DNA from: Peristeroidobacter soli
Lineage (GTDB): Bacteria; Pseudomonadota; Gammaproteobacteria; Steroidobacterales; Steroidobacteraceae
Assembly: GCF_004138485.1 (NCBI RefSeq)
Contig: NZ_RYEV01000011.1
Coordinates: 124,001 to 188,000 of the forward strand
Direction: 5' to 3'
DNA: 64,000 nucleotides
The notes below the pieces were generated by a model that made no database searches, had not been told where the DNA came from, and saw nothing but the letters and a program-made list of their open reading frames with translations. Shown here in pieces: positions 1 to 64,000 of this stretch (positions within the stretch are counted from its first letter, which is position 1; every line of letters begins with the position of its first letter). The translations under genes and the position numbers were made by a program.

Positions 1-255
1 TACCTGCAGGTCGGCTTCCCGCTGCTATGGCTGCTGTTCATCCTGGTCGATCTGCGCACGCTGGACTTCATTCTGAAGGGTGCCAACGCCAACAACTTTT
101 TCCTGATCCCGCTGGCGTACGGGGTACTGCACATGGCGATGAGCACCGCGAAGCGCGAGCGTATGCCTGTACTGGTGGAGCTGGCACTGCTGATTACCAT
201 CTGGGCGGTACTGAATTTCACGGCGACCAATCTGTTCAATATGCTCGTGGCCTGA
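1..255 (+). CDS. C-terminal part of an integral membrane protein (5' end outside window)
   Basis: The reading frame is open from the first base and ends at TGA 253-255, giving 84 visible residues. The visible part is strongly hydrophobic, with two or three likely membrane helices (about residues 2-18, 36-50 and 60-80) separated by a short basic loop (STAKRER). It is the tail of a transporter or other polytopic membrane protein, but no family signature is recognisable in the fragment. It lies 20 bp before the amidohydrolase gene on the same strand, so the two may be co-transcribed. Confidence 0.6.
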   Translation, partial: YLQVGFPLLWLLFILVDLRTLDFILKGANANNFFLIPLAYGVLHMAMSTAKRERMPVLVELALLITIWAVLNFTATNLFNMLVA

Positions 256-275
256 AGCTCGCGGCTGGAGAGAGG

Positions 276-3200
276 ATGAGACGCGTCAATGTATGGCAGG
301 CAGCGTGCTTGGCAGCCATGCTCATGGCGAGCGCCCAAGCTGCGCAGCCATGGTCCGTGGAAGCTGCGCACGGCCCGACCATGAACTTCGACATCACGCT
401 CGATGAAGCCACGTGGATGTCGCTCGACGTCTCGCCCGACGGTGCGACGTTGGTATTCGATTTGCTTGGCGATCTGTACACGCTGCCCATCGCCGGTGGC
501 GAAGCAAAGCGCATCACTCGCGGCCCCGCGTTCGACATGCAGCCGCGTTTCTCGCCCGATGGCCGGCGCATCGTTTTCATCTCCGATCGCGATGGCGGCA
601 ACCAGGTCTGGACGATCCAAGTCGATGGCCAGAATCCGCGCGCGGTGACGAACGACGCCAGTGCGACCTTTGCTTCGCCCGAATGGATGCCGGATGGCAA
701 GAGAATCGTCGCGAGTCGTCACGGCGATTGGCAGGCCAACACTGCTTTCGATCTGTATTTGCTCGGGCTCGACGGCGCCGCGACCAAACTCGTCGATAAG
801 GAGAAGGACGCACTCGGTGCGGCTGTATCGCCCGATGGTCGCTGGATCTATTTCAATCGCACCCGTGGCGAGGGTGGTGCAAGCATTGAGCGGTTGAGCC
901 CTGGCGGTGGGGTGAGTGAGCCATTGGCTCAGGGCTATGGTGGGGCGGTGCGGCCCGCGCTGAGTCCCGACGGCCGCTGGCTCGCGTTTGCTCGTCGCTT
1001 CGATACGGAGCCTCGGCAGCGCATGGTCTTGCGCGACCTGGCGACCGGCGCGGAGAGAGAGCTCGACGTCGCGCTCGATTGGGATCAGCAAGGCAATCCG
1101 TTGCGCGATGTGGATATGCTGCCGGGATATACATTCACGCCGGACAGCTCGGCCATTCTCTATGCGGCGCGCGGCAAGATACGGCGCTACGATCTCAAGC
1201 GCGCCGCGTCGACGGTGATACCGTTCAGCGCGCGCTTCGAGCAGCAGATCCAGCAGAGACTTGCGGTGAAGTCTCGGATCGATGATGGACCGGTGCGGCT
1301 CAAGTTGCTGCGTTGGACGCACGAGAGCCCGGATCGTAAAGCCTTGTATTTCAGCGCCGCCGGCAGGAACTATCGCTACGACGTTGCAACGGCCGTGGCT
1401 CGACCCATCGGCGACGGCCCGGGCCTGGAATACTCGCCGGCGGTTTCACCGGATGGCCGCTGGCTTGCTTACGTCGCGTGGTCGGATCGAGAAGGCGCGC
1501 ACATCTATAAGACTTCGACAGTCGATGACCGGCCGATCCGCCTCACACAACAGGCGGGCCACTACGAGCATCTCGCCTGGTCGCCCGACGGCAGCAAGCT
1601 GGTGTTCCTGCAGAGTTCGGGCGGCGAGTTGCGCGGCGAAGCCAATCTCGAAGAAAACATGCTCAAGAGCGTGCGCTGGCTGGCGACGAGCTCCAGCGGT
1701 CCGACGCATTTTGTCGTAGCAGTTCGCTCGCGCGGCGATCGGCGCCAGGAGATGCGACCGAGCTTCGACGGGCGCGGCGAGCGCATCTACTTCTCCGAAA
1801 CCCCGGTGAAGCGTCAACCCACGACGTTGTTCTCGATTCGCCTGGATGGCTCCGAGCGACGTGCGCTGATGCGATTCGATTTTGCCGACGATCTGATGCC
1901 CTCGCCGGATGGCAAGTGGGTGGCGTTCACCGAACAGTTCGAGGTCTATCTCAAACCGCTGTCCGATGCCGCTGCCGCGCCAGCGGTCAAGTTGAGCGAA
2001 GAGGGCGGATATTTCGTCAACTGGACTCATGACGGGTCCGCCGTGACCTGGGGTTGGGGGCCGGAATATTTCCGCATGCCTCTGGATGTCATACAGCGGC
2101 AGGGCGAAAAGCCTGCGCGCACGGCGGTTTCACTCAGCGAGCCCCGAGCCGGTGCAAAAGGCCAGTTGCTGTTGAAAGGCGCGCGCATCATCTCGATGGG
2201 TACACAGGGCGTGATCGAAAGCGGCGACATTTTGGTCGATAACAATCGAATCAAGGCAGTCGCGCCAAGCGGAGCAATCGCCGCGCCGATGGCCAAAGTC
2301 ATCGACGTGACGGGCAAGACGATCCTGCCGGGGTTGATCGATGCCCACGCACACTACCGTGAAAATCGTAACGCCGAGATCTTCGTCGAAAACGATTGGG
2401 GCTATGTGGCGCAACTGGCCTACGGCGTGACCACCGTGCGCGATCCGTCGGCGCGTTCGCAGTCCGTTTTCACTCAAGCGGAAATGATCGAGATGGGCCG
2501 CTCGATCGGGCCGCGCGTGTATAGCAGCGGCCAGCCGATTTACTTTGCCCAGACTGCGTTCTCGCGATCCGTGCGGGATCTCGACGATGCGCGCATGCAG
2601 GTGCGACGTCTGAAGAAACTCGGGGCCACTTCGATCAAACAGTACACGTTACCCCGCCGCGACCAGCGGCAATGGCTGGTACAGGCCGCGCGGGAGCAGG
2701 GGATGCCCATCATTCCGGAGGGCGCGCAGAAAATCGCGTTCGACCTGACGCTGCTGATGGACGGTTATTCGACGCTGGAACACGCCATCAAGACAGACCA
2801 TCTCTACGCCGACGTGCGTTCGCTGATCACGGCCACCGGGACGTATTACGTGCCGACGTTGATCGTCGGGCCGAACGGCTCCGCCGAAGATTATTTCCTT
2901 CAGCATAGCGACGTGTTCCGGGATGCGCAGCTGCTGCGCTTTACTCCCTATGAAGAAATCGCCGTCAACGCACGCCATCGGGAGCTGCGGCCCGATGAAG
3001 ATTTCTTCTTCATGCGCCTAGCGGAGAGCACCGCGCGGGTGGCGCACGAAGGAGGCAAGATTGCGCTCGGCGCTCATGGCAATCGACAGGGACTGGGCGC
3101 GCATTGGGAACTTTGGGCCATGGCCATGGGCGGTCTCTCGCCACTGGAAACTCTGCGCGCCGCGACGCTGACCGCCGCCGAAGCGCTCGGTCTGGACGAG

Positions 3201-3389
3201 GACATCGGCTCGTTGGAGGTCGGCAAGATTGCAGACCTCGTCGTACTGGATCAGAACCCGCTGGCCGACATCCGCAACAGCAAAGAGGTGCGTTACGTGA
3301 TGAAGGACGGCGTGGTGTGGGACGCTCGGACCATGGATGAGGTCTGGCCGCGGCACAAGCCGTTCACCGGATTTTATTGGCGACGGTGA
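276..3389 (+). CDS. Exported TolB-like beta-propeller / amidohydrolase fusion protein
   Basis: A 1037-aa protein with an N-terminal Sec signal peptide (cleavage probably after ASAQA). Residues about 30-610 are TolB/WD40-like propeller repeats with recurrent SPDGR/SPDGK blades. The C-terminal 400 residues form an amidohydrolase-superfamily domain: the metal-binding HxH of DAHAHYREN sits near residue 690 and the Asn-Pro-Leu-Ala-Asp tail near the end is typical of imidazolonepropionase/prolidase-like members. The open frame extends further upstream, but ATG 276 is preferred because it follows a purine-rich GAGAGG and gives a clean signal peptide. It probably hydrolyses an amide, peptide or cyclic substrate in the periplasm; the substrate is unknown. 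Confidence 0.85.
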   Translation: MRRVNVWQAACLAAMLMASAQAAQPWSVEAAHGPTMNFDITLDEATWMSLDVSPDGATLVFDLLGDLYTLPIAGGEAKRITRGPAFDMQPRFSPDGRRIVFISDRDGGNQVWTIQVDGQNPRAVTNDASATFASPEWMPDGKRIVASRHGDWQANTAFDLYLLGLDGAATKLVDKEKDALGAAVSPDGRWIYFNRTRGEGGASIERLSPGGGVSEPLAQGYGGAVRPALSPDGRWLAFARRFDTEPRQRMVLRDLATGAERELDVALDWDQQGNPLRDVDMLPGYTFTPDSSAILYAARGKIRRYDLKRAASTVIPFSARFEQQIQQRLAVKSRIDDGPVRLKLLRWTHESPDRKALYFSAAGRNYRYDVATAVARPIGDGPGLEYSPAVSPDGRWLAYVAWSDREGAHIYKTSTVDDRPIRLTQQAGHYEHLAWSPDGSKLVFLQSSGGELRGEANLEENMLKSVRWLATSSSGPTHFVVAVRSRGDRRQEMRPSFDGRGERIYFSETPVKRQPTTLFSIRLDGSERRALMRFDFADDLMPSPDGKWVAFTEQFEVYLKPLSDAAAAPAVKLSEEGGYFVNWTHDGSAVTWGWGPEYFRMPLDVIQRQGEKPARTAVSLSEPRAGAKGQLLLKGARIISMGTQGVIESGDILVDNNRIKAVAPSGAIAAPMAKVIDVTGKTILPGLIDAHAHYRENRNAEIFVENDWGYVAQLAYGVTTVRDPSARSQSVFTQAEMIEMGRSIGPRVYSSGQPIYFAQTAFSRSVRDLDDARMQVRRLKKLGATSIKQYTLPRRDQRQWLVQAAREQGMPIIPEGAQKIAFDLTLLMDGYSTLEHAIKTDHLYADVRSLITATGTYYVPTLIVGPNGSAEDYFLQHSDVFRDAQLLRFTPYEEIAVNARHRELRPDEDFFFMRLAESTARVAHEGGKIALGAHGNRQGLGAHWELWAMAMGGLSPLETLRAATLTAAEALGLDEDIGSLEVGKIADLVVLDQNPLADIRNSKEVRYVMKDGVVWDARTMDEVWPRHKPFTGFYWRR

Positions 3390-3522
3390 TTGTGCCGAGT
3401 GCCGCGGCCAAGCGCGGCGAGTTCAGCTCTTACGATGTGCTCCAGGCGGGGACTGTGGTCCGCAACAATTCGATCGTGCTCTCGGGAGTGGCCAGCTTGC
3501 GTGACTATGGCATGATTCGGGC
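3390..3522 (+). other. Short remnant sequence before the integrase pseudogene
   Basis: A frame from GTG 3386 to TAA 3529 (47 codons, containing SSYDVLQAG and SGVASLRDYG) stays open but matches no family I recognise. It overlaps the end of the amidohydrolase gene and the start of the integrase remnant. It may be a scrap of a gene disrupted by the insertion, or chance. Confidence 0.25.
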
Positions 3523-4072
3523 GTGGTAAGCGCGTTACGCATGATCGCCAGTCTGGCCTGGGACCTGCTCCAGTGGTGCGGGCTCTTGCTTCGACCGCTC
3601 GAGTCGTTAGAGGCGGAGAATCTGTTTCTACGTCGCCAGCTGGCGCTGTATCGGGAACGCGGTATCAAGCCAAAACGGGTCGATGCGGCGACCCGAGTGA
3701 CACTGACGTTCCTGTCGCGCTGGTTCGATTGGCGATCTGCATTGATCGTCGTTCGGCCTGAAACGCTGATCCGGGTCAAGAGCGCATCGCGAACGAATTG
3801 CTGTTGAAGCTTGGTCTTCAAGTGTCGCCACGCACGATGGCCAAGTACATGCCGCGACCCGCGCCAGCCGGCCGCGCGGAGATCAACGATGGTCAACCTT
3901 CCTGCGCAATCACGCACGAGCCATCATCGCGTGTGATTTCTGTGTCGCGGTGACCAGCACGTTCCGAGTCCTGTACGTGCTCGTCGTCATCGAACATCAT
4001 AGCCGTCGACTGATTCATTTTAACGTGACAGCGTATCCGACCGCGCAATGGACGCGGCAGCAGCTGCGAGAG
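3523..4072 (+). pseudogene. Decayed IS-type integrase/transposase, 5' exon (split by group II intron)
   Basis: Translation gives the N-terminal block typical of stand-alone rve-type integrases (AENLFLRRQLALYRERG, then FDWRSALIVVRPETLIR), so identity as an IS integrase is clear. The gene is broken in two ways. After ETLIR near 3773 roughly 40 codons expected in this family are missing and the frame shifts, resuming as ERIANELLLKLG. Near 3890 the frame shifts again into WSTFLRNHARAIIACDF, which contains the first catalytic Asp of the DDE core, and continues through VLYVLVVIEHHSRR to QQLRE at 4072. There the group II intron begins. The remainder of the gene resumes at 6018. The enzyme cannot be made from this copy. 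Confidence 0.8.
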
Positions 4073-4543
4073 TTGCGCCTTGAAGCGCAACAGGTTCAGT
4101 GGCCTGAGATGGCCACCGTGGCAAAGCCTAGCCAGCAGCCACGTATCGAGTCTTGCGTGGGCGGGGGTAACACCGACTGCGAAGCGTAGACAGAAAGTGT
4201 GCAGGCCGGAACGAAAGTGAACGGAAGAGTTAACCTCGAAATTGATCGATCGAAGCAGCCGACCCTCTCTCTCAAAGGGGAAGGCAGAAACGCGCACGGC
4301 TCGTCAGTGGCGAGAGCCGGATGTTGCTTCCGGGGTTCGTATCCACGGCATGTATGCAAAGGACTTGTTGGGAACAAGGGAGAGCCTGTGAGTTCAGGTG
4401 GAGCTTGTAAGGTCGAACGAGCCCGCAAAGCGAGGACGATCTGATGGCTCACAGGCAGTCAGACTGGCTGATAGTACTCTGCGGTGGGGAGAGCCCACTA
4501 CACGGGGAAGCGGCCGGCGGAAGTCGAAGTGTTCTGGGGAAAC

Positions 4544-5923
4544 ATGAGCCTCATTCAATGGGGGGAACGGACCACTATGCAACGAGTGGAGCATCCAGTC
4601 ATGACAACGGGACTAGAACGCATAGCAGCGAAAGCTCGGGAAGACGGGAAGCTGAAATTCACCTCGCTCGCGCATCACGTGACGGAGGAGCTTCTATGGG
4701 AAAGTCTTTGTCACATTCCCAAGGACTCTGCGCCGGGTAGTGATGGGCAGACGGTGGAGGAAGCGAAGGAGACCTTCAAGCAATGGGCGCCGGAGATGCT
4801 CTGTGCGATCTATGAACGGAGGTACCGACCGCCGCCGATCCTACGGGTGTTCATACCGAAGCCCGGAAAGAAAGAGAAGCGGCCGCTGGGAATTCCGTGT
4901 GTGGCCGACAGAGCGCTACAGCGCAGCGTAGCTGCAGTCTTGAGTGCGATCTACGAACAGGAGTTCTTGCGATGTTCGTTCGGAGGTCGCCCCAGACTGG
5001 GTGCGCACCATGCGTTGGCGACCCTGGGTGAAATACTCGCGGGGGTGCCGGCGATCGGCTGCGTGCTCGATGCGGATTTGAAGAACTTCTTCGGGAGTTT
5101 AGACCACGGATGTCTACTCCGCTTTCTCGAAGAACGAGTCGGAGATCCACGAATCATTTGTCTGGTTCGACGCTGGCTGAAGGCCGGCATCTTGGAGAAG
5201 GGTGAGTTGACGCCGAACGAGCAAGGCACGCCGCAAGGTGGTTCGATCAGTGTGTTGCTAAGTAATCTGTACCTGCATCGGGTTCTAGACCTTTGGTTTG
5301 AAAAACAAGTCAGACCTCGGTTACGAGGCGAGGCTTGTCTGGTGAGGTACATTGATGACTTCGTAATTTGCTTCCAGTTCAAGGAAGACGCCGATCGAGT
5401 CCATGCGGTTCTGAGCAAGCGGCTGAACAAGTATGCGCTAGCTTTGGAGCCGAGCAAGACCAAGCTGATCCAGTTTGGGCGATTTGCGCAGCAGGCAGCT
5501 CGCGTGCAGGGCAAGCGTCCCGAGACGTTTTCCTTCTTGGGTTTTACCCATTACGGCACGCATAATCGCAACGGCAACTACAAGGTTGGCCGAAAGACGG
5601 AGAAGTCTCGACTTCGCCGCACTTTGGTGAACCTCAAGGAGCTTATGCGTGACATCCGGCACTGGTCGCTTAAGGATCAGGTCGGTCGGCTCAACCAATC
5701 TCTTCGTGGCCACTACGCGTATTACGGATTAGCCGGCAACTGGCGATCCCTTCACAAGGTCTATCGCTTTGTGGAGCGGTACTGGCACAAGATGCTCTGC
5801 AGTCGGAGTTGGGCTGCGAAGATCACGTGGGATGTCTTTCATCGGTTGAGAGACTTGTTTCCGTTACGGCGTCCGAAGATCTACCTGACTTATCAGGAGA
5901 TGCAAGCATGCGCTGTGCTGTGA
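4544..5923 (+). CDS. ltrA: Group II intron reverse transcriptase/maturase
   Basis: A 459-aa LtrA-type protein. Visible RT blocks include the finger motif around FIPKPGKKEKRPLGIP, the palm Asp block DADLKNFFGSLDH, the TPQGG loop and the catalytic YIDD box near residue 270 (most group II RTs have YADD). Domain X follows (LRGHYAYYGLAGNWRSL, then YWHKML). It ends shortly after, with no HNH endonuclease domain, so target cutting would rely on replication forks or other nicks as in RmInt1-like introns. ATG 4544 is chosen because GGGGA stands 4-5 nt upstream; an in-frame GTG at 4484 would add 20 residues. The Asn and Gly in the palm block are less common variants. Confidence 0.9.
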   Translation: MSLIQWGERTTMQRVEHPVMTTGLERIAAKAREDGKLKFTSLAHHVTEELLWESLCHIPKDSAPGSDGQTVEEAKETFKQWAPEMLCAIYERRYRPPPILRVFIPKPGKKEKRPLGIPCVADRALQRSVAAVLSAIYEQEFLRCSFGGRPRLGAHHALATLGEILAGVPAIGCVLDADLKNFFGSLDHGCLLRFLEERVGDPRIICLVRRWLKAGILEKGELTPNEQGTPQGGSISVLLSNLYLHRVLDLWFEKQVRPRLRGEACLVRYIDDFVICFQFKEDADRVHAVLSKRLNKYALALEPSKTKLIQFGRFAQQAARVQGKRPETFSFLGFTHYGTHNRNGNYKVGRKTEKSRLRRTLVNLKELMRDIRHWSLKDQVGRLNQSLRGHYAYYGLAGNWRSLHKVYRFVERYWHKMLCSRSWAAKITWDVFHRLRDLFPLRRPKIYLTYQEMQACAVL

Positions 5924-5943
5924 AATCCACATCGCCTTCTGAC

Positions 5944-5976
5944 GAGCGTAGTGCGGGAAATCTGCACGCTACGTTC
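5944..5976 (+). ncRNA. Group II intron domain V (catalytic hairpin)
   Basis: A 33-nt hairpin just after the RT stop codon: GAGCGTAG pairs with CTACGTTC (one G-U), then a two-base bulge, TGC/GCA, and a short apical loop. The 5' AGC catalytic triad position is present (G-AGC). This layout and size match the group II domain V consensus. Confidence 0.75.
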
Positions 5977-5979
5977 TGT

Positions 5980-6014
5980 GGGAGCCAGGAGCGGGTGACC
6001 GCTCCTGGCGACCC
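5980..6014 (+). ncRNA. Group II intron domain VI with candidate branch-point A
   Basis: An 11-bp perfect stem (5984-5994 with 5999-6009, GTGA loop) sits on a lower GGG/CCC stem (5980-5982 with 6012-6014). A6011 is left unpaired on the 3' strand, the usual place of the branch adenosine 7-8 nt before the 3' splice site. Confidence 0.65.
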
Positions 6015-6017
6015 GGT

Positions 6018-6431
6018 GCGGTGGGATACGAGGAGGGATACAAATACCTGCTGCACGATCGCGACAGCATCTTCTCGGCCGAGGTGGATGAGTCCATCCG
6101 GCGGTTGGAGCCGCGCGTATTGAAGAGTCCACCGAGAAGTCCAAAAGCGAACGCCCTCTGTGAACGCGTTCTGGGAACCCTTCGCCGGGAGTGTTTGGAC
6201 TGGCTCATTCCGCTCTCGGAAGCGCATCTACGTCAGACGCTGAAATCGTGGGTGGCGCATTGCAATCGCGGACGTCCTCACTCAGCCTTGGGCCCAGGGG
6301 TTCCCGACCCTCTCGCGAACTCGACCGTGCCGTTGTCGAAGTCGCGGCATCGGCTCGATGATTTTCGTTTGGTTCAGGCCAACCCAATACTCGATGGATT
6401 GCACCACGAGTACTCGCTAATGCGCGCTTGA
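6018..6431 (+). pseudogene. Decayed IS-type integrase, 3' exon
   Basis: Continues the integrase downstream of the group II intron. It carries the second catalytic Asp (LLHDRDSIF), KSPPRSPKANALCERV with the catalytic Glu, and the family's C-terminal block RPHSALGPGVPDP ... GLHHEYSL. This part alone is in frame and undamaged; the defects are all in the 5' exon. Confidence 0.8.
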
Positions 6432-6500
6432 AGTGTATTGGCCGCCCGCGCACAGGCCCAATCGAGAATTTGCGGACCACAGAGGATTTTTGCGTAACCA

Positions 6501-6869
6501 ATGACATCGCCAAATTGGGACGAGGCGGTTCTCCGTCTGACCGGTGGCCGTGGCGTCGATCACGTGCTCGAAGTCGGTGGCGATGGAACGATCCAGCAAT
6601 CGATCCGCGCCACCAAGGACGGCGGGCGGATCGCCTCGATCGGCAACCTCAGCGGTGGCTTCACCCGGGTCAGGCGTGCGGAGCGCGGCGTGGAGGTTAC
6701 CCCTATCGCTGTCGGCTCGCGCCAAATGAATTCGGATTTGATGCGCGCGATCGACATGCATCGCCAGATGCCGGTGATCGACAGTACTTTCCCGTTTGCC
6801 GACCTGAAGAGGGCGCTTGGCTATATGGAGGCCGGCAAGCACTTCGGCAAGATCGTCATCACTTTCTAG
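6501..6869 (+). pseudogene. C-terminal remnant of a zinc-type alcohol dehydrogenase
   Basis: The 122 residues match the last third of MDR-family zinc alcohol dehydrogenases: W.EAVLRLTGGRGVDHVLEVGG from the Rossmann fold, VGSRQMNSDLMRAID, and the terminal HFGKIVITF. The full family is about 340 aa, so the catalytic domain and the start of the cofactor domain are missing. The break lies about 60 bp after the integrase stop, so the insertion or a linked deletion most likely removed the 5' part. The ATG at 6501 is probably fortuitous. Confidence 0.75.
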
Positions 6870-7097
6870 ATACGGCAAAGCGGAGCAGGGTCTATGTACT
6901 AAGAGAGCTCATGAATGGCAATCGTCGCTCCGGTGCCACCTTTTTTTGCAGGCCGCGCCCGGTGAGCATGCACCAAGTCGCAGTGGGCACACGGAATCTA
7001 TAAGTTGTACCTATAAGGGCATGCGCAATCGCGAGCTTAATCCCCAACGGCTTTGCGCCTACCATTGGTAGTGATGATCGCGTTGAGGAACATGCCC

Positions 7098-8153
7098 ATG
7101 AAACCGTCCAATTCAAGACCTACCGTCGTGGCTGCGCTGCTTGCGATTACCGCGGGGCAAGCCGGCGCGGCGGACTACAAGAAGAATCCATTTACTCTGG
7201 TCTACGATGGCGCCATCGTTGAAAACGTTTCGGGCCACGTCAATATCCATCCCGTTACGTACAAACTCAACGGTCTGGAAATCCGGGCAAACGTTTATAC
7301 CCCTGCGAGTTACGATCCTGCGAAGAAATATCCGACAGTTGTCGTTGCTCACCCGAACGGCGGCGTGAAGGAGCAGGTCGCGGGTCTGTATGCCCAACGC
7401 CTGGCGGAACAGGGCTACATCACGATTACTGCGGACGCGGCTTACCAAGGTGCGAGTGGCGGTGAGCCGCGGAACGTGGACAAGCCAGCCTATCGCATTG
7501 AGGATATTCATGGCATGGCGGATTTCATCACCCGTTATCCCGGGGTCGATAGCGCTCGATTGGGGTTGTTTGGCATCTGCGGGGGAGGCGGCTACTCACT
7601 GAAGGCTGCGCAATCCGACAAGCGCTTCAACGCGATCGCGACCTTGAGCATGTTCAATTCCGGGCGAGTCCGACGCAATGGCTACATGGATTCGCAACTG
7701 GACACGATCCAGCAACGTCTGCAGCAGGCTTCCGCGGCCCGCGCCCAGGAATCGGCCGGGGGAGAAGTACTCTATGCCGGCGATGCCAACCTGACGGATG
7801 AGCAGATTGCCAGATTGCCGTTCGATCTATATCGGCAAGGGTACGAGTACTACTGGAAAACGCACGCGCATCCCAACGCGACCTTCAAGTACACCATGAG
7901 CAGCTTGCTGGACCTGATGAGCTTCGACGCTACCGACCAGATCGAATTGATCGACAAGCCCTTGCTGATGATGGCAGGTAGCAAGGCGGACAGTCTGTAC
8001 ATGAGCGAGGATGCGTTTGCCAAAGCCACTGGAACGAAGGACAAGGAGCTGTTCAAGATCGATGGCGCCACGCATATCGAAACCTACTGGGTGCCGCAGT
8101 ATGTGAACCTGGCGATGGAAAAACTGACGGCCTTCTACGCGAGGACCCTCTGA
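7098..8153 (+). CDS. Exported alpha/beta hydrolase with Cys-type nucleophile motif
   Basis: A 351-aa protein with a Sec signal peptide (TVVAALLAITAGQAGA). It has the dienelactone-hydrolase/acetyl-xylan-esterase-like fold order: a VVVAHPNGG oxyanion strand, the nucleophile elbow GLFGICGGGGYS with Cys in the Ser position (G-x-C-x-G), an acid-bearing strand near MMAGSKADS, and a catalytic His in GATHIETYW. Cys nucleophiles are known in dienelactone hydrolases and related families. ATG 7098 is preferred over 7092 and 7053 for its spacing to GAGGA at 7085-7089. It stands next to, and convergent with, the CMD-cupin gene. Confidence 0.75.
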   Translation: MKPSNSRPTVVAALLAITAGQAGAADYKKNPFTLVYDGAIVENVSGHVNIHPVTYKLNGLEIRANVYTPASYDPAKKYPTVVVAHPNGGVKEQVAGLYAQRLAEQGYITITADAAYQGASGGEPRNVDKPAYRIEDIHGMADFITRYPGVDSARLGLFGICGGGGYSLKAAQSDKRFNAIATLSMFNSGRVRRNGYMDSQLDTIQQRLQQASAARAQESAGGEVLYAGDANLTDEQIARLPFDLYRQGYEYYWKTHAHPNATFKYTMSSLLDLMSFDATDQIELIDKPLLMMAGSKADSLYMSEDAFAKATGTKDKELFKIDGATHIETYWVPQYVNLAMEKLTAFYARTL

Positions 8154-8171
8154 CTTCAAGGGCGCGTGCGG

Positions 8172-9398
8172 TCAACGGCCCGGCGCGCCAAGATACTGCG
8201 AATCGCTGACCTTCTCGAGCCACTCCACCGTTTGGCCGCCGGCATGTTCCTGGATGGCGATATGTGTCATCGGCGTCGTACTGGTCGCACCATGCCAATG
8301 CTTCACGCCGGCAGGGATCTGGACGACATCGCCTTCGCGCATCTCCTGAACAGGTCCGCCCCATTGCTGCACCCAGCCGGTACCCGATGTCACGATCAAC
8401 GTCTGGCCTAGGGGATGCGTATGCCACGCCGTGCGGGCACCGGGCTCGAATGTGACGGACCCCGCCGAAACGCGCGCAGGTTCCATAGGCGCGGACAGGC
8501 GTTGCAGCCTGGCGGAGCCTGTGAATCGATCGGCGGGCGTAGGCTGCGCCTGAATGTCAGTGCTTCGTGTGATACGCACCGTCGATGCTTTTTGTGGCGC
8601 GCTGTTCGTCGTCGTGTCACGCGGGGCGGGTTTCGCGGCGCGGGTTCGCAGCGTATCCTCGAGCAGCCGGGACGCCTTGTCCGCTTGCTGTTTGTCGACG
8701 TCCGCGGCGATCACGGAAAGGATATTTCGGAGCTGCGCCTCGCTCAATCCTACATTCAGTCCAACGTTGAAGTGACTTCGCAGCTGGGACTCGACGCCTT
8801 GGAGTGCCGCCAGTGCCGAGATAGTCGCGATTTCCCGGCTCTGAAAATCGAGATTGTCGCGGCCGAAAATATCTCCGAACAGATGGGAACGCAGGAACTC
8901 ATCGATCACCGGAACGAATTTGGCATAGCCGGCAGGGGTGGTACTGCCGGTAAGTTGTGTACGAATCTCGGTTCCGAGTTCGAGGCTGCTCTTGTCCGCA
9001 GGCAGCGGATTCGGCGCCGCGCCCACCGGATCTTTCTTTCCCTGCAGTTGGCGTTGTTGCAGGACCTGCTCAAACGTATTGATACCGTTCAGGCTGCGAG
9101 GAAACCCGGCGTACGCGTACATCTGTACCAGGATTTCCTTGATCTCGTTGATGGTGAGGCCCGCGTCCAGTGCTTCATTCAAGGCCGTCCTCAACTTGGG
9201 AATGTCGCCGCTCGCGGTGAAAGCGGCGACGGTGACAATGTTTGCCTGCCTGTCGCTCAGCGCCTCGGTCTTCGCTTGGCTCGTGCTCGTGAATAGAGCG
9301 AACGACATGAGGGCCACTTGCCGGATCGCGGCAAGCAGCCAAGTTCTGACGCTCTTGCCGCCGCTTACTTCACGATGTTGAGCCGTAACCTGCATCAT
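8172..9398 (-). CDS. Exported carboxymuconolactone decarboxylase-like / cupin fusion protein
   Basis: A 408-aa protein with an N-terminal hydrophobic export segment. Two CMD-like (AhpD-fold) repeats occupy about residues 45-130 and 150-250 ([43 protein letters not shown]). A C-terminal cupin (about 300-395) has [15 protein letters not shown] and [16 protein letters not shown], the His-rich metal-binding motifs. Its ATG overlaps the TGA of the upstream hydrolase by 4 nt (ATGA), so the two are translationally coupled. The combination is common beside aldo/keto reductases and flavodoxins in proteobacteria, but its reaction is not established. Confidence 0.8.
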
Positions 9399-10513
9399 TT
9401 GCTTCTCGCACTGGGTTTGCCGGCATGCTCATCGAGCCATTGCAGGATGAAATCGGCGATCTGAAGGCTGTTCTTGTCCTGCATGATCATGTGCGTGTTG
9501 CCGCGAATGCCGCGCTCGGCCGGGTCCAACATTTGCGCTTGGCCGCCGGCCGCTTTCAGACGACCGATGAGTGCCTGGCAGCCTTCAAAGCGCTGCTGCC
9601 ACGTCGGTAGCGAGGGCATGCCGGTGGGGTTGGTGCGATGATCGCCGAAGACGACCAAAAGCGGCACGGTCGACAGCGCCTTGATCTGGTCATCGGTGTA
9701 GTTGGCGGGGCAGGCACCAGGCTCGACGAGTACCATTGCTTTGGTCACGGCAGGGTTGAGCAACGCCGCCGCCAGAGGAAACGATCCGGATTGTGAGTGG
9801 CTCATCAAGACCGTACCCTTCAGTTGAGTGGCGAGTTCGGAGAGCGCTTTGATCGTGGGTGTGGGCGTGGGAAGTCCTCGATTCAAATCCGGCACGGCCT
9901 GCTTCGCCAACTCATCGACAGCGGCTATTGGAAACTGAGTGTCCGGAAATGGCGCCCCGGCTTTCGTTCCGAAGCGGAAATTGGGCCAGACGGCCTCGTC
10001 GCTGAAGCGCAGAAACTCAGGTTGATTGGCGGGAGGAGTCGAGCCAGCACGTGCATTGTTGAAGATTGCCTGATTGAAGCCGGATCGCCCGCGGCCAACC
10101 TGATCCGGTACATACACTGGATGGCCCTTGCGCACGAAGTACTCGTCCCACCCCATCCGACCGTCCGGTGTGGTCTCCCATGTCTTGCCGGTCAGCGTCG
10201 CGCCGTGAATCATCACGACCGGAGGACTACGATCATTCTGGGGCACCATATAGCGCACATACATCTGATTGACGGTGATGTGTCCTCCGGGGCCGAGGTT
10301 GCCAAGCTCGCCTTGAGTTTGTTCAACCTTCTCGCCACCGATGTAGAAGCTGCCTTGTGCTTTCAGCACCAGCGGTGCGCTCGCGGTCTGCACATCCTGG
10401 AGAGCCTGAGCCCGCACCGGGGTGGTTCCCAGAACGGCTGCAACGCCGGCACCACACCACATCGCAGTCCGGAAAAACTTCCACAAGCGCTGAGTTTGCA
10501 AGTTCATGCTCAT
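9395..10513 (-). CDS. Exported alpha/beta hydrolase (esterase-like)
   Basis: A 372-aa protein with a Sec-type leader ([21 protein letters not shown]). The hydrolase fold shows [14 protein letters not shown] (oxyanion HG), the [11 protein letters not shown] strand, the nucleophile elbow [11 protein letters not shown] (Ser in H-S-Q-S-G), VVFGDHR for the acid region, and [13 protein letters not shown] for the catalytic His. Starts at 10537, 10513 or 10507 are possible; no strong Shine-Dalgarno decides. It is the first gene of a two-gene unit with the CMD-cupin protein. Confidence 0.75.
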
Positions 10514-10598
10514 TATCGTGCTGTCGTTAGGTCGCAAGTTGGGGGAGGTGTTTGATCGGCATGTGGCGGTGAGTCGAAGTAACAGGTCAGGTGAGAAT

Positions 10599-12637
<2,039 letters not shown>

Positions 12638-12774
12638 TCCCTTTCGAACTGCAGTACTTTCATGAGGTCTGCTTATAGGATTTAGCGAGTCCCACCGGCT
12701 AGTCGTGTCCTGTCTGCGTGACTACAGTCGTCGGTGATGAATCTTGGCTCATTTGAGACAGCAGGAGATGCGAG

Positions 12775-13362
12775 ATGGCTTCGTCGAATGATCCGACGCG
12801 ACGCGCTGTGATGACGGCACTTGCCGGAATCTCGCTGGGTGGGGCTTCCCTGACCGCCGTTGGTGGCGAGGCGCGTGTGTCTTCGCGTACGCTGGTTGCC
12901 TATTTCTCACGCTCCGGCAATACGCGAGTCGTAGCCGGACTGATTCGGCGGACGCTCAACGCGGATCTATTCGAGATCCAGCCGGCCACGCCGTATCCAG
13001 AGGATTATCTCGAGACTGTCGAGCAGGCGCGCCAAGAACGCGACAGCGACCACGAGCCCGCATTGGCCGCCAGCGTAGCGAGGATCGCAAACTACGACAC
13101 GGTATTTCTCGGGTTTCCGATCTGGGGAGAAACAACACCGCCGGTCATTCGATCGTTTCTCTCCGCCCACGATCTTTCGGACAAGCCGCTGATCCCGTTC
13201 ATAACACATGGTGGGTATGGGCTCGGAAACAGCCGTGCCGTTCTGGCCAGACGCGCACCGCGCGCTGAACTGCGCCAAGGCTTTTCGATGCAAGCCGACC
13301 AAGAGCGGCAGACCATGAATCTGGTGAATGACTGGATGAAGAGCGTCAACGTCACTCGCTGA
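12775..13362 (+). CDS. Flavodoxin with twin-arginine-like leader
   Basis: A 195-aa protein. The flavodoxin fold begins at TLVAYFSRSGNTR, whose S-x-S-G-N-T/R loop binds the FMN phosphate; YDTVFLGFPIWGETTPP and THGGYGLGNSRAV form the isoalloxazine-binding loops. Upstream, TRRAVMTALAGISLGGASL looks like a Tat signal, implying export as a folded FMN protein. AGGAG 8 nt before ATG 12775 supports the start. It follows LysR on the same strand with a 137-bp gap and may belong to the aldo/keto reductase neighbourhood functionally. Confidence 0.8.
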   Translation: MASSNDPTRRAVMTALAGISLGGASLTAVGGEARVSSRTLVAYFSRSGNTRVVAGLIRRTLNADLFEIQPATPYPEDYLETVEQARQERDSDHEPALAASVARIANYDTVFLGFPIWGETTPPVIRSFLSAHDLSDKPLIPFITHGGYGLGNSRAVLARRAPRAELRQGFSMQADQERQTMNLVNDWMKSVNVTR

Positions 13363-13460
13363 GCCCGGCGATGGCAGGACGCCAGCAACGCATGGAGCCA
13401 ATCGGGCGCATAACCCATCGCAGCCGCGATACCTCACTGTTGGCTTCGCGCTATGCCGAT

Positions 13461-13479
13461 ATAGGAACGATGTTCCTAA
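13461..13479 (+). promoter_or_regulatory. Inverted-repeat operator (site A) upstream of the first TonB receptor
   Basis: ATAGGAACGATGTTCCTAA includes the perfect palindrome TAGGAAC-GAT-GTTCCTA. It ends 5 bp before a possible -35 TTGCTG (13485-13490), which is 18 bp from a TATATT -10 (13509-13514). This is an activator-like position. It matches the core found at sites B-E. Confidence 0.6.
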
Positions 13480-13484
13480 ACGAC

Positions 13485-13514
13485 TTGCTGAGTTGCTGCG
13501 GGTCGCGCTATATT
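13485..13514 (+). promoter_or_regulatory. Putative sigma-70 promoter of the first TonB receptor
   Basis: TTGCTG (-35), an 18-bp spacer and TATATT (-10), 39 bp before the GTG start. Called by pattern only. Confidence 0.4.
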
Positions 13515-13552
13515 CCAGTGAACATATCGAAAACAACACCTGGGAGTGATTG

Positions 13553-15934
13553 GTGCGTTTCAACTTTGTGCTCGCCGCGGCGTCGGCTCTGTTGTCGGCA
13601 TCTGCGGTTTCCGCCGAGGAGTCGGCAACACATGGCCACCGCGTCGACGTTGGCGGTGGGCGAGTCCTCGACGAAGTGATGGTGACTGCTCGCCGCCGAG
13701 AGGAGAGTCTGCAGGCTGTTCCCGCAGCGATTTCAGCGATCAGTGGCGATCTGCTGGATAGCTCATATACGGTGAATACGCAGTCGCTCAGTCAGCTCGT
13801 TCCAGCCCTCTACTACAACTCTGCCAATCCAAGGAACACGGCGTACACCATTCGTGGTCTGGGCTCGAACACGCTCTCCATCAGCGCCGCTAACGATGGT
13901 ATCGAACCCGGTGTCGGTTTCTATGTCGACCAGGTCTATCACGGGCGCCCAGCGACTGCGTCGTTCGATTTCACTGACATCGAGCGGGTAGAGGTGCTGC
14001 GCGGTCCGCAGGGAACTTTGTTCGGCAAGAACACGACGGCGGGCGCGATTCATATCATCAGCCGTGAGCCCACCTTTGAACCGGAGGCCAATGGCGAAAT
14101 CTCTTTTGGCGACTACGACTTCAAGCAAGCCAAAGGTGCCGTATCCGGCCCGCTAGTTGGTGACGTCGTGGCGGGGCGCATCTCGGCGCAGATCACCCAG
14201 CGCGACGGTCTGATTCACAATGTCAGAACCGGAAAGGATCTGAACGAACTCGACAACTATGCCGTACGGGGCCAGCTCCTGTTCGTGCCCACTGAAGATC
14301 TCAGGCTGCGTCTCATCGCCGACGTGTCCGATCTCGATTCGGCCTGTTGCACGCAGAATTTCCTTCGAGTCGGTCAGAGCCAACGCAGCGCCGCCCGTCA
14401 ATTTCCCGCGTTAGCCGCTGGGCTGGCTTACGCACCGCCGAGTACGGACGTCTATGACCGCTTGACCGATATCGATGCCAATCTGCGCATCAACACGCAG
14501 GATGGCGGCATCTCTCTGATCGCCGACTGGAACTTGGGCGCGACGATGCTCACATCGGTGACTGCCTGGCGTTACTGGGATTGGGATGTCGCGAACGACC
14601 GCGACTACACCGGTATTCCGATCCAGATGGTTCAGAGGATCCCCTCGCGGCAGGACCAATACAGTCAGGAGATTCGTCTGGCCTCGACGGGCGATGGACC
14701 GCTGAGCTATGTCGGCGGACTCTACTTCTTCCGGCAGGAAATCTCTGGCCGCCCCACGAGTATCTACGGATCCGAAGCTGCGTATTGGCTGCTCAATCAA
14801 TCGAACTTCACAGTGCCGATTCCGCGCAACTTGCTGGATGGGTATGGGCAAGTCGGTAACTCGACCTTCGAGATGAAGAGCTACGCGGCATTTGGTGAGG
14901 TGAACTACAAGTTCACCGAGCGTCTGACCGCGACACTGGGTCTGCGCTACACCGAAGAGGACAAGGAAGGCCGCTATGCGACACAAGTGTTCGGCGGACT
15001 GGATCTGACCGGGCTCGCGCCCGCGGTAGCCGCGGAACTCAATCGTGCCAAGCTTTCGATCTTCCGCCCCCAGAATTACACCGCCGAGGATGATGGCGGC
15101 AGCCTCTCCGGGCGCACCAATCTCGCGTATCAGGTCACGGATGGATTGCTTGCCTATGCGAGCTTTGCATATGGCTACAAGTCCGGCGGCCTGAACATGT
15201 CAGGACTGCCGCTGGACGCGCAGAATCAGCCGGCGCTTGCAACCGCTGTTATCGAAGACGAAAAAAACATTACATACGAAATCGGCTTCAAATCCACGCT
15301 GCTCGATGGCCGGGCGATCTTGAATCTTGCGGCCTATCGGACGGTGGTCGAGGACTATCAAGCGAACATTGTTTCCAGTTTGGAGACGGCGGCCATTCGT
15401 TCGTATCCTGCCAATGTCCCGGAGGTCCGCGTGCAGGGCGTCGAGGCGGACATTGGCGCCGTGCTGTTCGAAGGCTTCACTGTGCGTGCTTCGCTCGCGT
15501 ACGCCGAGGGCGAGAACACCGACTATCCTGCCGGACCATGTCCGCTCGAGGTGCAGACCGCCGCCACCGTGGCCTGCGATCTCACTGGAGTGAAGCTCGC
15601 GGGGCTGTCCGAGTGGGCGGGGTCGCTCGGATTCGACTACCAATTCCCGCTGAGCGCCGGCGATGTTCTCGTCCATGTGGATTCGAGCGCTCGATCTAGC
15701 TACAACAGCGACACCTCCGCGTCACGCTACACGCGCATCGCTGGGTACGGCGTCACCAATGCTAGCGTCGGGTATCGATTTTCCAGCGGATGGGAAGTCG
15801 ATGTGTTCGCTCGCAACTTGTTCGACAAAGACTACATCTCCGCGCTCACGATCCAGACCGGCAACTCCGGCCTGGTCCTGGGGCAGCCCAGCGATCCTCG
15901 TATCGTGGGAGTGACCATGCGAATTTCATTCTGA
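13553..15934 (+). CDS. TonB-dependent outer-membrane receptor
   Basis: A 793-aa protein with a signal peptide (RFNFVLAAASALLSASAVSA), a TonB-box-like DEVMVTARRREES, a plug domain with the conserved RGPQGTLFGKNT, and a 22-strand-type barrel ending in the aromatic residue of VTMRISF. GTG 13553 follows GGGAG by 6 nt; the TTG three bases earlier is less likely. The plug style is that of siderophore/pesticin-type receptors widespread in sphingomonads and Gammaproteobacteria. Preceded by operator site A. TonB/ExbBD genes are not in the window. The ligand is unknown. Confidence 0.9.
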   Translation: MRFNFVLAAASALLSASAVSAEESATHGHRVDVGGGRVLDEVMVTARRREESLQAVPAAISAISGDLLDSSYTVNTQSLSQLVPALYYNSANPRNTAYTIRGLGSNTLSISAANDGIEPGVGFYVDQVYHGRPATASFDFTDIERVEVLRGPQGTLFGKNTTAGAIHIISREPTFEPEANGEISFGDYDFKQAKGAVSGPLVGDVVAGRISAQITQRDGLIHNVRTGKDLNELDNYAVRGQLLFVPTEDLRLRLIADVSDLDSACCTQNFLRVGQSQRSAARQFPALAAGLAYAPPSTDVYDRLTDIDANLRINTQDGGISLIADWNLGATMLTSVTAWRYWDWDVANDRDYTGIPIQMVQRIPSRQDQYSQEIRLASTGDGPLSYVGGLYFFRQEISGRPTSIYGSEAAYWLLNQSNFTVPIPRNLLDGYGQVGNSTFEMKSYAAFGEVNYKFTERLTATLGLRYTEEDKEGRYATQVFGGLDLTGLAPAVAAELNRAKLSIFRPQNYTAEDDGGSLSGRTNLAYQVTDGLLAYASFAYGYKSGGLNMSGLPLDAQNQPALATAVIEDEKNITYEIGFKSTLLDGRAILNLAAYRTVVEDYQANIVSSLETAAIRSYPANVPEVRVQGVEADIGAVLFEGFTVRASLAYAEGENTDYPAGPCPLEVQTAATVACDLTGVKLAGLSEWAGSLGFDYQFPLSAGDVLVHVDSSARSSYNSDTSASRYTRIAGYGVTNASVGYRFSSGWEVDVFARNLFDKDYISALTIQTGNSGLVLGQPSDPRIVGVTMRISF

Positions 15935-15952
15935 CATTCATCGGGAGTCCGG

Positions 15953-16333
15953 ATGAGCGTAATCAGGGCGTCGGCACTGACAACTTATGGTGTCAGTGCC
16001 GACGGACTTCACGTTCGACTTCACGTTCGCGATCACGCGGGTGCGCCAGCTACGATGGAGCTGCCGACGACGGCACTTAACGAGCTAATGATGACCTTGC
16101 CCCGCATGCTTCGTCGGGCGCTGCAAAATCAGTTCAACGATCCCACTCTCCGTCTGGTGCACGATCTCGCTGAGTATCGAGTAGAGCGGGTCGCCGGCGA
16201 CGATCGGCTGATTCTGACGCTGCGCACGCCGGACAAGTTCGAAGTATCTTTCGCGATCAGCGACGAAGAGCTCTCCGCTCTTGCTGCTGCCATCGATACT
16301 GACGCCTCGCGAGGACTGTCGCAGCTCATGTGA
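15953..16333 (+). CDS. Small conserved-looking protein of unknown function
   Basis: A 126-aa soluble, acidic protein, 18 bp after the TonB receptor and probably its operon partner. It has alternating strands and helices (VRLHVRDHAGAPATMELP; RLILTLRTPDKFEVSFAISDEEL) and no signal peptide or cysteine. The Asp/Glu-rich beta-hairpin ending in ISDEELSALA is compact, but I do not recognise a family. Its close linkage suggests a role tied to the receptor or its substrate. Confidence 0.6.
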   Translation: MSVIRASALTTYGVSADGLHVRLHVRDHAGAPATMELPTTALNELMMTLPRMLRRALQNQFNDPTLRLVHDLAEYRVERVAGDDRLILTLRTPDKFEVSFAISDEELSALAAAIDTDASRGLSQLM

Positions 16334-16392
16334 GTCGAGTCAGCGCCCTTATTACTATCATCGTCTGGCCGCGGAATCTCGATCGGCTCGCA

Positions 16393-16818
16393 TCACTCGC
16401 GCTTCTTCAGGCCCGCGCCCTCGATGCCGGCGAGCGCGCAAAGCTCGTCGTTATCTGACAAGTCGCCGGTCACTCCGACGGCGCCAAGCACCTTTCCGTC
16501 AGCCGAGGCCACGATGATACCGCCGGCGGCAGGAATGAGTCCGCCTGCTGCCAGCGGACCGACCGCTGCGATGAAGGCGGGACGCTCAAGCGCCATCTCG
16601 GCGATCTTTCGGGAAGAGACTCCCAGGGCAAGCGCTCCTGCCGCTTTGCCGATCGCGATCTGCGGCCGCGCATTCGATGACGCATCCTGCCTCTGGAGCG
16701 AGATCAGATGACCGCCAGAATCGAGGACCGCAACAGTGAGAGGTTTCAGGCCCAGCGCAGCGCCCTTCTTAAAAGACTCAGCAATGATGCGATTGGCTAA
16801 CTCGAGGCTGATGGACAT
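16393..16818 (-). CDS. GlcG/HbpS-family (DUF336) heme-binding-like protein
   Basis: A 141-aa protein with the family's hallmarks: LELANRIIAES at the start, LTVAVLDSGGHLISLQR, ALGVSSRKIAEMALERP and GAVGVTGDLSDNDELCA at the end. Members bind heme or corrinoids, or are found beside glycolate and diol pathways; the exact role is open. ATG 16818 is preferred because GGAG lies 7 nt upstream; the longer frame to 16914 would add an unlikely RRTF leader. It is convergent with the small gene after the TonB receptor. Confidence 0.8.
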   Translation of the reverse strand: MSISLELANRIIAESFKKGAALGLKPLTVAVLDSGGHLISLQRQDASSNARPQIAIGKAAGALALGVSSRKIAEMALERPAFIAAVGPLAAGGLIPAAGGIIVASADGKVLGAVGVTGDLSDNDELCALAGIEGAGLKKRE

Positions 16819-17012
16819 GGGTGACTCCGAATTTGACTGAGAGATGCTCGCTGACGGCGCGACCGCGGCGACGTGGGCCGATATGAATGTTCGTCGATTC
16901 AACATGAACTGCAATTTCCGCCGTTGTTCAAAGGGGTAGGCGCGGCACCGAATTCCGTCGGGGATTCGTCCATGCAGCGACGTCGTCAGAGCCGCGGCCT
17001 CGCGGCTAGAGT

Positions 17013-17028
17013 GTTCTCATATGCGAAC
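17013..17028. promoter_or_regulatory. Near-palindrome GTTCTCATATGCGAAC
   Basis: A 16-bp inverted repeat with one mismatched pair, 130 bp before the 2OG-oxygenase-like gene. The same design (GTTCNCATATGNGAAC) recurs at 42556-42571. Its half-site TATGNGAAC resembles the half-sites of operators A-E. Confidence 0.4.
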
Positions 17029-17158
17029 GGATGCGTGCCGGGCCAGAAGCGATAGAGTAGGTTGATTTCGAATGCTCTTCCACTATGGGAACGACGGTGC
17101 TAAATTTCGACCAACCCCAACCCGGCAGTCTCACCGTCAATGCTCACTAGGAGCGCCT

Positions 17159-18178
17159 ATGGAACTCACTAAAGCTCGCGATCCGCGCGGTCAGGTCGTC
17201 GACGACGAAGCAAGCATCGCACTCATCGACAATCCGGACTCGACGGAGGAGATCCCCACGATCGATTTCGGGCCGTATCTGGACGGCTCGCCCGGCGGGC
17301 GCGAAGCGGTCGCGGCGAAGTTGCGCGAAGTCACCATGACCGTCGGCTTTTTCTACCTGAAGAACCACGGCATTCCGCAGGATGTGATCGACAACGTCTT
17401 TGCCGCATCGAAGCGCTTCCATGCCTTACCGATCGAAGAGAAAGAGAAGGTGTCCTTCAGCGACCGCGAAGGATTCAAGTCGGGATATATCGGCTTTCCG
17501 AAGGAACAGCTGAAGGTAAACAACGTTGGCCTGGTTGCGGGTGCCAAGCCGAACATCCTCGAGCAATACACGGTTCATCTCGAAGGCAGCGGCAATGAGA
17601 ATCGCTGGCCGCAGAATTCCCCGGGCTTCAAAGAGGCCGTGGACAAGTATCATCGCGCCATAGATAAGCTGGCCCGTAGCTTTCTGCCGCTGTGGTCGAT
17701 CTCGTTGAAGCTGCCTCTGGACTATTTCGATCGCTGGTTCTCGAACCCGCATCTCCAGCTCTCGTTGTTGCACTACCCGCCGCAAACGCAGACGGGCAAT
17801 CGGCAGTACGGGATTCAACCTCATACCGACAACGCGATGATGACTTTCTTGGCGCAGGACAACGTGACGGGCTTGGCCGTCCGCATGCCGTCGGGACGCT
17901 GGCGTGCGGTGGAGCCGCGCCCCGGATGCTTGCTTGTCAACACGGGAAATTCGCTCGTTCGCTGGACCAACGAGGAATACCTCTCCACCAAGCATCGCGT
18001 GATCAACACCAACACGGTGGATCGCTATTCGATCCCGGTGTTCTTCGGCCCGAGCGACGACACGGTGCTGGACGTACTGCCCCCGTGCAAGAGCACGGAC
18101 AAGCCCGCTCTGTACGAACCGATTACCTACGGTCAGTTGCGCCGTTGGTACTACAACAAGCCGAAGAAAGACGCTTGA
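17159..18178 (+). CDS. Isopenicillin-N-synthase-like 2-oxoglutarate/Fe(II) oxygenase
   Basis: A 339-aa cytosolic non-heme iron oxygenase. The N-terminal DIOX_N region (IPTIDFGPYLDG ... VGFFYLKNHGIP) precedes the jelly-roll core. Iron ligands are visible: His and Asp of IQPHTDNAMM, distal His of STKHRVINT. The co-substrate Arg is in VDRYSIPVFF (R-x-S). ATG 17159 follows TAGGAG by 5-6 nt; an upstream in-frame ATG at 17072 would add an odd 29-residue leader. It stands between the HbpS-like gene and the esterases and may hydroxylate or oxidatively cleave a pathway intermediate. Confidence 0.85.
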   Translation: MELTKARDPRGQVVDDEASIALIDNPDSTEEIPTIDFGPYLDGSPGGREAVAAKLREVTMTVGFFYLKNHGIPQDVIDNVFAASKRFHALPIEEKEKVSFSDREGFKSGYIGFPKEQLKVNNVGLVAGAKPNILEQYTVHLEGSGNENRWPQNSPGFKEAVDKYHRAIDKLARSFLPLWSISLKLPLDYFDRWFSNPHLQLSLLHYPPQTQTGNRQYGIQPHTDNAMMTFLAQDNVTGLAVRMPSGRWRAVEPRPGCLLVNTGNSLVRWTNEEYLSTKHRVINTNTVDRYSIPVFFGPSDDTVLDVLPPCKSTDKPALYEPITYGQLRRWYYNKPKKDA

Positions 18179-18429
18179 GCCGAACATTACAAAAATAAGA
18201 TGGCTGCCACGCGGCGGTGGCCTGCATGTCATGCTCGGAATTTTTGGGGTTCGAGCCACGCCTGCAGCCTCCGCCGATGTGTCTCGCCGTCCCGTTTCAT
18301 GCCGGTGCCTCTGTCAACCGACAGCCAGGTGGGCACTTAGCCGCAAAGAGCTAAGCCTCAGTCTGCTTAGCTGTCGAATTGAGGCAGGCGAGGACGATTG
18401 CTACGGGGGCATTGTTAAGGAATGCGGAC

Positions 18430-20112
18430 ATGTCGAAGGTTGGCGCGTTCGTGGCTTCTGTCGCGAGGGTTGTAGACCGATGGCGTTGGTTGGCGAGATC
18501 GCATGCTGCGCAGGGCTTGCAACTGGCTCTGGTCTGCTTGAGTGTTTTCACCGGTGTGGCGGTAGCGGGGCATCAGGTGCCCGATCTCGGCGGCGCTCAT
18601 GTTGATGCACGATCAAAACATCAGCGGGTCGTCAGGACGCAGGCCGGATATATCAAAGGATTTGTCGAAAACGGGGCCGAGCAGTTCCTGGGGGTTCCGT
18701 ATGCCAAGCCGCCTGTTGGCGAATTACGTTGGGCCAATCCAGTAGCGCTCGAGCCGTGGCCGGAAGTGCGCGATGCAACCGCGTACGCAAGTCCGTGTCC
18801 TCAGCAGAAGACGCTCGGCAATTTCTCAATGCCCAGTGTCAATGAAGATTGTCTGTACTTGAACGTCTATGTGCCGCGGCGAGGCCGCAAGCATCCCGTC
18901 ATGGTCTGGCTGCACGGAGGCGGATCGGTGGGGCACGGCAACGGTTACGACGGCAGCGTTCTCGCAAGAGAGCAGGGTGTCCTTGTGGTCACCCTGAACC
19001 ATCGAATCGGCGCGTTGGGTGACCTTGTTCATCCTGCCTTCGACAATGGCGGGGCCACGACGCTCTATGAGTTGCGGGATCAGCAATTCGCGCTGAAGTG
19101 GATCAAGGACAACATAGCCGTATTTGGTGGCGATCCTGACAATGTGACGCTTTTCGGAGAGTCGATCGGCGGCGCTTCCATTCAACTGCACATGGTATCT
19201 CCCACGGCGAAGGGTCTCTTCCATAAGGCTATCTTTCAGAGCGGTCCATCCCGTTACTACCACCCTCTGGTGCCGCTGGCCGAGGCCGAAGCGCGCGCTA
19301 AGGTGTTTGCGACGGCAGTCGGCTGCACCGATCAATCAGCGGAATGTCTGCGTAACGTGCCCGTGAGCGCCATTCTCGAGGCCCAGGGCTCGTACGGTGG
19401 CGCGTGCTGTGCGACGTTTCCCGTTGACGATGGCCATGTATTGACCTCGACTGTCTACGAGGCGATTCGATCCGGACAGTTCAATCGAGTTCCATTTCTT
19501 GATGTGACGAATCGGGATGAGCACCGCTGGTTTCTGGCGCTCACCGAGGTGAGCACGAGCCACTCCATCGCTGCCGATGAATATCCGGCGCGACTTCAGG
19601 CGGCTTTCGGCGCCGATGCCGCAATCGTGCAGGCGGCGTACCCGTTGAGCCAGTTCGACTCACCCAGTGGTGCTCTCGCCGCTGCCCAGGGGGATCGTGG
19701 CTATCCGTGTCAAGTACGAAACTTCGACGTGGACGCATCGAAGTATGTTCGGGTGTACGCCGCCGAGTTCAACGATCCGACTTCGGCGGAAGCGGTGCTG
19801 CCGGCCGTCTCCTTCCCTTATCTCTCGGCACACACTCATGAGATTCCGTACATCTTCCCCGGTTGGAAGGGCGCCGCATCGGATCCACTGCCGCCATTGA
19901 ATCGCCAACAGCAGAAACTGGCGAGGCAAATGCGCGAGCTGTGGGCGACGTTCGCGGAGACAGGTGAGCTGCGTGACTATCCTGCGCTGACCAAGAGTCG
20001 TGAAGCCGTGATCTCCCTGGAGATTCCGAGGCTTCGCGTCATCACGGATTTCAGCGAAACGCACCGCTGTCAGCTGTGGAATTCGATCCGAAACTGGACG
20101 CCGGTGCCATAA
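18430..20112 (+). CDS. Exported type-B carboxylesterase (copy 1)
   Basis: A 560-aa protein with an N-terminal export segment (LQLALVCLSVFTGVAVAG). Carboxylesterase/acetylcholinesterase-family features: QFLGVPYAKPPVGELRW, EDCLYLNVYVP, WLHGGGSVGHG oxyanion loop, and the nucleophile elbow FGESIGGAS (G-E-S-I-G-G). The acid is probably the Glu of NRDEHRW and the His that of HTHEIPYIF. AAGGA lies 9 nt before ATG 18430. The next gene is a close paralog 72 bp downstream, so this is a tandem duplication. Likely cleaves an ester in the periplasm. Confidence 0.9.
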   Translation: MSKVGAFVASVARVVDRWRWLARSHAAQGLQLALVCLSVFTGVAVAGHQVPDLGGAHVDARSKHQRVVRTQAGYIKGFVENGAEQFLGVPYAKPPVGELRWANPVALEPWPEVRDATAYASPCPQQKTLGNFSMPSVNEDCLYLNVYVPRRGRKHPVMVWLHGGGSVGHGNGYDGSVLAREQGVLVVTLNHRIGALGDLVHPAFDNGGATTLYELRDQQFALKWIKDNIAVFGGDPDNVTLFGESIGGASIQLHMVSPTAKGLFHKAIFQSGPSRYYHPLVPLAEAEARAKVFATAVGCTDQSAECLRNVPVSAILEAQGSYGGACCATFPVDDGHVLTSTVYEAIRSGQFNRVPFLDVTNRDEHRWFLALTEVSTSHSIAADEYPARLQAAFGADAAIVQAAYPLSQFDSPSGALAAAQGDRGYPCQVRNFDVDASKYVRVYAAEFNDPTSAEAVLPAVSFPYLSAHTHEIPYIFPGWKGAASDPLPPLNRQQQKLARQMRELWATFAETGELRDYPALTKSREAVISLEIPRLRVITDFSETHRCQLWNSIRNWTPVP

Positions 20113-20184
20113 CGATTCATGAGTGTCGGATGCATCGCGCGCCGCAAAGACTTGCGGACCGGATCGTCAATGTCTTGGAGCAAC

Positions 20185-21792
20185 ATGCAGATGCCCTCTA
20201 TTCGATGTTGGGTCGGAGCCTCAATCAAAAGTGTGCTGGCCGCGGTGCTGTTCACGAGCATTACGGTCCACGCGGAGGATGGTCGGAAAGAGGGTGATCG
20301 TCCGATCGTTAAACTTCAGTCCGGCCGGATCCAGGGCTTCATCGAGAACGAGGCTGCCAAATTCCTGGGGGTTCCGTATGCCAAGCCTCCCGTCGGAGCG
20401 TTGCGCTGGGCGGAGCCGGTGGCGATGGACCCGTGGGAGGGCGTGAGAGACGCAACTCGCGAAGGAAACATTTGTCCCCAATCGAACGAGTTGGGCACGG
20501 ATTCCTTGTTCAAGGCCGATGAGGACTGCCTCTATCTGAATATTTTCGCCCCGAGGCGTGGCCGAGGGCATCCGGTGTTGCTGTGGCTCCATGGCGGCGG
20601 AGCGGTGGGGCACGGTAACGGTCTCGATGGCAGTGCGCTTGCCCGGGAGCAGGGCATCGTCGTGGTCGCGATGAATTTTCGGATCGGTGCGCTGGGGCGC
20701 TTGATTCATCCCGCATTGAACGGAGGCGGAGCGACGGCTCTTTATGAGCTACGCGATCAACAGTTCGCGCTGCAATGGATCAGGGACAATATTGCGAGCT
20801 TCGGTGGAGATGCAAATAACGTAACTCTTGCCGGGCACTCAGCAGGTGGGGCTGACGTCCATACACATTTGATCTCTCCGCTGGCAAAGGGGCTTTTCCA
20901 TAGAGCGATCTTCGAGAGTGGGACCTCGGCATATTTCAATCGGTTGACCTCGCTGTCAGACGCCGAGGAGCGCGGCAGGTCCTTTGCTGTTGCGGCTGGA
21001 TGTCCAGATCAGACGGCTTCGTGTCTGAGGAAGTTGCCAGTAAGCACGATTCTCAAAGCGCAAGGCTCATTTGCTGGGTCGTGCTGCTTTACCTTGCCTA
21101 TAAACGACGGTCACATTGTTTCATCGACGGTGCACGATGCGGTCCGGTCGGGCCAGTTCAACCGTGTGCCCATTCTTGATGTCACGACGCGTGACGAATA
21201 CCGCTGGTTTGCTGCTCTCAGCGAGATCAAGACCGGTCATGTGATGACGGCGCAGGAATATCCGGCCAGTATACAAGCGGCGTTCGGTGCCGATGCTCCA
21301 GCGGTATTGGCAGCCTATCCGCTCGGCGATTTCGACTCTCCGGGTGGAGCGCTCGGCACGGCAAGGGGGGACTACATACACTCGTGCCAAGCGCGCAGTT
21401 TTGATGTGGACGCGTCCAAGTTCGTTCCGGTGTACGCTGTGGAGTTCAGCGATCGCAACTCGCCGCAAGACATGTTGCCGCCGGTTTCATTTCCGTACCT
21501 TGCATCTCATGGGCATGACCTTGGCTACCTTTTCCCCGGATCGAAGCGAAGAGCTGCGCTGCCTCCGATGCCGCTGAACGCCGACCAGGAAGTGTTGGCG
21601 AGGAGAATGCGCCAGCTTTGGGGGCACTTCATAACTACGGGGTCGCTGCCGCCGGAGATGCCGAGGGTGACCAAGAACCAAATCGCAGTGGTGTCGCTGG
21701 ACATTCCGGAAATCCGCGTAGTCGACGATTTCCGCGTGGCCCATAAGTGCGATCTATGGGATTCGCTTCGTAAGTGGTCTGCTGTCCAGTGA
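20185..21792 (+). CDS. Exported type-B carboxylesterase (copy 2)
   Basis: A 535-aa paralog of the preceding gene with the same order of motifs. Its nucleophile elbow is AGHSAGGAD: the residue before Ser is His instead of the usual Glu, and the flanking sequence differs from copy 1, so specificity has probably diverged. Glu of TTRDEYRW and His of ASHGHDLGY fill the other triad positions. The signal peptide is IKSVLAAVLFTSITVHA. Starts at 20185 (GGAG 4 nt upstream), 20191 or 20119 are possible. Confidence 0.9.
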   Translation: MQMPSIRCWVGASIKSVLAAVLFTSITVHAEDGRKEGDRPIVKLQSGRIQGFIENEAAKFLGVPYAKPPVGALRWAEPVAMDPWEGVRDATREGNICPQSNELGTDSLFKADEDCLYLNIFAPRRGRGHPVLLWLHGGGAVGHGNGLDGSALAREQGIVVVAMNFRIGALGRLIHPALNGGGATALYELRDQQFALQWIRDNIASFGGDANNVTLAGHSAGGADVHTHLISPLAKGLFHRAIFESGTSAYFNRLTSLSDAEERGRSFAVAAGCPDQTASCLRKLPVSTILKAQGSFAGSCCFTLPINDGHIVSSTVHDAVRSGQFNRVPILDVTTRDEYRWFAALSEIKTGHVMTAQEYPASIQAAFGADAPAVLAAYPLGDFDSPGGALGTARGDYIHSCQARSFDVDASKFVPVYAVEFSDRNSPQDMLPPVSFPYLASHGHDLGYLFPGSKRRAALPPMPLNADQEVLARRMRQLWGHFITTGSLPPEMPRVTKNQIAVVSLDIPEIRVVDDFRVAHKCDLWDSLRKWSAVQ

Positions 21793-22131
21793 ACATTGAC
21801 ATCGGCGGCCGAACGCTAGATTCATAAACAATCCGATGAGACCGGCTGCTGCCGGCATCGTCCGCCGATAGTTGCTCCGGTAACTTCGTCATCCGGGCCT
21901 CTGTTCGCCCGGTTTTCTCGGCTTTTCACGTGCCTCGCTGTCAACCCGGCAGTCGCCCCGCGTCCGCATTGCATTCGAAGCGTGTGCCTAAGACCGCTCG
22001 TGATATGTGGCCAACGCAGCTTGCTTGCGACCCTCTCTGTGGCGCAGTATCGGATATACGAACGACGTTCGCAAAAAGCGTCGCGTTCGCATTGGGGGAT
22101 GAGATTCCATTAAAACAATGGGAGGCAGAAC
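21793..22131. other. 339-bp intergenic region with operator site B
   Basis: No credible gene. It holds operator site B at 22056-22074 and a GGGAGG ribosome-binding site for the second TonB receptor. A loose TTCGCA/17/ATTAAA promoter pair (22086-22114) is possible but leaves a very short leader. Confidence 0.5.
22056..22074 (+). promoter_or_regulatory. Inverted-repeat operator (site B) upstream of the second TonB receptor
   Basis: ATACGAACGACGTTCGCAA, with the palindrome CGAAC-GAC-GTTCG. It matches the ATNNGAAYGAYRTTC core exactly and lies 57 bp before the ATG. Confidence 0.6.
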
Positions 22132-25026
22132 ATGAGTAATCGAAAGCGAGCCGCACGAGTAGCCGGTCCAGAACGGTGCAAAGGCGCACTGTCCGCGACG
22201 GCAATCTCCGGTGGTATGGCGTTTTGCGCAGTCGTTGGTCTTGCGAATGCGGCAGAGCCGTCTGAATCCGCAGATGTTCCGAAGCTCGATGAGGTCGTGG
22301 TAACGGGCAGCCGTATCACCCGTGACGGGTTCGAGGCACCGACGCCGGTTGCGGTTACGAGCGCTGAGGATATTCTGCGCAACGCACCGCATAGCATTGC
22401 GGACTTGCTGAACAAGCAACCGGTATTTGCAAACAGCGTCACAAATCGATTTAGCAGCAGAGGCGGCGTGGGTGGTGCCGCGGCGGGCGTCAGCAGCCTG
22501 AATCTGCGTGGTATCGGTGCAAACCGGACGCTGGTGCTGCTCGATGGCGTGCGTATGGCTGCCGGGTCGATTGACGGCTTTTACAGCAATGGTGGTGCTG
22601 TGAACACCAACGTGATCCCTGACTCATTGGTCGAGCGAGTGGACGTCGTCACAGGCGGCGCGTCTGCGCCGTACGGTTCGGATGCGGTGGCCGGCATCGT
22701 GAATTACATTCTCGACAAAGATTTTACGGGTCTGAAGGGATCGGCTCAGATGGGTGCGACCACTCGGGGCGATGACGACCAATACTCGGCCTCGCTCGCG
22801 GGCGGTATGCCTTTCGCCGATAGCCGTGGGCACATCCTGCTCAGCGTTTCTTACGACAATATCGACGGCATCCCCGACGGGAGAACGCGGGAGTGGGTGC
22901 GTGAAGGCTGGGGGCGCATGCTCAATCCGGCCTACACGGCGACGAACGGGCAGCCCTATTACCTCGTGCGACCCAATGTCGGAACCTCCGTGGCTGCCAC
23001 TGGGGGACTCATCTCATCGGGCCCGCTTCGAGGAATCACCTTTGGCGAGGGCGGCGTGCCTCGCCAGTTCAACTATGGGTTGAACGATGGTACCTCGATG
23101 TCGGGCGGCGATTGGGAGCTGGGTACGACGGAGTTCGCCAACGCGAGTCTCGACCTGGCGATGAAACGCACCAGTCTGTTCGGGCGCGTGAGCTACAACA
23201 TCACCGATCGTGCTGAAGTTTATCTGCAAGTCATGGACACGGATTCCGACGCGTGGACCGCGTGCTGCACGAGGGCGCTGCGAAACGTCAGTATCTCGAA
23301 TCAGAATCCCTTTGTGCCGGCGAGCGTACTGAGTCAGATGCAAGCGGCTGGTGTGACATCGTTCCCGCTCGGTGTGTACTTTGGTGAGCAGGGGTCAGTG
23401 GGCTCCACGATCCGCCGGGCTTTCAGTCAATACATCGTTGGTACGCGCGGTGAGTTCGATCTGTTCAGTTCGCCTTGGTCGTGGGATGTCTATGCCACGG
23501 AGAGTATCAACCGAACGACCGGCAAGCCCGAGAACACTTCGATTACCGGCAATCTCATGTTGGCGCTGGACGCGGTGCGTGATCCGGTGACCGGCAATCC
23601 AATCTGTCGTTCGACGCTGACCAACCCAGGCAATGGTTGCGCGCCGTGGAATCCCATGGGCATTGGCGTGGTTTCTCAAGCCGCCCGCGACTATGTTTAT
23701 CAGGACGTGAGCTGGATGCGGCAGGATCTGACGCAGCGTGTGGCGTCCGCTTCGCTTCGCGGCGAGCCGTTCTCGTCGTGGGCCGGCCCGGTGTCGCTTG
23801 CTGTGGGCGCTGAATATCGACGGGAGGAGGTCGAGACCACGACGACGGCACTCGATCACGCCGGCGGATTCTACGGTGGTAACTATAGAGACGTTGACGG
23901 CCACTACGACGTCAAAGAGGCCTTCCTGGAGACCGTCATTCCGTTGGCCAAGGACATGAGCTGGGCACAGTCGCTGGATTTCAACGGTGCTGTTCGCGCA
24001 ACCGAGTACAGCACTTCGGGCTCCGCGTTTACCTGGAAGGTGGGTGCGACATATACGCCGGTGGATGACATCCGCTTCCGCGTCACCCGTTCATTGGATA
24101 TTCGTTCGCCAAACATGGGTGAATTGTTCAATGCTGGCGCGACAGCGATCGCTAGCGGCACGCGTGATCCCTTCAATGGCAATCAGACCGTGATTGTCAT
24201 CTCGACGAATGTCACCAATCCAAACCTGCAGCCCGAGGAGGCCGATACATTTGGTTTCGGTATGGTGTTACGGCCGAGGTTCCTGCCAAAATTGACCGCG
24301 TCCATCGACTATTACTCCATCGACCTGCAGAAGGCGATCAGCTCGCTCTCCTCGCAGGAGATCCTGAATCTCTGTTATCAGGGAAATCAGGAGATGTGTG
24401 CGGCATTTCGGCGCGATCCGGATGGTACGGTTCGCTTGAATGGCATGCCGATCAACGTCTCTGCTCTGAAGACGGAAGGCGTCGACGTAGAGATGAGCTA
24501 CACCCAGCCCCTCTCGGAGCTTTTCGACGGCTGGCGGGGAAATTTCACTGCTCGGTTGCTTGCGACTCGAATCATGGATTTGACGACGACGCGGCCCAGC
24601 GGCGAAAAACTGCAGGGTGCTGGCGTGACGGGTGGCGGAATGTACCCGATCGTCATTGCGCCGGACTGGCGTTACTCATTGACGCTGGGCTACCAAAGCG
24701 ATGCCTTCTCGATCTCGGCGACGGGTCGTGGTTTCAGTGACGGTGTGATGAATAGTCAGTGGATCGAATGCTCATCGGGCTGCCCGACGGCGGTGAATCC
24801 GCACTATACGATCGAAGACAACACCGTGCCCGGTGCCTTCTATGTGGATCTTTCGCTGAGCTACCGTCCGCAAACATTTGCGTCCGCGTTCAATCCCGAG
24901 ATCTTTGTAGCAGTGGACAATGTCAACGACAAGAATCCTAAGGGATATGAGGTGCTGGGCTATGCGCCTGGTTTCCACGATACCTTGGGCCGCTTGTATC
25001 GTGCCGGCGTCCGTTTCAAGATGTAA
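22132..25026 (+). CDS. TonB-dependent outer-membrane receptor
   Basis: A 964-aa receptor with a basic leader and hydrophobic export segment (ATAISGGMAFCAVVGLANA). The TonB-box region LDEVVVTGSRITRDGFEAPTP is followed by a plug (LNLRGIGANRTLVLLDGVR; PYGSDAVAGIVNYI) and a long barrel ending in GVRFKM. The GSRI..GF.APTP opening belongs to the large-ligand receptor class common in Caulobacter, sphingomonads and Xanthomonas. GGGAGG precedes the ATG. It follows the tandem esterases and may import their product or substrate. Confidence 0.9.
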   Translation: MSNRKRAARVAGPERCKGALSATAISGGMAFCAVVGLANAAEPSESADVPKLDEVVVTGSRITRDGFEAPTPVAVTSAEDILRNAPHSIADLLNKQPVFANSVTNRFSSRGGVGGAAAGVSSLNLRGIGANRTLVLLDGVRMAAGSIDGFYSNGGAVNTNVIPDSLVERVDVVTGGASAPYGSDAVAGIVNYILDKDFTGLKGSAQMGATTRGDDDQYSASLAGGMPFADSRGHILLSVSYDNIDGIPDGRTREWVREGWGRMLNPAYTATNGQPYYLVRPNVGTSVAATGGLISSGPLRGITFGEGGVPRQFNYGLNDGTSMSGGDWELGTTEFANASLDLAMKRTSLFGRVSYNITDRAEVYLQVMDTDSDAWTACCTRALRNVSISNQNPFVPASVLSQMQAAGVTSFPLGVYFGEQGSVGSTIRRAFSQYIVGTRGEFDLFSSPWSWDVYATESINRTTGKPENTSITGNLMLALDAVRDPVTGNPICRSTLTNPGNGCAPWNPMGIGVVSQAARDYVYQDVSWMRQDLTQRVASASLRGEPFSSWAGPVSLAVGAEYRREEVETTTTALDHAGGFYGGNYRDVDGHYDVKEAFLETVIPLAKDMSWAQSLDFNGAVRATEYSTSGSAFTWKVGATYTPVDDIRFRVTRSLDIRSPNMGELFNAGATAIASGTRDPFNGNQTVIVISTNVTNPNLQPEEADTFGFGMVLRPRFLPKLTASIDYYSIDLQKAISSLSSQEILNLCYQGNQEMCAAFRRDPDGTVRLNGMPINVSALKTEGVDVEMSYTQPLSELFDGWRGNFTARLLATRIMDLTTTRPSGEKLQGAGVTGGGMYPIVIAPDWRYSLTLGYQSDAFSISATGRGFSDGVMNSQWIECSSGCPTAVNPHYTIEDNTVPGAFYVDLSLSYRPQTFASAFNPEIFVAVDNVNDKNPKGYEVLGYAPGFHDTLGRLYRAGVRFKM

Positions 25027-25041
25027 TCGATGATGATGAGT

Positions 25042-25069
25042 GGCGCGACATGGTTGTCCATGTCGCGCC
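25042..25069. terminator. Hairpin terminator after the second TonB receptor
   Basis: GGCGCGACATGG / CCATGTCGCGCC form a perfect 12-bp stem around TTGT, 15 bp after the stop codon. There is no U-tract, so it may act as a Rho-dependent end or 3' stabiliser. Confidence 0.55.
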
Positions 25070-25120
25070 CTCGCTGCCAATTCTAGTTGTCGCGCGAAGA
25101 ACTGATAGATTACGGCGCTC

Positions 25121-25320
25121 GAGGCAACTGTTTCGAGCAAGATTCTGGTGGGCTTGAAGCGCGCGGCGGACTAAAACATCGGCCCTGCCGACACTCAGCA
25201 GCAGCTTGTACTGGTTTCGCCATGGGCGCCGATCGCGCCAGCCACGTGCAGACAGATGCCCGGTTGAGCCGCTCGCCGCCGCCAGGATCTCCGCAGATCG
25301 TGTTGCTCGGTAGGCCGACG
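25121..25320 (+). pseudogene. Decayed copy of the electron-transfer flavoprotein beta gene
   Basis: The segment aligns base by base with the intact etfB at 27971-28351. The start region matches, except that the TTG start codon has become TCG. A deletion of about 150 bp follows, then the block encoding GPADTQQ..MGADRA..VEPLAAA, then a second deletion of about 24 bp before PQIVLLG. An in-frame TAA follows the first block. It shows that a second etfB copy once stood before the SDR/IclR pair. Confidence 0.75.
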
Positions 25321-25556
25321 GCATTGGCAGAGTGAAACGAACCATCATGGTCGTGGATCCGGGGGCCGCAATTCACCCACGGGTCGATCAGAGCCGTGTG
25401 ACATCCGATTGAAATTCATCGAGAGGCGTGCGCGATATGAATCGCTTCACTATGAATGTGTTGCTCACGTTCCTGTGTGTCCCTGGGTTGCTGCCCGGAC
25501 CCGCCATTGGGGATGGCTGGGCAGACGCCAGGCGCGATCCCGAAAAGGTGAGAATC

Positions 25557-26327
25557 ATGAGAGATAAGGCTGTTGTTCTGGTCGTCGGCGCAAGCGGAAG
25601 CATTGGCAGGCCGGTCGTCTCGGAAGCGCTCAGGAAAGGGTACGAGACCCGAGCGTTGGTGCGCGACCCGGCCCAGGCGAGCTTGTTTCCCGATGGCGTG
25701 CAGATCGTCGTTGGCGACCTGACCCGGGCTGAAACGCTGCACGAGGCAGTCACCGGTGTCACCGGCATCATCTTCACTCAAGGCGTGAATGGGAACGATC
25801 CGAAAGGTGCCGAGCAGGTGAACTACGGCGCGGTACGCAATGTTCTGAGCGTGCTAAAAGTGCCGGCGCGAATCGCCCTGATGACCGCTGTCGGCGTCAC
25901 GAAGCCCAGCGTCGGGCACGACTGGAAACGTCGCGGGGAACGGTTCGTGCGCGCCAGCGGTCTGCCTTACACCATCGTGCGGCCCGGCTGGTTTGACTAC
26001 AATGCGCCCGACCAGCAGCGCCTAGTAATGCGCCAAGGCGACACGCACTGGGCAGGATCTCCTGCCGACGGGGTGGTTGCCCGCGCACAGATCGCCCAGA
26101 TCCTGGTCGCCTCGCTGAGCTCGCCCGCCGCGAACCGCAAGACCTTTGAGCTGGTCGCCGAACGAGGTGCTGCGCAAACTGATCTGGAGCCGCTTTTTGC
26201 AGCACTCCTCGCCGATCCCGCAGATAGCGACGACGGCCTCCGGGACCAGGATAATCTGCCGCTCGCCAAGGAACCCTCCAGGGTCGTTGGCGACTTAGGT
26301 GCGATCCGCGGAAAGTTCAAGGATTGA
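25557..26327 (+). CDS. NAD(P)-binding atypical short-chain dehydrogenase (NAD(P)H-binding domain)
   Basis: A 256-aa Rossmann protein: VVLVVGASGSIGRPVVSEAL is the glycine-rich dinucleotide site, VVGDLTRAETLHEAV the adenine-side Asp, and PYTIVRPGWFDYN the conserved late block of the atypical SDR_a5 group, which lacks the classical YxxxK. These proteins are redox sensors, isomerases or reductases. ATG 25557 gives a typical cytosolic start; the frame is open further back to ATG 25437, after GAGAGG, which would add a hydrophobic leader (NVLLTFLCVPGLLPG). The choice is uncertain. Confidence 0.75.
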   Translation: MRDKAVVLVVGASGSIGRPVVSEALRKGYETRALVRDPAQASLFPDGVQIVVGDLTRAETLHEAVTGVTGIIFTQGVNGNDPKGAEQVNYGAVRNVLSVLKVPARIALMTAVGVTKPSVGHDWKRRGERFVRASGLPYTIVRPGWFDYNAPDQQRLVMRQGDTHWAGSPADGVVARAQIAQILVASLSSPAANRKTFELVAERGAAQTDLEPLFAALLADPADSDDGLRDQDNLPLAKEPSRVVGDLGAIRGKFKD

Positions 26328-26444
26328 AGAACCATCGAGGATCTGCTGGCTGGCTGGATGCATGACCTGGTCATCCTCGCTGGAGGCGTCATGGCGAGCA
26401 TTCTGAAGGGGGATCGAGTAATATCCCGCCATGATCCCATCGGC

Positions 26445-26462
26445 TTGACCATCGATGGTCAA
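26445..26462. promoter_or_regulatory. Perfect 18-bp palindrome upstream of the first IclR gene
   Basis: TTGACCATCGATGGTCAA is self-complementary over its full length and lies 98 bp before the IclR start codon. It is a candidate autoregulatory operator. It does not match the A-E motif. Confidence 0.45.
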
Positions 26463-26560
26463 ACCTGAGGATCGGGCAACTCGAAAGCTGCCGCCATGTA
26501 AGTGATCCGGTACGGGCGGTTGAGCCGGGAAGCTTCAACTCACTGAATGTCGGGAGCAGC

Positions 26561-27430
26561 ATGAGTAGCGCACGCCTAACTGTCGTTTCAAAGGTGAAAG
26601 AAGGCGAGCGCCCGACAAAGCGAGCGACGGGGGCCGTAAAAGTTCGCCGCAGTGGCCCGCGTTCGGTGACTCGGCTACTCAATGTACTTCGTGTGTTGGC
26701 CTTGTCCGAGGAAAGCGTAAGCCTTGCGCAGCTCAGTCTTGCCATCGGTACGCCAAAGACCAGCCTCCTTGCATTGCTCCGAACATTGGTTGAGGCGGGC
26801 TATGTAGTGCAGCGTGAGGCGGGATATACGCTTGGGACTGAGACATTTGCGCTAGGCTCCACCATCATTGGTCGGCGCAAGCTGGGTCAACTGGCGTGGT
26901 CGGTGTTGCAGAAGCTTGCCGAGCAAAGCGGAGAGACGGCGCTGCTGGCAGAGCTCTCTTCCGACGCGGAACATGCGATCTACATTGATCGGGCCGAAGG
27001 TAGTCGGGCCGTCCGCTTCGTTGCGAGCGTTGGCGACCGCCGGCCGCTCTATAGCTCTGCTTGCGGTCGAATACTACTGGCCTTTCAGAGTGAGCAGTTT
27101 CGCAAAGACTACCTTGCGAGAGCTAAGCTGATGCCACTGAATCCAAAAAAGAAGCTCGGACGCAGTGAACTCGAGGGCATCATCCGCGAGATTCGCCAGT
27201 CGAATCTCACAATCACCGATGACGATATTACTGAGGGCGTGGTGGGCATCGGTGCCCCGATCTTCGGTCTCGGAGGGGAAGTCGTTGCGGCGCTAGCGAT
27301 AGGCGTGCCGGTCGAGCGAGTCAATAAGGGCACTGAGAGGTTGTCGCGCCTCGTAAGAAGCGGTGCCGAGGAAATTTCCGAGATTCTTGGGCGTACACAC
27401 ACAGACCAGAGCGAGCAGGAATCCGACTAA
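26561..27430 (+). CDS. IclR-family transcriptional regulator (paralog 1)
   Basis: A 289-aa regulator. The N-terminal winged HTH (RSVTRLLNVLRVLALSEESVSLAQLSLAIGTPKTSLLALLRTLVEAGYV) is followed by the IclR effector domain (AIYIDRAEG, RRPLYSSACGRILLAF, ITEGVVGIGAPIFG). It is closely similar along its whole length to the IclR at 56133-56981, which itself controls or neighbours an orphan binding protein. It lies downstream of the SDR gene and about 550 bp before etfBA. Confidence 0.9.
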   Translation: MSSARLTVVSKVKEGERPTKRATGAVKVRRSGPRSVTRLLNVLRVLALSEESVSLAQLSLAIGTPKTSLLALLRTLVEAGYVVQREAGYTLGTETFALGSTIIGRRKLGQLAWSVLQKLAEQSGETALLAELSSDAEHAIYIDRAEGSRAVRFVASVGDRRPLYSSACGRILLAFQSEQFRKDYLARAKLMPLNPKKKLGRSELEGIIREIRQSNLTITDDDITEGVVGIGAPIFGLGGEVVAALAIGVPVERVNKGTERLSRLVRSGAEEISEILGRTHTDQSEQESD

Positions 27431-27976
27431 CGTTGGAGAGTCCCGGCTGCACCTGGACGTGATCATTCATGGTCAAGGGTCGGCGGGCTCTTGATGCAGC
27501 GAGCTCATGAATAGCGCTGCGCGTTCGGCCAGGCTCTAGGCGGCACCTGGGATGGACAGTCCGCGGTTGTTGCGGTACGTCGAGCGTCTGGCTCTCCTCT
27601 AATCAAGTCGATTGCTGGTTCGGTCACGACTCGACCCGTCTGTGACTCTCTATTCGCATCGGCAAATGCGTCCTCTCAACCTTCGTTGACGAACATTCGA
27701 ACCCGTCCGGCGCGTGGCTCTATCTGTTCGGCATGCCCGGTGGCAAGCACGCCAGCCATGGGTACCCGCTCGTTAAACAAGCAGCATTCGTAGAGAACTT
27801 GTCGAGATGCGGACCAGCAGAGCTCGCGCGTACGACGAAAGCTGTGCTTTGAACAGGCATCTTGGTTGGTGCTCGGCCGAGCGGGAACGCCATACCCATA
27901 TTCGACTATCGTTCTAAAAAGTGTACACTGCTCTTTGCAACGAGAGGTGATCGACGAGGCGTTCGGGGGAACTGTT
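27431..27976. other. 546-bp intergenic region before etfB
   Basis: No open frame here resembles a known protein. Near 27886-27920 it contains CATATTCGACTATCGTTCT, a weak relative of the shared operator half-site (GAACGAT on the minus strand). The etfB ribosome-binding site GGGGGA lies at 27965-27970. Confidence 0.4.
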
Positions 27977-28735
27977 TTGAGCAAGATTCTGGTGGGCCTG
28001 AAGCGCGTGGTGGACTACAACGTCCGCGTCCGCGTCAAACCCGACGGCACGGGTGTCGTAACCGACGGCGTCAAAATGAGCATCAATCCTTTCGATGAGA
28101 TCGCGCTCGAAGAAGCGCTTCGCATCAAGGAGCAAGGCGCAACCACTGAGATTACAGAGGTAATCGTGGTGAGCATTGGCCCCGCCGACACCCAGCAACA
28201 GCTTCGCACCGGTCTCGCGATGGGCGCCGATCGCGCCATCCTCGTGCAGACCGATTCGCCGGTCGAGCCGCTCGCTGCCGCCAAGATCTTTCTGCAGCTC
28301 GTCGAGAAAGAAAGCCCGCAGATCGTGTTGCTCGGCAAGCAGGGCATCGACGACGACAACAACCAGACCGGCCAGATGCTGGCCGCGCTGTGGGATCGTC
28401 CGCAGGCCACGTTCGCCTCGAAGGTCGAACTGGAAGGCGGCAAGGCCAAAGTCACCCGTGAAGTGGACGCGGGCCTCGAGACCATCGAAGTCGATCTGCC
28501 GGCGGTGTTCACCACCGACCTGCGCTTGAACGAGCCGCGCTACGTGAAGCTGCCGGACATCATGAAGGCGAAGAAGAAGCCACTCGACACGGTGGTGATC
28601 GACTCGCTCGGCGTCGACACGGCGCCGCAGTTCAAGACCACCAAGTACGAGCCGCCCGCGGCCCGTTCCAAAGGCATCATGGTGAAAGATGTGGCCGAGC
28701 TCGTCGCGGCCCTGAAGCAGAAGGGGCTCGCCTGA
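27977..28735 (+). CDS. etfB: Electron transfer flavoprotein beta subunit
   Basis: A 252-aa cytosolic protein that carries electrons from acyl-CoA dehydrogenases to ETF:ubiquinone oxidoreductase. It starts SKILVGLKRVVDYNVRVRVK, with the ETF-beta signature region around EVIVVSIGP, GADRAILVQTD, and the long PRYVKLPDIMKAKKKP loop. The start is taken as TTG 27977 with GGGGGA 6-7 nt upstream, because homologues begin at this residue; the longer frame is not protein-like. etfA follows directly. A decayed copy lies at 25121-25320. Confidence 0.92.
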   Translation: MSKILVGLKRVVDYNVRVRVKPDGTGVVTDGVKMSINPFDEIALEEALRIKEQGATTEITEVIVVSIGPADTQQQLRTGLAMGADRAILVQTDSPVEPLAAAKIFLQLVEKESPQIVLLGKQGIDDDNNQTGQMLAALWDRPQATFASKVELEGGKAKVTREVDAGLETIEVDLPAVFTTDLRLNEPRYVKLPDIMKAKKKPLDTVVIDSLGVDTAPQFKTTKYEPPAARSKGIMVKDVAELVAALKQKGLA

Positions 28736-28745
28736 GGAAATGAGT

Positions 28746-29690
28746 ATGGTGGCCAAGATTCTCATCGTCGCCGAACATGCCGGCGGCAAGCTCAATCCCT
28801 CCACCGCCAAGTGCGTGGCCTGCGCAAGCTCGATCGATGGCGCGCAGATCGACATCGCGGTGTTCGCGACCGACGGCGCTGCTGTCGCCGCCGAAGCTGC
28901 AAAGATCCAGGGCGTGAAGACCGTGTTGACGGTCAACAACGCCGCGAATGCCGAGCCGCTCGCCGCCGTGCTCGCCCCGCAAGTGGTCGCCGTCGCCGCG
29001 AACTACACGCACGTGTTCGGTCCGTCGACCACGTTCGGCAAGGACTTGATGCCGCGAGTGGCCGCGCTGCTCGGCGTCGGTCAGTTGAGCGACATCGCCG
29101 CGGTCGAAGGCGCCTACAAGTTCCGTCGTCCGGTGTACGCCGGCAACGCAATCATCACCGTCGAAGCACCTCAGGATAAGAAACTCGTCGCAACCGTTCG
29201 TACCGCCTCGTTCCAGGCGGCAGCGCAAGGCGGCAGCGCGGGCGTTGAAGTGGCGAATGTTTCTGCGTCGCTGCCGTCTCACACTCGCTTCGTGTCTCGC
29301 TCGGCGGCCGCTACCGGCCGTCCGGATCTGCAGACGGCGGCCCGAGTCGTGTCGGGTGGTCGCGCGCTCGGCAGCGCGGATAACTTCAAGATCATCTTCA
29401 GCCTTGCCGACAAGATCGGCGCCGCAGTGGGGGCTTCGCGTGCCGCGGTGGACGCAGGCTATGCGGCTAACGAACTGCAGGTCGGTCAGACCGGCAAGAT
29501 CATCGCGCCGGAACTCTACGTCGCCGTCGGTATCTCAGGCGCGATTCAGCACCTGACCGGCATCAAGGACGCGCGCACCATCGTCGCGATCAACAAGGAC
29601 ACCGAAGCGCCGATCTTCGAAGTGGCTGACATTGGCCTGGTGGGCGATCTGTTCACTGTCTTACCGGAGCTGGAGAGGGTAGCAGGGTAG
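28746..29690 (+). CDS. etfA: Electron transfer flavoprotein alpha subunit
   Basis: A 314-aa FAD-binding ETF subunit. The C-terminal FAD domain is diagnostic: [33 protein letters not shown] (read in two parts), [25 protein letters not shown] 9 nt upstream favours ATG 28746 over the ATG at 28740. It forms an operon with etfB and would accept electrons from the acyl-CoA dehydrogenase encoded at 35724-36896. Confidence 0.93.
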
Positions 29691-29809
29691 TGGCTCGCGG
29701 GAAGGCAACCTTCCTCTGAGGAGTGCTCGGATGCCAGCGAAGTATCGAGGACCGAGATGAACGCTAGTCGATTCAGCATGAACGATATGTACCAATGTTG
29801 AGGTGCGAT

Positions 29810-30892
29810 ATGGCGGGTGGAATGAAAATCATAGTCACGGCACTGTGTGCGCTATCGATTACAGGGCCGGTGGCAGGGGCGGAGAGGAGGGTGCGCGTCG
29901 GAACGCCGACTCCCACCGGGCCGGGCACGGCGAGATTGACGGCAGGTATTGAACTGGGCTACTTCAAGGAGGAGGGGCTCGATCTCGAACTACTCGAGTT
30001 TCCTACCACCGTTCCCATCATGAAAGCTGTTGCCGCGAAAGAGGTAGATATTGGCGGCGGCGGAGTGTTTCCCCTCGTTGTGTCCAGCCAGTACGGGAAG
30101 GAGCGTCTGCCTATCAAGTTCTTTTACAACCACATACGCAAGTTCGGTTTCGAGATTGTCGTACCTCCGGAGAGTCCGCTACACAGCATTGCGGATCTGA
30201 AGGGAAAGCGACTCGGAATACTTTCTTTGACCGCTCCCTATGCTCCGGTCACTCGGGTCGTGCTGAAGGAGAACGGACTTTCAGCCAGCGATGTCGAGCT
30301 CGTAGCGGTGGGAGAGAACCGAGCCAGCTTCGATCTCTTGACGAGTGGCAAGATCGACGCGTACGAAACATTCATTGGCAACAGTTCCAAGTATGAGGGC
30401 GAAGGCAAGAAGCTCAAACGTCTGCCTTACAGCGACAGAATCAAGAACCTGCTGACATATAGTTACTATGCCCACAACGATACCTTTGCAAATCAACCCG
30501 AGGTTCTCATCGGCTTCGGGCGTGGAATCGCGAAGAGTCTGATAACCTGCAATATTGCCCCGGAGTGGTGCGTCAAGACGTTGTGGAAATACTATCCGCA
30601 CCTGAAGCCCGCACCCCATGAGATGGAAGACGGACTGAAGCGGCAGGTGTATACCCTGATGTCGACGATGCCCGGGTCCTTCGCCTTCCCTCCAGGTCCG
30701 CGGCATTTCGGTCAGTACCCAGAGAACTCATTCGAGAACCTGATCGACGTGCTCTATGAGGGGGGCGAGCTGACGACGCGCAATGTCAACAAGACGGCGC
30801 TGTACACCAATGAGTTCGTCGATGAGATCAACAAGTTCGACGTGAGTGCGATCGAAACGAGGGCGCTGGAGCTCAGCAGGTCCGCTCGGTAG
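29810..30892 (+). CDS. Orphan NMT1/SsuA-type substrate-binding protein (paralog 1)
   Basis: A 360-aa exported binding protein with a Sec signal (KIIVTALCALSITGPVAGA). Type-II periplasmic-binding features: ELGYFKEEGLDLELLEF, IADLKGKRLGI and SGKIDAYETF. ATG 29810 follows GAGG by 6-7 nt. No ABC permease or ATPase accompanies it, which is unusual for an uptake SBP; it may work with a distant transporter or act as a sensor. A clear paralog is at 57420-58514; the two share LP-KFFYN, IGFGR, the P-LKP block and the YTNE-V--IN-FD ending. Confidence 0.85.
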   Translation: MAGGMKIIVTALCALSITGPVAGAERRVRVGTPTPTGPGTARLTAGIELGYFKEEGLDLELLEFPTTVPIMKAVAAKEVDIGGGGVFPLVVSSQYGKERLPIKFFYNHIRKFGFEIVVPPESPLHSIADLKGKRLGILSLTAPYAPVTRVVLKENGLSASDVELVAVGENRASFDLLTSGKIDAYETFIGNSSKYEGEGKKLKRLPYSDRIKNLLTYSYYAHNDTFANQPEVLIGFGRGIAKSLITCNIAPEWCVKTLWKYYPHLKPAPHEMEDGLKRQVYTLMSTMPGSFAFPPGPRHFGQYPENSFENLIDVLYEGGELTTRNVNKTALYTNEFVDEINKFDVSAIETRALELSRSAR

Positions 30893-30919
30893 CCTGTCGA
30901 TAGGTGCGGTCACTCAGGC

Positions 30920-30950
30920 GCGGCGCTGAGCAATTCAAGCTCGGCGCTGC
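30920..30950. terminator. Bidirectional hairpin terminator between SBP and enoyl-CoA hydratase
   Basis: A 12-bp stem with two G-U pairs and a 7-nt AATTCAA loop lies between two convergent genes. No U-tract is present. Confidence 0.5.
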
Positions 30951-31038
30951 GATGAGGTGGCTCGCGTGCGTTTTACCGGAGCATCAGAGCGTAGCGGGCA
31001 GCTGAGGATAGCGACTCCGCGGGAATGTGCTGGCTCAG

Positions 31039-31830
31039 TCAGCGAAAGTTGGGTGCACGCTTTTCTAAGAACGCGTCCACGGCTTCGCTGTGATCCGGTG
31101 TCTTATGCGCTATGGCCTGGAATGCTGCGGAGAGCTCGAGCACTGTGTCCAGGCGTGAGTGAAGCGCTTCTCGCATCAGCCGCTTTGTCAGTCTCACGCC
31201 ATGGCTGGCGTGCTGGGCGATGCGCCCGGCCAATTCCTTCGCAGCGCTCATCAACTGATCGTGCGGCACGATGCGAGAGACCAGCTGGAATGCCAGGGCC
31301 TGCTGAGCGTCGATCATATCGCCGGTGAATGCGAGCTCGGCCGCTCGCGACATTCCGATGACACGAGGAAGTAGCCAGGCACCGCCGTCGCCAGGAATGA
31401 TTCCGAGCTTGATAAAACTCTCGGCAAACTTGGCGTGCTCCGAGGCGATTCGGATGTCGCACATACAGGCAAGATCCAGGCCCGCGCCAATCGCGTGGCC
31501 GTTGACCGCAGCGATGACTGGGACCTCGAGATTGAACAAGCCGAGTGTCAGCTGTTGAATCCCGCGTCGGTAGTCGTGACGGATGTCCATTTCCGTGACT
31601 TCCGGCGAAGCCTGTCGCTTCATTTCCCGTATGTCGCCCCCTGCCGAGAACGAGGGGCCGTTCCCAGTCAGGATCACGCATCGCACTCTGCGATCGTCGT
31701 GGATGCGATCGATCGCCACGAGAAACTCCGCCACAGCCGTGTTGCCTGTGAGCGGGTTGCGCTTCTCCGGCTGATTCATGGTCAGTGTGACCACCGGACC
31801 GTCTCGTTCGTAAATCAGAAAGTCCGACAT
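31039..31830 (-). CDS. Enoyl-CoA hydratase/isomerase (crotonase family)
   Basis: A 263-aa crotonase. CoA/oxyanion features: FSAGGDIREM, AVNGHAIGAGLDLACMCDIRIAS. In hydratases two Glu residues act on water; here the first lies in a block reading AESFIKLGIIPGDGG, where Phe occupies the usual Glu position, while the second (AELAFTG) remains. It may therefore be an isomerase, a PaaG-like enzyme or another crotonase rather than a classic hydratase. It is the last gene of the minus-strand CoA-pathway cluster, 36 bp after the lyase gene. Confidence 0.85.
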   Translation of the reverse strand: MSDFLIYERDGPVVTLTMNQPEKRNPLTGNTAVAEFLVAIDRIHDDRRVRCVILTGNGPSFSAGGDIREMKRQASPEVTEMDIRHDYRRGIQQLTLGLFNLEVPVIAAVNGHAIGAGLDLACMCDIRIASEHAKFAESFIKLGIIPGDGGAWLLPRVIGMSRAAELAFTGDMIDAQQALAFQLVSRIVPHDQLMSAAKELAGRIAQHASHGVRLTKRLMREALHSRLDTVLELSAAFQAIAHKTPDHSEAVDAFLEKRAPNFR

Positions 31831-31866
31831 CGCAGGAGGCTCTCGGAAGGCGGCAGCGCCAGGCGG

Positions 31867-32757
31867 TTAGAAGCGAGCCTGGCGTTCGGCAGAGACGCCG
31901 AACTGCTTCTCCAAGGCCTGCACTTCTTCCAGGCCGAGCAGAGTGAAGAATTCGCGAAAGGTGGCGATTTCGCCGACGAGGTTCTTCGCCGACCCATCCG
32001 CCTTGAGCGTGTCGAGCGTACGGCTGGCGGCTTTGACGGCGGCCAGCAGCGTGAAGATCGGGTAAATCGCAATCTTGAAGCCGAGCTGGGCGATTTCGTC
32101 CTTGTGCAAGAAGGGTGTCTTGCCGCTGGACGCCATGTTGAAGATTGCAGGGCAGGAGAATGCTTTTGGAATGCGCGCGATCTGCTCCATCTCAGTAGGC
32201 GCTTCGACAAATATGGCATCAGCGCCCGCATCCGCGTAGGTCTTCGCGCGCTTGAGTGCAGCTTCAAATCCTTCGACTGCGAGCGCATCCGTTCGGGCGA
32301 TGATCATGAAATCTGGATCGGTGCGCGCGGCCATGGCTGCGCGAATCTTGGCCACCATTTCTTCCACAGGGACGATCGCCTTGCCAGAGAAGTGCCCGCA
32401 GCGCTTGGGTAGCATCTGATCCTCGATATGGATGGCAGCGACGCCTGCTTGCTCGAAGCGACGGACGGTTCGCATGACATTCATCACGCCACCGAATCCG
32501 TCGTCGGCATCCGAGATCAGCGGCAGGCCGGAGGCCGCAGCAATATTCTGTGCGTTCTCCGCCATTTCGGTCAGCGTAATGACGCCCGTATCCGGTTGCC
32601 CGAGTCGGATGGCGCAGGTGCCCGCACCCGACATATAAATAGCGTCGAAACCTTTCTGGGCGACGAGTCGGGCGGTGACTGCGTCGGAGGCGCCCGGCGC
32701 CATCAAGAGGTTACCCGAAGCAAGCAGCTGCCGGAGTCGTGTCGTTGCCTTAGTCAC
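31867..32757 (-). CDS. Isocitrate lyase/PEP mutase-family lyase (methylisocitrate or dimethylmalate lyase-like)
   Basis: A 296-aa TIM-barrel enzyme. It contains the Mg-binding DADDGFGG, the catalytic KRCGHF loop (Cys retained, as in methylisocitrate and 2,3-dimethylmalate lyases), IIARTDALAV and FVEAPTEMEQI. It would cleave a substituted malate or isocitrate into a 2-oxoacid and a shorter acid. Its ATG overlaps the stop of the LeuD-like gene by 4 nt (translational coupling), which ties it to the LeuCD-like hydratase. In Eubacterium barkeri the same trio (large and small hydratase subunits plus lyase) acts on dimethylmaleate; the substrate here is unknown. Confidence 0.85.
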   Translation of the reverse strand: MTKATTRLRQLLASGNLLMAPGASDAVTARLVAQKGFDAIYMSGAGTCAIRLGQPDTGVITLTEMAENAQNIAAASGLPLISDADDGFGGVMNVMRTVRRFEQAGVAAIHIEDQMLPKRCGHFSGKAIVPVEEMVAKIRAAMAARTDPDFMIIARTDALAVEGFEAALKRAKTYADAGADAIFVEAPTEMEQIARIPKAFSCPAIFNMASSGKTPFLHKDEIAQLGFKIAIYPIFTLLAAVKAASRTLDTLKADGSAKNLVGEIATFREFFTLLGLEEVQALEKQFGVSAERQARF

Positions 32758-33266
32758 TGTTTTGCCTTTGCTTTGCCAGGTTCGATCAAGCCGAGCTTTT
32801 CCAGCAGGGAAAATACGCCGCCTTCCATCATCAGGGAGCGCAGCTCCACCGGAATCGGCGTGATCGGCAGGCTCGTGCCGGTCTGTTCGTTGGTTACCAA
32901 CCAGTTATCGATGTCCACTTGCGCAACCTGGCCTTCTGCGAACAGCTCGTGGATGCCAGGGCACTCCATGGCAACGAAGCCGAAGTTCACAGCATTGCGA
33001 AAGAACAGGCCATTCAACGATTCGGCGAGCATGCACGAGAGTCCAACATTCTTGAGCGAGCGCGCCGCGGGCCGGCTCGAGCCCATGCCGAAGTTGCGGC
33101 CACCGATGAGCACATCGCCTCGCTGAACTTCGTTGACCCAACCGGGCCGATTGGCCTGAAAGACCGCGCGAGCTTGAGCTTCCGGGCTCGCGTAAGTCAC
33201 CTCGCTGGGCACCATAAGATCCGTGTTGATGTTGTCTCCAAACGTCCAGACTTTGCCGCGAATCAT
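32754..33266 (-). CDS. Aconitase-family hydratase small subunit (LeuD/DmdB-like)
   Basis: A 170-aa swivelling domain: GKVWTFGDNINTDLMVPSEV, GRNFGMGSSRPAARSLKNVG (substrate-binding GSSR loop) and FFRNAVNFGF are the LeuD hallmarks. It partners the large subunit, whose stop overlaps its start by 4 nt. It sits in a gene set without leuA, so anabolic isopropylmalate isomerase is unlikely. Confidence 0.9.
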   Translation of the reverse strand: MIRGKVWTFGDNINTDLMVPSEVTYASPEAQARAVFQANRPGWVNEVQRGDVLIGGRNFGMGSSRPAARSLKNVGLSCMLAESLNGLFFRNAVNFGFVAMECPGIHELFAEGQVAQVDIDNWLVTNEQTGTSLPITPIPVELRSLMMEGGVFSLLEKLGLIEPGKAKAKQ

Positions 33267-34513
33267 TGCAGCGCTCCGGGATGGATGATTTTGCCTGCAA
33301 TGGCCGAGGCAGCGACTGTCGCAGGGGAGGCCATGAAGATGCGCGCGGTGTTGTCTCCCATGCGGCCTTTGAAATTGCGCGTGCTGGCCGTGATGCAGGT
33401 TTCGTTCGGCCCCAGCACTCCCATGTGGCCGCCGTAGCAGGCTCCACAGGTGGCGGGGGTAACAACGGCGCCGGCGGCAATCAATGTTTGCAGATAGCCC
33501 GCCTTGGCTGCCGCCTGCAACACAGCTTGGGAGCTCGGCGTGATCAGGAAGCGAACGCCCGGCGCCACGTGCTTACCGGCGACCACGCGTGCGGCTTCGG
33601 AGAGATCGTCCAGAGTGCCGTTGGCACAGGAGCCGATGAACGCCTGATCGATCTTCTCACCCTCGACTTCTGAGATCGGGCGGGAGTTGTTGATGACGGT
33701 GTCGGGCAGCGCGACCAGCGGCTCGAGTTGATCGAGATCGATGGTATGGCGGGCCCGGTACTTGGCATCCGGGCTCGCCACGACCGGTACGAAGGAGCGG
33801 TCCGTGCGCTCTCTCATATAATTAATGAGCAGCTCATCGGGTTCGAAGGTCACAAACTCCGCGCTCAGCTCTGCTCCCATCGCCGCCATCGTGCGTCGAG
33901 CATTCATGCTCAGTGTCGACATGCCAGGGCCGCCATATTCGATGTTCTGACCGGCATGCTCTCCAAAGCGATTGGCGATATGGAGAAACACATCTTTCGC
34001 GGATACGCCCGGGCGCAGCTTGCCGACGAGGTCGTAGCGCACCGTCTCGCCGACTTGGAACCAAGTCTTGCCGGTCGTCAACGCATAGATCATGTCGGGA
34101 TACCCGATGCCTCGCGCAGCCGTATTGAAAGCACCGCTGGCGCAGGTATGGGAGTCAGAACAGACGAGCACGGTCCCTGGCAGCGCATAGCCTTTGTCCG
34201 CTACGACTGCATGGCTGATGCCTTGATCCGGGCCGACGTCGTGAAAGCGCTTGATGCCGAACTTCTTGACGAACTCGCGGCCGTAGTGGTGCGCCTCGGC
34301 TGCGGCCTGGTCCGGCGCTGGAACGACGTGGTCGTAGATGACGGCAACGTTTTCCGGGGCGTGAACCTTGAGGACCTCTTTGCGCAGAGTCTTGAAGAAG
34401 CTCGTGTCCAGCATCACGACGGTGTCGACGTTCACCACGACAAAGTCGCCGGGGCTAACCGCCGCTCTACCACTCGCCCGCGCGAGAATGGCTTCGGCAA
34501 TCGTCATACCCAT
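33263..34513 (-). CDS. Aconitase-family hydratase large subunit (LeuC/DmdA-like)
   Basis: A 416-aa [4Fe-4S] enzyme subunit. Cluster cysteines are IGSCANGT and ATCGACYGGHMG (C-x-x-C). VCSDSHTCASGAFNT and GMSTLSMNARRTMAAMGAE are active-site blocks of the bacterial LeuC2/homoaconitase group. It would reversibly hydrate/dehydrate a substituted malate. Its ATG shares one base with the TGA of the CoA-transferase (TGATG), and GAGG lies upstream, so the whole series is one operon. Confidence 0.92.
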   Translation of the reverse strand: MGMTIAEAILARASGRAAVSPGDFVVVNVDTVVMLDTSFFKTLRKEVLKVHAPENVAVIYDHVVPAPDQAAAEAHHYGREFVKKFGIKRFHDVGPDQGISHAVVADKGYALPGTVLVCSDSHTCASGAFNTAARGIGYPDMIYALTTGKTWFQVGETVRYDLVGKLRPGVSAKDVFLHIANRFGEHAGQNIEYGGPGMSTLSMNARRTMAAMGAELSAEFVTFEPDELLINYMRERTDRSFVPVVASPDAKYRARHTIDLDQLEPLVALPDTVINNSRPISEVEGEKIDQAFIGSCANGTLDDLSEAARVVAGKHVAPGVRFLITPSSQAVLQAAAKAGYLQTLIAAGAVVTPATCGACYGGHMGVLGPNETCITASTRNFKGRMGDNTARIFMASPATVAASAIAGKIIHPGALQ

Positions 34514-35688
34514 CAGCTCACCTCTTCGCGCTGCGCCTGAATGGTAGGCGTCGTCGGTAACGATGCCACAATTTCGTGCTGGTGTTCATTGACTCGCGGT
34601 GGCCGCCGTCGGTACGTCGGTTTCGATCGGCTCATTTTGATGGGGGAGGCCACGCCTCGGTAGCCATCGAGCCCGACAATCATCTCTCGATGAACCGTGT
34701 GCGGATGCTCGATAGCTTCCTTGATGTTCTGCACGGGGCCACAGGGGACGCCGGCTTTGTTCAGCCGCTCGCAAATCTCGTGCACGTCCAAGCATGCCAA
34801 TTTTGTTTCGATCAGCGCTTTCATGGCATCGCGATTTTGGGTGCGCCTCTCGTTGGAGGCAAAGCGCGAATCGGCAGCAAGCTCCGCGGCGCCGATCGCC
34901 TGGCACAGGCTTTCGAACTGACCGTTGTTGCCGACCGCGAGAAAAATAGAGCCGTTCTTGGTTATAAAGCGATCATAAGGCGTGATGTTGGGATGCGCGC
35001 TCCCGGCCGGTTTGGCGATCTGGCCCGATCGCAAGAAATTAGCGATGAACGGATGCAGCAGGCTCAAGCCATTATCGAACAACGAGGACTCGATGACCTG
35101 GCCCTTGCCCGAGATATCTCGATCTCGCAAGGCCAGCATGATGCCCAGGGCGGCATTGATGCCGGTGACCAGGTCGATGATTGGAATGCCGAGGCGTAGT
35201 GGCGCCCCGTCGCGTTCGCCGTTCACGCTCATCAGCCCAGTCAGCCCCTGCGCTACGGCATCATACCCCGGCAAGCCGCCCAAGGGGCCGTCCTCGCCAA
35301 ATCCGGTGATCCAGCAATGCACCAAGCGAGGAAACTGCTTTTGTAACAGGGTCGGATGCAATCCCCAGCGGCGCAATGAGCTGAGCTTGAAGTTTTGTAC
35401 GAGTACGTCCGACTGCTCGAGCAACTCGAACACGACGCGTTGACCGGCGGGCGAATTGAGATTGAGTGCGATGCTGCGTTTGTTGCGGTTCGCGCCTTCA
35501 AAGTAGGCGGCGGACCCCTCATTGAAGGGGGGGCCCCAGGTCCGTGTTTCGTCCCCGTCAGGCGGCTCGACTTTGATGACGTCGGCGCCGTGATCGCCGA
35601 GGATCTGCGTGCAATAGGGCCCACCGAGTACGCGACTGAGGTCGAGGACCTTGATGCCGTGTAATGCGCCTGTGTTCTGTTCGTTCAC
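34513..35688 (-). CDS. Class III (CaiB/BaiF) CoA-transferase
   Basis: A 391-aa protein with LSRVLGGPYCTQILGDHGADVIKVE, the catalytic Asp region PGYDAVAQGLTGLMS and RNKRSIALNL. Members move CoA between succinyl-, acetyl- or substrate-CoA and carboxylic acids such as benzylsuccinate, mesaconate or carnitine. In this operon it would activate a dicarboxylic acid before dehydrogenation. The gene lies 35 bp after the acyl-CoA dehydrogenase stop. Confidence 0.92.
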   Translation of the reverse strand: MNEQNTGALHGIKVLDLSRVLGGPYCTQILGDHGADVIKVEPPDGDETRTWGPPFNEGSAAYFEGANRNKRSIALNLNSPAGQRVVFELLEQSDVLVQNFKLSSLRRWGLHPTLLQKQFPRLVHCWITGFGEDGPLGGLPGYDAVAQGLTGLMSVNGERDGAPLRLGIPIIDLVTGINAALGIMLALRDRDISGKGQVIESSLFDNGLSLLHPFIANFLRSGQIAKPAGSAHPNITPYDRFITKNGSIFLAVGNNGQFESLCQAIGAAELAADSRFASNERRTQNRDAMKALIETKLACLDVHEICERLNKAGVPCGPVQNIKEAIEHPHTVHREMIVGLDGYRGVASPIKMSRSKPTYRRRPPRVNEHQHEIVASLPTTPTIQAQREEVS

Positions 35689-35723
35689 GCGCGGATTCCT
35701 TAACTAGCTATCAATGCTCGTGG

Positions 35724-36896
35724 TCAGTAGGACTTGGGCAGATCGAGCGCCTTCTCGGAGATGAAGTTCATGATCATCTGCGGGCTGACCGGCGCAATGC
35801 GAGCGATGAAGCATTCTCTGAGGTAGCGTTCGACGTGATATTCCTTCGAATAGCCCATTCCGCCATGTGTCATTACCGCGTTCTGACATGCTTCGAATGA
35901 CGCCTCGGCAGCCAGGAATTTGGCGCTGTTCGCTTCGACACCGCACGGTCGGTCCGCGTCGTACAGCGAGGCTGCTCGTTCCATCATGAGTTCGGCCGCA
36001 GCGAGATTCATCCAGCAACGCGCAAGAGGATGTTGAATCCCCTGGTTCTGTCCGATCGGGCGCCCGAACACCACGCGTTCGGCTGCGTATCGTGATGCTT
36101 TGCGTAGAGCGGCGTAGCCAAGTCCAATCGCTTCGGCTGCAATCAAGATGCGTTCTGGATTGAAGCCGTGCAGGATCTGTCGAAAGCCGTTGCCCTCTTG
36201 GCCGATCAGATCCTCGGCAGGCACCTTCCAGTTTTCGAAGAACAGCATGTTCGAATCGACGGCGTGACGGCCGAGCTTGTCGATCTCACGTATTTCGACT
36301 GCCGCGCGGTCCAGGTCGGTATAGAACAGACTCAATCCTTCCGTCGGCTGCTTCACCTGATCCAGCGGCGTCGTTCGAACCAGGATCAGCGCTTTGTTCG
36401 CTACTTGAGCGGTCGAGATCCAAATCTTGGATCCGGTCAATCGATAGTGGTCGCCGTCGCGAACGGCGCGGCTCTGCAATTTCGTCGTATCGAGTCCGGA
36501 ATTGGGTTCGGTGACCGCGAAGCAGGCCTTCTCGCGGCCGGCAATCAAAGGACGAAGCATGCGCTGCTTCTGTGCGTCGGTGCCGAAACGCACCACCGGC
36601 TGCAGACCGAAAATGTTCATGTGAATGGCGGATGCGCCGCTCATGCCCGCGCCGGACTGCGCAATCGTGCGCATCATGATCGCCGCTTCACGGATGCCAA
36701 GCCCGGCCCCGCCATAGGCCTCAGGCATCGCAATGCCGAGCCATCCGGCATCGGCAACGGCGCGGTAGAATTCTTCTGGAAATTCCCCCGAGGCATCGTG
36801 CGCTCGCCAGTAGTCGTCGCCGAACTTGCTGCACAGTTGCTCGATCGGCTGGACGATGTCGGATCGGTTCGACTCAGGGCTGATGGAATCTAACAT
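35724..36896 (-). CDS. Acyl-CoA dehydrogenase
   Basis: A 390-aa FAD enzyme of the usual length. The signature ACFAVTEPNSGLDTT and LTGSKIWIS are present. The catalytic Glu is retained in GYSKEYHVERYLRE, in the position found in medium- and short-chain dehydrogenases. Electrons would pass to the ETF encoded at 27977-29690. It is the first gene of the minus-strand cluster. No clear Shine-Dalgarno precedes ATG 36896. Confidence 0.92.
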   Translation of the reverse strand: MLDSISPESNRSDIVQPIEQLCSKFGDDYWRAHDASGEFPEEFYRAVADAGWLGIAMPEAYGGAGLGIREAAIMMRTIAQSGAGMSGASAIHMNIFGLQPVVRFGTDAQKQRMLRPLIAGREKACFAVTEPNSGLDTTKLQSRAVRDGDHYRLTGSKIWISTAQVANKALILVRTTPLDQVKQPTEGLSLFYTDLDRAAVEIREIDKLGRHAVDSNMLFFENWKVPAEDLIGQEGNGFRQILHGFNPERILIAAEAIGLGYAALRKASRYAAERVVFGRPIGQNQGIQHPLARCWMNLAAAELMMERAASLYDADRPCGVEANSAKFLAAEASFEACQNAVMTHGGMGYSKEYHVERYLRECFIARIAPVSPQMIMNFISEKALDLPKSY

Positions 36897-37775
36897 CGGT
36901 GAGTACAGTTACCATTTCAGTGCGTGCGCATTCTAGCACGACGTTCTCCATACCGACATAGCGAAATCGGAGCGTCGCGTTGTCTTCGCAAGCCGGAATG
37001 GTGACCAGATAGCGCGTAGGCCTTCCACCGGCGCGCGATCAAATCATCAATCGATACTGGTTCTGTGAGCGCAGTAATAAGTAGTCGAGTTGCTGCGCCA
37101 TCGTGCCATTTTACAACGTGACAATTGCGGCGAAATGGGCTGGAAAGCGCAGGGTCTGGATAGCGATGGCCAATTGTTTTCTATGCGCTCTCGAACAGTC
37201 CCGCGCGAATGACAAGATGAGCGCCGGGGCGATACTTATTAATAGGTCATCGGCGCGAGGCGAGCATCCTGCTCGTCTGACTTTGCATCACACGTGCTGC
37301 CGATACCCGCAAGCGCTACGCCAAATGCTGGTCGCATTGAGCCATCGGACGACAAGTCCCATGATCGTTTCCCGGTACGGGTATGGGAATGATATTCGGA
37401 TCTTGACAACCGACTGGTGGAGCGAAGATGCTACTGGGGCACGACAGGCCGAGGTCGCGGCGCTCGTCTGCAAGGGCGGGAGCGGGGGATCTCTGTGGAT
37501 TGTCGTGGCGCCTGTGCCGCTGGATGGCCCCACTCTTTATCGAGCGCGCCTATCCGGGAGCGCACCTGATCGGATTGATGGCGCTCCGGTCACTAGAACG
37601 CAGGATAGGCCAGTCATCACCGATCGAATTCGCCAGCTATTGCGCGTCCCGTCATCACCACTCGGCGACTGTTGTCCACCTGTCTCCCGGGCGATCGAGG
37701 GGCGGCATGGCTGCATCGAATCGCCGATTCACCTGGCCTTTTACAAATTCACCCATTGATCACCAAGGTGCGGTT
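36897..37775. other. 880-bp divergent intergenic region with operator site C
   Basis: This lies between the minus-strand CoA cluster and the plus-strand NicD-like operon. The long open frames in it (for example 37103-37759) have no protein-like composition or recognisable motif. It contains operator site C (37383-37401) followed at once by a TTGACA hexamer (37403-37408). This points to a long untranslated leader or an unseen small RNA. Confidence 0.5.
37383..37401 (+). promoter_or_regulatory. Inverted-repeat operator (site C)
   Basis: ATGGGAATGATATTCGGAT matches the shared ATNNGAAYGAYRTTC core exactly; its first 15 bases are identical to site D on the opposite strand at 57207-57225. It abuts a TTGACA hexamer, as site A abuts its -35. 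Confidence 0.6.
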
Positions 37776-38579
37776 ATGACGTTTCCCAGCTTTGTTCATG
37801 GTCACACGCTTCGCGCCAACAACATACGTCAACACTACCTTCGCTTCGGAGGAAAGGGCTCGCCGCTCATTCTGGTCCCTGGGATCATGACGCCGGGGCC
37901 GATCTGGGATTTCGTTGCCGCCCGTCTTGGCTCGGTTTACGACACGTACTTGATCGATGTTCGTGGGCGGGGCCTGTCGGAGTCGGCGGACGATCTGGAC
38001 TATAGCCTCGACGCCTACGCGGACGATGTCGCCGGTTTGGCCGGAGCGCTGGGCTTCGAGAAGTACACGATCGTCGGCCACTCGATGGGGGCACGAATCG
38101 CGTTGCGCGCGGCTGCGAGGCATGGAGCCTCGATTGATCAGATCGTCATGATCGATCCGCCCGTGAGCGGACCGGGACGGCGGCGCTATCCGGTGCCGAT
38201 CGAGCGAGTGCTCGAGAGGTTGGCCAAAGCCAAGAGGGGCGAGTTGTGGGAGTTCACCAAGGACGATCCCTACTGGAGCGAACATTCCAAGAGAGTGCGC
38301 GCCGAGTGGACGCACACCTGCAACGAGGTTGCGGTGGTGACGACCCATCGTAACTTCCATGACGAAGACATCTTTCAAAACTTTGCCACGGTCAAAGTGA
38401 GGACTTCGCTCATGGTGGCGACCCGTGGCGGGACGATCGAGGCGCAGGATATTGAAGATATCAAGGCCCTGATGCCGTCGATCGTGGTCGATCACGTCGA
38501 GGGGGGGCACATGATTCCGTTCGAGAACGAGCCTGGCTTCTTCACGAGTCTGGGGCGGTTGCTCGGTACCAAGCTCTAA
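37776..38579 (+). CDS. Alpha/beta hydrolase, NicD-like (N-formylmaleamate deformylase family)
   Basis: A 267-aa cytosolic hydrolase. RANNIRQHYLRFGG..LILVPGIMTPGPIW, YDTYLIDVRGRGLSES, VGHSMGARIALR (nucleophile Ser) and DPPVSGPGRRRYP closely follow what I recall of NicD, the deformylase of aerobic nicotinate degradation. His of EGGHMIPF completes the triad. The true substrate may be another small amide or ester; other nic genes are absent apart from a neighbouring amidase-fold protein. ATG 37776 gives the family start although the frame is open upstream. Confidence 0.8.
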   Translation: MTFPSFVHGHTLRANNIRQHYLRFGGKGSPLILVPGIMTPGPIWDFVAARLGSVYDTYLIDVRGRGLSESADDLDYSLDAYADDVAGLAGALGFEKYTIVGHSMGARIALRAAARHGASIDQIVMIDPPVSGPGRRRYPVPIERVLERLAKAKRGELWEFTKDDPYWSEHSKRVRAEWTHTCNEVAVVTTHRNFHDEDIFQNFATVKVRTSLMVATRGGTIEAQDIEDIKALMPSIVVDHVEGGHMIPFENEPGFFTSLGRLLGTKL

Positions 38580-38612
38580 TCCTGTCAGTGTCCCAAAGTT
38601 GGTAAGAATGCG

Positions 38613-39239
38613 ATGAACCTTCAAGATTTCGGCGATGCCAGCGACTTCGCGCTCCTGATCTGCGATCTGCAGAATGATTTCTTGCACCCCGACGGCGTGT
38701 ACGCAAAGTCGGGGATCGCCGCTGCCCACGTGAGCGCAGTGACACCGCGAGTGCGTCGCGTTGCTGAAGCGGTGCGTCGAGCGGGCGGTGTCGTGGTGGG
38801 CACCATGTTCACTTTGGTTCCGGGTCGGGATGGCGAACCGCTGATCGCGGAGCATCTGAAGAAAATGCGGCCTTTCCTCGGCAAAGGTCATTTTGCGCCC
38901 GGCAGTTGGGGGCAGGCGATGCTCGAGGAGCTGGGGCGGTTCGACGGCACGGTGGAGAAGATCGCGTACTCGGCGTTCTACCAAACGCGACTGGAGTGGC
39001 TGTTGCGCCGGCTCGGTGTGAAGCGATTGGCGATAGCCGGCATCGTGACGCAAGGTGGCGTAGCGTCCACGCTCAGAGATGCAGCCGTACGTGACTACCC
39101 AATCATCCTCCTCGAGGACGGCTGTGCAAGCTTCGAGATTCCGACTCATCAAGCCGCGGTGACATCGCTTAGCGGGACGGCCACGGTGATGTCCTGCGAT
39201 GATCTGGTCGACAAGCTTCGGGGCACACCGGCCAAGTGA
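38613..39239 (+). CDS. Isochorismatase-fold hydrolase lacking the catalytic Cys
   Basis: A 208-aa member of the cysteine-hydrolase fold. The catalytic Asp (ICDLQNDFLHPDG) is present and a Lys is plausible in the KIAYSAFYQT block. The nucleophile loop, normally T-N-x-C-V-E-x-T, reads IVTQGGVASTLRD, with Gly at the Cys position. PhzD/EntB-type isochorismatases also have Gly there and split vinyl ethers rather than amides. In nicotinate clusters NicD is followed by the amidase NicF of this fold, so the neighbourhood is NicD-NicF-like but the chemistry should differ. 33 bp after the NicD-like gene. Confidence 0.75.
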   Translation: MNLQDFGDASDFALLICDLQNDFLHPDGVYAKSGIAAAHVSAVTPRVRRVAEAVRRAGGVVVGTMFTLVPGRDGEPLIAEHLKKMRPFLGKGHFAPGSWGQAMLEELGRFDGTVEKIAYSAFYQTRLEWLLRRLGVKRLAIAGIVTQGGVASTLRDAAVRDYPIILLEDGCASFEIPTHQAAVTSLSGTATVMSCDDLVDKLRGTPAK

Positions 39240-39265
39240 TTCAGGCACCCCGGTCGCGGTGAACG

Positions 39266-40261
39266 ATGCAACTCAATCGTCGAGCGCTGTTGAAGTGCGC
39301 CGGAGCCACTGCCGTGTTCGGCATGGCTGAAGGCTCGCCGCTCGATGCGTCGCCGGTACCGCCGATTTCGGTGGTTCGCACCGGCGTGCTCGACATCGCC
39401 TATCATGAGTATGGTGATCGGGACGCGTTTCCGGTCATCCTGCTGCATGGGTTTCCGGACGATGCGCATGCCTATCAAGAGGTGGCGCCGGCGCTGGCCA
39501 GGCAAGGATTGCGGGCGTTTGCCGTGTATCTGCGAGGCTTTGCGCCGACGAAGTTTGTGAACGCTGATGCGCCACGCACGGCGCAACAAGCTGCGATTGC
39601 CCAGGACGTTCTCGACTTCGCGGATGCATTGGGATTGCGTCGCTTCGTGGTGTGCGGTTACGACTGGGGCTGTCGGGCTGCCGGCATCGTCTCCGCACTC
39701 CATCCCGATCGCGTGCGCGCTGCCGTGCTGATGGGCGGATACACCATCCAGAATACGGTTACCCCCGGGCCGGTGTGGGATCCGGCCACGTTGAAGATGG
39801 CGTGGTTCCAGTGGTATTTCAACACGGATGCCGGTGTGAGAGGACTTCGCGAGAAGCGCCGGGACATCTGCCGCTTCCTATGGAAGGACTGGTCGCCGGC
39901 CTGGCAGTTCTCGGAAGAGACATTCAATGCCGCGGCAAAAGCTTTCGATAGCCCGGATTTCGTCGATTGTGTCATCCACTCCTATCGGCATCGAAGCATG
40001 AATGCGTCGGGTGAGGCTCGCTTCGAGACCACGGAGCTGCAACTGTCGAGGCGGCCGAAGATCGGCGTCCCCGCGGTCATTCTGCATGGTGCAGATTCAG
40101 GATTCGGTCGAGCTGCCGGCGAAACAACGCCCCAACAACGCGCCGATTTCCCCAAACTCGTTGCCCGGCGCCTGATAACTGGGGCGGGGCACTTCGTGCC
40201 GCGCGAGAGGCCGGCCGAAGTCGTGGCCGCTGTGCTGGAGGCGTACGCCAGCTCGACCTAG
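39266..40261 (+). CDS. Tat-exported epoxide hydrolase/dehalogenase-like alpha/beta hydrolase
   Basis: A 331-aa protein with a twin-arginine leader (LNRRALLKCAGATAV). The fold shows LLHGFPDDAHAY (HGxP oxyanion motif) and the nucleophile elbow VCGYDWGCRAA with Asp as nucleophile, as in epoxide hydrolases and haloalkane dehalogenases. His of GAGHFVPRE is the base. It stands 26 bp after the isochorismatase-fold gene and completes a three-gene unit. Confidence 0.85.
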   Translation: MQLNRRALLKCAGATAVFGMAEGSPLDASPVPPISVVRTGVLDIAYHEYGDRDAFPVILLHGFPDDAHAYQEVAPALARQGLRAFAVYLRGFAPTKFVNADAPRTAQQAAIAQDVLDFADALGLRRFVVCGYDWGCRAAGIVSALHPDRVRAAVLMGGYTIQNTVTPGPVWDPATLKMAWFQWYFNTDAGVRGLREKRRDICRFLWKDWSPAWQFSEETFNAAAKAFDSPDFVDCVIHSYRHRSMNASGEARFETTELQLSRRPKIGVPAVILHGADSGFGRAAGETTPQQRADFPKLVARRLITGAGHFVPRERPAEVVAAVLEAYASST

Positions 40262-40330
40262 TTGGCGGTCAGCTCTGACTGCTCATCGGGAAGATGAGGT
40301 GGGCTATGACTACTACGCACACTTGGTCGT

Positions 40331-41929
40331 CTACCGGGCACCTCCGAGCGTGAAGTAAAAGGTTGCGCCCGCACCGGGCGCGCTTTCGACCCATATCCGA
40401 CCATCATGCCGCGTGATGATTCGCTGTACGGTGGCAAGGCCGATGCCGGTACCGGAAAATCCCACAGCGCTGTCCAATCGATTAAACGGCGTGAACAGCC
40501 GCGCTGCGCGTTGCATGTCGAAGCCGACGCCGTTGTCGCGGACAAAGAACGTTGGGTTGCCGTGACCATATCGTACGCCGAACTCGATCCGGGGCTGATC
40601 GCGCGCGGACGTAAACTTCCAGGCATTCCCAAGAAGATTCTCCAGCGCGATACCCAACAGTACGCGGTCGCCTGTTGCAGTCATCTCTTCAGCGATCACG
40701 ATATCGACATTCCGGTGCGGCTCTGAGCGCGCCAGCTCGGTCGTGATGCCACGGGCGAGTGCGCTCAGGTTCACGCGCGTCGAAGAGAGCTGTCCCTTCG
40801 AGGCACGCGAAAATTTGAGCAGTGTGTCGATGATCTCGCCCATGCGGTGCGCACCCTCACGTACGCGGTTCAGATATCGCTGACCGTCGGCGTCGAGCTG
40901 TGCGCCGTAGTGTTCAACGAGCATGTTGCCGAACCCGTTGATTGTGCGTAGGGGAGCACGCAAATCGTGCGAAACGGTGTACGCGAAGCTCTCGAGCTCG
41001 CGATTGGCCAGCGACAGCTCTTCGGTACGTGCGGCAACTCGTTGTTCGAGCTCGGCATTGAGGCGCTGCAGTTCCTCCTGTGTCGACTTGATGGCAGTGA
41101 TATCTGCCAGCAGGGTCACGACCTGACTAACGCGCCCATCGGCGTGGCGAGCGAAGGGCGCGCTGCGCCAGAGATACCAGGCCCAAGTGCCATCGGCGCG
41201 GCGAAATCGACATTCCAACTCGCCGATTGCATCGTCTGGGAGATCACGAAGCGATTTCCGATACGCGATACCGCGCTCACGATCCTCGGGGTGCCTCAGC
41301 GCATCGGCCGAAGCAATGGAGGACTCCTCGCTATCGTCGTCATATCCCAGTAGCTCACGAAGCCTTGGATTGCCGTAGATCCAGCGTCCCTGGTCGAGAT
41401 CGAAAAGACAAATGTGGTACGGCGCGACCTCCACAATCTTGTGAATGAATTGGGCGCTTTCCGCCTGGACCTGCTCGGCGCGCTTGCGTGCGGAGATATC
41501 GCGAATGAAGCCAAAGCCACGGGTAGGCCGCCCAGATTCGTCCAGCTCCAGCACCCCGATGCAACTGACCCATACGGTTGCTCCGTCCGGCCGGACGATC
41601 CGAAACTCGATATCGATGCGCCGGATCCGCTCGCCCGGATTTACCGGGCCCGCGCTGGCCGCCTCAACCAGGCTTCGATCGTCAGGGTGAACGACTTGCG
41701 CCAGGAACGCTTCGGTGTCGAGGGGGCCAGCGTCCTTCTCTCGGCCAAAGAGGTCATAGACTTCTGATGACCACTGCTGAAGGCTGTTGGCCACATCCCA
41801 TTCCCACATGCCGCCTCGCAGGGCCTCAAGTACCAGCCGCAGTCGTTCCTCGGTCGTGGATTGACGCGCATTCGCCGCCCCTCGCGGATCGGGCGCGCAA
41901 TCGTCGGTTTTCGTCGTCCTGCTGCGCAC
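40331..41929 (-). CDS. PAS-domain sensor histidine kinase
   Basis: A 532-aa kinase with no membrane segment. Two PAS/PAC units (about residues 30-150 and 160-280, ending GFIRDISARKRAE and LADITAIKSTQ) precede a coiled coil and the HisKA/HATPase core: H-box VSHDLRAPLRTINGF, N-box LENLLGNAWKF, G1 DNGVGFD and G2 GTGIGLA. It is a soluble Bph-like/phytochrome-related group kinase. No response regulator is adjacent, so it is an orphan. The start is taken at GTG 41929 and is uncertain. Confidence 0.88.
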   Translation of the reverse strand: MRSRTTKTDDCAPDPRGAANARQSTTEERLRLVLEALRGGMWEWDVANSLQQWSSEVYDLFGREKDAGPLDTEAFLAQVVHPDDRSLVEAASAGPVNPGERIRRIDIEFRIVRPDGATVWVSCIGVLELDESGRPTRGFGFIRDISARKRAEQVQAESAQFIHKIVEVAPYHICLFDLDQGRWIYGNPRLRELLGYDDDSEESSIASADALRHPEDRERGIAYRKSLRDLPDDAIGELECRFRRADGTWAWYLWRSAPFARHADGRVSQVVTLLADITAIKSTQEELQRLNAELEQRVAARTEELSLANRELESFAYTVSHDLRAPLRTINGFGNMLVEHYGAQLDADGQRYLNRVREGAHRMGEIIDTLLKFSRASKGQLSSTRVNLSALARGITTELARSEPHRNVDIVIAEEMTATGDRVLLGIALENLLGNAWKFTSARDQPRIEFGVRYGHGNPTFFVRDNGVGFDMQRAARLFTPFNRLDSAVGFSGTGIGLATVQRIITRHDGRIWVESAPGAGATFYFTLGGAR

Positions 41930-42527
41930 GAAGATCTCGCATGTCGCGGCAGAGGCAAGTCGCGTGTTGATTCCGGTTCATCCGTGCTCCGCACTCGCGC
42001 CTCGAAGCCGCGACACAGAAGCCGCCAAGCGACTGCCGATCGGCCGTGATGAGCGGCACGCCGCGGTGAACAACAGCGAGCAGATCCCTGGTCTCGTGGC
42101 TTTCGTGGTTGAGCGCCGATGCTTCCCGCGTCAGTGATCACGACACGCTTTCCGCAACCAACGAACTGCGCGCACCAGAAATCCCGAGTGCCTCTCCCGC
42201 AATGAGGCCAGGGCTCGATCAGGCCTCGTATGCTCTTCAGGAACTGTCACGAGCGAGCCGTAGCGGATCAGCAATCACGGTGGAAGAGTGCGACCTGCGT
42301 ATTCCGTTCGATTCGACCCTACGCCCCCAGGGATCGCGCCGCAACCCGTGTCAAGGTTTCTTGGTGCGTCGCGGCCTTGCAGAGGGCGGCGTCTCATGCT
42401 GGGTTGGACTCACAGGCGGTCGATCTTGGTCAACCTTCGAGTACCTCCATCCAAGACCCTGTCGCGAGTTCGCTCATGCCGTGTCGTGGTCTTGATTGCG
42501 TCGCTGTCTTGCGTCTACGATTTCAAT

Positions 42528-42546
42528 ATGTGAACTAAGTGCCCAT
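42528..42546 (+). promoter_or_regulatory. Operator-like element L
   Basis: ATGTGAACTAAGTGCCCAT is a looser relative of sites A-E and is strongly similar to element K at 63498-63516; about 20 of 25 bases agree when flanks are included. Confidence 0.4.
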
Positions 42547-42555
42547 TATTGAACC

Positions 42556-42582
42556 GTTCACATATGAGAACAGAGGTTCTCA
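42556..42582. promoter_or_regulatory. Overlapping palindromes upstream of the secreted unknown gene
   Basis: GTTCACATATGAGAAC (42556-42571) shares the GTTCNCATATGNGAAC layout of 17013-17028. TGAGAAC-AGAG-GTTCTCA (42565-42582) overlaps it. GTTCACATAT is also a perfect inverted match to ATATGTGAAC at 42527-42536. Confidence 0.4.
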
Positions 42583-42674
42583 ACGGTAGCCGTCGCGGCT
42601 GTGTGCAGATTCGCTGCATCGAGGGTCGGCACGGCTAGCAAAAAATCGTCATCACGAAGGATGAGGTGCAGCGG

Positions 42675-43793
42675 ATGAAAACGATTCTGTGGAGCGTGAG
42701 GCTCGGCTTGGCACTCGCCGTTGGCACCGTGCAAGCAACTGCCGCCGCGGCAAGCTCTGAGGAGACGCATGACCATCCTGTGCAGCTTGGGCTCGAGCAA
42801 GGCCGCATCGCATACGTCATCACAGCAAGAAACTGGGCGGTGTATCATCGGACGCCGGATGCCAAAGGCGAATGTCCCCGAGGGTTCAACGACGGCCCGC
42901 GCGAGCAGTTCTCGCAGCTGTTTCCAAATGATGGCACGAAACGGACGCTCCTCGAAACGCAACTCATGCGCGAGGGACGGCAATGGTTTCCTTCTCCTGA
43001 ACCTGAGCCGTTCAAGTTCAAAGAGCTTGCAGGAAAAGTTTCGTACGGCCTGAATCTGGATGGCCAGGTGAAGGACAACGACTTCGTCAGCCCACAAGGA
43101 GAGGCGGGCATCGACAACCAACTGTATCGCGCGATCGGATGCATCGCTGCATACCGCGAACACGACGGCACGAGCAAGAGCAGCCGCAACGAGACTCTGC
43201 GACGTTATAACTACAACCGCTTCATCATCGAGATCTCCGACGTCGATAGCTTGATCGATGATGATCGAGTGACCGTGAAGAGTTATCGCGGTTTGGATCC
43301 ATTGATGACCGACGCTTCCGGCGAAGCTTTCTTGCCGGGCGGTACGCAGGAAATCGATGAGCGTTGGGGCGGCTTTGCCCGCGCAACTTGGACCGGTCGC
43401 ATCGTCCAGGGGGTCCTGCATACCGAGCCCGCCGATCTGACGCTGCCGGCCGCTGGCAGCTTCGGTACCACGGACAACTACTCGCTCAAAGCGTATCGCT
43501 TCCGGCTCGCGCTGACGCCGGAACATGCCGAGGGCGTCATGGCCGGCTACGTGGACGTCGAAGAGTTCATTCATCATGTAAACATGACGGCGACGTCGCT
43601 ACAGAGCTACGGCCAGCTTTCCTCACCTTCCCTGTATCGCGCGCTGCGACGGTTCGCCGATGGCTATCCGGATCCAACGTCAGGCGAGATGACTGCGATT
43701 TCATCTGCATTGGAGGTCGAGTTCGTACGCGTGTATCTCGTCGAGCCGTCGACGCCGGCGAAACAGAGTTCGCGCGTGTCTCGCGCACACTGA
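42675..43793 (+). CDS. Secreted protein of unknown function (paralog 1 of a pair)
   Basis: A 372-aa protein with a Sec signal (VRLGLALAVGTVQATAAAA). I recognise no family. Notable blocks are NDGPREQFSQLFP, QLMREGRQWFPS, AGKVSYGLNLDGQVKD, GIDNQLYRAIGCI, YNYNRFIIEI, and a C-terminal SYGQLSSPSLYRALRRFADGYPDP. It shares most of these with the protein at 48596-49735. The two bracket the DUF1592/DUF1552/PF03640 genes, so they probably act in the same envelope process. ATG 42675 has GAGG 8 nt upstream. Confidence 0.75.
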   Translation: MKTILWSVRLGLALAVGTVQATAAAASSEETHDHPVQLGLEQGRIAYVITARNWAVYHRTPDAKGECPRGFNDGPREQFSQLFPNDGTKRTLLETQLMREGRQWFPSPEPEPFKFKELAGKVSYGLNLDGQVKDNDFVSPQGEAGIDNQLYRAIGCIAAYREHDGTSKSSRNETLRRYNYNRFIIEISDVDSLIDDDRVTVKSYRGLDPLMTDASGEAFLPGGTQEIDERWGGFARATWTGRIVQGVLHTEPADLTLPAAGSFGTTDNYSLKAYRFRLALTPEHAEGVMAGYVDVEEFIHHVNMTATSLQSYGQLSSPSLYRALRRFADGYPDPTSGEMTAISSALEVEFVRVYLVEPSTPAKQSSRVSRAH

Positions 43794-44091
43794 ACGCCTT
43801 AGTCTCTTGCGTGGTGCGAGACTGATCCCTTCATCAATTGCCGGCAGTAGTGCGCGACCGTAGTGCGTTCTTGTTTCCAACCGCCCTGAGCGAGTGCAGG
43901 GCAGCTGCAACTATGAGCAAGCGTGTCTTCGGCACCACAAATTCCCTACGTCGCGCCGCTCGCGGCCGCACTGGCCGTTGCAATATGCGCACGTCGATCT
44001 GAATGGTGCCGCGAAGCTCTTGACGCTTTGGTTACACCAAGATCAGAATGGCGTTCGCAAATAGGCACGCTAGCGCACGAGGCGATTGTAG

Positions 44092-45816
44092 ATGCAAGTT
44101 GGCAAGCGCGTGGGTCCGAAACGCAAGATCTGGTTATTGTCGGGCGCGGTCGTCGGCATCGCTGCGGTGCTGGGGCTGGTAGTTCACTTCCTGCCTTCTT
44201 CCGGCTACTCGGGCGAGATCCGGGGCACCGAGCCAAAGATGCGGTTGATGTCGAAAGAGCAGTACATCAACACGCTCACCCATATTTTCGGTAGCAACCT
44301 GCGCATCGATGCCCGCTTTGCGCCGATGAGCCGCAAGGACGGCCTGCTCGCCAACGGGGCGGCGGTCGCCAACCTGGACGCCGGAAAGCTCGACCAGTTT
44401 CGGCGTACCGCCACCCTGGTGGCGTCGGCTGTAACGGGGCCGGAGTACCGAGACTTCCTGATCCCGTGTCAGCCAAAGGATGAGAAGGCGGCGGACGCGG
44501 CCTGCGCCAGTCAGTTCCTATCTTCCGTTGGCCGGTTGCTTTACCGGAGGCCGCTGACCGATGAGCAGACCAACGTTCTGGTGCAGGTGGCTGGCGTTGG
44601 CGCGGAGCGGCTCGGCGGCTTCTATTCGGGTCTGGCCATTGCACTGGAAGGAATGCTCATCAGCCCGGACTTTCTCTTCATCTCGGATAGCTACGAACCG
44701 GACCCGGACAACAAGGGCAGGTTCCGCTACGACGCATATTCGATGGCGCAGCGATTCAGTTTCCTGCTGTGGAATGCCGGACCGGACGACGCTTTGCTGA
44801 AGGCTGCCGAGAGCGGCGAGATCCAGACGCGCAAGGGGCGGGAGCGAGTCGTCGACATGATGCTCGCGAGTCCGCGGTTCGAGGTCGGCACGCGCGCGTT
44901 CTTCGACGACCTGTTGGACTTCGAGGTCTTCGACACATTGTTCAAAGACCCGCAGATCTATCCGTCCATCACTGGCGCAACTATCGTCGATGCACGGGAG
45001 CAGACGCTGCGAACCATCGTCAATCATCTCGTGACGCAGAAGAAAAGCTACCTGGATCTCTACACGACGCGTGAGACTTTCATCTCTCCCGCGCTTGCCG
45101 TGGTGTACGGAGCGCCTGCAGTGCAGGGCTGGACTGCGTATGAGTTTCCCGAAGACTCCGGTCGCGCGGGAATTCTCACGCATCTGAGCTTCCTCACCAG
45201 CCATGCGCATCCCGGACGCAGCTCGCCGACTCGACGTGGCAAGGCAGTGCGCGAGCTGCTGCTCTGTCAAACCGTTCCGAATGCCCCGCCGAACGTGGAT
45301 TTCTCGGCGTTGAACAATCCCAACCCGGCACATCGTACCCAGCGCGATAGAGTCAAAGCGCACTTGGAAAATCCGGTGTGCGCAGGCTGTCACAAGATTA
45401 TGGATCCGATCGGGCTGACGATGGAGCTGTTCGACGGCGCTGGCGTCTATCGCACGAGTGAGAGAGGAAACCCCATCGACGCTTCCGGCGATCTCGACGG
45501 GACCGCATTCAAGGATACCGTCGGGCTTGCGCAGGCTTTGCACGACAACCCGGCATTACCGAGCTGCTTCGTGCGTCGCATGTACAGCTACGCAACGGGC
45601 GGGCCCACAACTCATGACGATGGTCCCTATCTGGATTACTTGAACAAAACATTCGGCGAGGAAGGATATCGGCTGCCGGAGCTGCTGCGAACGATTGTAC
45701 TCAGCCCGGCATTCTCGCAGGCCATTCCGACCGAGCCAGCGGGGGATGAGATTTCGGAGCCCGGTAAGGCCGGCAACTTGACGGCAAATGCGCTTCAACA
45801 CGAGGGGTCGCGATGA
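44092..45816 (+). CDS. DUF1592/DUF1588/DUF1585 (planctomycete-type) cytochrome-like protein
   Basis: A 574-aa protein anchored by an N-terminal membrane helix (KIWLLSGAVVGIAAVLGLVVHF). Domain order is typical of the PSD series: DUF1595 (FLSSVGRLLYRRPLTDEQ), DUF1592 (MAQRFSFLLWNAGPDDALL; ARAFFDDLLDF-like block), DUF1588 (LTHLSFLTSHAHPGRSSPTRRGKAVRELLLCQ in two parts), DUF1585 (DTVGLAQAL..SCFVRRMYSYATG). A single CxxCH (VCAGCHKIMDPIG, about residue 430) suggests a covalently bound heme c. Function unproven in the family. Its stop overlaps the next ATG by 4 nt. Confidence 0.88.
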   Translation: MQVGKRVGPKRKIWLLSGAVVGIAAVLGLVVHFLPSSGYSGEIRGTEPKMRLMSKEQYINTLTHIFGSNLRIDARFAPMSRKDGLLANGAAVANLDAGKLDQFRRTATLVASAVTGPEYRDFLIPCQPKDEKAADAACASQFLSSVGRLLYRRPLTDEQTNVLVQVAGVGAERLGGFYSGLAIALEGMLISPDFLFISDSYEPDPDNKGRFRYDAYSMAQRFSFLLWNAGPDDALLKAAESGEIQTRKGRERVVDMMLASPRFEVGTRAFFDDLLDFEVFDTLFKDPQIYPSITGATIVDAREQTLRTIVNHLVTQKKSYLDLYTTRETFISPALAVVYGAPAVQGWTAYEFPEDSGRAGILTHLSFLTSHAHPGRSSPTRRGKAVRELLLCQTVPNAPPNVDFSALNNPNPAHRTQRDRVKAHLENPVCAGCHKIMDPIGLTMELFDGAGVYRTSERGNPIDASGDLDGTAFKDTVGLAQALHDNPALPSCFVRRMYSYATGGPTTHDDGPYLDYLNKTFGEEGYRLPELLRTIVLSPAFSQAIPTEPAGDEISEPGKAGNLTANALQHEGSR

Positions 45817-47150
45817 GTAATTGGAGCAGGCGCCGCGTCCTGCGCGGCATTGTGAATGGCGGCGTTGTTTCGGTCGGTCTGCCGTTGCTGAATTGCTTCC
45901 TCAACGATAACGGTACAGCGCATGCTGATGGCAGACCGCTGCCGGTGCGCTTCGGCACATGGTTCTGGGGTTGCGGCATGAGTGCCAAGGTGTTCGTGCC
46001 GACGAAGTTTGGTACGAACTACGATCTGCCCGAGGAGATCAAGGCGTTCAAACCCATTCAGCAGCATATGAACATGCTGACCAACTACACGGCGTTTCTG
46101 GATGGAAACGAGAACCTTTGCCACTTTTCCGGTTGGGTCGCGACGCGCGCGGGGCATGCGCCAAAGTCGCGCGAGGACCGCCCGGGCGAGACCATCGATA
46201 TCACTATCGCGAATCAGATCGGTCGTACCTCGCGTTTCAAGACGCTGACTGCCACCGCGACCGGAGAGCCGCGGACCACGGTGAGCTATGAAGGTGTCAA
46301 TTCACCAACCATGCCGGAGTACACGGCTCTGCACCTGTACCAGCGGATCTTCGGCTCTGAATTCCAAGACCCCAACGCGCCGACGTTTACGCCAAGCCCG
46401 GCGGTGATGGTGCGTAAGAGCGTGCTGTCGGGAGTCATGGACGATGTCAAGAAATTGAATCGCCGCGTGGGCGCCGAAGATCGGGCGCGACTCGATCAAT
46501 ACTTTACGAGCTTGCGTCATCTCGAGCAGCAGTTCGATCAGCAATTACAGCGTCCAGATCCCATTGCGGCGTGCAAGGCTCCGCCTGTGATCAAAGACGA
46601 TGTGCCGGCAGGGCGTGACTTCGAGCTCGTGGCGCGCAGACACAAGATCATGTCGGAGCTGATGGCCATGGCCGTGGCTTGCGACCAAACGCGGGTTTTC
46701 AACCTCGCCTATTCCGCGCCATTCGCCGACACGGTGCGAGCCGGATATGAAAAGCCGCATCACTCGGCGACTCACGAGGAAGGAATCGACGAAGAACGAG
46801 GCTATCAGCCTGAGGTGTCGTGGTTCACGCGACGCGCGATGGATGGCTGGGTGGAGCTGGTGCAAGCCTTCGCGAATGTGAAGGAAGGCGATGGGACGTT
46901 GTTGGATAACTGTTTCATCATGGGCAATTCCGATCACGGACTCGCACGTATCCACTCTCTGGATGGCATGGCGATGTTTACTGCCGGCAGGGCCGGCGGA
47001 CAGCTCAAGACGGGGTTGCACATCGATGGCGCCGGCAGCCCGACGACGCGTCTGAGCTACACAGCGCTACGCCTCATGGGCGTCAATGCCAACTCCTTTG
47101 GCTCAAAGAGCAACGCGACTTCGAAAGAGATCTCGGAGATCGTCGCCTAG
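45813..47150 (+). CDS. DUF1552 Tat-exported protein
   Basis: A 445-aa protein with a clear Tat leader (WSRRRVLRGIVNGG). It follows the DUF1552 pattern: RFGTWFWGCGMS, a central heptad-like region (LNRRVGAEDRARLDQYFTSLRHLEQQ), and late blocks VACDQTRVFNLAYS and NCFIMGNSDHGLA, resembling sulfatase/alkaline-phosphatase-fold DUF1501 relatives. It is coupled to the DUF1592 gene by ATGA overlap. These two families travel together across bacteria, but their joint role is unknown. Confidence 0.88.
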   Translation: MSNWSRRRVLRGIVNGGVVSVGLPLLNCFLNDNGTAHADGRPLPVRFGTWFWGCGMSAKVFVPTKFGTNYDLPEEIKAFKPIQQHMNMLTNYTAFLDGNENLCHFSGWVATRAGHAPKSREDRPGETIDITIANQIGRTSRFKTLTATATGEPRTTVSYEGVNSPTMPEYTALHLYQRIFGSEFQDPNAPTFTPSPAVMVRKSVLSGVMDDVKKLNRRVGAEDRARLDQYFTSLRHLEQQFDQQLQRPDPIAACKAPPVIKDDVPAGRDFELVARRHKIMSELMAMAVACDQTRVFNLAYSAPFADTVRAGYEKPHHSATHEEGIDEERGYQPEVSWFTRRAMDGWVELVQAFANVKEGDGTLLDNCFIMGNSDHGLARIHSLDGMAMFTAGRAGGQLKTGLHIDGAGSPTTRLSYTALRLMGVNANSFGSKSNATSKEISEIVA

Positions 47151-47174
47151 TCCTTGGCTTTATTAGAGACTGCA

Positions 47175-48566
47175 ATGCGTCGACTTGCTCATATCAATAC
47201 TCTGATGACCTGTGCCGCGCTCGTTTGCGGAGTCATGGCGCATGCGGGACCGAACAGTGACTACCGCCCGCCGGTCAAGGAATTCGAGGAATATAAACCC
47301 GAGCCGCTGCCGCCGGGCTTCAGCGTTCAGCTGACGGACGTGGACGGTCCCGTGTTCGCCGACCCGCGGGGGTTGACTCTATACACGTGGCCACTCGAAA
47401 CATTGCGCAATGGCGAAGCCGGGGAGCACCCGGATCAGCCCACCTGCGACAACACGCGCTACACGGAAAATACCGGCTACATGACGCCTTATCCCAAGGG
47501 CCTCGTGCTGCCTGATTTGCCCATTCGTGCGACCTGTGCAGATGTATGGCGGCCGGTGACTGCGGATGCTGGGGCGAAGCCAGTTGGCAAGTTCTCGGTC
47601 GTCACGCGCAAGGATGGCACCAAGCAGTGGGCGTATGAGCGATATGCGTTGTATACGTCCAGTCTGGATACCAAGGCGGGGCAGGTGAACGGTGGTACTC
47701 GGCGGGAGCGTCGTTACGACGCGCCAGTGCTTCGCCGGCCGATCGGACCTGCTTCCAATGTTCCGCCGGCGTTCGATGTCAAACCGCACGCGACCGGGCG
47801 CCTCATCGTGACCGGCGACAGTCACTCTGTGTACACCTGGGATGGCGATGAACCGAACAAGTCGAATTGTCGCGCCCAGTGCAGTGATGAATGGACTGCG
47901 GTGATTGCCGGAGAACTGGTCGTGGCGAAGGGAGATTGGGGGATCATCGAGCGCTCGCCTGGCGTGAAGCAATGGACGTTCCGAGGCAAGCCGCTCTACA
48001 CGCGAGTGCTGGATCGCCGTCTTCGAAGTCTCGAGGGCAGCGATGTTCAGGGATGGCACAACGTGTACACGCAAAAGAATCCGGAACCGCCCGCCGGCTT
48101 TACGGTGCAGAGCGCCCGAATCGGTCAAGTGCTCGCCGATAGTGCCGGTCGAACCTTGTATGTTTACAACTGCGGCGAAGATACGGTCGATCAGCTCGCC
48201 TGCGATCATCCAACCACGACCCAGGCTTATCGTCTCGCAGTGTGTGGCAACTTCGATGCCGAGCGTTGCAACAAGACCTGGCCCTACGTGCCCGCGCCGG
48301 AAAACGCCGTGAGCGGCAATCTGATCTGGGGCACTGCGTGGATCGATCCCAAATCCGGCAAGCTTGCCGAAGCCAAAGCGGCGGGGGCGGTGCACGTGTG
48401 GACGTTCCGTGATCGGCCGGTCTACACGTTTGCTCAGGATACGAAACCCGGCGATGCGTACGGCGATGCATGGGGCGAGTTCTGGGGCAACCGCAACGGC
48501 TTCAAAGCTTTCTGGCTGCGCGATGATTTCACGAGTGCGGGTCGGGCCGGCGGCAACGCCGACTGA
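47175..48566 (+). CDS. Secreted protein with PF03640-like (Lipoprotein_15) repeats
   Basis: A 463-aa protein with a Sec signal (HINTLMTCAALVCGVMAHA). It contains three to four repeats of the YxFxxD-type module: FADPRGLTLYTWPLE, HSVYTWDGDEPNKSNCRAQCSDEWTAV, LADSAGRTLYVYNCGED with C..CNKTWPYV, and HVWTFRDRPVYTFAQD. This repeat family is predicted to be periplasmic and sometimes linked to heme or redox proteins. It stands 24 bp after DUF1552 in the same operon. Confidence 0.75.
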   Translation: MRRLAHINTLMTCAALVCGVMAHAGPNSDYRPPVKEFEEYKPEPLPPGFSVQLTDVDGPVFADPRGLTLYTWPLETLRNGEAGEHPDQPTCDNTRYTENTGYMTPYPKGLVLPDLPIRATCADVWRPVTADAGAKPVGKFSVVTRKDGTKQWAYERYALYTSSLDTKAGQVNGGTRRERRYDAPVLRRPIGPASNVPPAFDVKPHATGRLIVTGDSHSVYTWDGDEPNKSNCRAQCSDEWTAVIAGELVVAKGDWGIIERSPGVKQWTFRGKPLYTRVLDRRLRSLEGSDVQGWHNVYTQKNPEPPAGFTVQSARIGQVLADSAGRTLYVYNCGEDTVDQLACDHPTTTQAYRLAVCGNFDAERCNKTWPYVPAPENAVSGNLIWGTAWIDPKSGKLAEAKAAGAVHVWTFRDRPVYTFAQDTKPGDAYGDAWGEFWGNRNGFKAFWLRDDFTSAGRAGGNAD

Positions 48567-48595
48567 TCGGGGCCTCGCAAGGTTTGGAGTTTAGA

Positions 48596-49735
48596 ATGCA
48601 ACAGGTAAAGACGTCCGTGCTGCGCGCCGCGCTTGCTTTCGCTTTGGGGGCTGGCGTATTCCAAAGTGCCGCCGCGGCCGAAAGTTCGCGGGTCGATCCG
48701 CTCAAGCCGCTGATGCTCACGAGCGACGGTCGGCTTGCTTACATCATTACGACGCGGCACTGGGCGGTTTATCCGGGCAAGGATCTCAAGACGGAGTGTC
48801 CCAAAGGCACTAACGACGGACCCCGGGAGCAGTTTGAGAAGCAGTTTCCGACTAACGGTGCCAAGCGGACGCTGGTGGATACACAGCTCATGCGCGAAGG
48901 TCGTCAATGGTTTCCTTCGACCGAGCGCGAGCCGTTCGAGTTCAAGGAGGTCGCTGGCAAGGTCTCCTATGGCATGGACCTCGATGGCCAGGTGAAGCCC
49001 ACCGATTTCGTCGGCCCCGACGGCGAGAAGGGCATCGACAACCAGCTGTTCCGTGCGATCGGCTGTATTTCTTCCTATCGTCCACCAGGCGGGCACTGGC
49101 GCACCAGTGAGACCCAGACGCTGCGTCGCTACAACTACAACCGGTTCGTGATCGAGATCACAGGCGTCGACAGCTTGGAAAACGACGCGCAGGTGACTGT
49201 CAAAAGCTATCGCTCGCTGGATCCTCTGATGACCGATGCCAGCGGTGAGTCGTTCACTCCGGGCGCGCCACAAGAGATCGATGAGCGCTGGGGCGCTTTT
49301 GCTCAATCGACCTGGACTGGTAAGATCGTCAATGGCGTTCTCATCACCGATCCTGCGGATTTGGTGATGCCTACGGCGATGAGTTTCGGTACGACCGCAA
49401 ACCACGAGCTCAGGGGCGTGCGTTTCAAACTGACCCTGACGCCGGAGAGCGCCAAGGGCTTCATGGCCGGGTATGCGGGTGTCGATGACTTCATCAGGCA
49501 CTTGAATGTGTCATCCGCCACTGCCATTCAGAGCTATGGACAGCTGTCCTCGCCGTCGCTGTATCGAGCAATGCATCGCCTGGCGGACGGCTATCCCGAT
49601 CCGAAGACCGGCGAGATGACGGCGATCTCGTCGGCATTGGAAGTGGAGTTCACGCGCGTCTTCCTGACACGCGGCAGTGCGACCACCGGCGAGAATCCGC
49701 AGTTGTCGCAAGTCAAGTCAGGCACGAAAAAGTAG
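48596..49735 (+). CDS. Secreted protein of unknown function (paralog 2 of a pair)
   Basis: A 379-aa protein with signal peptide (LRAALAFALGAGVFQSAAAA), related along its length to the protein at 42675-43793. Shared blocks are NDGPREQF, TQLMREGRQWFPS, AGKVSYGMDLDGQVK, GIDNQLFRAIGCI, LRRYNYNRFVIEI, SYGQLSSPSLYRAMHRLADGYPDP and MTAISSALEVEF. Cysteines are few. It is the last gene of the five-gene run; GGAG precedes ATG 48596 by 7-8 nt, and a terminator hairpin follows. Confidence 0.75.
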   Translation: MQQVKTSVLRAALAFALGAGVFQSAAAAESSRVDPLKPLMLTSDGRLAYIITTRHWAVYPGKDLKTECPKGTNDGPREQFEKQFPTNGAKRTLVDTQLMREGRQWFPSTEREPFEFKEVAGKVSYGMDLDGQVKPTDFVGPDGEKGIDNQLFRAIGCISSYRPPGGHWRTSETQTLRRYNYNRFVIEITGVDSLENDAQVTVKSYRSLDPLMTDASGESFTPGAPQEIDERWGAFAQSTWTGKIVNGVLITDPADLVMPTAMSFGTTANHELRGVRFKLTLTPESAKGFMAGYAGVDDFIRHLNVSSATAIQSYGQLSSPSLYRAMHRLADGYPDPKTGEMTAISSALEVEFTRVFLTRGSATTGENPQLSQVKSGTKK

Positions 49736-49757
49736 CGAACGTTCGTAGCGCGTGTTT

Positions 49758-49779
49758 GCCCCGAGCGCCTGCTCGGGGC
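49758..49779. terminator. Bidirectional hairpin terminator
   Basis: GCCCCGAGC and GCTCGGGGC form a perfect 9-bp stem with a GCCT loop between convergent genes. The downstream flank has only a short T-rich stretch. Confidence 0.65.
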
Positions 49780-49804
49780 GGTTCGCTTCCACCCGTTTCC
49801 AGCT

Positions 49805-51511
49805 CTATCCTCCGGGCTCCGTTACCGGTTCGGTGAGCGAGGCTGCCGTCGTTTGAGCGGCAGGCGAGAAGGTCGCTGGGCGCTCGAGCATGCGTTGTAT
49901 GATCGGCGATCCGGGGCCGCGATGGAGCGCCTTGAGGCGTTCGAACAGGCTTGCGTCATCCTTGGTGACGCGGCTGGTGTGCCGGATGTACTCGAGCCAT
50001 GTCGCTGTCTCATAGCGCTCGATCCAGATCTCACGATTGGCGAGATCGCGCAATAGCGTGACGTTGCGTGCGCCGTCGCGCCGTCGGATGCGTTGTCGCT
50101 CGGCCATCAAGCTGAGAAACTCGCCGACATCCGCCTCCTGGATACGATATTGAACGGACACCACCACCGGACCGGTGCGAAAGTCGACCGGCACATCGGT
50201 CTCGGGTTGGTGCGATGGCCAGAGCGGATCGAGGTTGAGAGACCTCACTTCCGATACCGGTAGCCAATGGCCGACGACGGCATTCGAGAGTATGACGCAG
50301 GCAGCGGTTAACAATGCGAGCTGGAGGCCGCCATGTCCGGCGAGCGCGCCGAGCGCCCAACTGCCCATAGCCATGCCGCCATAGGTCGCCATCTGATAAA
50401 TCGACAATGCGCGAGCGACGACCCAGCGCGGCGTAGCCATTTGGACCGCGACGTTGTAAGTCGATAGCGCGAGCACCCATGACGCCCCCGTCAAGACCAA
50501 GGCAAACATCGTGAGCCACAGATGACTGCTGAGGCCTATCACCGCCGCGGCGGATGCGCAGCTGATGCTTGCTGTTCGCACCACTCCTTCTGTTGAGAGT
50601 CTCAGCCGGAGCGGCGCGCTGCATAGTCCGCCAGCCATCGCGCCCAGGCCGAATGCACCCGACAGCAATCCATAGGTAAAGGGACCGCCCCCGAGAAGAT
50701 GTTTGGCCACGACGGGCATCAACGCCATCGTGGCGCTTGCGCCAAAACCAAACAATGCCCCGCGAGCCAAGACGGTGCAGATCGCCGGTGACATGCTGAC
50801 GTAGCGGATTCCTGCAGCGACGGCCATGCCGAGAGGTTCGCGTGGCAGCGTTTTTGATTCGGTAGTGCGACGCCAGCGGGCCAGCACACCGACGAGACCG
50901 ATCTTGCCGAGCGCATTTACCGCGAAGGCGGCTGCTGGACCGGCGCTTGCCACAATGATTCCGCCGATCGCGGGGCCGACACTGCGAGCCATGTTGTATC
51001 CCATGCTGTTGAGCGCAACTGCACTCGGTAGCTGGGAGCGCGGAACGATATCGCCGACCGACGCGCCCCACGCTGGGTAGTAGAAGGCGCCGCCACAGCC
51101 GATCAGGAACGTCAGCGACAGCAGCAGCCAGGGTGTGAGTACTCCCGCCCAAGTGCATACGGACAGGATGCAGGACATCACCACCATGAACGCTTGAGAC
51201 GCCAGCAGCATCTTGCGGCGCTCGATGTTGTCGGCCATCGCGCCGGCAAACAGGGACAGCAGCATGATGGGCAGTGCCACCGCAGTTTGTACCAGCGCCA
51301 CCATATCGGCAGTGCCGACAATCGACAGCATCATCCAAGATGCGCCGACTGACTGGATCAGGCCGCCGAGGTCCGAAACCAGGGACGCGGCCCACAGAGA
51401 GCGATACGTCCGCATTCTTAGGGGCGCGAACGCCGATTCAGTACCGGATGCTTCGCCCGGAGTTGCCTTGGATTCGTTGGTCACAGAGAAGTCTCGAGCC
51501 GTGCGCTGCAT
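49805..51511 (-). CDS. MFS transporter (EntS/MFS_3 type) with C-terminal monooxygenase-like domain
   Basis: A 568-aa protein. About residues 30-430 form 12 membrane helices of the enterobactin-exporter-like MFS_3 group (YRSLWAASLVSDLGGLIQSVGASWMML). About residues 440-550 are soluble (VVVSVQYRIQEADVGEFLSLMAERQR..ARNVTLLRDL..WIERYETATWLEYIRH) and look like the dimeric alpha-beta barrel appended in this family. It is divergent from a MarR gene, its likely regulator. Start ATG 51511; a GTG at 51592 would add 27 residues. Confidence 0.87.
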   Translation of the reverse strand: MQRTARDFSVTNESKATPGEASGTESAFAPLRMRTYRSLWAASLVSDLGGLIQSVGASWMMLSIVGTADMVALVQTAVALPIMLLSLFAGAMADNIERRKMLLASQAFMVVMSCILSVCTWAGVLTPWLLLSLTFLIGCGGAFYYPAWGASVGDIVPRSQLPSAVALNSMGYNMARSVGPAIGGIIVASAGPAAAFAVNALGKIGLVGVLARWRRTTESKTLPREPLGMAVAAGIRYVSMSPAICTVLARGALFGFGASATMALMPVVAKHLLGGGPFTYGLLSGAFGLGAMAGGLCSAPLRLRLSTEGVVRTASISCASAAAVIGLSSHLWLTMFALVLTGASWVLALSTYNVAVQMATPRWVVARALSIYQMATYGGMAMGSWALGALAGHGGLQLALLTAACVILSNAVVGHWLPVSEVRSLNLDPLWPSHQPETDVPVDFRTGPVVVSVQYRIQEADVGEFLSLMAERQRIRRRDGARNVTLLRDLANREIWIERYETATWLEYIRHTSRVTKDDASLFERLKALHRGPGSPIIQRMLERPATFSPAAQTTAASLTEPVTEPGG

Positions 51512-51621
51512 GACTATGTCGATTCGGCGCGAGTGCGAGTGAAGCAAATCTGTCGAGTAGCGGAACTCGTCGTAGGATTGCGCTCGTGGCACGGCCTGTC
51601 AATAAAAAGAATAATATACGG

Positions 51622-51633
51622 ATATGAGAACGG
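51622..51633 (+). promoter_or_regulatory. Operator-like half-site before the MarR gene
   Basis: ATATGAGAACGG, 28 bp before the MarR ATG and between the divergent MFS and MarR genes. It matches the TATRNGAAY half-site seen in the A-E operators; no second arm is evident. Confidence 0.3.
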
Positions 51634-51660
51634 CAGGGGCTGCGCCAGGTGTGCTTCGTC

Positions 51661-52164
51661 ATGAGTAAACGCGACACGTTCGGGTTTGTGACTACCGATC
51701 TGGCGAGACGGTACGTTGCGCGGTTCGAGCAGCGCGCCGCTGAGTTTTCCCTCACGCTCGGGGATTGCAAGGTGCTTGCACACCTGGATCGCAGTGAAGG
51801 CATCAATCAAATCGAGCTCTGCAAACTGACCGCGATCCATCCCATGATGATGGTGCGCATCCTGGATCGCATGGAGGCGAGCCGGCTGATCGAGCGGCAG
51901 AAAGATCCGCAGGATCGTCGCGCGAAGCGCCTGTTCTTGACCAAGAAAGCGCAACCCTTACTGGCGCAGATCGCGAAGCTCAGTGAGCAGGTACGCGCCG
52001 AAGTCTTTGCGGGCGTTGATCCAGCGGACGCGGAGGTGTTCATGCGCACCCTGCTGAAGTTGTATCGAAACCTTCTTGCCTTTGAGGATGAGCAGACGGC
52101 TGCGGCGTCGAGTGCTTCGCAACCGGCGAGAGCTGAAGGCCGGGTGCAGCGGACCTCGAGGTAA
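51661..52164 (+). CDS. MarR-family transcriptional regulator
   Basis: A 167-aa winged-helix repressor: FSLTLGDCKVLAHLDRSEGINQIELCKLTAIHPMMMVRILDRMEASRLIERQKDPQDRRAKRLFLT spans the HTH and wing (shown here in the family pattern only as landmarks GDCKVLAHL, MVRILDRMEA and DPQDRRAKRLFLT). It is divergent from the MFS exporter and most likely represses it until a ligand binds. Confidence 0.9.
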   Translation: MSKRDTFGFVTTDLARRYVARFEQRAAEFSLTLGDCKVLAHLDRSEGINQIELCKLTAIHPMMMVRILDRMEASRLIERQKDPQDRRAKRLFLTKKAQPLLAQIAKLSEQVRAEVFAGVDPADAEVFMRTLLKLYRNLLAFEDEQTAAASSASQPARAEGRVQRTSR

Positions 52165-52200
52165 GCAACGACGTTGTGCCTCAGTGGAAGAATGTGGCGC

Positions 52201-53685
52201 CTAGAGCTTGGAGAATGCGGCGTCGAGACGCGCGTCCGCGGCAGCTAGTTGTTCGTTCTTTTCTCGTAGCCAGCCACGATCGGTTTCCAGCTGCAGGGCG
52301 AGTTCGCGAAGCATTGCCGCCACTTCGGCGGGCTGCGGTCCGCCATAGCCGCGGCTCGACATGACCATGTTCTCTGGCCGTAGGACTCGCTTGAACTCGG
52401 CTTCGTTGAATGCCGCCCGCAAGCGAGGCAAGTGATATTTCGCAGCCGCGTCGGCGTAGATCCGCTTGAAATCTCCGAAGGCAATCTCCGTGGGGCGCAG
52501 TTTGCGATCACGGCCGAACTGCACGACTGCGGCCGCGACATGATGTGCGTCCCGGAACGGCACGTCGGCGAGTCGTTGCAAAGCGTTAGCAAGTTCGGTC
52601 GCCACGGCATAGTCGCTGAGAACTTCGTCCAGAGCGCGGGGTTCGTCAAATTGCAACACTGAAAAGATCCTTGCCACGCTTCGCATCATCGCAGCCGTGT
52701 CTGTCAATGCCTCGTTCGGGCCGGAAAACATCAGATCGGTGTCTCCCGCGGACGCCTTGTGGGCACCAAACATGTACGACACGCTGCGCCCGAGCACAGT
52801 GCTCGCTTGAGCGCGTGTTTCGTTGATCATGGTCGGATTCAACTTCTGCGGCATGATGCTGCTCCCGACTGTCAGTTCTCGCGGCAGCGTGAGCCACGGA
52901 TGGGTCATCCGATATTGATCCTCGAGATCCGACATGAGCTCGCTGGTCGTCATGGCCATAGCGGAAGTTGCGCCGGTGATGCGCATGCTGGCTTCGAGCG
53001 TGGCAAGCTGCACGGCATCGAAGGAATTGCGAATCGGTGCTTCGAAACCCAGCAGATCGGCGAGTCGCTGGCGATTGATGAGGTAGCTCGACGTTCCCAG
53101 TGCAGCCGCGCCTAGCGGTGACTGATTGATGTTTAGGTACGTGTCCGCCAGTAAGGTGGCGTGCCGCTCGAAGACGCTCAGATAGCCGGCGATGTAGTGA
53201 CCCAATGACGTTGGCTGCGCCTGCACGCCCAATGTATAAGCTGGGACGATTGCTTGGGCATGAGCTTCGTCGAAGCGGAGCAGTGTCGCGCGTGCCTCGA
53301 GAAGCTCCTGATATGAGTTCAGTATCAGATCGCGCTGCTGGAGTCGCAGGTTGGTCCGGCCGGTGTCGATGGTGCTTCGGCCAGTGTGCAAGCGTGAGAC
53401 GTCGGGGCCGCCAATCTCCAGCAGACGAGGCTCGATGGATACATAGAGGCCGCTGCGGCGGAAGTTCGGCTCGCGCGACTCCGCGTGTAGTTTCTCAATC
53501 GCCGCAGCGATGGTCGCCGCTTGTTTCGGTTCGATGATGTCTTCTTCGAGCAGCATGACGGCCGAGGCGCGGTTCATTCGATCCAGCCACTCGAACGGAT
53601 CGCGCGCCTCGCGAGCCTGCAGTCGCGGTGCCAGGCCGAGCAGCATTAGCAGGCACGTCGCGGTTCTCATCGAAGATCGAAGCAT
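52201..53685 (-). CDS. Exported fumarase/aspartase-superfamily lyase (argininosuccinate lyase-like)
   Basis: A 494-aa protein. The superfamily signature GSSIMPQKLNPTMINE is intact, as are the substrate loops TGRSTIDTGRTNLR and QAQPTSLGHYIAG. Unlike normal members, it begins with a Sec signal (TATCLLMLLGLAPRLQA), so it should act in the periplasm. It would split or form a C-N or C-O bond to fumarate, or act on a related dicarboxylate. GGAGGAAA precedes ATG 53685. It is the third gene after HiPIP and cytochrome c. Confidence 0.82.
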   Translation of the reverse strand: MLRSSMRTATCLLMLLGLAPRLQAREARDPFEWLDRMNRASAVMLLEEDIIEPKQAATIAAAIEKLHAESREPNFRRSGLYVSIEPRLLEIGGPDVSRLHTGRSTIDTGRTNLRLQQRDLILNSYQELLEARATLLRFDEAHAQAIVPAYTLGVQAQPTSLGHYIAGYLSVFERHATLLADTYLNINQSPLGAAALGTSSYLINRQRLADLLGFEAPIRNSFDAVQLATLEASMRITGATSAMAMTTSELMSDLEDQYRMTHPWLTLPRELTVGSSIMPQKLNPTMINETRAQASTVLGRSVSYMFGAHKASAGDTDLMFSGPNEALTDTAAMMRSVARIFSVLQFDEPRALDEVLSDYAVATELANALQRLADVPFRDAHHVAAAVVQFGRDRKLRPTEIAFGDFKRIYADAAAKYHLPRLRAAFNEAEFKRVLRPENMVMSSRGYGGPQPAEVAAMLRELALQLETDRGWLREKNEQLAAADARLDAAFSKL

Positions 53686-53749
53686 TGGGGTTTCCTCCGC
53701 GACTGCCTGGCCGGACAACTGCCCTCAGGTCTGGGCAGTGTCTCTACCG

Positions 53750-55045
53750 TCAGCGCTGTCGGCTCACGTCCGCCGGCTCGACGGCGCTGGCCCGGTTGCC
53801 CCAATTGTTTCTCACATAGCTGAGTAAGTCTGCGACTTCCTGATCCGACAGCTTGTCGGCGTAGGGTTCCATCGTTTTCCAACGTCGTGCCTGCCATTCC
53901 GATGACGGCGCCTCATGGGGCAGCTCGGGGGCATGCAGAGTTGCATTGATCAGCGAGGCAGGATCGGGGGCCAGCACAATGGAGCTGCCTGCCAGTGGCG
54001 GCGCAGTCGTGTCCGAGCCCAGTCCTGTCGGCAAATGGCATGTGCCGCAGTGGATGGAGTACAGCAAGTCGCCTTTACGCAGGGTTTCGGCACTGGGTGT
54101 TTTGCTCACGCTCTGCTCCCGGGCGGGCAGGGACTTCAAATACACCGCCATGGCGCGCACATCGCTTTGTGACATATGGCGGGTGCTATTGAGGATGACT
54201 TCGTTCATCGGCCCAAATACGCCCGCGCGAGCGCTGACGCCGAAGTGCAGGTAAGAGGCTACTTCGTCGACTGACCACGCACCCAATCCGCTCGGTGCAG
54301 TTGTGAGATTCGTCGTGGACCATGCGCGAAGCTTGCCTGCGGAAGGATGTGTTTGGCCACCGCCCGTGAGCGCCATTGCGTTGTCTTCAGCGCCGAGAAA
54401 GTTTCTCGGAGAATGGCAGGCTCCGCAATGGCCGAGCCCCTGCACTAGATAGGCGCCGCGATTCCATTCGGCAGATTGGCTGGCGTCCTGTTGATAGCTG
54501 CCCGTCTCGAAGAAGAGCGCCTTCCATACGCCGAGTAGCCAGCGTTGGTTGAATGGGAATCGCATATCGTTCTCGGGCGGCCGATAGTTGACGGCATCGA
54601 CTGTCTTGAGGAAGGCCCATAGAGCTGTGGCGTCGGCGTCCGTGATTTTCGTGAAGGCCGTATAGGGAAAGGCGGGGTACAGGTGGCTGCCATCGGCCCG
54701 AATGCCTTCGCGCAGCGCGCTGATGAACTGCTCTTCGGTCCAGCCGCCGATGCCTGTCTTGGCATCGGACGTGATGTTCGTCGAATAGATCGTACCGAAG
54801 TCGGTGTGAAACGCGACTCCGCCGGAAAACGGGGCGCCGCCATTTCGCGTGTGACAACTGGTGCAGTTGCCGGCTGTGGCGAGATAGCGGCCGCGCTCCA
54901 CTGGATCCGCAGCTTGATCGACATCGGCGATCGCGGTGGTCGCGGCCAAGCTCAGCAGGTTGGTTACGATCGCCAACCAGCCAAGAGCATATTGTTTGAA
55001 ATGACGCGTGCGCAGCGGCTGTGCCGAATGGTAGGGGGCCGTCAT
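53750..55045 (-). CDS. Triheme cytochrome c (alcohol dehydrogenase AdhB-like subunit)
   Basis: A 431-aa exported protein with three heme c sites: CTSCH near residue 60, CGACH near 210 and CGTCH near 340, each in a cytochrome c domain with downstream Met-ligand candidates. The order and length are those of membrane-bound dehydrogenase cytochrome subunits (AdhB, GndC). No dehydrogenase catalytic subunit is adjacent, so its electron donor is unknown; the HiPIP gene just upstream suggests a shared electron path. ATG 55045 follows the HiPIP stop by 7 bp. Confidence 0.88.
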   Translation of the reverse strand: MTAPYHSAQPLRTRHFKQYALGWLAIVTNLLSLAATTAIADVDQAADPVERGRYLATAGNCTSCHTRNGGAPFSGGVAFHTDFGTIYSTNITSDAKTGIGGWTEEQFISALREGIRADGSHLYPAFPYTAFTKITDADATALWAFLKTVDAVNYRPPENDMRFPFNQRWLLGVWKALFFETGSYQQDASQSAEWNRGAYLVQGLGHCGACHSPRNFLGAEDNAMALTGGGQTHPSAGKLRAWSTTNLTTAPSGLGAWSVDEVASYLHFGVSARAGVFGPMNEVILNSTRHMSQSDVRAMAVYLKSLPAREQSVSKTPSAETLRKGDLLYSIHCGTCHLPTGLGSDTTAPPLAGSSIVLAPDPASLINATLHAPELPHEAPSSEWQARRWKTMEPYADKLSDQEVADLLSYVRNNWGNRASAVEPADVSRQR

Positions 55046-55052
55046 GTCTCTA

Positions 55053-55415
55053 TCAGCCAGCGGCGGTGTTCGGAGTTGCGGCACGCGCTGTCCAGGATCT
55101 GCAATAGCCCCCCGGATTGACCGGGCCTCCATTGAACATGTCACATTTGCCGCAGGCCTCGCCTGAGGCGGGGGCGTGAAAGAAGGCGCATCCGGCACAG
55201 ACGCTTTGCGGGTTGCTGGATTGCTCGACGTAGCCCACGGCTTTTCGAGTGGAGAGCTCGGTAGGACCGAGTTTGGACGGGTCGGCGCAAGCCTGCGTGG
55301 CGCCAGTGGTTTTGGAGCCGCCGCCGCAGGCGCTCAACGTCGCTGCCACTGCTACACCGGCGGACAAGTGCAGTCCGCGTTCCAACAAAGCTCGTCGAGT
55401 GATGCGCCAGTTCAT
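55053..55415 (-). CDS. High-potential iron-sulfur protein (HiPIP)
   Basis: A 120-aa Tat-exported protein (TRRALLERGLHLSAGVAVAATL). The HiPIP cluster pattern is VCAGCAFF, then ACGKCDMF, then GGYCRSW: four cysteine ligands plus one extra Cys. These are soluble periplasmic electron carriers. It is the first gene of an operon with the triheme cytochrome c and the exported lyase. Confidence 0.88.
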   Translation of the reverse strand: MNWRITRRALLERGLHLSAGVAVAATLSACGGGSKTTGATQACADPSKLGPTELSTRKAVGYVEQSSNPQSVCAGCAFFHAPASGEACGKCDMFNGGPVNPGGYCRSWTARAATPNTAAG

Positions 55416-56132
55416 GAAGTCACCTGTGTCATGTCAAACCCCGATGAAGTGCCAGGCAGCTAGTGGTCGGCGCGGCCGCAGGCGCCCACCCTGTCCTGGC
55501 TGATTGTTGTTCCGGAAACGCTTCCCGCTGCTGTGAGCGCGAGAGCGTGGGCTGCGCTGCATTCACAGTGCCCCTTCGCGAAGCAACGATCCGCAGCATT
55601 CGAGGCGTGTGAGGCGCGCCGGCAATGGCCTGGAGCGCTCCTATCGATCTGCGCTTCGCCGTCACGTCGATGTCGTGGGAATTTCCCCAAAGTAGATCGA
55701 TGCTTGTGCGGTTATGAGAATGTCATTCCCATCTTGGTGAGTCAAGTTACACACCGTTCATTTGTGGGGTGGCATTCTGATATGAGCACGTAAGATCGCG
55801 ACCGAGGCTGAGGCTGCCCGCGCCGATGCCCTGAGCGATCGGCCCGCCGAAGGCGCACATTGATGTACGTGGCTTCAGCTGGTTACTAGATCAATCGGCG
55901 CGGCAGCGAAGGTCTTGATGCTGTCGCCAGCATTGCGACGTTGCGCCGATGCCAGAGTTGGCGGCGTTGGAAGAACGCTTACTGGGGCATGCTCGCATGC
56001 TATGCGAGGGAGCTACGCCGATCCGCGCACTCGGGAGCGGTGCTGGTCGTGAGTCGGCGCTATCGTTTGAGGGCGGGGCAGTCGGAGGCCTGTTGAGGCC
56101 TCCGAGATGGGAGTGGGCGTCGCCCGCGCCCT
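55416..56132. other. 717-bp intergenic region with operator site E
   Basis: No frame looks coding. Operator site E lies at 55714-55732, about 300 bp before the HiPIP start, and may drive the minus-strand HiPIP operon. Confidence 0.5.
55714..55732 (-). promoter_or_regulatory. Inverted-repeat operator (site E)
   Basis: On the minus strand it reads ATGGGAATGACATTCTCAT, which fits the shared core exactly. The palindrome is the most symmetric of the set (ATGRGAATG-N-CATTCYCAT). Confidence 0.6.
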
Positions 56133-56981
56133 TTATTCTTCCTCTATATGCCCGAGGATGCGTGAAATTTCCTTGGCTCCGCTCTTCACCAATTTCGACA
56201 TCATGGCTGCGTTCTGCTGGCCGCGGATGACCGGCGCGCCAATGGATAGCGCGGCAACGACTTCGCCGCCGCGTCCGAAGACCGGCGAGCCGAAGCCCAT
56301 CACGCCCTCGCTGACATCTTCGTTGGTCGTCGTGAGGTAGGACTTGCGCGCGTCTTGAATCAAGCCTTCCAGCTCACTGCGAGTCATTTTCTTTTTCTTC
56401 GGGTTGATCGGCTCGAGCTTGGTCTTGGCGAGATAATCCTTGCGGAACTCGTCGCTTTGAAATGCAAGCAGCACGCGACCACCGGCAGAGCTGTAGAGCG
56501 GGCGGCGCTCGCCGACGTTGGCGATGAAGCGGATTGCACGTGTGCTTTCTGCTTTGTCGATATACACGGCATAGGCTGCATCCGACGACAGCTCGGCCAG
56601 AAGAATGGTTTCGCCGCTTTGCTCCGCGAGCTTTTGCAGCACCGGCCGGGCGAGTTGACCAAGCTTGCGCTGACCGATGATGACCGAACCGAGGGCGAAT
56701 GCCTCGGGCCCGAGGGCGTAGCCGGCCTCCCGCTGCACCACATACCCGGCTTCAACGAGGGTACGCAACAGGGCAAGCAAGCTCGTTTTAGGTGTCCGAA
56801 TCGCCAGACTGAGCTGTGCGAGGCTCGAACTCTCTTCCGACATTGCAAGTACGCGAAGCACATTCAGCAATCGGGTCACCGAACGGGGACCGCTGCGTCG
56901 GACCTTTTCAACGCCGCGCCCGCGTTTGGCGGGACGCTGCCCTTCGGGCGCACTGACGACATTCAAGCGTGCGCTGCTCAT
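56133..56981 (-). CDS. IclR-family transcriptional regulator (paralog 2)
   Basis: A 282-aa regulator closely similar to the one at 26561-27430: both begin SSARL-VVS, share RRSGPRSVTRLLNVLRVLA and TPKTSLLALLRTLVEAGYVVQREAGY, and keep the effector-domain blocks (RRPLYSSA-GR-LLAFQS). Such conservation of the recognition helix implies the same or overlapping operators. ATG 56981 has GGAGT upstream. It is divergent from the second orphan SBP gene, with operator site D between. Confidence 0.9.
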   Translation of the reverse strand: MSSARLNVVSAPEGQRPAKRGRGVEKVRRSGPRSVTRLLNVLRVLAMSEESSSLAQLSLAIRTPKTSLLALLRTLVEAGYVVQREAGYALGPEAFALGSVIIGQRKLGQLARPVLQKLAEQSGETILLAELSSDAAYAVYIDKAESTRAIRFIANVGERRPLYSSAGGRVLLAFQSDEFRKDYLAKTKLEPINPKKKKMTRSELEGLIQDARKSYLTTTNEDVSEGVMGFGSPVFGRGGEVVAALSIGAPVIRGQQNAAMMSKLVKSGAKEISRILGHIEEE

Positions 56982-57419
56982 CGAACCACTCCGCTTAGTT
57001 CCATCATTAGTAGTTCCGTCCTCTGGCGGTTGAGTTGCCTGAGATCTCATAAATCTGGACCGATTAGCCAGTTTACACGAATTTCCGGAGTTACAAGGTC
57101 GCAACCGTTGACGACTGACTGACGGTTGGCATAGCCGACTGAGGCCAGGAGGCCGCCGACGATGGGGTGTAAACCGGTCGCGCCCCCTCGCCGACCTCTA
57201 ATCAAGAAAAGAATATCATTCCCATAGGCGCACACGCTACAATTGTTCGATCTAAATCGCGACTTTTCCCACCCGCTCATGCCGGTGCGAAGTCGCAATG
57301 TCGGTGGAGTGCTCGCTCGGCCTGAGTGCGTCATCGCTGACCGCTCAACGGTACGGACTTTCCGTCTTCGCGCAACACCACTGTCGCTGACCCATGTGCA
57401 AGACGAGGAACCGCAGACC
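56982..57419. other. Divergent region between IclR 2 and SBP 2, with operator site D
   Basis: 438 bp. It includes operator D (57207-57225) and a TACAAT -10-like hexamer (57238-57243). The frame upstream of the SBP is open back to 57243 but lacks protein character, so it is treated as leader. Confidence 0.5.
57207..57225 (-). promoter_or_regulatory. Inverted-repeat operator (site D)
   Basis: On the minus strand it reads ATGGGAATGATATTCTTTT; the first 15 bases are identical to site C. It overlaps the -35 zone of a TACAAT (57238-57243) promoter reading toward the SBP. Confidence 0.6.
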
Positions 57420-58514
57420 GTGCGAGCCGCATTACAAAGAGTTCTGACCCTCGGTCTTGGAATGGCCGTACTAGCGTCGGCTGCCGCGCACGCCGACGCC
57501 AAGAAGCTTACCGACATCGTGATCGGCCTGCCCAGCAGCGCCAGTCTGAATTATTCGATGTTCACGGCGGCGATGGAGTTGGGCTACTTCGAGCAGGAAG
57601 GCCTTTCGGTTCGTCTCCAAGAGCTGCAGGGAGGGGCGGTGGTGATGTCGCAAGTCGTCACCAAGTCCATCCCGATCGGCACCGGGACGGCAGATCCCCT
57701 GATGATCGCCAATCAACCCGGCAGAAGCCGACTGCCGCTCAAGTTTTTCTACAATCAGACACGCGAGTACAACTGGGAGTTCGTGGTTCCGGAAAGCAGT
57801 CCGATTCGAGCCATTGCCGATCTGAAAGGGAGAAGAATCGGCGTAGGGGCACTGACCAACTCGCACATGCCTGTGTCGCGAATGATCCTGAAGGATAGCG
57901 GCTTACAACTGAACCGGGACTATCGATTCATCGCGATCGGCTCCGCCGGCCCCGCGTTCAGTGCGTTGCTGAACGGTCAAGTCGACGCCTACATCACGTT
58001 CACAACCAACATTGCCCGGTTCGAAAGCTCGCCAGAGGGGCGCCAGCTCCGCTCGCTGCCCATCGGCGACAGGTTCAAAGGATTATTTCAGAACGGATTC
58101 TTCGCTCATGAAGACGTGATCAAGAACACTCCGCAGCTGCTGATCGGCTTTGGTCGCGCATCCGCCAAGGCAACCATCTTCTGCCAGCAGGCGATGGAGT
58201 TCTGTCTGCAGAGTTACTGGAGACATTTCCCGAACCTGAAACCTCGCGACAGTGACGCGCAGAGTGAGCACCGTCTGGTGGAGTCCCTCAAAGCACCCTG
58301 GAATGCCTACTTTGCGTTTCCACAGGGGCAGGTGCGTCGCTTTGGGGAATATCCGCAGGCGGGCTGGCAGGCACTGATGGAGATTCTGTTCGCGGGCGGT
58401 GAGATCGCTTCGAAATACGATCCGGCCACGTTATACACGAACGAACTGGTCGCACGAATCAACGATTTTGATGCCGCGGCGATTGAGAAGCAGGCGCTGA
58501 GCTACCGCAAATAA
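57420..58514 (+). CDS. Orphan NMT1/SsuA-type substrate-binding protein (paralog 2)
   Basis: A 364-aa exported binding protein. GTG 57420 follows GAGGAA by 9 nt and gives a good Sec signal (ALQRVLTLGLGMAVLASAAAHA). It shares architecture and many blocks with 29810-30892 (ELGYFEQEGLSV, LPLKFFYNQTREYN, IADLKGRRIGV, IGFGRASAK, LYTNELVARINDFD). As for paralog 1, no permease or ATPase gene is near. Position opposite IclR 2 suggests direct control. Confidence 0.85.
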   Translation: MRAALQRVLTLGLGMAVLASAAAHADAKKLTDIVIGLPSSASLNYSMFTAAMELGYFEQEGLSVRLQELQGGAVVMSQVVTKSIPIGTGTADPLMIANQPGRSRLPLKFFYNQTREYNWEFVVPESSPIRAIADLKGRRIGVGALTNSHMPVSRMILKDSGLQLNRDYRFIAIGSAGPAFSALLNGQVDAYITFTTNIARFESSPEGRQLRSLPIGDRFKGLFQNGFFAHEDVIKNTPQLLIGFGRASAKATIFCQQAMEFCLQSYWRHFPNLKPRDSDAQSEHRLVESLKAPWNAYFAFPQGQVRRFGEYPQAGWQALMEILFAGGEIASKYDPATLYTNELVARINDFDAAAIEKQALSYRK

Positions 58515-58535
58515 GCTTCGACCGGCGCGGCTGGG

Positions 58536-58557
58536 GCGGTTGTTGACCGCTTTACTT
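58536..58557 (+). terminator. Possible intrinsic terminator after SBP 2
   Basis: GCGGT-TGTTG-ACCGC hairpin followed by TTTACTT. The stem is short but the T-rich tail fits. Confidence 0.4.
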
Positions 58558-58579
58558 GCTTCCACTACAGTCGGAAATG

Positions 58580-58598
58580 CGAATATCGTGCGTATTCG
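58580..58598. promoter_or_regulatory. Inverted repeat CGAATA-N7-TATTCG before the ferredoxin oxidoreductase gene
   Basis: A perfect 6-bp inverted repeat with a 7-bp spacer, 22 bp before ATG 58620. The left arm extends to AAATGCGAAT, which resembles the shared half-site; the spacing differs from A-E. Confidence 0.35.
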
Positions 58599-58619
58599 TG
58601 TTCCTGTGCTGCTGGTGAC

Positions 58620-61600
58620 ATGACATTGCCATCCGTTTCGATCGACGACAAATACCGCCTCGATGCTCGACGCATCTACTTATCCGGCACGCAGGCGCTG
58701 GTGCGTCTACCTTTGCTACAGCGAGCACGCGACCGTGCGCAGGGCCTGAACACAGCAGGGTTTATCTCGGGCTATCGCGGGTCGCCGCTGGGAATGTATG
58801 ACCAGGCTCTGTGGCGTGCGCAGAAATTCTTGAGGGAGAACGACATCAGTTTCGTGCCGGGCCTCAACGAAGACCTGGCAGCCACATCGGTCTGGGGAAC
58901 CCAGCAAGTGGGATTATCGCCAGGCGCCAAAGTGCAAGGCGTATTCGCCATTTGGTATGGAAAGGGACCGGGCGTGGATCGATCGCTCGATGCACTCAAG
59001 CATGCCAATGCCGCCGGAACCTCACCCTACGGAGGCGTCATCGCCATCGCGGGCGACGATCATGGCGCCCAATCTTCTACACTGCCCCATCAGAGCGAAC
59101 AGGTGTTCGCCGCGGCATCGATGCCCGTCGTCAACCCGGCGACATTGCAGGAATACCTCGACTACGGTCTGTATGGATTTGCGTTGTCGCGCTATTCCGG
59201 TTGCTGGGTGGGATTCAAGGCAACCGCCGAGATCGTGGAGAGCTCGGCCTCCATTGTCAGCGATCCCGAGCGCATCGACATCGTTATCCCCGGTGACTTC
59301 GAGCGGCCAGTGGGGGGACTGGGTATCCGCTGGCCCGATCCGCCGCTCGAGAAAGAGCGACGGTTGCATGGGCCGAAGATGGATGCCGTCGCCGCCTTCG
59401 CGCGCGCCAACGATCTGGACCGCGTCGTGCTCGGGGGGAGCTCTGCCTGGCTCGGCATTGTGACGACGGGCAAAGCCTACCTCGATGTGTGTCAGGCGCT
59501 GTCCGATCTGGGTATCGACCACCAGCGGGCGTGTGAGCTCGGATTGCGGGTCTATAAGATCGGGCTGGTCTGGCCGATCGAACAGACCAAGGCGCTGCGC
59601 TTCGCGGACGGTCTGCAAGAGATCCTGGTTGTCGAGGAAAAAGGAGATTTTCTGGAAGCGCAGCTCACGCGTCTGCTCTATAACCTCAGCGCGAGTCGCC
59701 GCCCCGCGATTGTCGGCAAGCGCGACGAAACTGGCGCAAGGTTACTGCCCAGCGAAGGCGAGTTGACGCGTACGATGATTGCGGTCGCTGTGGTAGCTCG
59801 CCTGCATAAGCTGGAGCATCGCGACGCGCAGTTGGAGAATCGGCTTGCACGACTAAAGACATTCGAGCAGGCGCTACCATCGGCTGGCGCAGGTGCGCAG
59901 CGCACGCCGTTTTTCTGCTCCGGTTGTCCCCACAACAGCTCGACGAAGGTGCCCGAGGGCAGCCGGGCGATGGCTGGGATCGGTTGCCATGGGATGGCGG
60001 TATATGTGCCGAGCCGGCGCACGACAATGATGTCGCACATGGGTGGGGAAGGTGCGAGCTGGATCGGCGAAGCTCCGTTCACGAGCGAGCCTCACATATT
60101 TCAGAATCTCGGCGACGGTACGTACGCTCATTCCGGCATCCTGGCGCTGCGCGCCGCGGCGGCGGCCGGCGTCAACATTACCTACAAAATTCTCTATAAC
60201 GATGCCGTTGCGATGACTGGCGGTCAGCCCGTGGAGGGGCAGCTCACGCTGGTGCAGATTGCACATCAGGTTGCGGCGGAAGGTGCGAAGCGCATCGCCA
60301 TCGTCAGCGATGAGCCTGATAAATATCCAGCGACGAGCGCTTTCCCGACGCTCACCACCATTCATCATCGCCGCGATCTCGATGCCGTTCAGCGCGAGCT
60401 GCGCGAGATCAAGGGGTTGACGGTACTGATCTATGATCAGACCTGCGCGGCTGAAAAACGTCGGCGCCGCAAGCGCGGGTTGCATCCGGATCCGGCTCGA
60501 CGCGTCATCATCAATGAAGCGGTCTGCGAGGGATGCGGCGATTGCTCCGTTGCGTCGAACTGCATTTCGGTCCAGCCCGTGGAGACCGAGTTTGGTCGCA
60601 AGCGCCGTATCGATCAGTCTCAATGCAATAAGGATTTCGCCTGCGTCGAGGGTTTCTGTCCCAGCTTCGTGACTGTTCATGGTGGCAAGCCCAGGCGCGC
60701 CGCGAGTTCGGTCAATGCGATCGCTGCGGACTCGGTAGACGATCTGCCGCTTCCGCGAGCGACGATGTCGGCCGACAGGTACAACATTCTTGTCACCGGA
60801 ATCGGCGGGACCGGCGTCATTACCGTCGGTGCGCTGATCGCGATGGCTGCGCACTTGGAAGGTAAGGGTTGCTCAGTGCTCGATGTCACCGGGTTGGCGC
60901 AGAAAAATGGCGCGGTCACCAGTCATATTCGCATCGCAGCCCGGCCGGATGACATCACCGCAGCACGCATTCCCACCGGCGGCGCCGATCTGATTCTTGG
61001 CTGCGACATCGTCGTCTCCGCGAGTCCGGCGGCCGTGGCCAGAATCAACCGCGGGCATACCGTGGCCATCATCAATACAGATACCCAGCCCACCGCAAGC
61101 TTGGTGATGAATCCGGATGGCGAGCTCGATATCGGTGCCAAGCGGGAGATCCTGCGTGGTGCGATCGGGGACACCAAGCTGGACTTCATCGCTGCAACCA
61201 GCATCGCAACGGCGTTGCTGGGGGACGCCATTGCGGCCAATACCTTCCTGCTGGGCTTCGCTTATCAAAAAGGAGGCATTCCGCTCGCTGCCGAGTCGCT
61301 CCTGCGTGCCATCGAGCTCAACGAAGTGAGCGTCGCTGCAAACAAGCAGGCCTTCGCATGGGGACGATTGGCGGCACATGATGTGACGAAAGTCGGGGAA
61401 GTCGTCAGATCGCGCCTGCCGGTGGAGCGATGGCAGCCGAAGACGCTGGACGAATTGATTGCTCGACGGGCCGAGTTTCTCACCAGCTACCAGAACGACG
61501 CTTGGGCTGATCGCTACCGTCGCGTTGTCGCAGCGGTGCGGGAAGCTGAGCAACGAGCGGCGCCGGGGCAGGAGTCACTGGCAGCAGCGGTTGCGCACAA

Positions 61601-62090
61601 CTTGTTCAAGTTGATGGCATATAAAGATGAGTACGAGGTGGCGCGTCTGCATTCCAGTGCAGCCTTTCGGGAGGCCATCGCCAGACAATTCGACGGTGAT
61701 GTGCGCCTGAGCTTTCATCTCGCCGCGCCAATGCTGGCTGGCATCGATAAGGTAACCGGCCATCCTCGTAAGCGCGAATACGGCGCTTGGATGATGAGTG
61801 CGTTTCGCGTGCTTGCGAAGCTCCGGTTTCTTCGCGGCACCGTGCTGGATCCCTTTGGCCGAAGCGAAGAGCGACGTGCCGAACGCCGGCTCATAGATGA
61901 GTACGAGCAGCGCCTGCTGACACGGACCGCGAAATTTTCTGCTGCGCAGCTGCCGATCCTCGTGCAGCTCGCGAAGCTCCCCGAGATGATCCGAGGTTAT
62001 GGGCACGTGAAAGCCAAGGCCATGCAGCGGGCCGCCACGGAACTCGTACGGCTGGAGCGGGAGCTCGAGCAGCCCGAGTCAGCATCCTAG
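58620..62090 (+). CDS. Fused indolepyruvate:ferredoxin oxidoreductase-like protein (IorAB fusion)
   Basis: A 1156-aa cytosolic enzyme. An N-terminal pyrimidine-binding/TPP half (SGYRGSPLGMYD, GDDHGAQSSTLPHQSE) is followed by the TPP diphosphate site GDGTYAHSG with YNDAVAMTGGQP near residue 500. A ferredoxin-like segment has CEGCGDCSVASNC and CNKDFACVEGFC (about 635-680). The gamma domain (GIGGTGVITVGALI) comes last. It oxidatively decarboxylates aryl- or branched 2-oxoacids to acyl-CoA, reducing ferredoxin. Together with the LeuB-like gene just after it (convergent), it could handle a 2-oxoacid made from a substituted malate. Confidence 0.92.
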   Translation: MTLPSVSIDDKYRLDARRIYLSGTQALVRLPLLQRARDRAQGLNTAGFISGYRGSPLGMYDQALWRAQKFLRENDISFVPGLNEDLAATSVWGTQQVGLSPGAKVQGVFAIWYGKGPGVDRSLDALKHANAAGTSPYGGVIAIAGDDHGAQSSTLPHQSEQVFAAASMPVVNPATLQEYLDYGLYGFALSRYSGCWVGFKATAEIVESSASIVSDPERIDIVIPGDFERPVGGLGIRWPDPPLEKERRLHGPKMDAVAAFARANDLDRVVLGGSSAWLGIVTTGKAYLDVCQALSDLGIDHQRACELGLRVYKIGLVWPIEQTKALRFADGLQEILVVEEKGDFLEAQLTRLLYNLSASRRPAIVGKRDETGARLLPSEGELTRTMIAVAVVARLHKLEHRDAQLENRLARLKTFEQALPSAGAGAQRTPFFCSGCPHNSSTKVPEGSRAMAGIGCHGMAVYVPSRRTTMMSHMGGEGASWIGEAPFTSEPHIFQNLGDGTYAHSGILALRAAAAAGVNITYKILYNDAVAMTGGQPVEGQLTLVQIAHQVAAEGAKRIAIVSDEPDKYPATSAFPTLTTIHHRRDLDAVQRELREIKGLTVLIYDQTCAAEKRRRRKRGLHPDPARRVIINEAVCEGCGDCSVASNCISVQPVETEFGRKRRIDQSQCNKDFACVEGFCPSFVTVHGGKPRRAASSVNAIAADSVDDLPLPRATMSADRYNILVTGIGGTGVITVGALIAMAAHLEGKGCSVLDVTGLAQKNGAVTSHIRIAARPDDITAARIPTGGADLILGCDIVVSASPAAVARINRGHTVAIINTDTQPTASLVMNPDGELDIGAKREILRGAIGDTKLDFIAATSIATALLGDAIAANTFLLGFAYQKGGIPLAAESLLRAIELNEVSVAANKQAFAWGRLAAHDVTKVGEVVRSRLPVERWQPKTLDELIARRAEFLTSYQNDAWADRYRRVVAAVREAEQRAAPGQESLAAAVAHNLFKLMAYKDEYEVARLHSSAAFREAIARQFDGDVRLSFHLAAPMLAGIDKVTGHPRKREYGAWMMSAFRVLAKLRFLRGTVLDPFGRSEERRAERRLIDEYEQRLLTRTAKFSAAQLPILVQLAKLPEMIRGYGHVKAKAMQRAATELVRLERELEQPESAS

Positions 62091-62119
62091 TCCGGACGTG
62101 ACTTTGCGGGCGGGCTCTG

Positions 62120-63247
62120 CTAATCCAGCAGGCGCTCGAGCTCGGACAGCACGGCGGCGCCCATGTCCGTCGTGGACAGGCTTTCGCCGCCCATGGCGAT
62201 ATCTCGCGTGCGCGCGCCTGCCGCTAGGGCGTTGGCAATCGCTTGTTCCAAGAGGTCAGCATCGTGGCGGCGGCCTAGTGAGAAACGCAGTAGCATTGCC
62301 ACGCTGTAGATCGAGCCGAGCGGATTGGCGATAGATTGCCCCGCAATGTCAGGCGCGCTGCCGTGAACGGGTTCGTACAACGCGGCACGCCGGCCATCTT
62401 CGCGTAATGGCCCGAGCGACGCGGACGGCAGCATGCCCAGCGAGCCCGTTACCATCGCGGCACAATCGGAAAGAATGTCGCCGAATAGATTGTCTGTGAG
62501 AATGACGTCGAATTGCTTCGGGGCGCGGACCAGTTGCATTGCGCAGTTGTCGGCCAACATGTGGTTCAGTTCGATATCGGGATACTCACTATCGCGAACA
62601 GCCTGGACCTCCTCTCTCCAAAGCCTCCCGGCCTCCATGACATTTTCCTTCGCGACGGAGCACACGCGGCTGTTGCGCGTGCGTGCCAGGTCGAAGGCGG
62701 CGCGTGTCACTTTTCGAATCTGAGTGCTGGTGTATTGATGGGTATTCGTACCGAGTCGTTCGCCATTCGCCAGCACTTCGATACCGCGTGGCTGGCCGAA
62801 ATAGATGCCGCCGACGAGTTCACGAACGATCACCAAGTCCACGCCGTCGATGACTCGGGCCTTGAGGGAGGACGTCTCGTGCAGCTCGGGTACGGGCTTG
62901 ATGGGGCGCAGATTGGCGAATAGATCCAGCTCCCGACGCACAGCGAGCAGATTGCCGGCTTTGCGAGCGGCCGCGGGGATGGCGTCGAACTCCGGACCGC
63001 CGGTCGCGCCGAACAGAATCGCGTCTGCGTCGCGCATGGCCGCAAAGGCAGCCTCCGTCAATACCTTGCCGTGTCGGTTATATGCACTCGCTCCATACTC
63101 CACATCCACCAGCTCGAAGGGCAGGGCGCGCTTGTCGATGATCCGAGCGAGGATACGGCGCCCTTCCGCGGTGACCTCTGGGCCTACGCCGTCCCCACCG
63201 GCGATCACGATCGTGCGTCGGCCAGCGACAGTCATGTCGGCACCCAT
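62120..63247 (-). CDS. Isopropylmalate dehydrogenase-family enzyme (LeuB-like)
   Basis: A 375-aa beta-decarboxylating dehydrogenase. Family signature NLFGDILSDCAAMVTGSLGMLPSAS, with VRELVGGIYFGQPR (substrate Arg/Tyr region) and YEPVHGSAPDIAG (NAD site) intact. It could be the leucine-pathway enzyme, but no leuA/C/D set adjoins it and a LeuCD-like pair lies 28 kb away in a catabolic operon, so a role on a substituted malate is plausible. Start at 63247 or 63235 is undecided. Confidence 0.85.
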   Translation of the reverse strand: MGADMTVAGRRTIVIAGGDGVGPEVTAEGRRILARIIDKRALPFELVDVEYGASAYNRHGKVLTEAAFAAMRDADAILFGATGGPEFDAIPAAARKAGNLLAVRRELDLFANLRPIKPVPELHETSSLKARVIDGVDLVIVRELVGGIYFGQPRGIEVLANGERLGTNTHQYTSTQIRKVTRAAFDLARTRNSRVCSVAKENVMEAGRLWREEVQAVRDSEYPDIELNHMLADNCAMQLVRAPKQFDVILTDNLFGDILSDCAAMVTGSLGMLPSASLGPLREDGRRAALYEPVHGSAPDIAGQSIANPLGSIYSVAMLLRFSLGRRHDADLLEQAIANALAAGARTRDIAMGGESLSTTDMGAAVLSELERLLD

Positions 63248-63823
63248 GACTGGAAGTCCGATGAGGTGCACGCTGGCGCACGCTGACAGGTGAGGTGATT
63301 CATTGTCGTCGTCCGCAAATCCAGCTCAACGCTGGTGCGCATTTAAGCACAAAGGTCTCAAAAGCGACATGGCCGGGGTTGCCCAATCAAACATAAATTT
63401 CCCAAGATCCGCAAATTCTCGCGCCGACTGGAGTCGCGACAGCCGAATGGCGCTCACCGGCCTTGATTGCCCGACCGCTTTGGGTCTAGGATCGAATATG
63501 TGAACGAAGTACGCATTTAAGCGAACTCGATATCCGGACACCGATCTACGAATCGGAACAGGTGGGTGGAGGCATGAAGAGCGAAATGTCCGGGCGTGGT
63601 TCGACGCTGCCATGCGTCGCTGACAACATCTCCGAGACCAGCGACAACGACGCCGCTTCTCTGTTTTTTTCCCGATCGTGCCGTCGTTCGACCGACCGCC
63701 GGCGACTCTGGCGCCGGAGCTTCGTTTAGGCGCGATCGTTTTATCGTCGGCGGCCGCCTCGCGGTGTCGATATCGTCCATAGCGAACCTCCGTCACACCT
63801 GGCGGGGAGGGGAGAGAAGTCGA
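63248..63823. other. 576-bp divergent region with element K
   Basis: Between the minus-strand LeuB-like gene and the plus-strand symporter. No coding frame is convincing. Element K lies at 63498-63516. A GGGGAGGGGAG ribosome-binding region precedes the symporter ATG. Confidence 0.5.
63498..63516 (+). promoter_or_regulatory. Operator-like element K
   Basis: ATGTGAACGAAGTACGCAT differs from the A-E core at two positions and closely matches element L (42528-42546). Confidence 0.4.
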
Positions 63824-64000
63824 ATGACTCCAGACAGGAACGAGTTGTCCAGCATCAAGACCAAGGTGGTCTACGGCCTGGGCTCGGTCGCCTTCGGCAT
63901 CAAGGACAATGGCTTCAACATCATCCTGCTGCTCTTCTATAACCAGGTGATCGGATTGCCGGCCTATCTGGTGAGCGGGGCCATCGCGATGGTACTGGTG
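63824..64000 (+). CDS. N-terminal part of a GPH-family sugar/cation symporter (continues past window)
   Basis: The first 59 residues are visible: a short polar start, then KVVYGLGSVAFGIKDNGF and LLLFYNQVIGLPAYLVSG, the beginning of a MelB-like glycoside-pentoside-hexuronide symporter. The YGLGSVAFGIKDN block is typical. The ATG at 63824 is preceded by a GGAG-rich tract. The substrate could be a sugar conjugate or other organic acid. Confidence 0.75.
   Translation, partial: MTPDRNELSSIKTKVVYGLGSVAFGIKDNGFNIILLLFYNQVIGLPAYLVSGAIAMVLV

Follow-up and report, generated by a model that had tools for sequence, protein, structure and literature searches.

The nic pathways governed by NicR and BpsR include a 2,5-dihydroxypyridine stage. 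Both regulators, printed for Pseudomonas putida and Bordetella, respectively, belong to the MarR family (PMC6837509). The IclR family comprises repressors, activators, and dual regulators, whose targets are in general their own gene plus one or two neighboring operons; its group 2 operators follow the consensus TGRAACAN1-2TGTTYCA, three-box operators are described for PcaU, PobR, and HmgR, and one class of third box, CGNAC, has a spacing of N5-6 (PMC8222616). Among the matches listed in our literature searches, no paper was found that joins IclR proteins with nicX or pyridine-ring catabolism; the lone mention of IclR in one of these searches was a reference on phthalate. Here, we describe a palindrome that is present at nine promoters of one 62-kb stretch and at no other promoter found in the genome. 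Judging from its form and neighborhood, it is probably an operator read by an IclR-family protein, with IclR1 together with IclR2 as the likeliest candidates, over a single regulon for pyridine uptake and aerobic breakdown via 2,5-dihydroxypyridine.

Nine sites share one palindrome

The window analyzed is a 64,000-nucleotide stretch of a Peristeroidobacter soli contig. An earlier note had singled out five sites in it, and a check of the sequence confirmed their coordinates, strands, and exact fit to the core ATNNGAAYGAYRTTC; 100 dinucleotide shuffles of the window produced no core match. All five are, as claimed, intergenic relative to genes backed by Pfam and codon usage. Operator A (13461..13479, + strand) precedes TonB receptor 1 by 70 bases (ORF 13550-15934), and operator C (22056..22074, +) precedes TonB receptor 2 by 57 bases (ORF 22132-25026, for which the codon score favors a start at 22216), both receptors being identified by Pfam. 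Operator D (37383..37401, core match on the + strand, third-box reading on the - strand) lies between divergent units, 486 bases from the acyl-CoA dehydrogenase/CoA-transferase/LeuC-LeuD-like genes (-) and 374 bases from the nicD operon (+). Operator F (55714..55732, -), from which the HiPIP, cytochrome c, and lyase genes are 298 bases downstream, is the best palindrome among the five given sites, with 16 of 19 positions matching its reverse complement. Operator G (57207..57225, core match on the - strand, third-box reading on the + strand) lies between iclR2 (-) and the gene for an NMT1-type binding protein (+). Three neighboring genes have likely starts further from the sites than their longest ORFs would indicate: those of NicD (37776, 374 bases from D), the binding protein (57396, 170 bases from G), and IclR2 (56981, 225 bases from G).

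The five sites stand, but the set was incomplete. Two more sites, each with one mismatch to the core, are present in the window: operator E (44042..44060, +), with the PSCyt/HXXSHH operon starting 31 bases on, and operator H (58577..58595, +), with a 2-oxoacid ferredoxin oxidoreductase gene 24 bases on. Outside the window, on the same contig, a matrix made from the five sites recovered operators I (C10:195684) and J (C10:199779). This gives nine operators (A and C-J) within 62 kb, six of which, E, H, I, and J included, stand 24-112 bases before a start codon. GAAYRNYRTTC is an exact fit in seven of the nine cores; H and J deviate. When the nine sites were searched for another palindrome at a distance of 18-22 bases, a single one with three mismatches came up (C, +18), which is background level and unlike the Variovorax clusters described below.

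The motif is confined to one locus

The exact 15-base core has 11 matches in the 9.37-Mb genome, and a reversed control pattern has none. Six matches span 58 kb of the island on one contig (five in the window and one 7.7 kb beyond) and are all intergenic; the five off the island all fall inside ORFs with Pfam matches. Hence, the motif is neither common, nor spread at random, nor found mainly in genes, and both the sites and their restriction to this locus are direct observations. The initial chance estimate for the core was biased by derivation of the motif from these very sites and can give way to a held-out test, in which a matrix from the five given sites only was used to scan the 276-kb contig. 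Operator I ranked 1st (score 27.2), H 7th (20.5), E 8th (18.1), and J 9th (17.9), followed at rank 10 by C10:68078 (17.1). In a Markov control (one 9.37-Mb sequence), three places scored at least 18 and 10 at least 17, with a top score of 24.7, corresponding to a chance rate of ∼0.1 to 0.3 places per contig for scores of 17-18.

A 36-column model of the nine sites placed them at the top of the genome ranking, and the leading place outside the island reached E 1.4, the nine being its training set and 150 of 761 first-look candidates having been scored. With the five-site model R2, for which 150 of 4417 candidates were scored, ten genome places came up; all are on the island contig, and none has an E value better than 0.5. 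At the 14 off-contig match loci that were viewed (C11:66990 left out; L020 the same place as L002), every site is within an ORF of at least 297 aa, one of them (C1:659365) over the first codons; the Pfam check covered seven of these ORFs. Long ORFs are common in this genome generally. The only Rfam match was to a group II intron, which is split in two.

Several places were rejected as operators. Place 15917 (score 16.7) consists of the 3' end of the TonB receptor 1 gene, coding for MRISF-stop, a C-terminal end of a kind usual for TonB receptors. Place 51605 before an MFS gene (16.4), place 17085 near the start of an oxygenase ORF (15.3), and C10:217785 before the second molybdenum hydroxylase gene (10.4) are too weak. 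The suggestion that the whole island is under common control was too strong, as no site scoring above 16 precedes the 2OG-oxygenase/esterase genes (17072-21792) or iclR1, and no operator site was found at the second nicX-type locus (C10:218-228 kb).

Flanks, third box, and promoter overlap

In six sites, about eight bases on each side of the palindrome are conserved as well, with no further conserved column within 60 bases either side; A, C, and H have only the palindrome in common. In a held-out flank test, p values were 0.0016-0.023 for seven sites and 0.07 for C, and H failed (0.22), the CTTG side and not the third box being the best-fitting side for most sites. The third box, CGNAC six bases from the palindrome, is exact in five of the nine sites, whereas chance would give it to 2% of sites (P 4e-7), the box having been looked up after flank conservation was already noticed. 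It reads CGCAC at F and G and CGTAC at N6 on the - strand at D, and its exact form is absent at A, C, E, and H.

To judge by eye, four operators (E, G, H, and I) appear to lie over the -35, the -10, or the start point of a promoter-like sequence. Operator E is overlapped by TTGACG-N18-CAGAAT, G has a -10-like TACAAT 12 bases downstream, and H is 5 bases after TTGACC-N17-TACAGT. Operator A is positioned upstream of a -35-like element.

Target genes and predicted pathway

The families of the genes next to the sites can be read directly. The NicD-like N-formylmaleamate deformylase (37776..38579, +, start from codon usage), whose substrate we take to be N-formylmaleamate, matches PDB entry 4l0c ("Deformylase") at E 2e-64, the next match being at 1.4e-14. 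Beside it is an isochorismatase-family amidohydrolase (38613..39239, +; PF00857 4.3e-34, best solved relative 3.4e-15), possibly a maleamate amidohydrolase. On the other side of operator D are a class III CoA-transferase and an acyl-CoA dehydrogenase (34513..36896, -; Pfam), together with LeuD/LeuC-like hydratase subunits (32754..34513, -) above the cut-offs of the subfamily models NF001614 and TIGR02087, which may form a maleate hydratase. Further along are PSCyt (DUF1588/1592), HXXSHH (DUF1552), and Lipoprotein_15 genes with one protein without a Pfam family (44092..49735, +; Pfam); the HiPIP, cytochrome c, and ArgH-like lyase genes (52201..55415, -; HIPIP 8.9e-7, others by Pfam); an NMT1/THI5-like periplasmic binding protein (57396..58514, +; PF09084 2.6e-23, start from codon usage); and an indolepyruvate ferredoxin oxidoreductase family protein (58620..62090, +; NCBIfam NF009588, 1673.9 bits versus a cut-off of 952). 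A LeuB-like gene (62120-63271) passes the model cut-off of true 3-isopropylmalate dehydrogenase, which speaks against a D-malate dehydrogenase.

The pathway is invisible from the window alone because nicX and the molybdenum hydroxylase gene sit outside it. NicX matches 7cn3 at 1.4e-92, its sole sequence match up to E 0.01. The two oxidative enzymes have family-level matches: 6-hydroxypseudooxynicotine dehydrogenase is the top match of the molybdenum hydroxylase, and tropone monooxygenase that of the flavin monooxygenase, with 6-hydroxynicotinate 3-monooxygenase also among its matches. A succinate-semialdehyde dehydrogenase, above cut-off, neighbors these genes. Because the targets include NicX, NicD, the molybdenum hydroxylase, the flavin monooxygenase, TonB receptors, and electron carriers, the regulon would be one for pyridine breakdown via 2,5-dihydroxypyridine.

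Two IclR paralogues are candidate regulators

IclR1 (26561..27430, +; IclR_C 3.1e-31, HTH_IclR 3e-10) and IclR2 (56133..56981, -; IclR_C 7.2e-29, HTH_IclR 5.5e-8; start from codon usage) both contain the two domains above cut-off. Their paralogy is evident: they are about 72% identical, and the presumed recognition-helix stretch is the same in both. The same site should be read by IclR1 and IclR2. Site G adjoins iclR2; the promoter of iclR1 lacks a site. The subset of ORFs scanned, from the window and from locus L038, contained neither a MarR nor a TetR gene. The confinement of intergenic matches to the island lends good support to the earlier idea of one regulator, and the proposal that this is an IclR paralogue is favored by the operator type, site G beside iclR2, and the HTH shared by both proteins.

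Close orthologues of IclR1/2 were not found: the best protein among 150 family genomes is 40% identical, and none reached E 1e-50 in 368 other genomes of the class (six best candidates each scored). Relatives elsewhere are two at 30-31% in genome contigs (scan with two short peptides) and, on plasmids, a best of 42%.

Parallels in other genomes and on plasmids

In the plasmids of Variovorax sp. SRS16 and V. boronicumulans EBFNA2, as here, an IclR gene is divergent from molybdenum hydroxylase, flavin monooxygenase, and isochorismatase genes, a GAATGACGTTC or GAATATCATTC core precedes nicX-type operons, and TTGAC(A/G)-N18-CAGAAT is seen by eye as at operator E. However, a second imperfect core copy follows 20 bases on, and the flanks differ. 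The IclR proteins are just 23-24% identical to IclR1/2 and are therefore parallels and not orthologues. The 36-column model found nothing at E 1 in the Variovorax clusters. Four of 202 plasmid nicX records were viewed. The relaxed core is in the promoter region in two (L072 and L073), with a second copy within the binding-protein gene in L072; it is absent in L074 and inside nicX in L075. In Markov sequence, the relaxed core occurs at 0.2 per 19 kb (at most 2 in 100 trials), so its position and not its count is the argument.

In a genome of the same genus, the core GAACGACGTTC is in the gap adjoining an IclR gene that shares 34% identity with IclR1. The core pattern is present at two of eight scanned loci of IclR relatives: in L048 it is in the gap after the IclR gene, with the next ORF 74 bases on, and in L051 it overlaps ORFs; L044, L045, L053, and L069-L071 lack it. 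Near nicX of other genomes, none of 17 loci (16 genomes; about 1.5 kb each side) has the core. Scans with model R1 gave lone weak matches in five of 216 other family genomes and six of 397 other phylum genomes, both at chance level, under stricter filters that lose weak matches and with family and phylum draws that may overlap.

Discussion

In the mechanism that we infer, including the binding protein, repression as against activation, the inducer, and the exact substrate, an IclR dimer would bind the palindrome ATnnGAAYGNCRTTCnnAT. At some sites the third half-site CGYAC, six bases on, might provide a further contact or an alternative dimerization. At four promoters out of nine, those of E, G, H, and I, the -35, the -10, or the start point seems to lie under the site, so RNA polymerase would be blocked there without inducer. 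A pathway intermediate would free the protein, and the nine promoter regions would open together. The predicted regulon comprises the TonB receptors, molybdenum hydroxylase, flavin monooxygenase, nicX, nicD and its amidohydrolase, the hydratase, the CoA genes, the electron carriers, and iclR2. We counted several observations against the assignment to IclR1/2: the distances of D (374 or 486 bases) and F (298 bases) from the nearest likely operon starts, the 17 of 17 nicX loci of other genomes without the core, the missing exact third box at A, C, E, and H, the lack of a site at iclR1, the position of A upstream of a -35-like element, the failure of H in the flank test, the low identity of the Variovorax IclR proteins together with the absence of a model match there, and the failure to find a close orthologue of IclR1/2 in the genomes and plasmids searched.

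Whether the sites are operators at all can be judged from their distribution. The motif was built from the very sites it describes, which would favor a chance likeness picked from a long sequence; with four more sites recovered by a matrix blind to them, window shuffles at zero, and exact off-island matches inside Pfam-matching ORFs, we give this next to no credence. The eight or so extra bases conserved on each side of six sites would suit a dispersed intergenic repeat (REP-like or the remnant of a mobile element). This is very improbable, as the rest of the 9.37-Mb genome yielded no copy between genes, conservation in the six stops after those bases, A, C, and H have the palindrome alone in common, and six of nine sites stand close before a start codon.

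Sites that are operators could be read by one other regulator, with the two IclR genes as bystanders: the LysR protein (11744-12637), whose gene ends 0.8 kb before site A, another IclR of the genome (17 HTH_IclR matches, one at C10:72736 on the same contig), or a protein encoded elsewhere. We consider this improbable, since the core and third box match published IclR site types, one site adjoins iclR2, and the LysR gene has none of the nine. A role of IclR1/2 as activators is unlikely but deserves more weight. PcaU and PobR are activators. Three-box sites are described for these two and for HmgR in a family that includes activators (PMC8222616), and site A is upstream of its -35-like element; against this, E, G, H, and I overlap core promoter positions, as judged by eye. 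Repression by IclR1/2 remains our preferred reading. We further suggest, with considerable doubt, that there are two site classes: at the enzyme promoters (D, E, F, G, I, and J), GAATG-type sites flanked by CAAG-like and CGYAC-like bases, and at the TonB receptor promoters (A and C), GAACG-type sites lacking these flanks, H being between. Each paralogue, or a mixed tetramer, would prefer one class, IclR1 and IclR2 having arisen by duplication. If so, pyridine uptake and breakdown would be tunable separately inside one regulon.

If the IclR1/2 reading is true, pyridine-ring catabolism is under IclR control beside the printed MarR and TetR cases, outer-membrane receptors belong to a pyridine regulon, and a duplicate regulator pair on one operator set is open to study. 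A large catabolic island thereby gains a pathway, a probable regulator, and a testable operator from sequence. In comparison with the operators surveyed by Suvorova and Gelfand (2021), the sites resemble, by eye, group 2 and three-box operators in their odd palindrome and GAAC/GTTC half-sites; their third box also alternates in direction and keeps the N5-6 distance that marks the GTNCG-CGNAC class. Most site centers in that survey fall 20-80 nt ahead of starts, a range that also holds five of our nine (A, C, E, H, and I) (PMC8222616). The core is similar, too, to the KdgR consensus. In contrast, nine sites at one locus exceed the usual self plus one or two operons (PMC8222616), and the inner bases are G-N-C here versus A-N-T in the group 2 consensus and in the KdgR consensus quoted in PMC13273656. 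A 2,5-dihydroxypyridine stage is common to the nic pathways and the one predicted here. The NicR and BpsR regulons likewise coordinate their pathway (PMC6837509), whereas here the regulator would be an IclR protein and the regulon would include TonB receptors, HiPIP/cytochrome, and PSCyt genes. NicR2 of P. putida represses a nicotine pathway partly overlapping nicotinic acid degradation, but is a TetR protein with two promoters described, compared with nine IclR-type sites here (PMC6550519). PheR of Sphingobium is an IclR-type repressor of an aromatic operon, for phenanthrene and with a GCAACG core, and its deletion also raises TonB receptor expression; that effect comes from transcriptomes, whereas here the TonB promoters themselves carry the operator (PMC13273656).

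Results

The five palindromes first described, sites A (13461-13479), C (22056-22074), D (37383-37401), F (55714-55732) and G (57207-57225), fit ATNNGAAYGAYRTTC exactly at the positions and on the strands reported, and this pattern has no match in 100 dinucleotide shuffles of the window. As the earlier note had it, all five lie between genes, and the neighbors it named are upheld by Pfam (two TonB receptors, an α/β hydrolase, HiPIP, cytochrome c, a lyase, IclR, and an NMT1-type binding protein). Codon usage places the starts of nicD, the binding protein gene, and iclR2 at 37776, 57396, and 56981, respectively, so D and G are farther from starts than the longest ORFs imply.

Scanning the whole genome (9,374,132 bases, 17 contigs) gave 11 exact matches to the 15-base core and none to the reversed control pattern. 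Six lie within C10:137461-195698, on the contig (C10) whose positions 124001-188000 form the window; these are the five sites plus site I, 7.7 kb past the window. The other five are within long ORFs with Pfam matches (acyl-CoA dehydrogenase, aldolase, PASTA/FG-GAP repeats, PD40/amidohydrolase, and response-regulator/sigma-54 activator). The motif is therefore not spread at random or mainly intragenic, the outcome that the earlier note had itself named as a refutation.

In a held-out test, a symmetric matrix built from the five given sites only was used to scan the 276-kb contig. The nine places that it scores highest are these five and sites I (C10:195684; rank 1, score 27.2), H (58577-58595; rank 7, 20.5), E (44042-44060; rank 8, 18.1), and J (C10:199779; rank 9, 17.9), with rank 10 scoring 17.1. 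One third-order Markov sequence of 9.37 Mb, used as background, has three places scoring at least 18 and 10 at least 17 (top score 24.7), i.e. about 0.1 to 0.3 such places expected on the contig. A sequence-only model of the first five sites, considering the best 150 of 4417 candidates, found ten places in the genome with E-values of 0.5 or worse, all on C10 and with the held-out I topmost. In a 36-column model (R1), the nine sites, which are its training set, rank first genome-wide, the weakest with an E-value of 0.03 and the top off-island place with 1.4 (best 150 of 761 candidates). A weak palindrome at 51605-51623 (score 16.4), 12 bases ahead of an MFS transporter gene (49805-51592, minus strand), is a possible tenth site.

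When oriented alike, D, E, F, G, I, and J have CAAG (CGAA in J) immediately 5' of the palindrome and share A-NNN-G-N-AC after it, with no conserved column farther out, to 60 bases. The latter is a CGYAC half-site (in E it reads GGCAC), separated from the right arm by six bases. Promoter elements were read by eye, without a statistical test. At H, TTGACC-N17-TACAGT ends five bases 5' of the site, so H would cover the start point. The hexamer TACAAT or TATACT starts 12 bases past G and I, which would put both sites over the -35 element. TTGACG-N18-CAGAAT overlaps the left arm of E, and A is just upstream of a TTGCTG-N18-TATATT pair. On this reading, E, G, H, and I appear placed as for a repressor.

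Several genes next to the sites point to pyridine-ring breakdown. Outside the window, J is 112 bases 5' of a protein matching the 2,5-dihydroxypyridine 5,6-dioxygenase NicX (7cn3, E-value 1.4e-92), followed by an acyl-CoA thioesterase, a CoA ligase, an SDR, and a MaoC-like protein. D is ahead of NicD (4l0c, E-value 2e-64), behind which is an isochorismatase-family hydrolase. Site I separates a flavin monooxygenase, whose best solved relative is tropone monooxygenase, with 6-hydroxynicotinate 3-monooxygenase also among its relatives, from a molybdenum hydroxylase subunit best matching 6-hydroxypseudooxynicotine dehydrogenase and followed by succinate-semialdehyde dehydrogenase. The substrate above 2,5-dihydroxypyridine may be nicotinate, a nicotine-type succinoylpyridine, or another compound. 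LeuC/LeuD-like genes across D from nicD could encode a maleate hydratase. The LeuB-like gene (62120-63271) is over the cut-off for 3-isopropylmalate dehydrogenase itself, which lends no support to a D-malate role.

Under E, 44092-49735 holds PSCyt (DUF1588/1592), HXXSHH, and Lipoprotein_15 genes, unusual company for a pyridine pathway. A second pyridine-type locus (L039:9933-19661, i.e. C10:217933-227661) encodes a molybdenum hydroxylase, an ABC transporter ATPase, a second NicX (75% identical), an NMT1-type binding protein, a FAD subunit, and a flavin monooxygenase, without a strong operator. Also without strong operators of their own are two sets of 2OG-Fe(II) oxygenase and carboxylesterases (17072-21792 and locus L038:1577-4590). 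A group II intron is at 4107-6017 (reverse transcriptase ORF 4484-5923).

Discussion

The nine operators, in 62 kb, mark a real regulon, probably for pyridine-ring breakdown and uptake. Its governor is most likely the pair IclR1 (26561-27430) and IclR2 (56133-56981, minus strand), judging from sequence: they are 72% identical across 283 residues, both contain TPKTSLLALLRTLVEAGYVVQREAGY, presumed to hold the recognition helix, and the iclR2 upstream region contains G. The genome has 17 HTH_IclR matches, so the regulator may be another IclR. The sole other DNA-binding regulator domain in the main ORFs scanned (window and L038) is in a LysR protein (11744-12637), and none of the sites found adjoins its gene.

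Close orthologs of the pair did not turn up: the best match was 40% identical among 150 genomes of the family and 42% on plasmids, and none reached an E-value of 1e-50 in 368 other class genomes, with the six best candidates of each scored. Under stricter filters, R1 likewise gave no second site cluster, whether in 216 further genomes of the family or in 397 further genomes of the phylum, two draws that may overlap. A plasmid of Variovorax sp. SRS16 carries an IclR gene divergent from genes for a binding protein, a molybdenum hydroxylase, a flavin monooxygenase, an isochorismatase, a hydrolase, and a NicX-type protein, with GAATGACGTTC in the gap. In V. boronicumulans EBFNA2, the matching operon has an IclR 86% identical to that of SRS16 and, by eye, the core with one mismatch in its promoter; GAATATCATTC, which is the core of G and, on the other strand, of D, occurs there at another promoter, that of nicD-nicX. 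TTGAC(A/G)-N18-CAGAAT is, by eye, common to these three promoters and site E. Two palindrome-like copies, 20 bases apart, accompany it in the nicX-type promoters (L072:555-640 and L073:8100-8140). However, the Variovorax IclRs are just 23-24% identical to IclR1/IclR2, which makes these clusters a parallel rather than orthology. In a same-genus genome, a palindrome (L048:1065-1083) with core GAACGACGTTC, that of C, is in the gap adjoining an IclR gene (34% identical to IclR1). None of 17 nicX loci from other genomes has the core, and it is missing from promoter regions in two of four plasmid nicX loci inspected, which speaks against a general rule.

According to Suvorova and Gelfand (PMC8222616), IclR operators are of two types, TGRAACAN1-2TGTTYCA and GKTYCRYW3-4RYGRAMC, with a GTNCG-N5-6-CGNAC class and three-box sites combining both types. 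Our palindrome alone resembles the group 2 type there, and its inner bases are those of the KdgR consensus as quoted in PMC13273656. The exact CGNAC box, taken from print but consulted after the flanks had been seen, occurs, with N5 or N6 spacing and on one side or the other, in five of nine sites (chance 2% per site, binomial P 4e-7) and not at A, C, E, or H. NicR and BpsR belong to the MarR family (PMC6837509) and NicR2 to the TetR family (PMC6550519). A literature search joining IclR with pyridine-ring, nicotine, or nicotinate degradation gave, among the papers listed, none on such a pathway under IclR control; one of them mentions IclR, in a reference. Whereas IclR proteins generally regulate themselves plus one or two adjacent operons, according to PMC8222616, the nine sites here form a large set.
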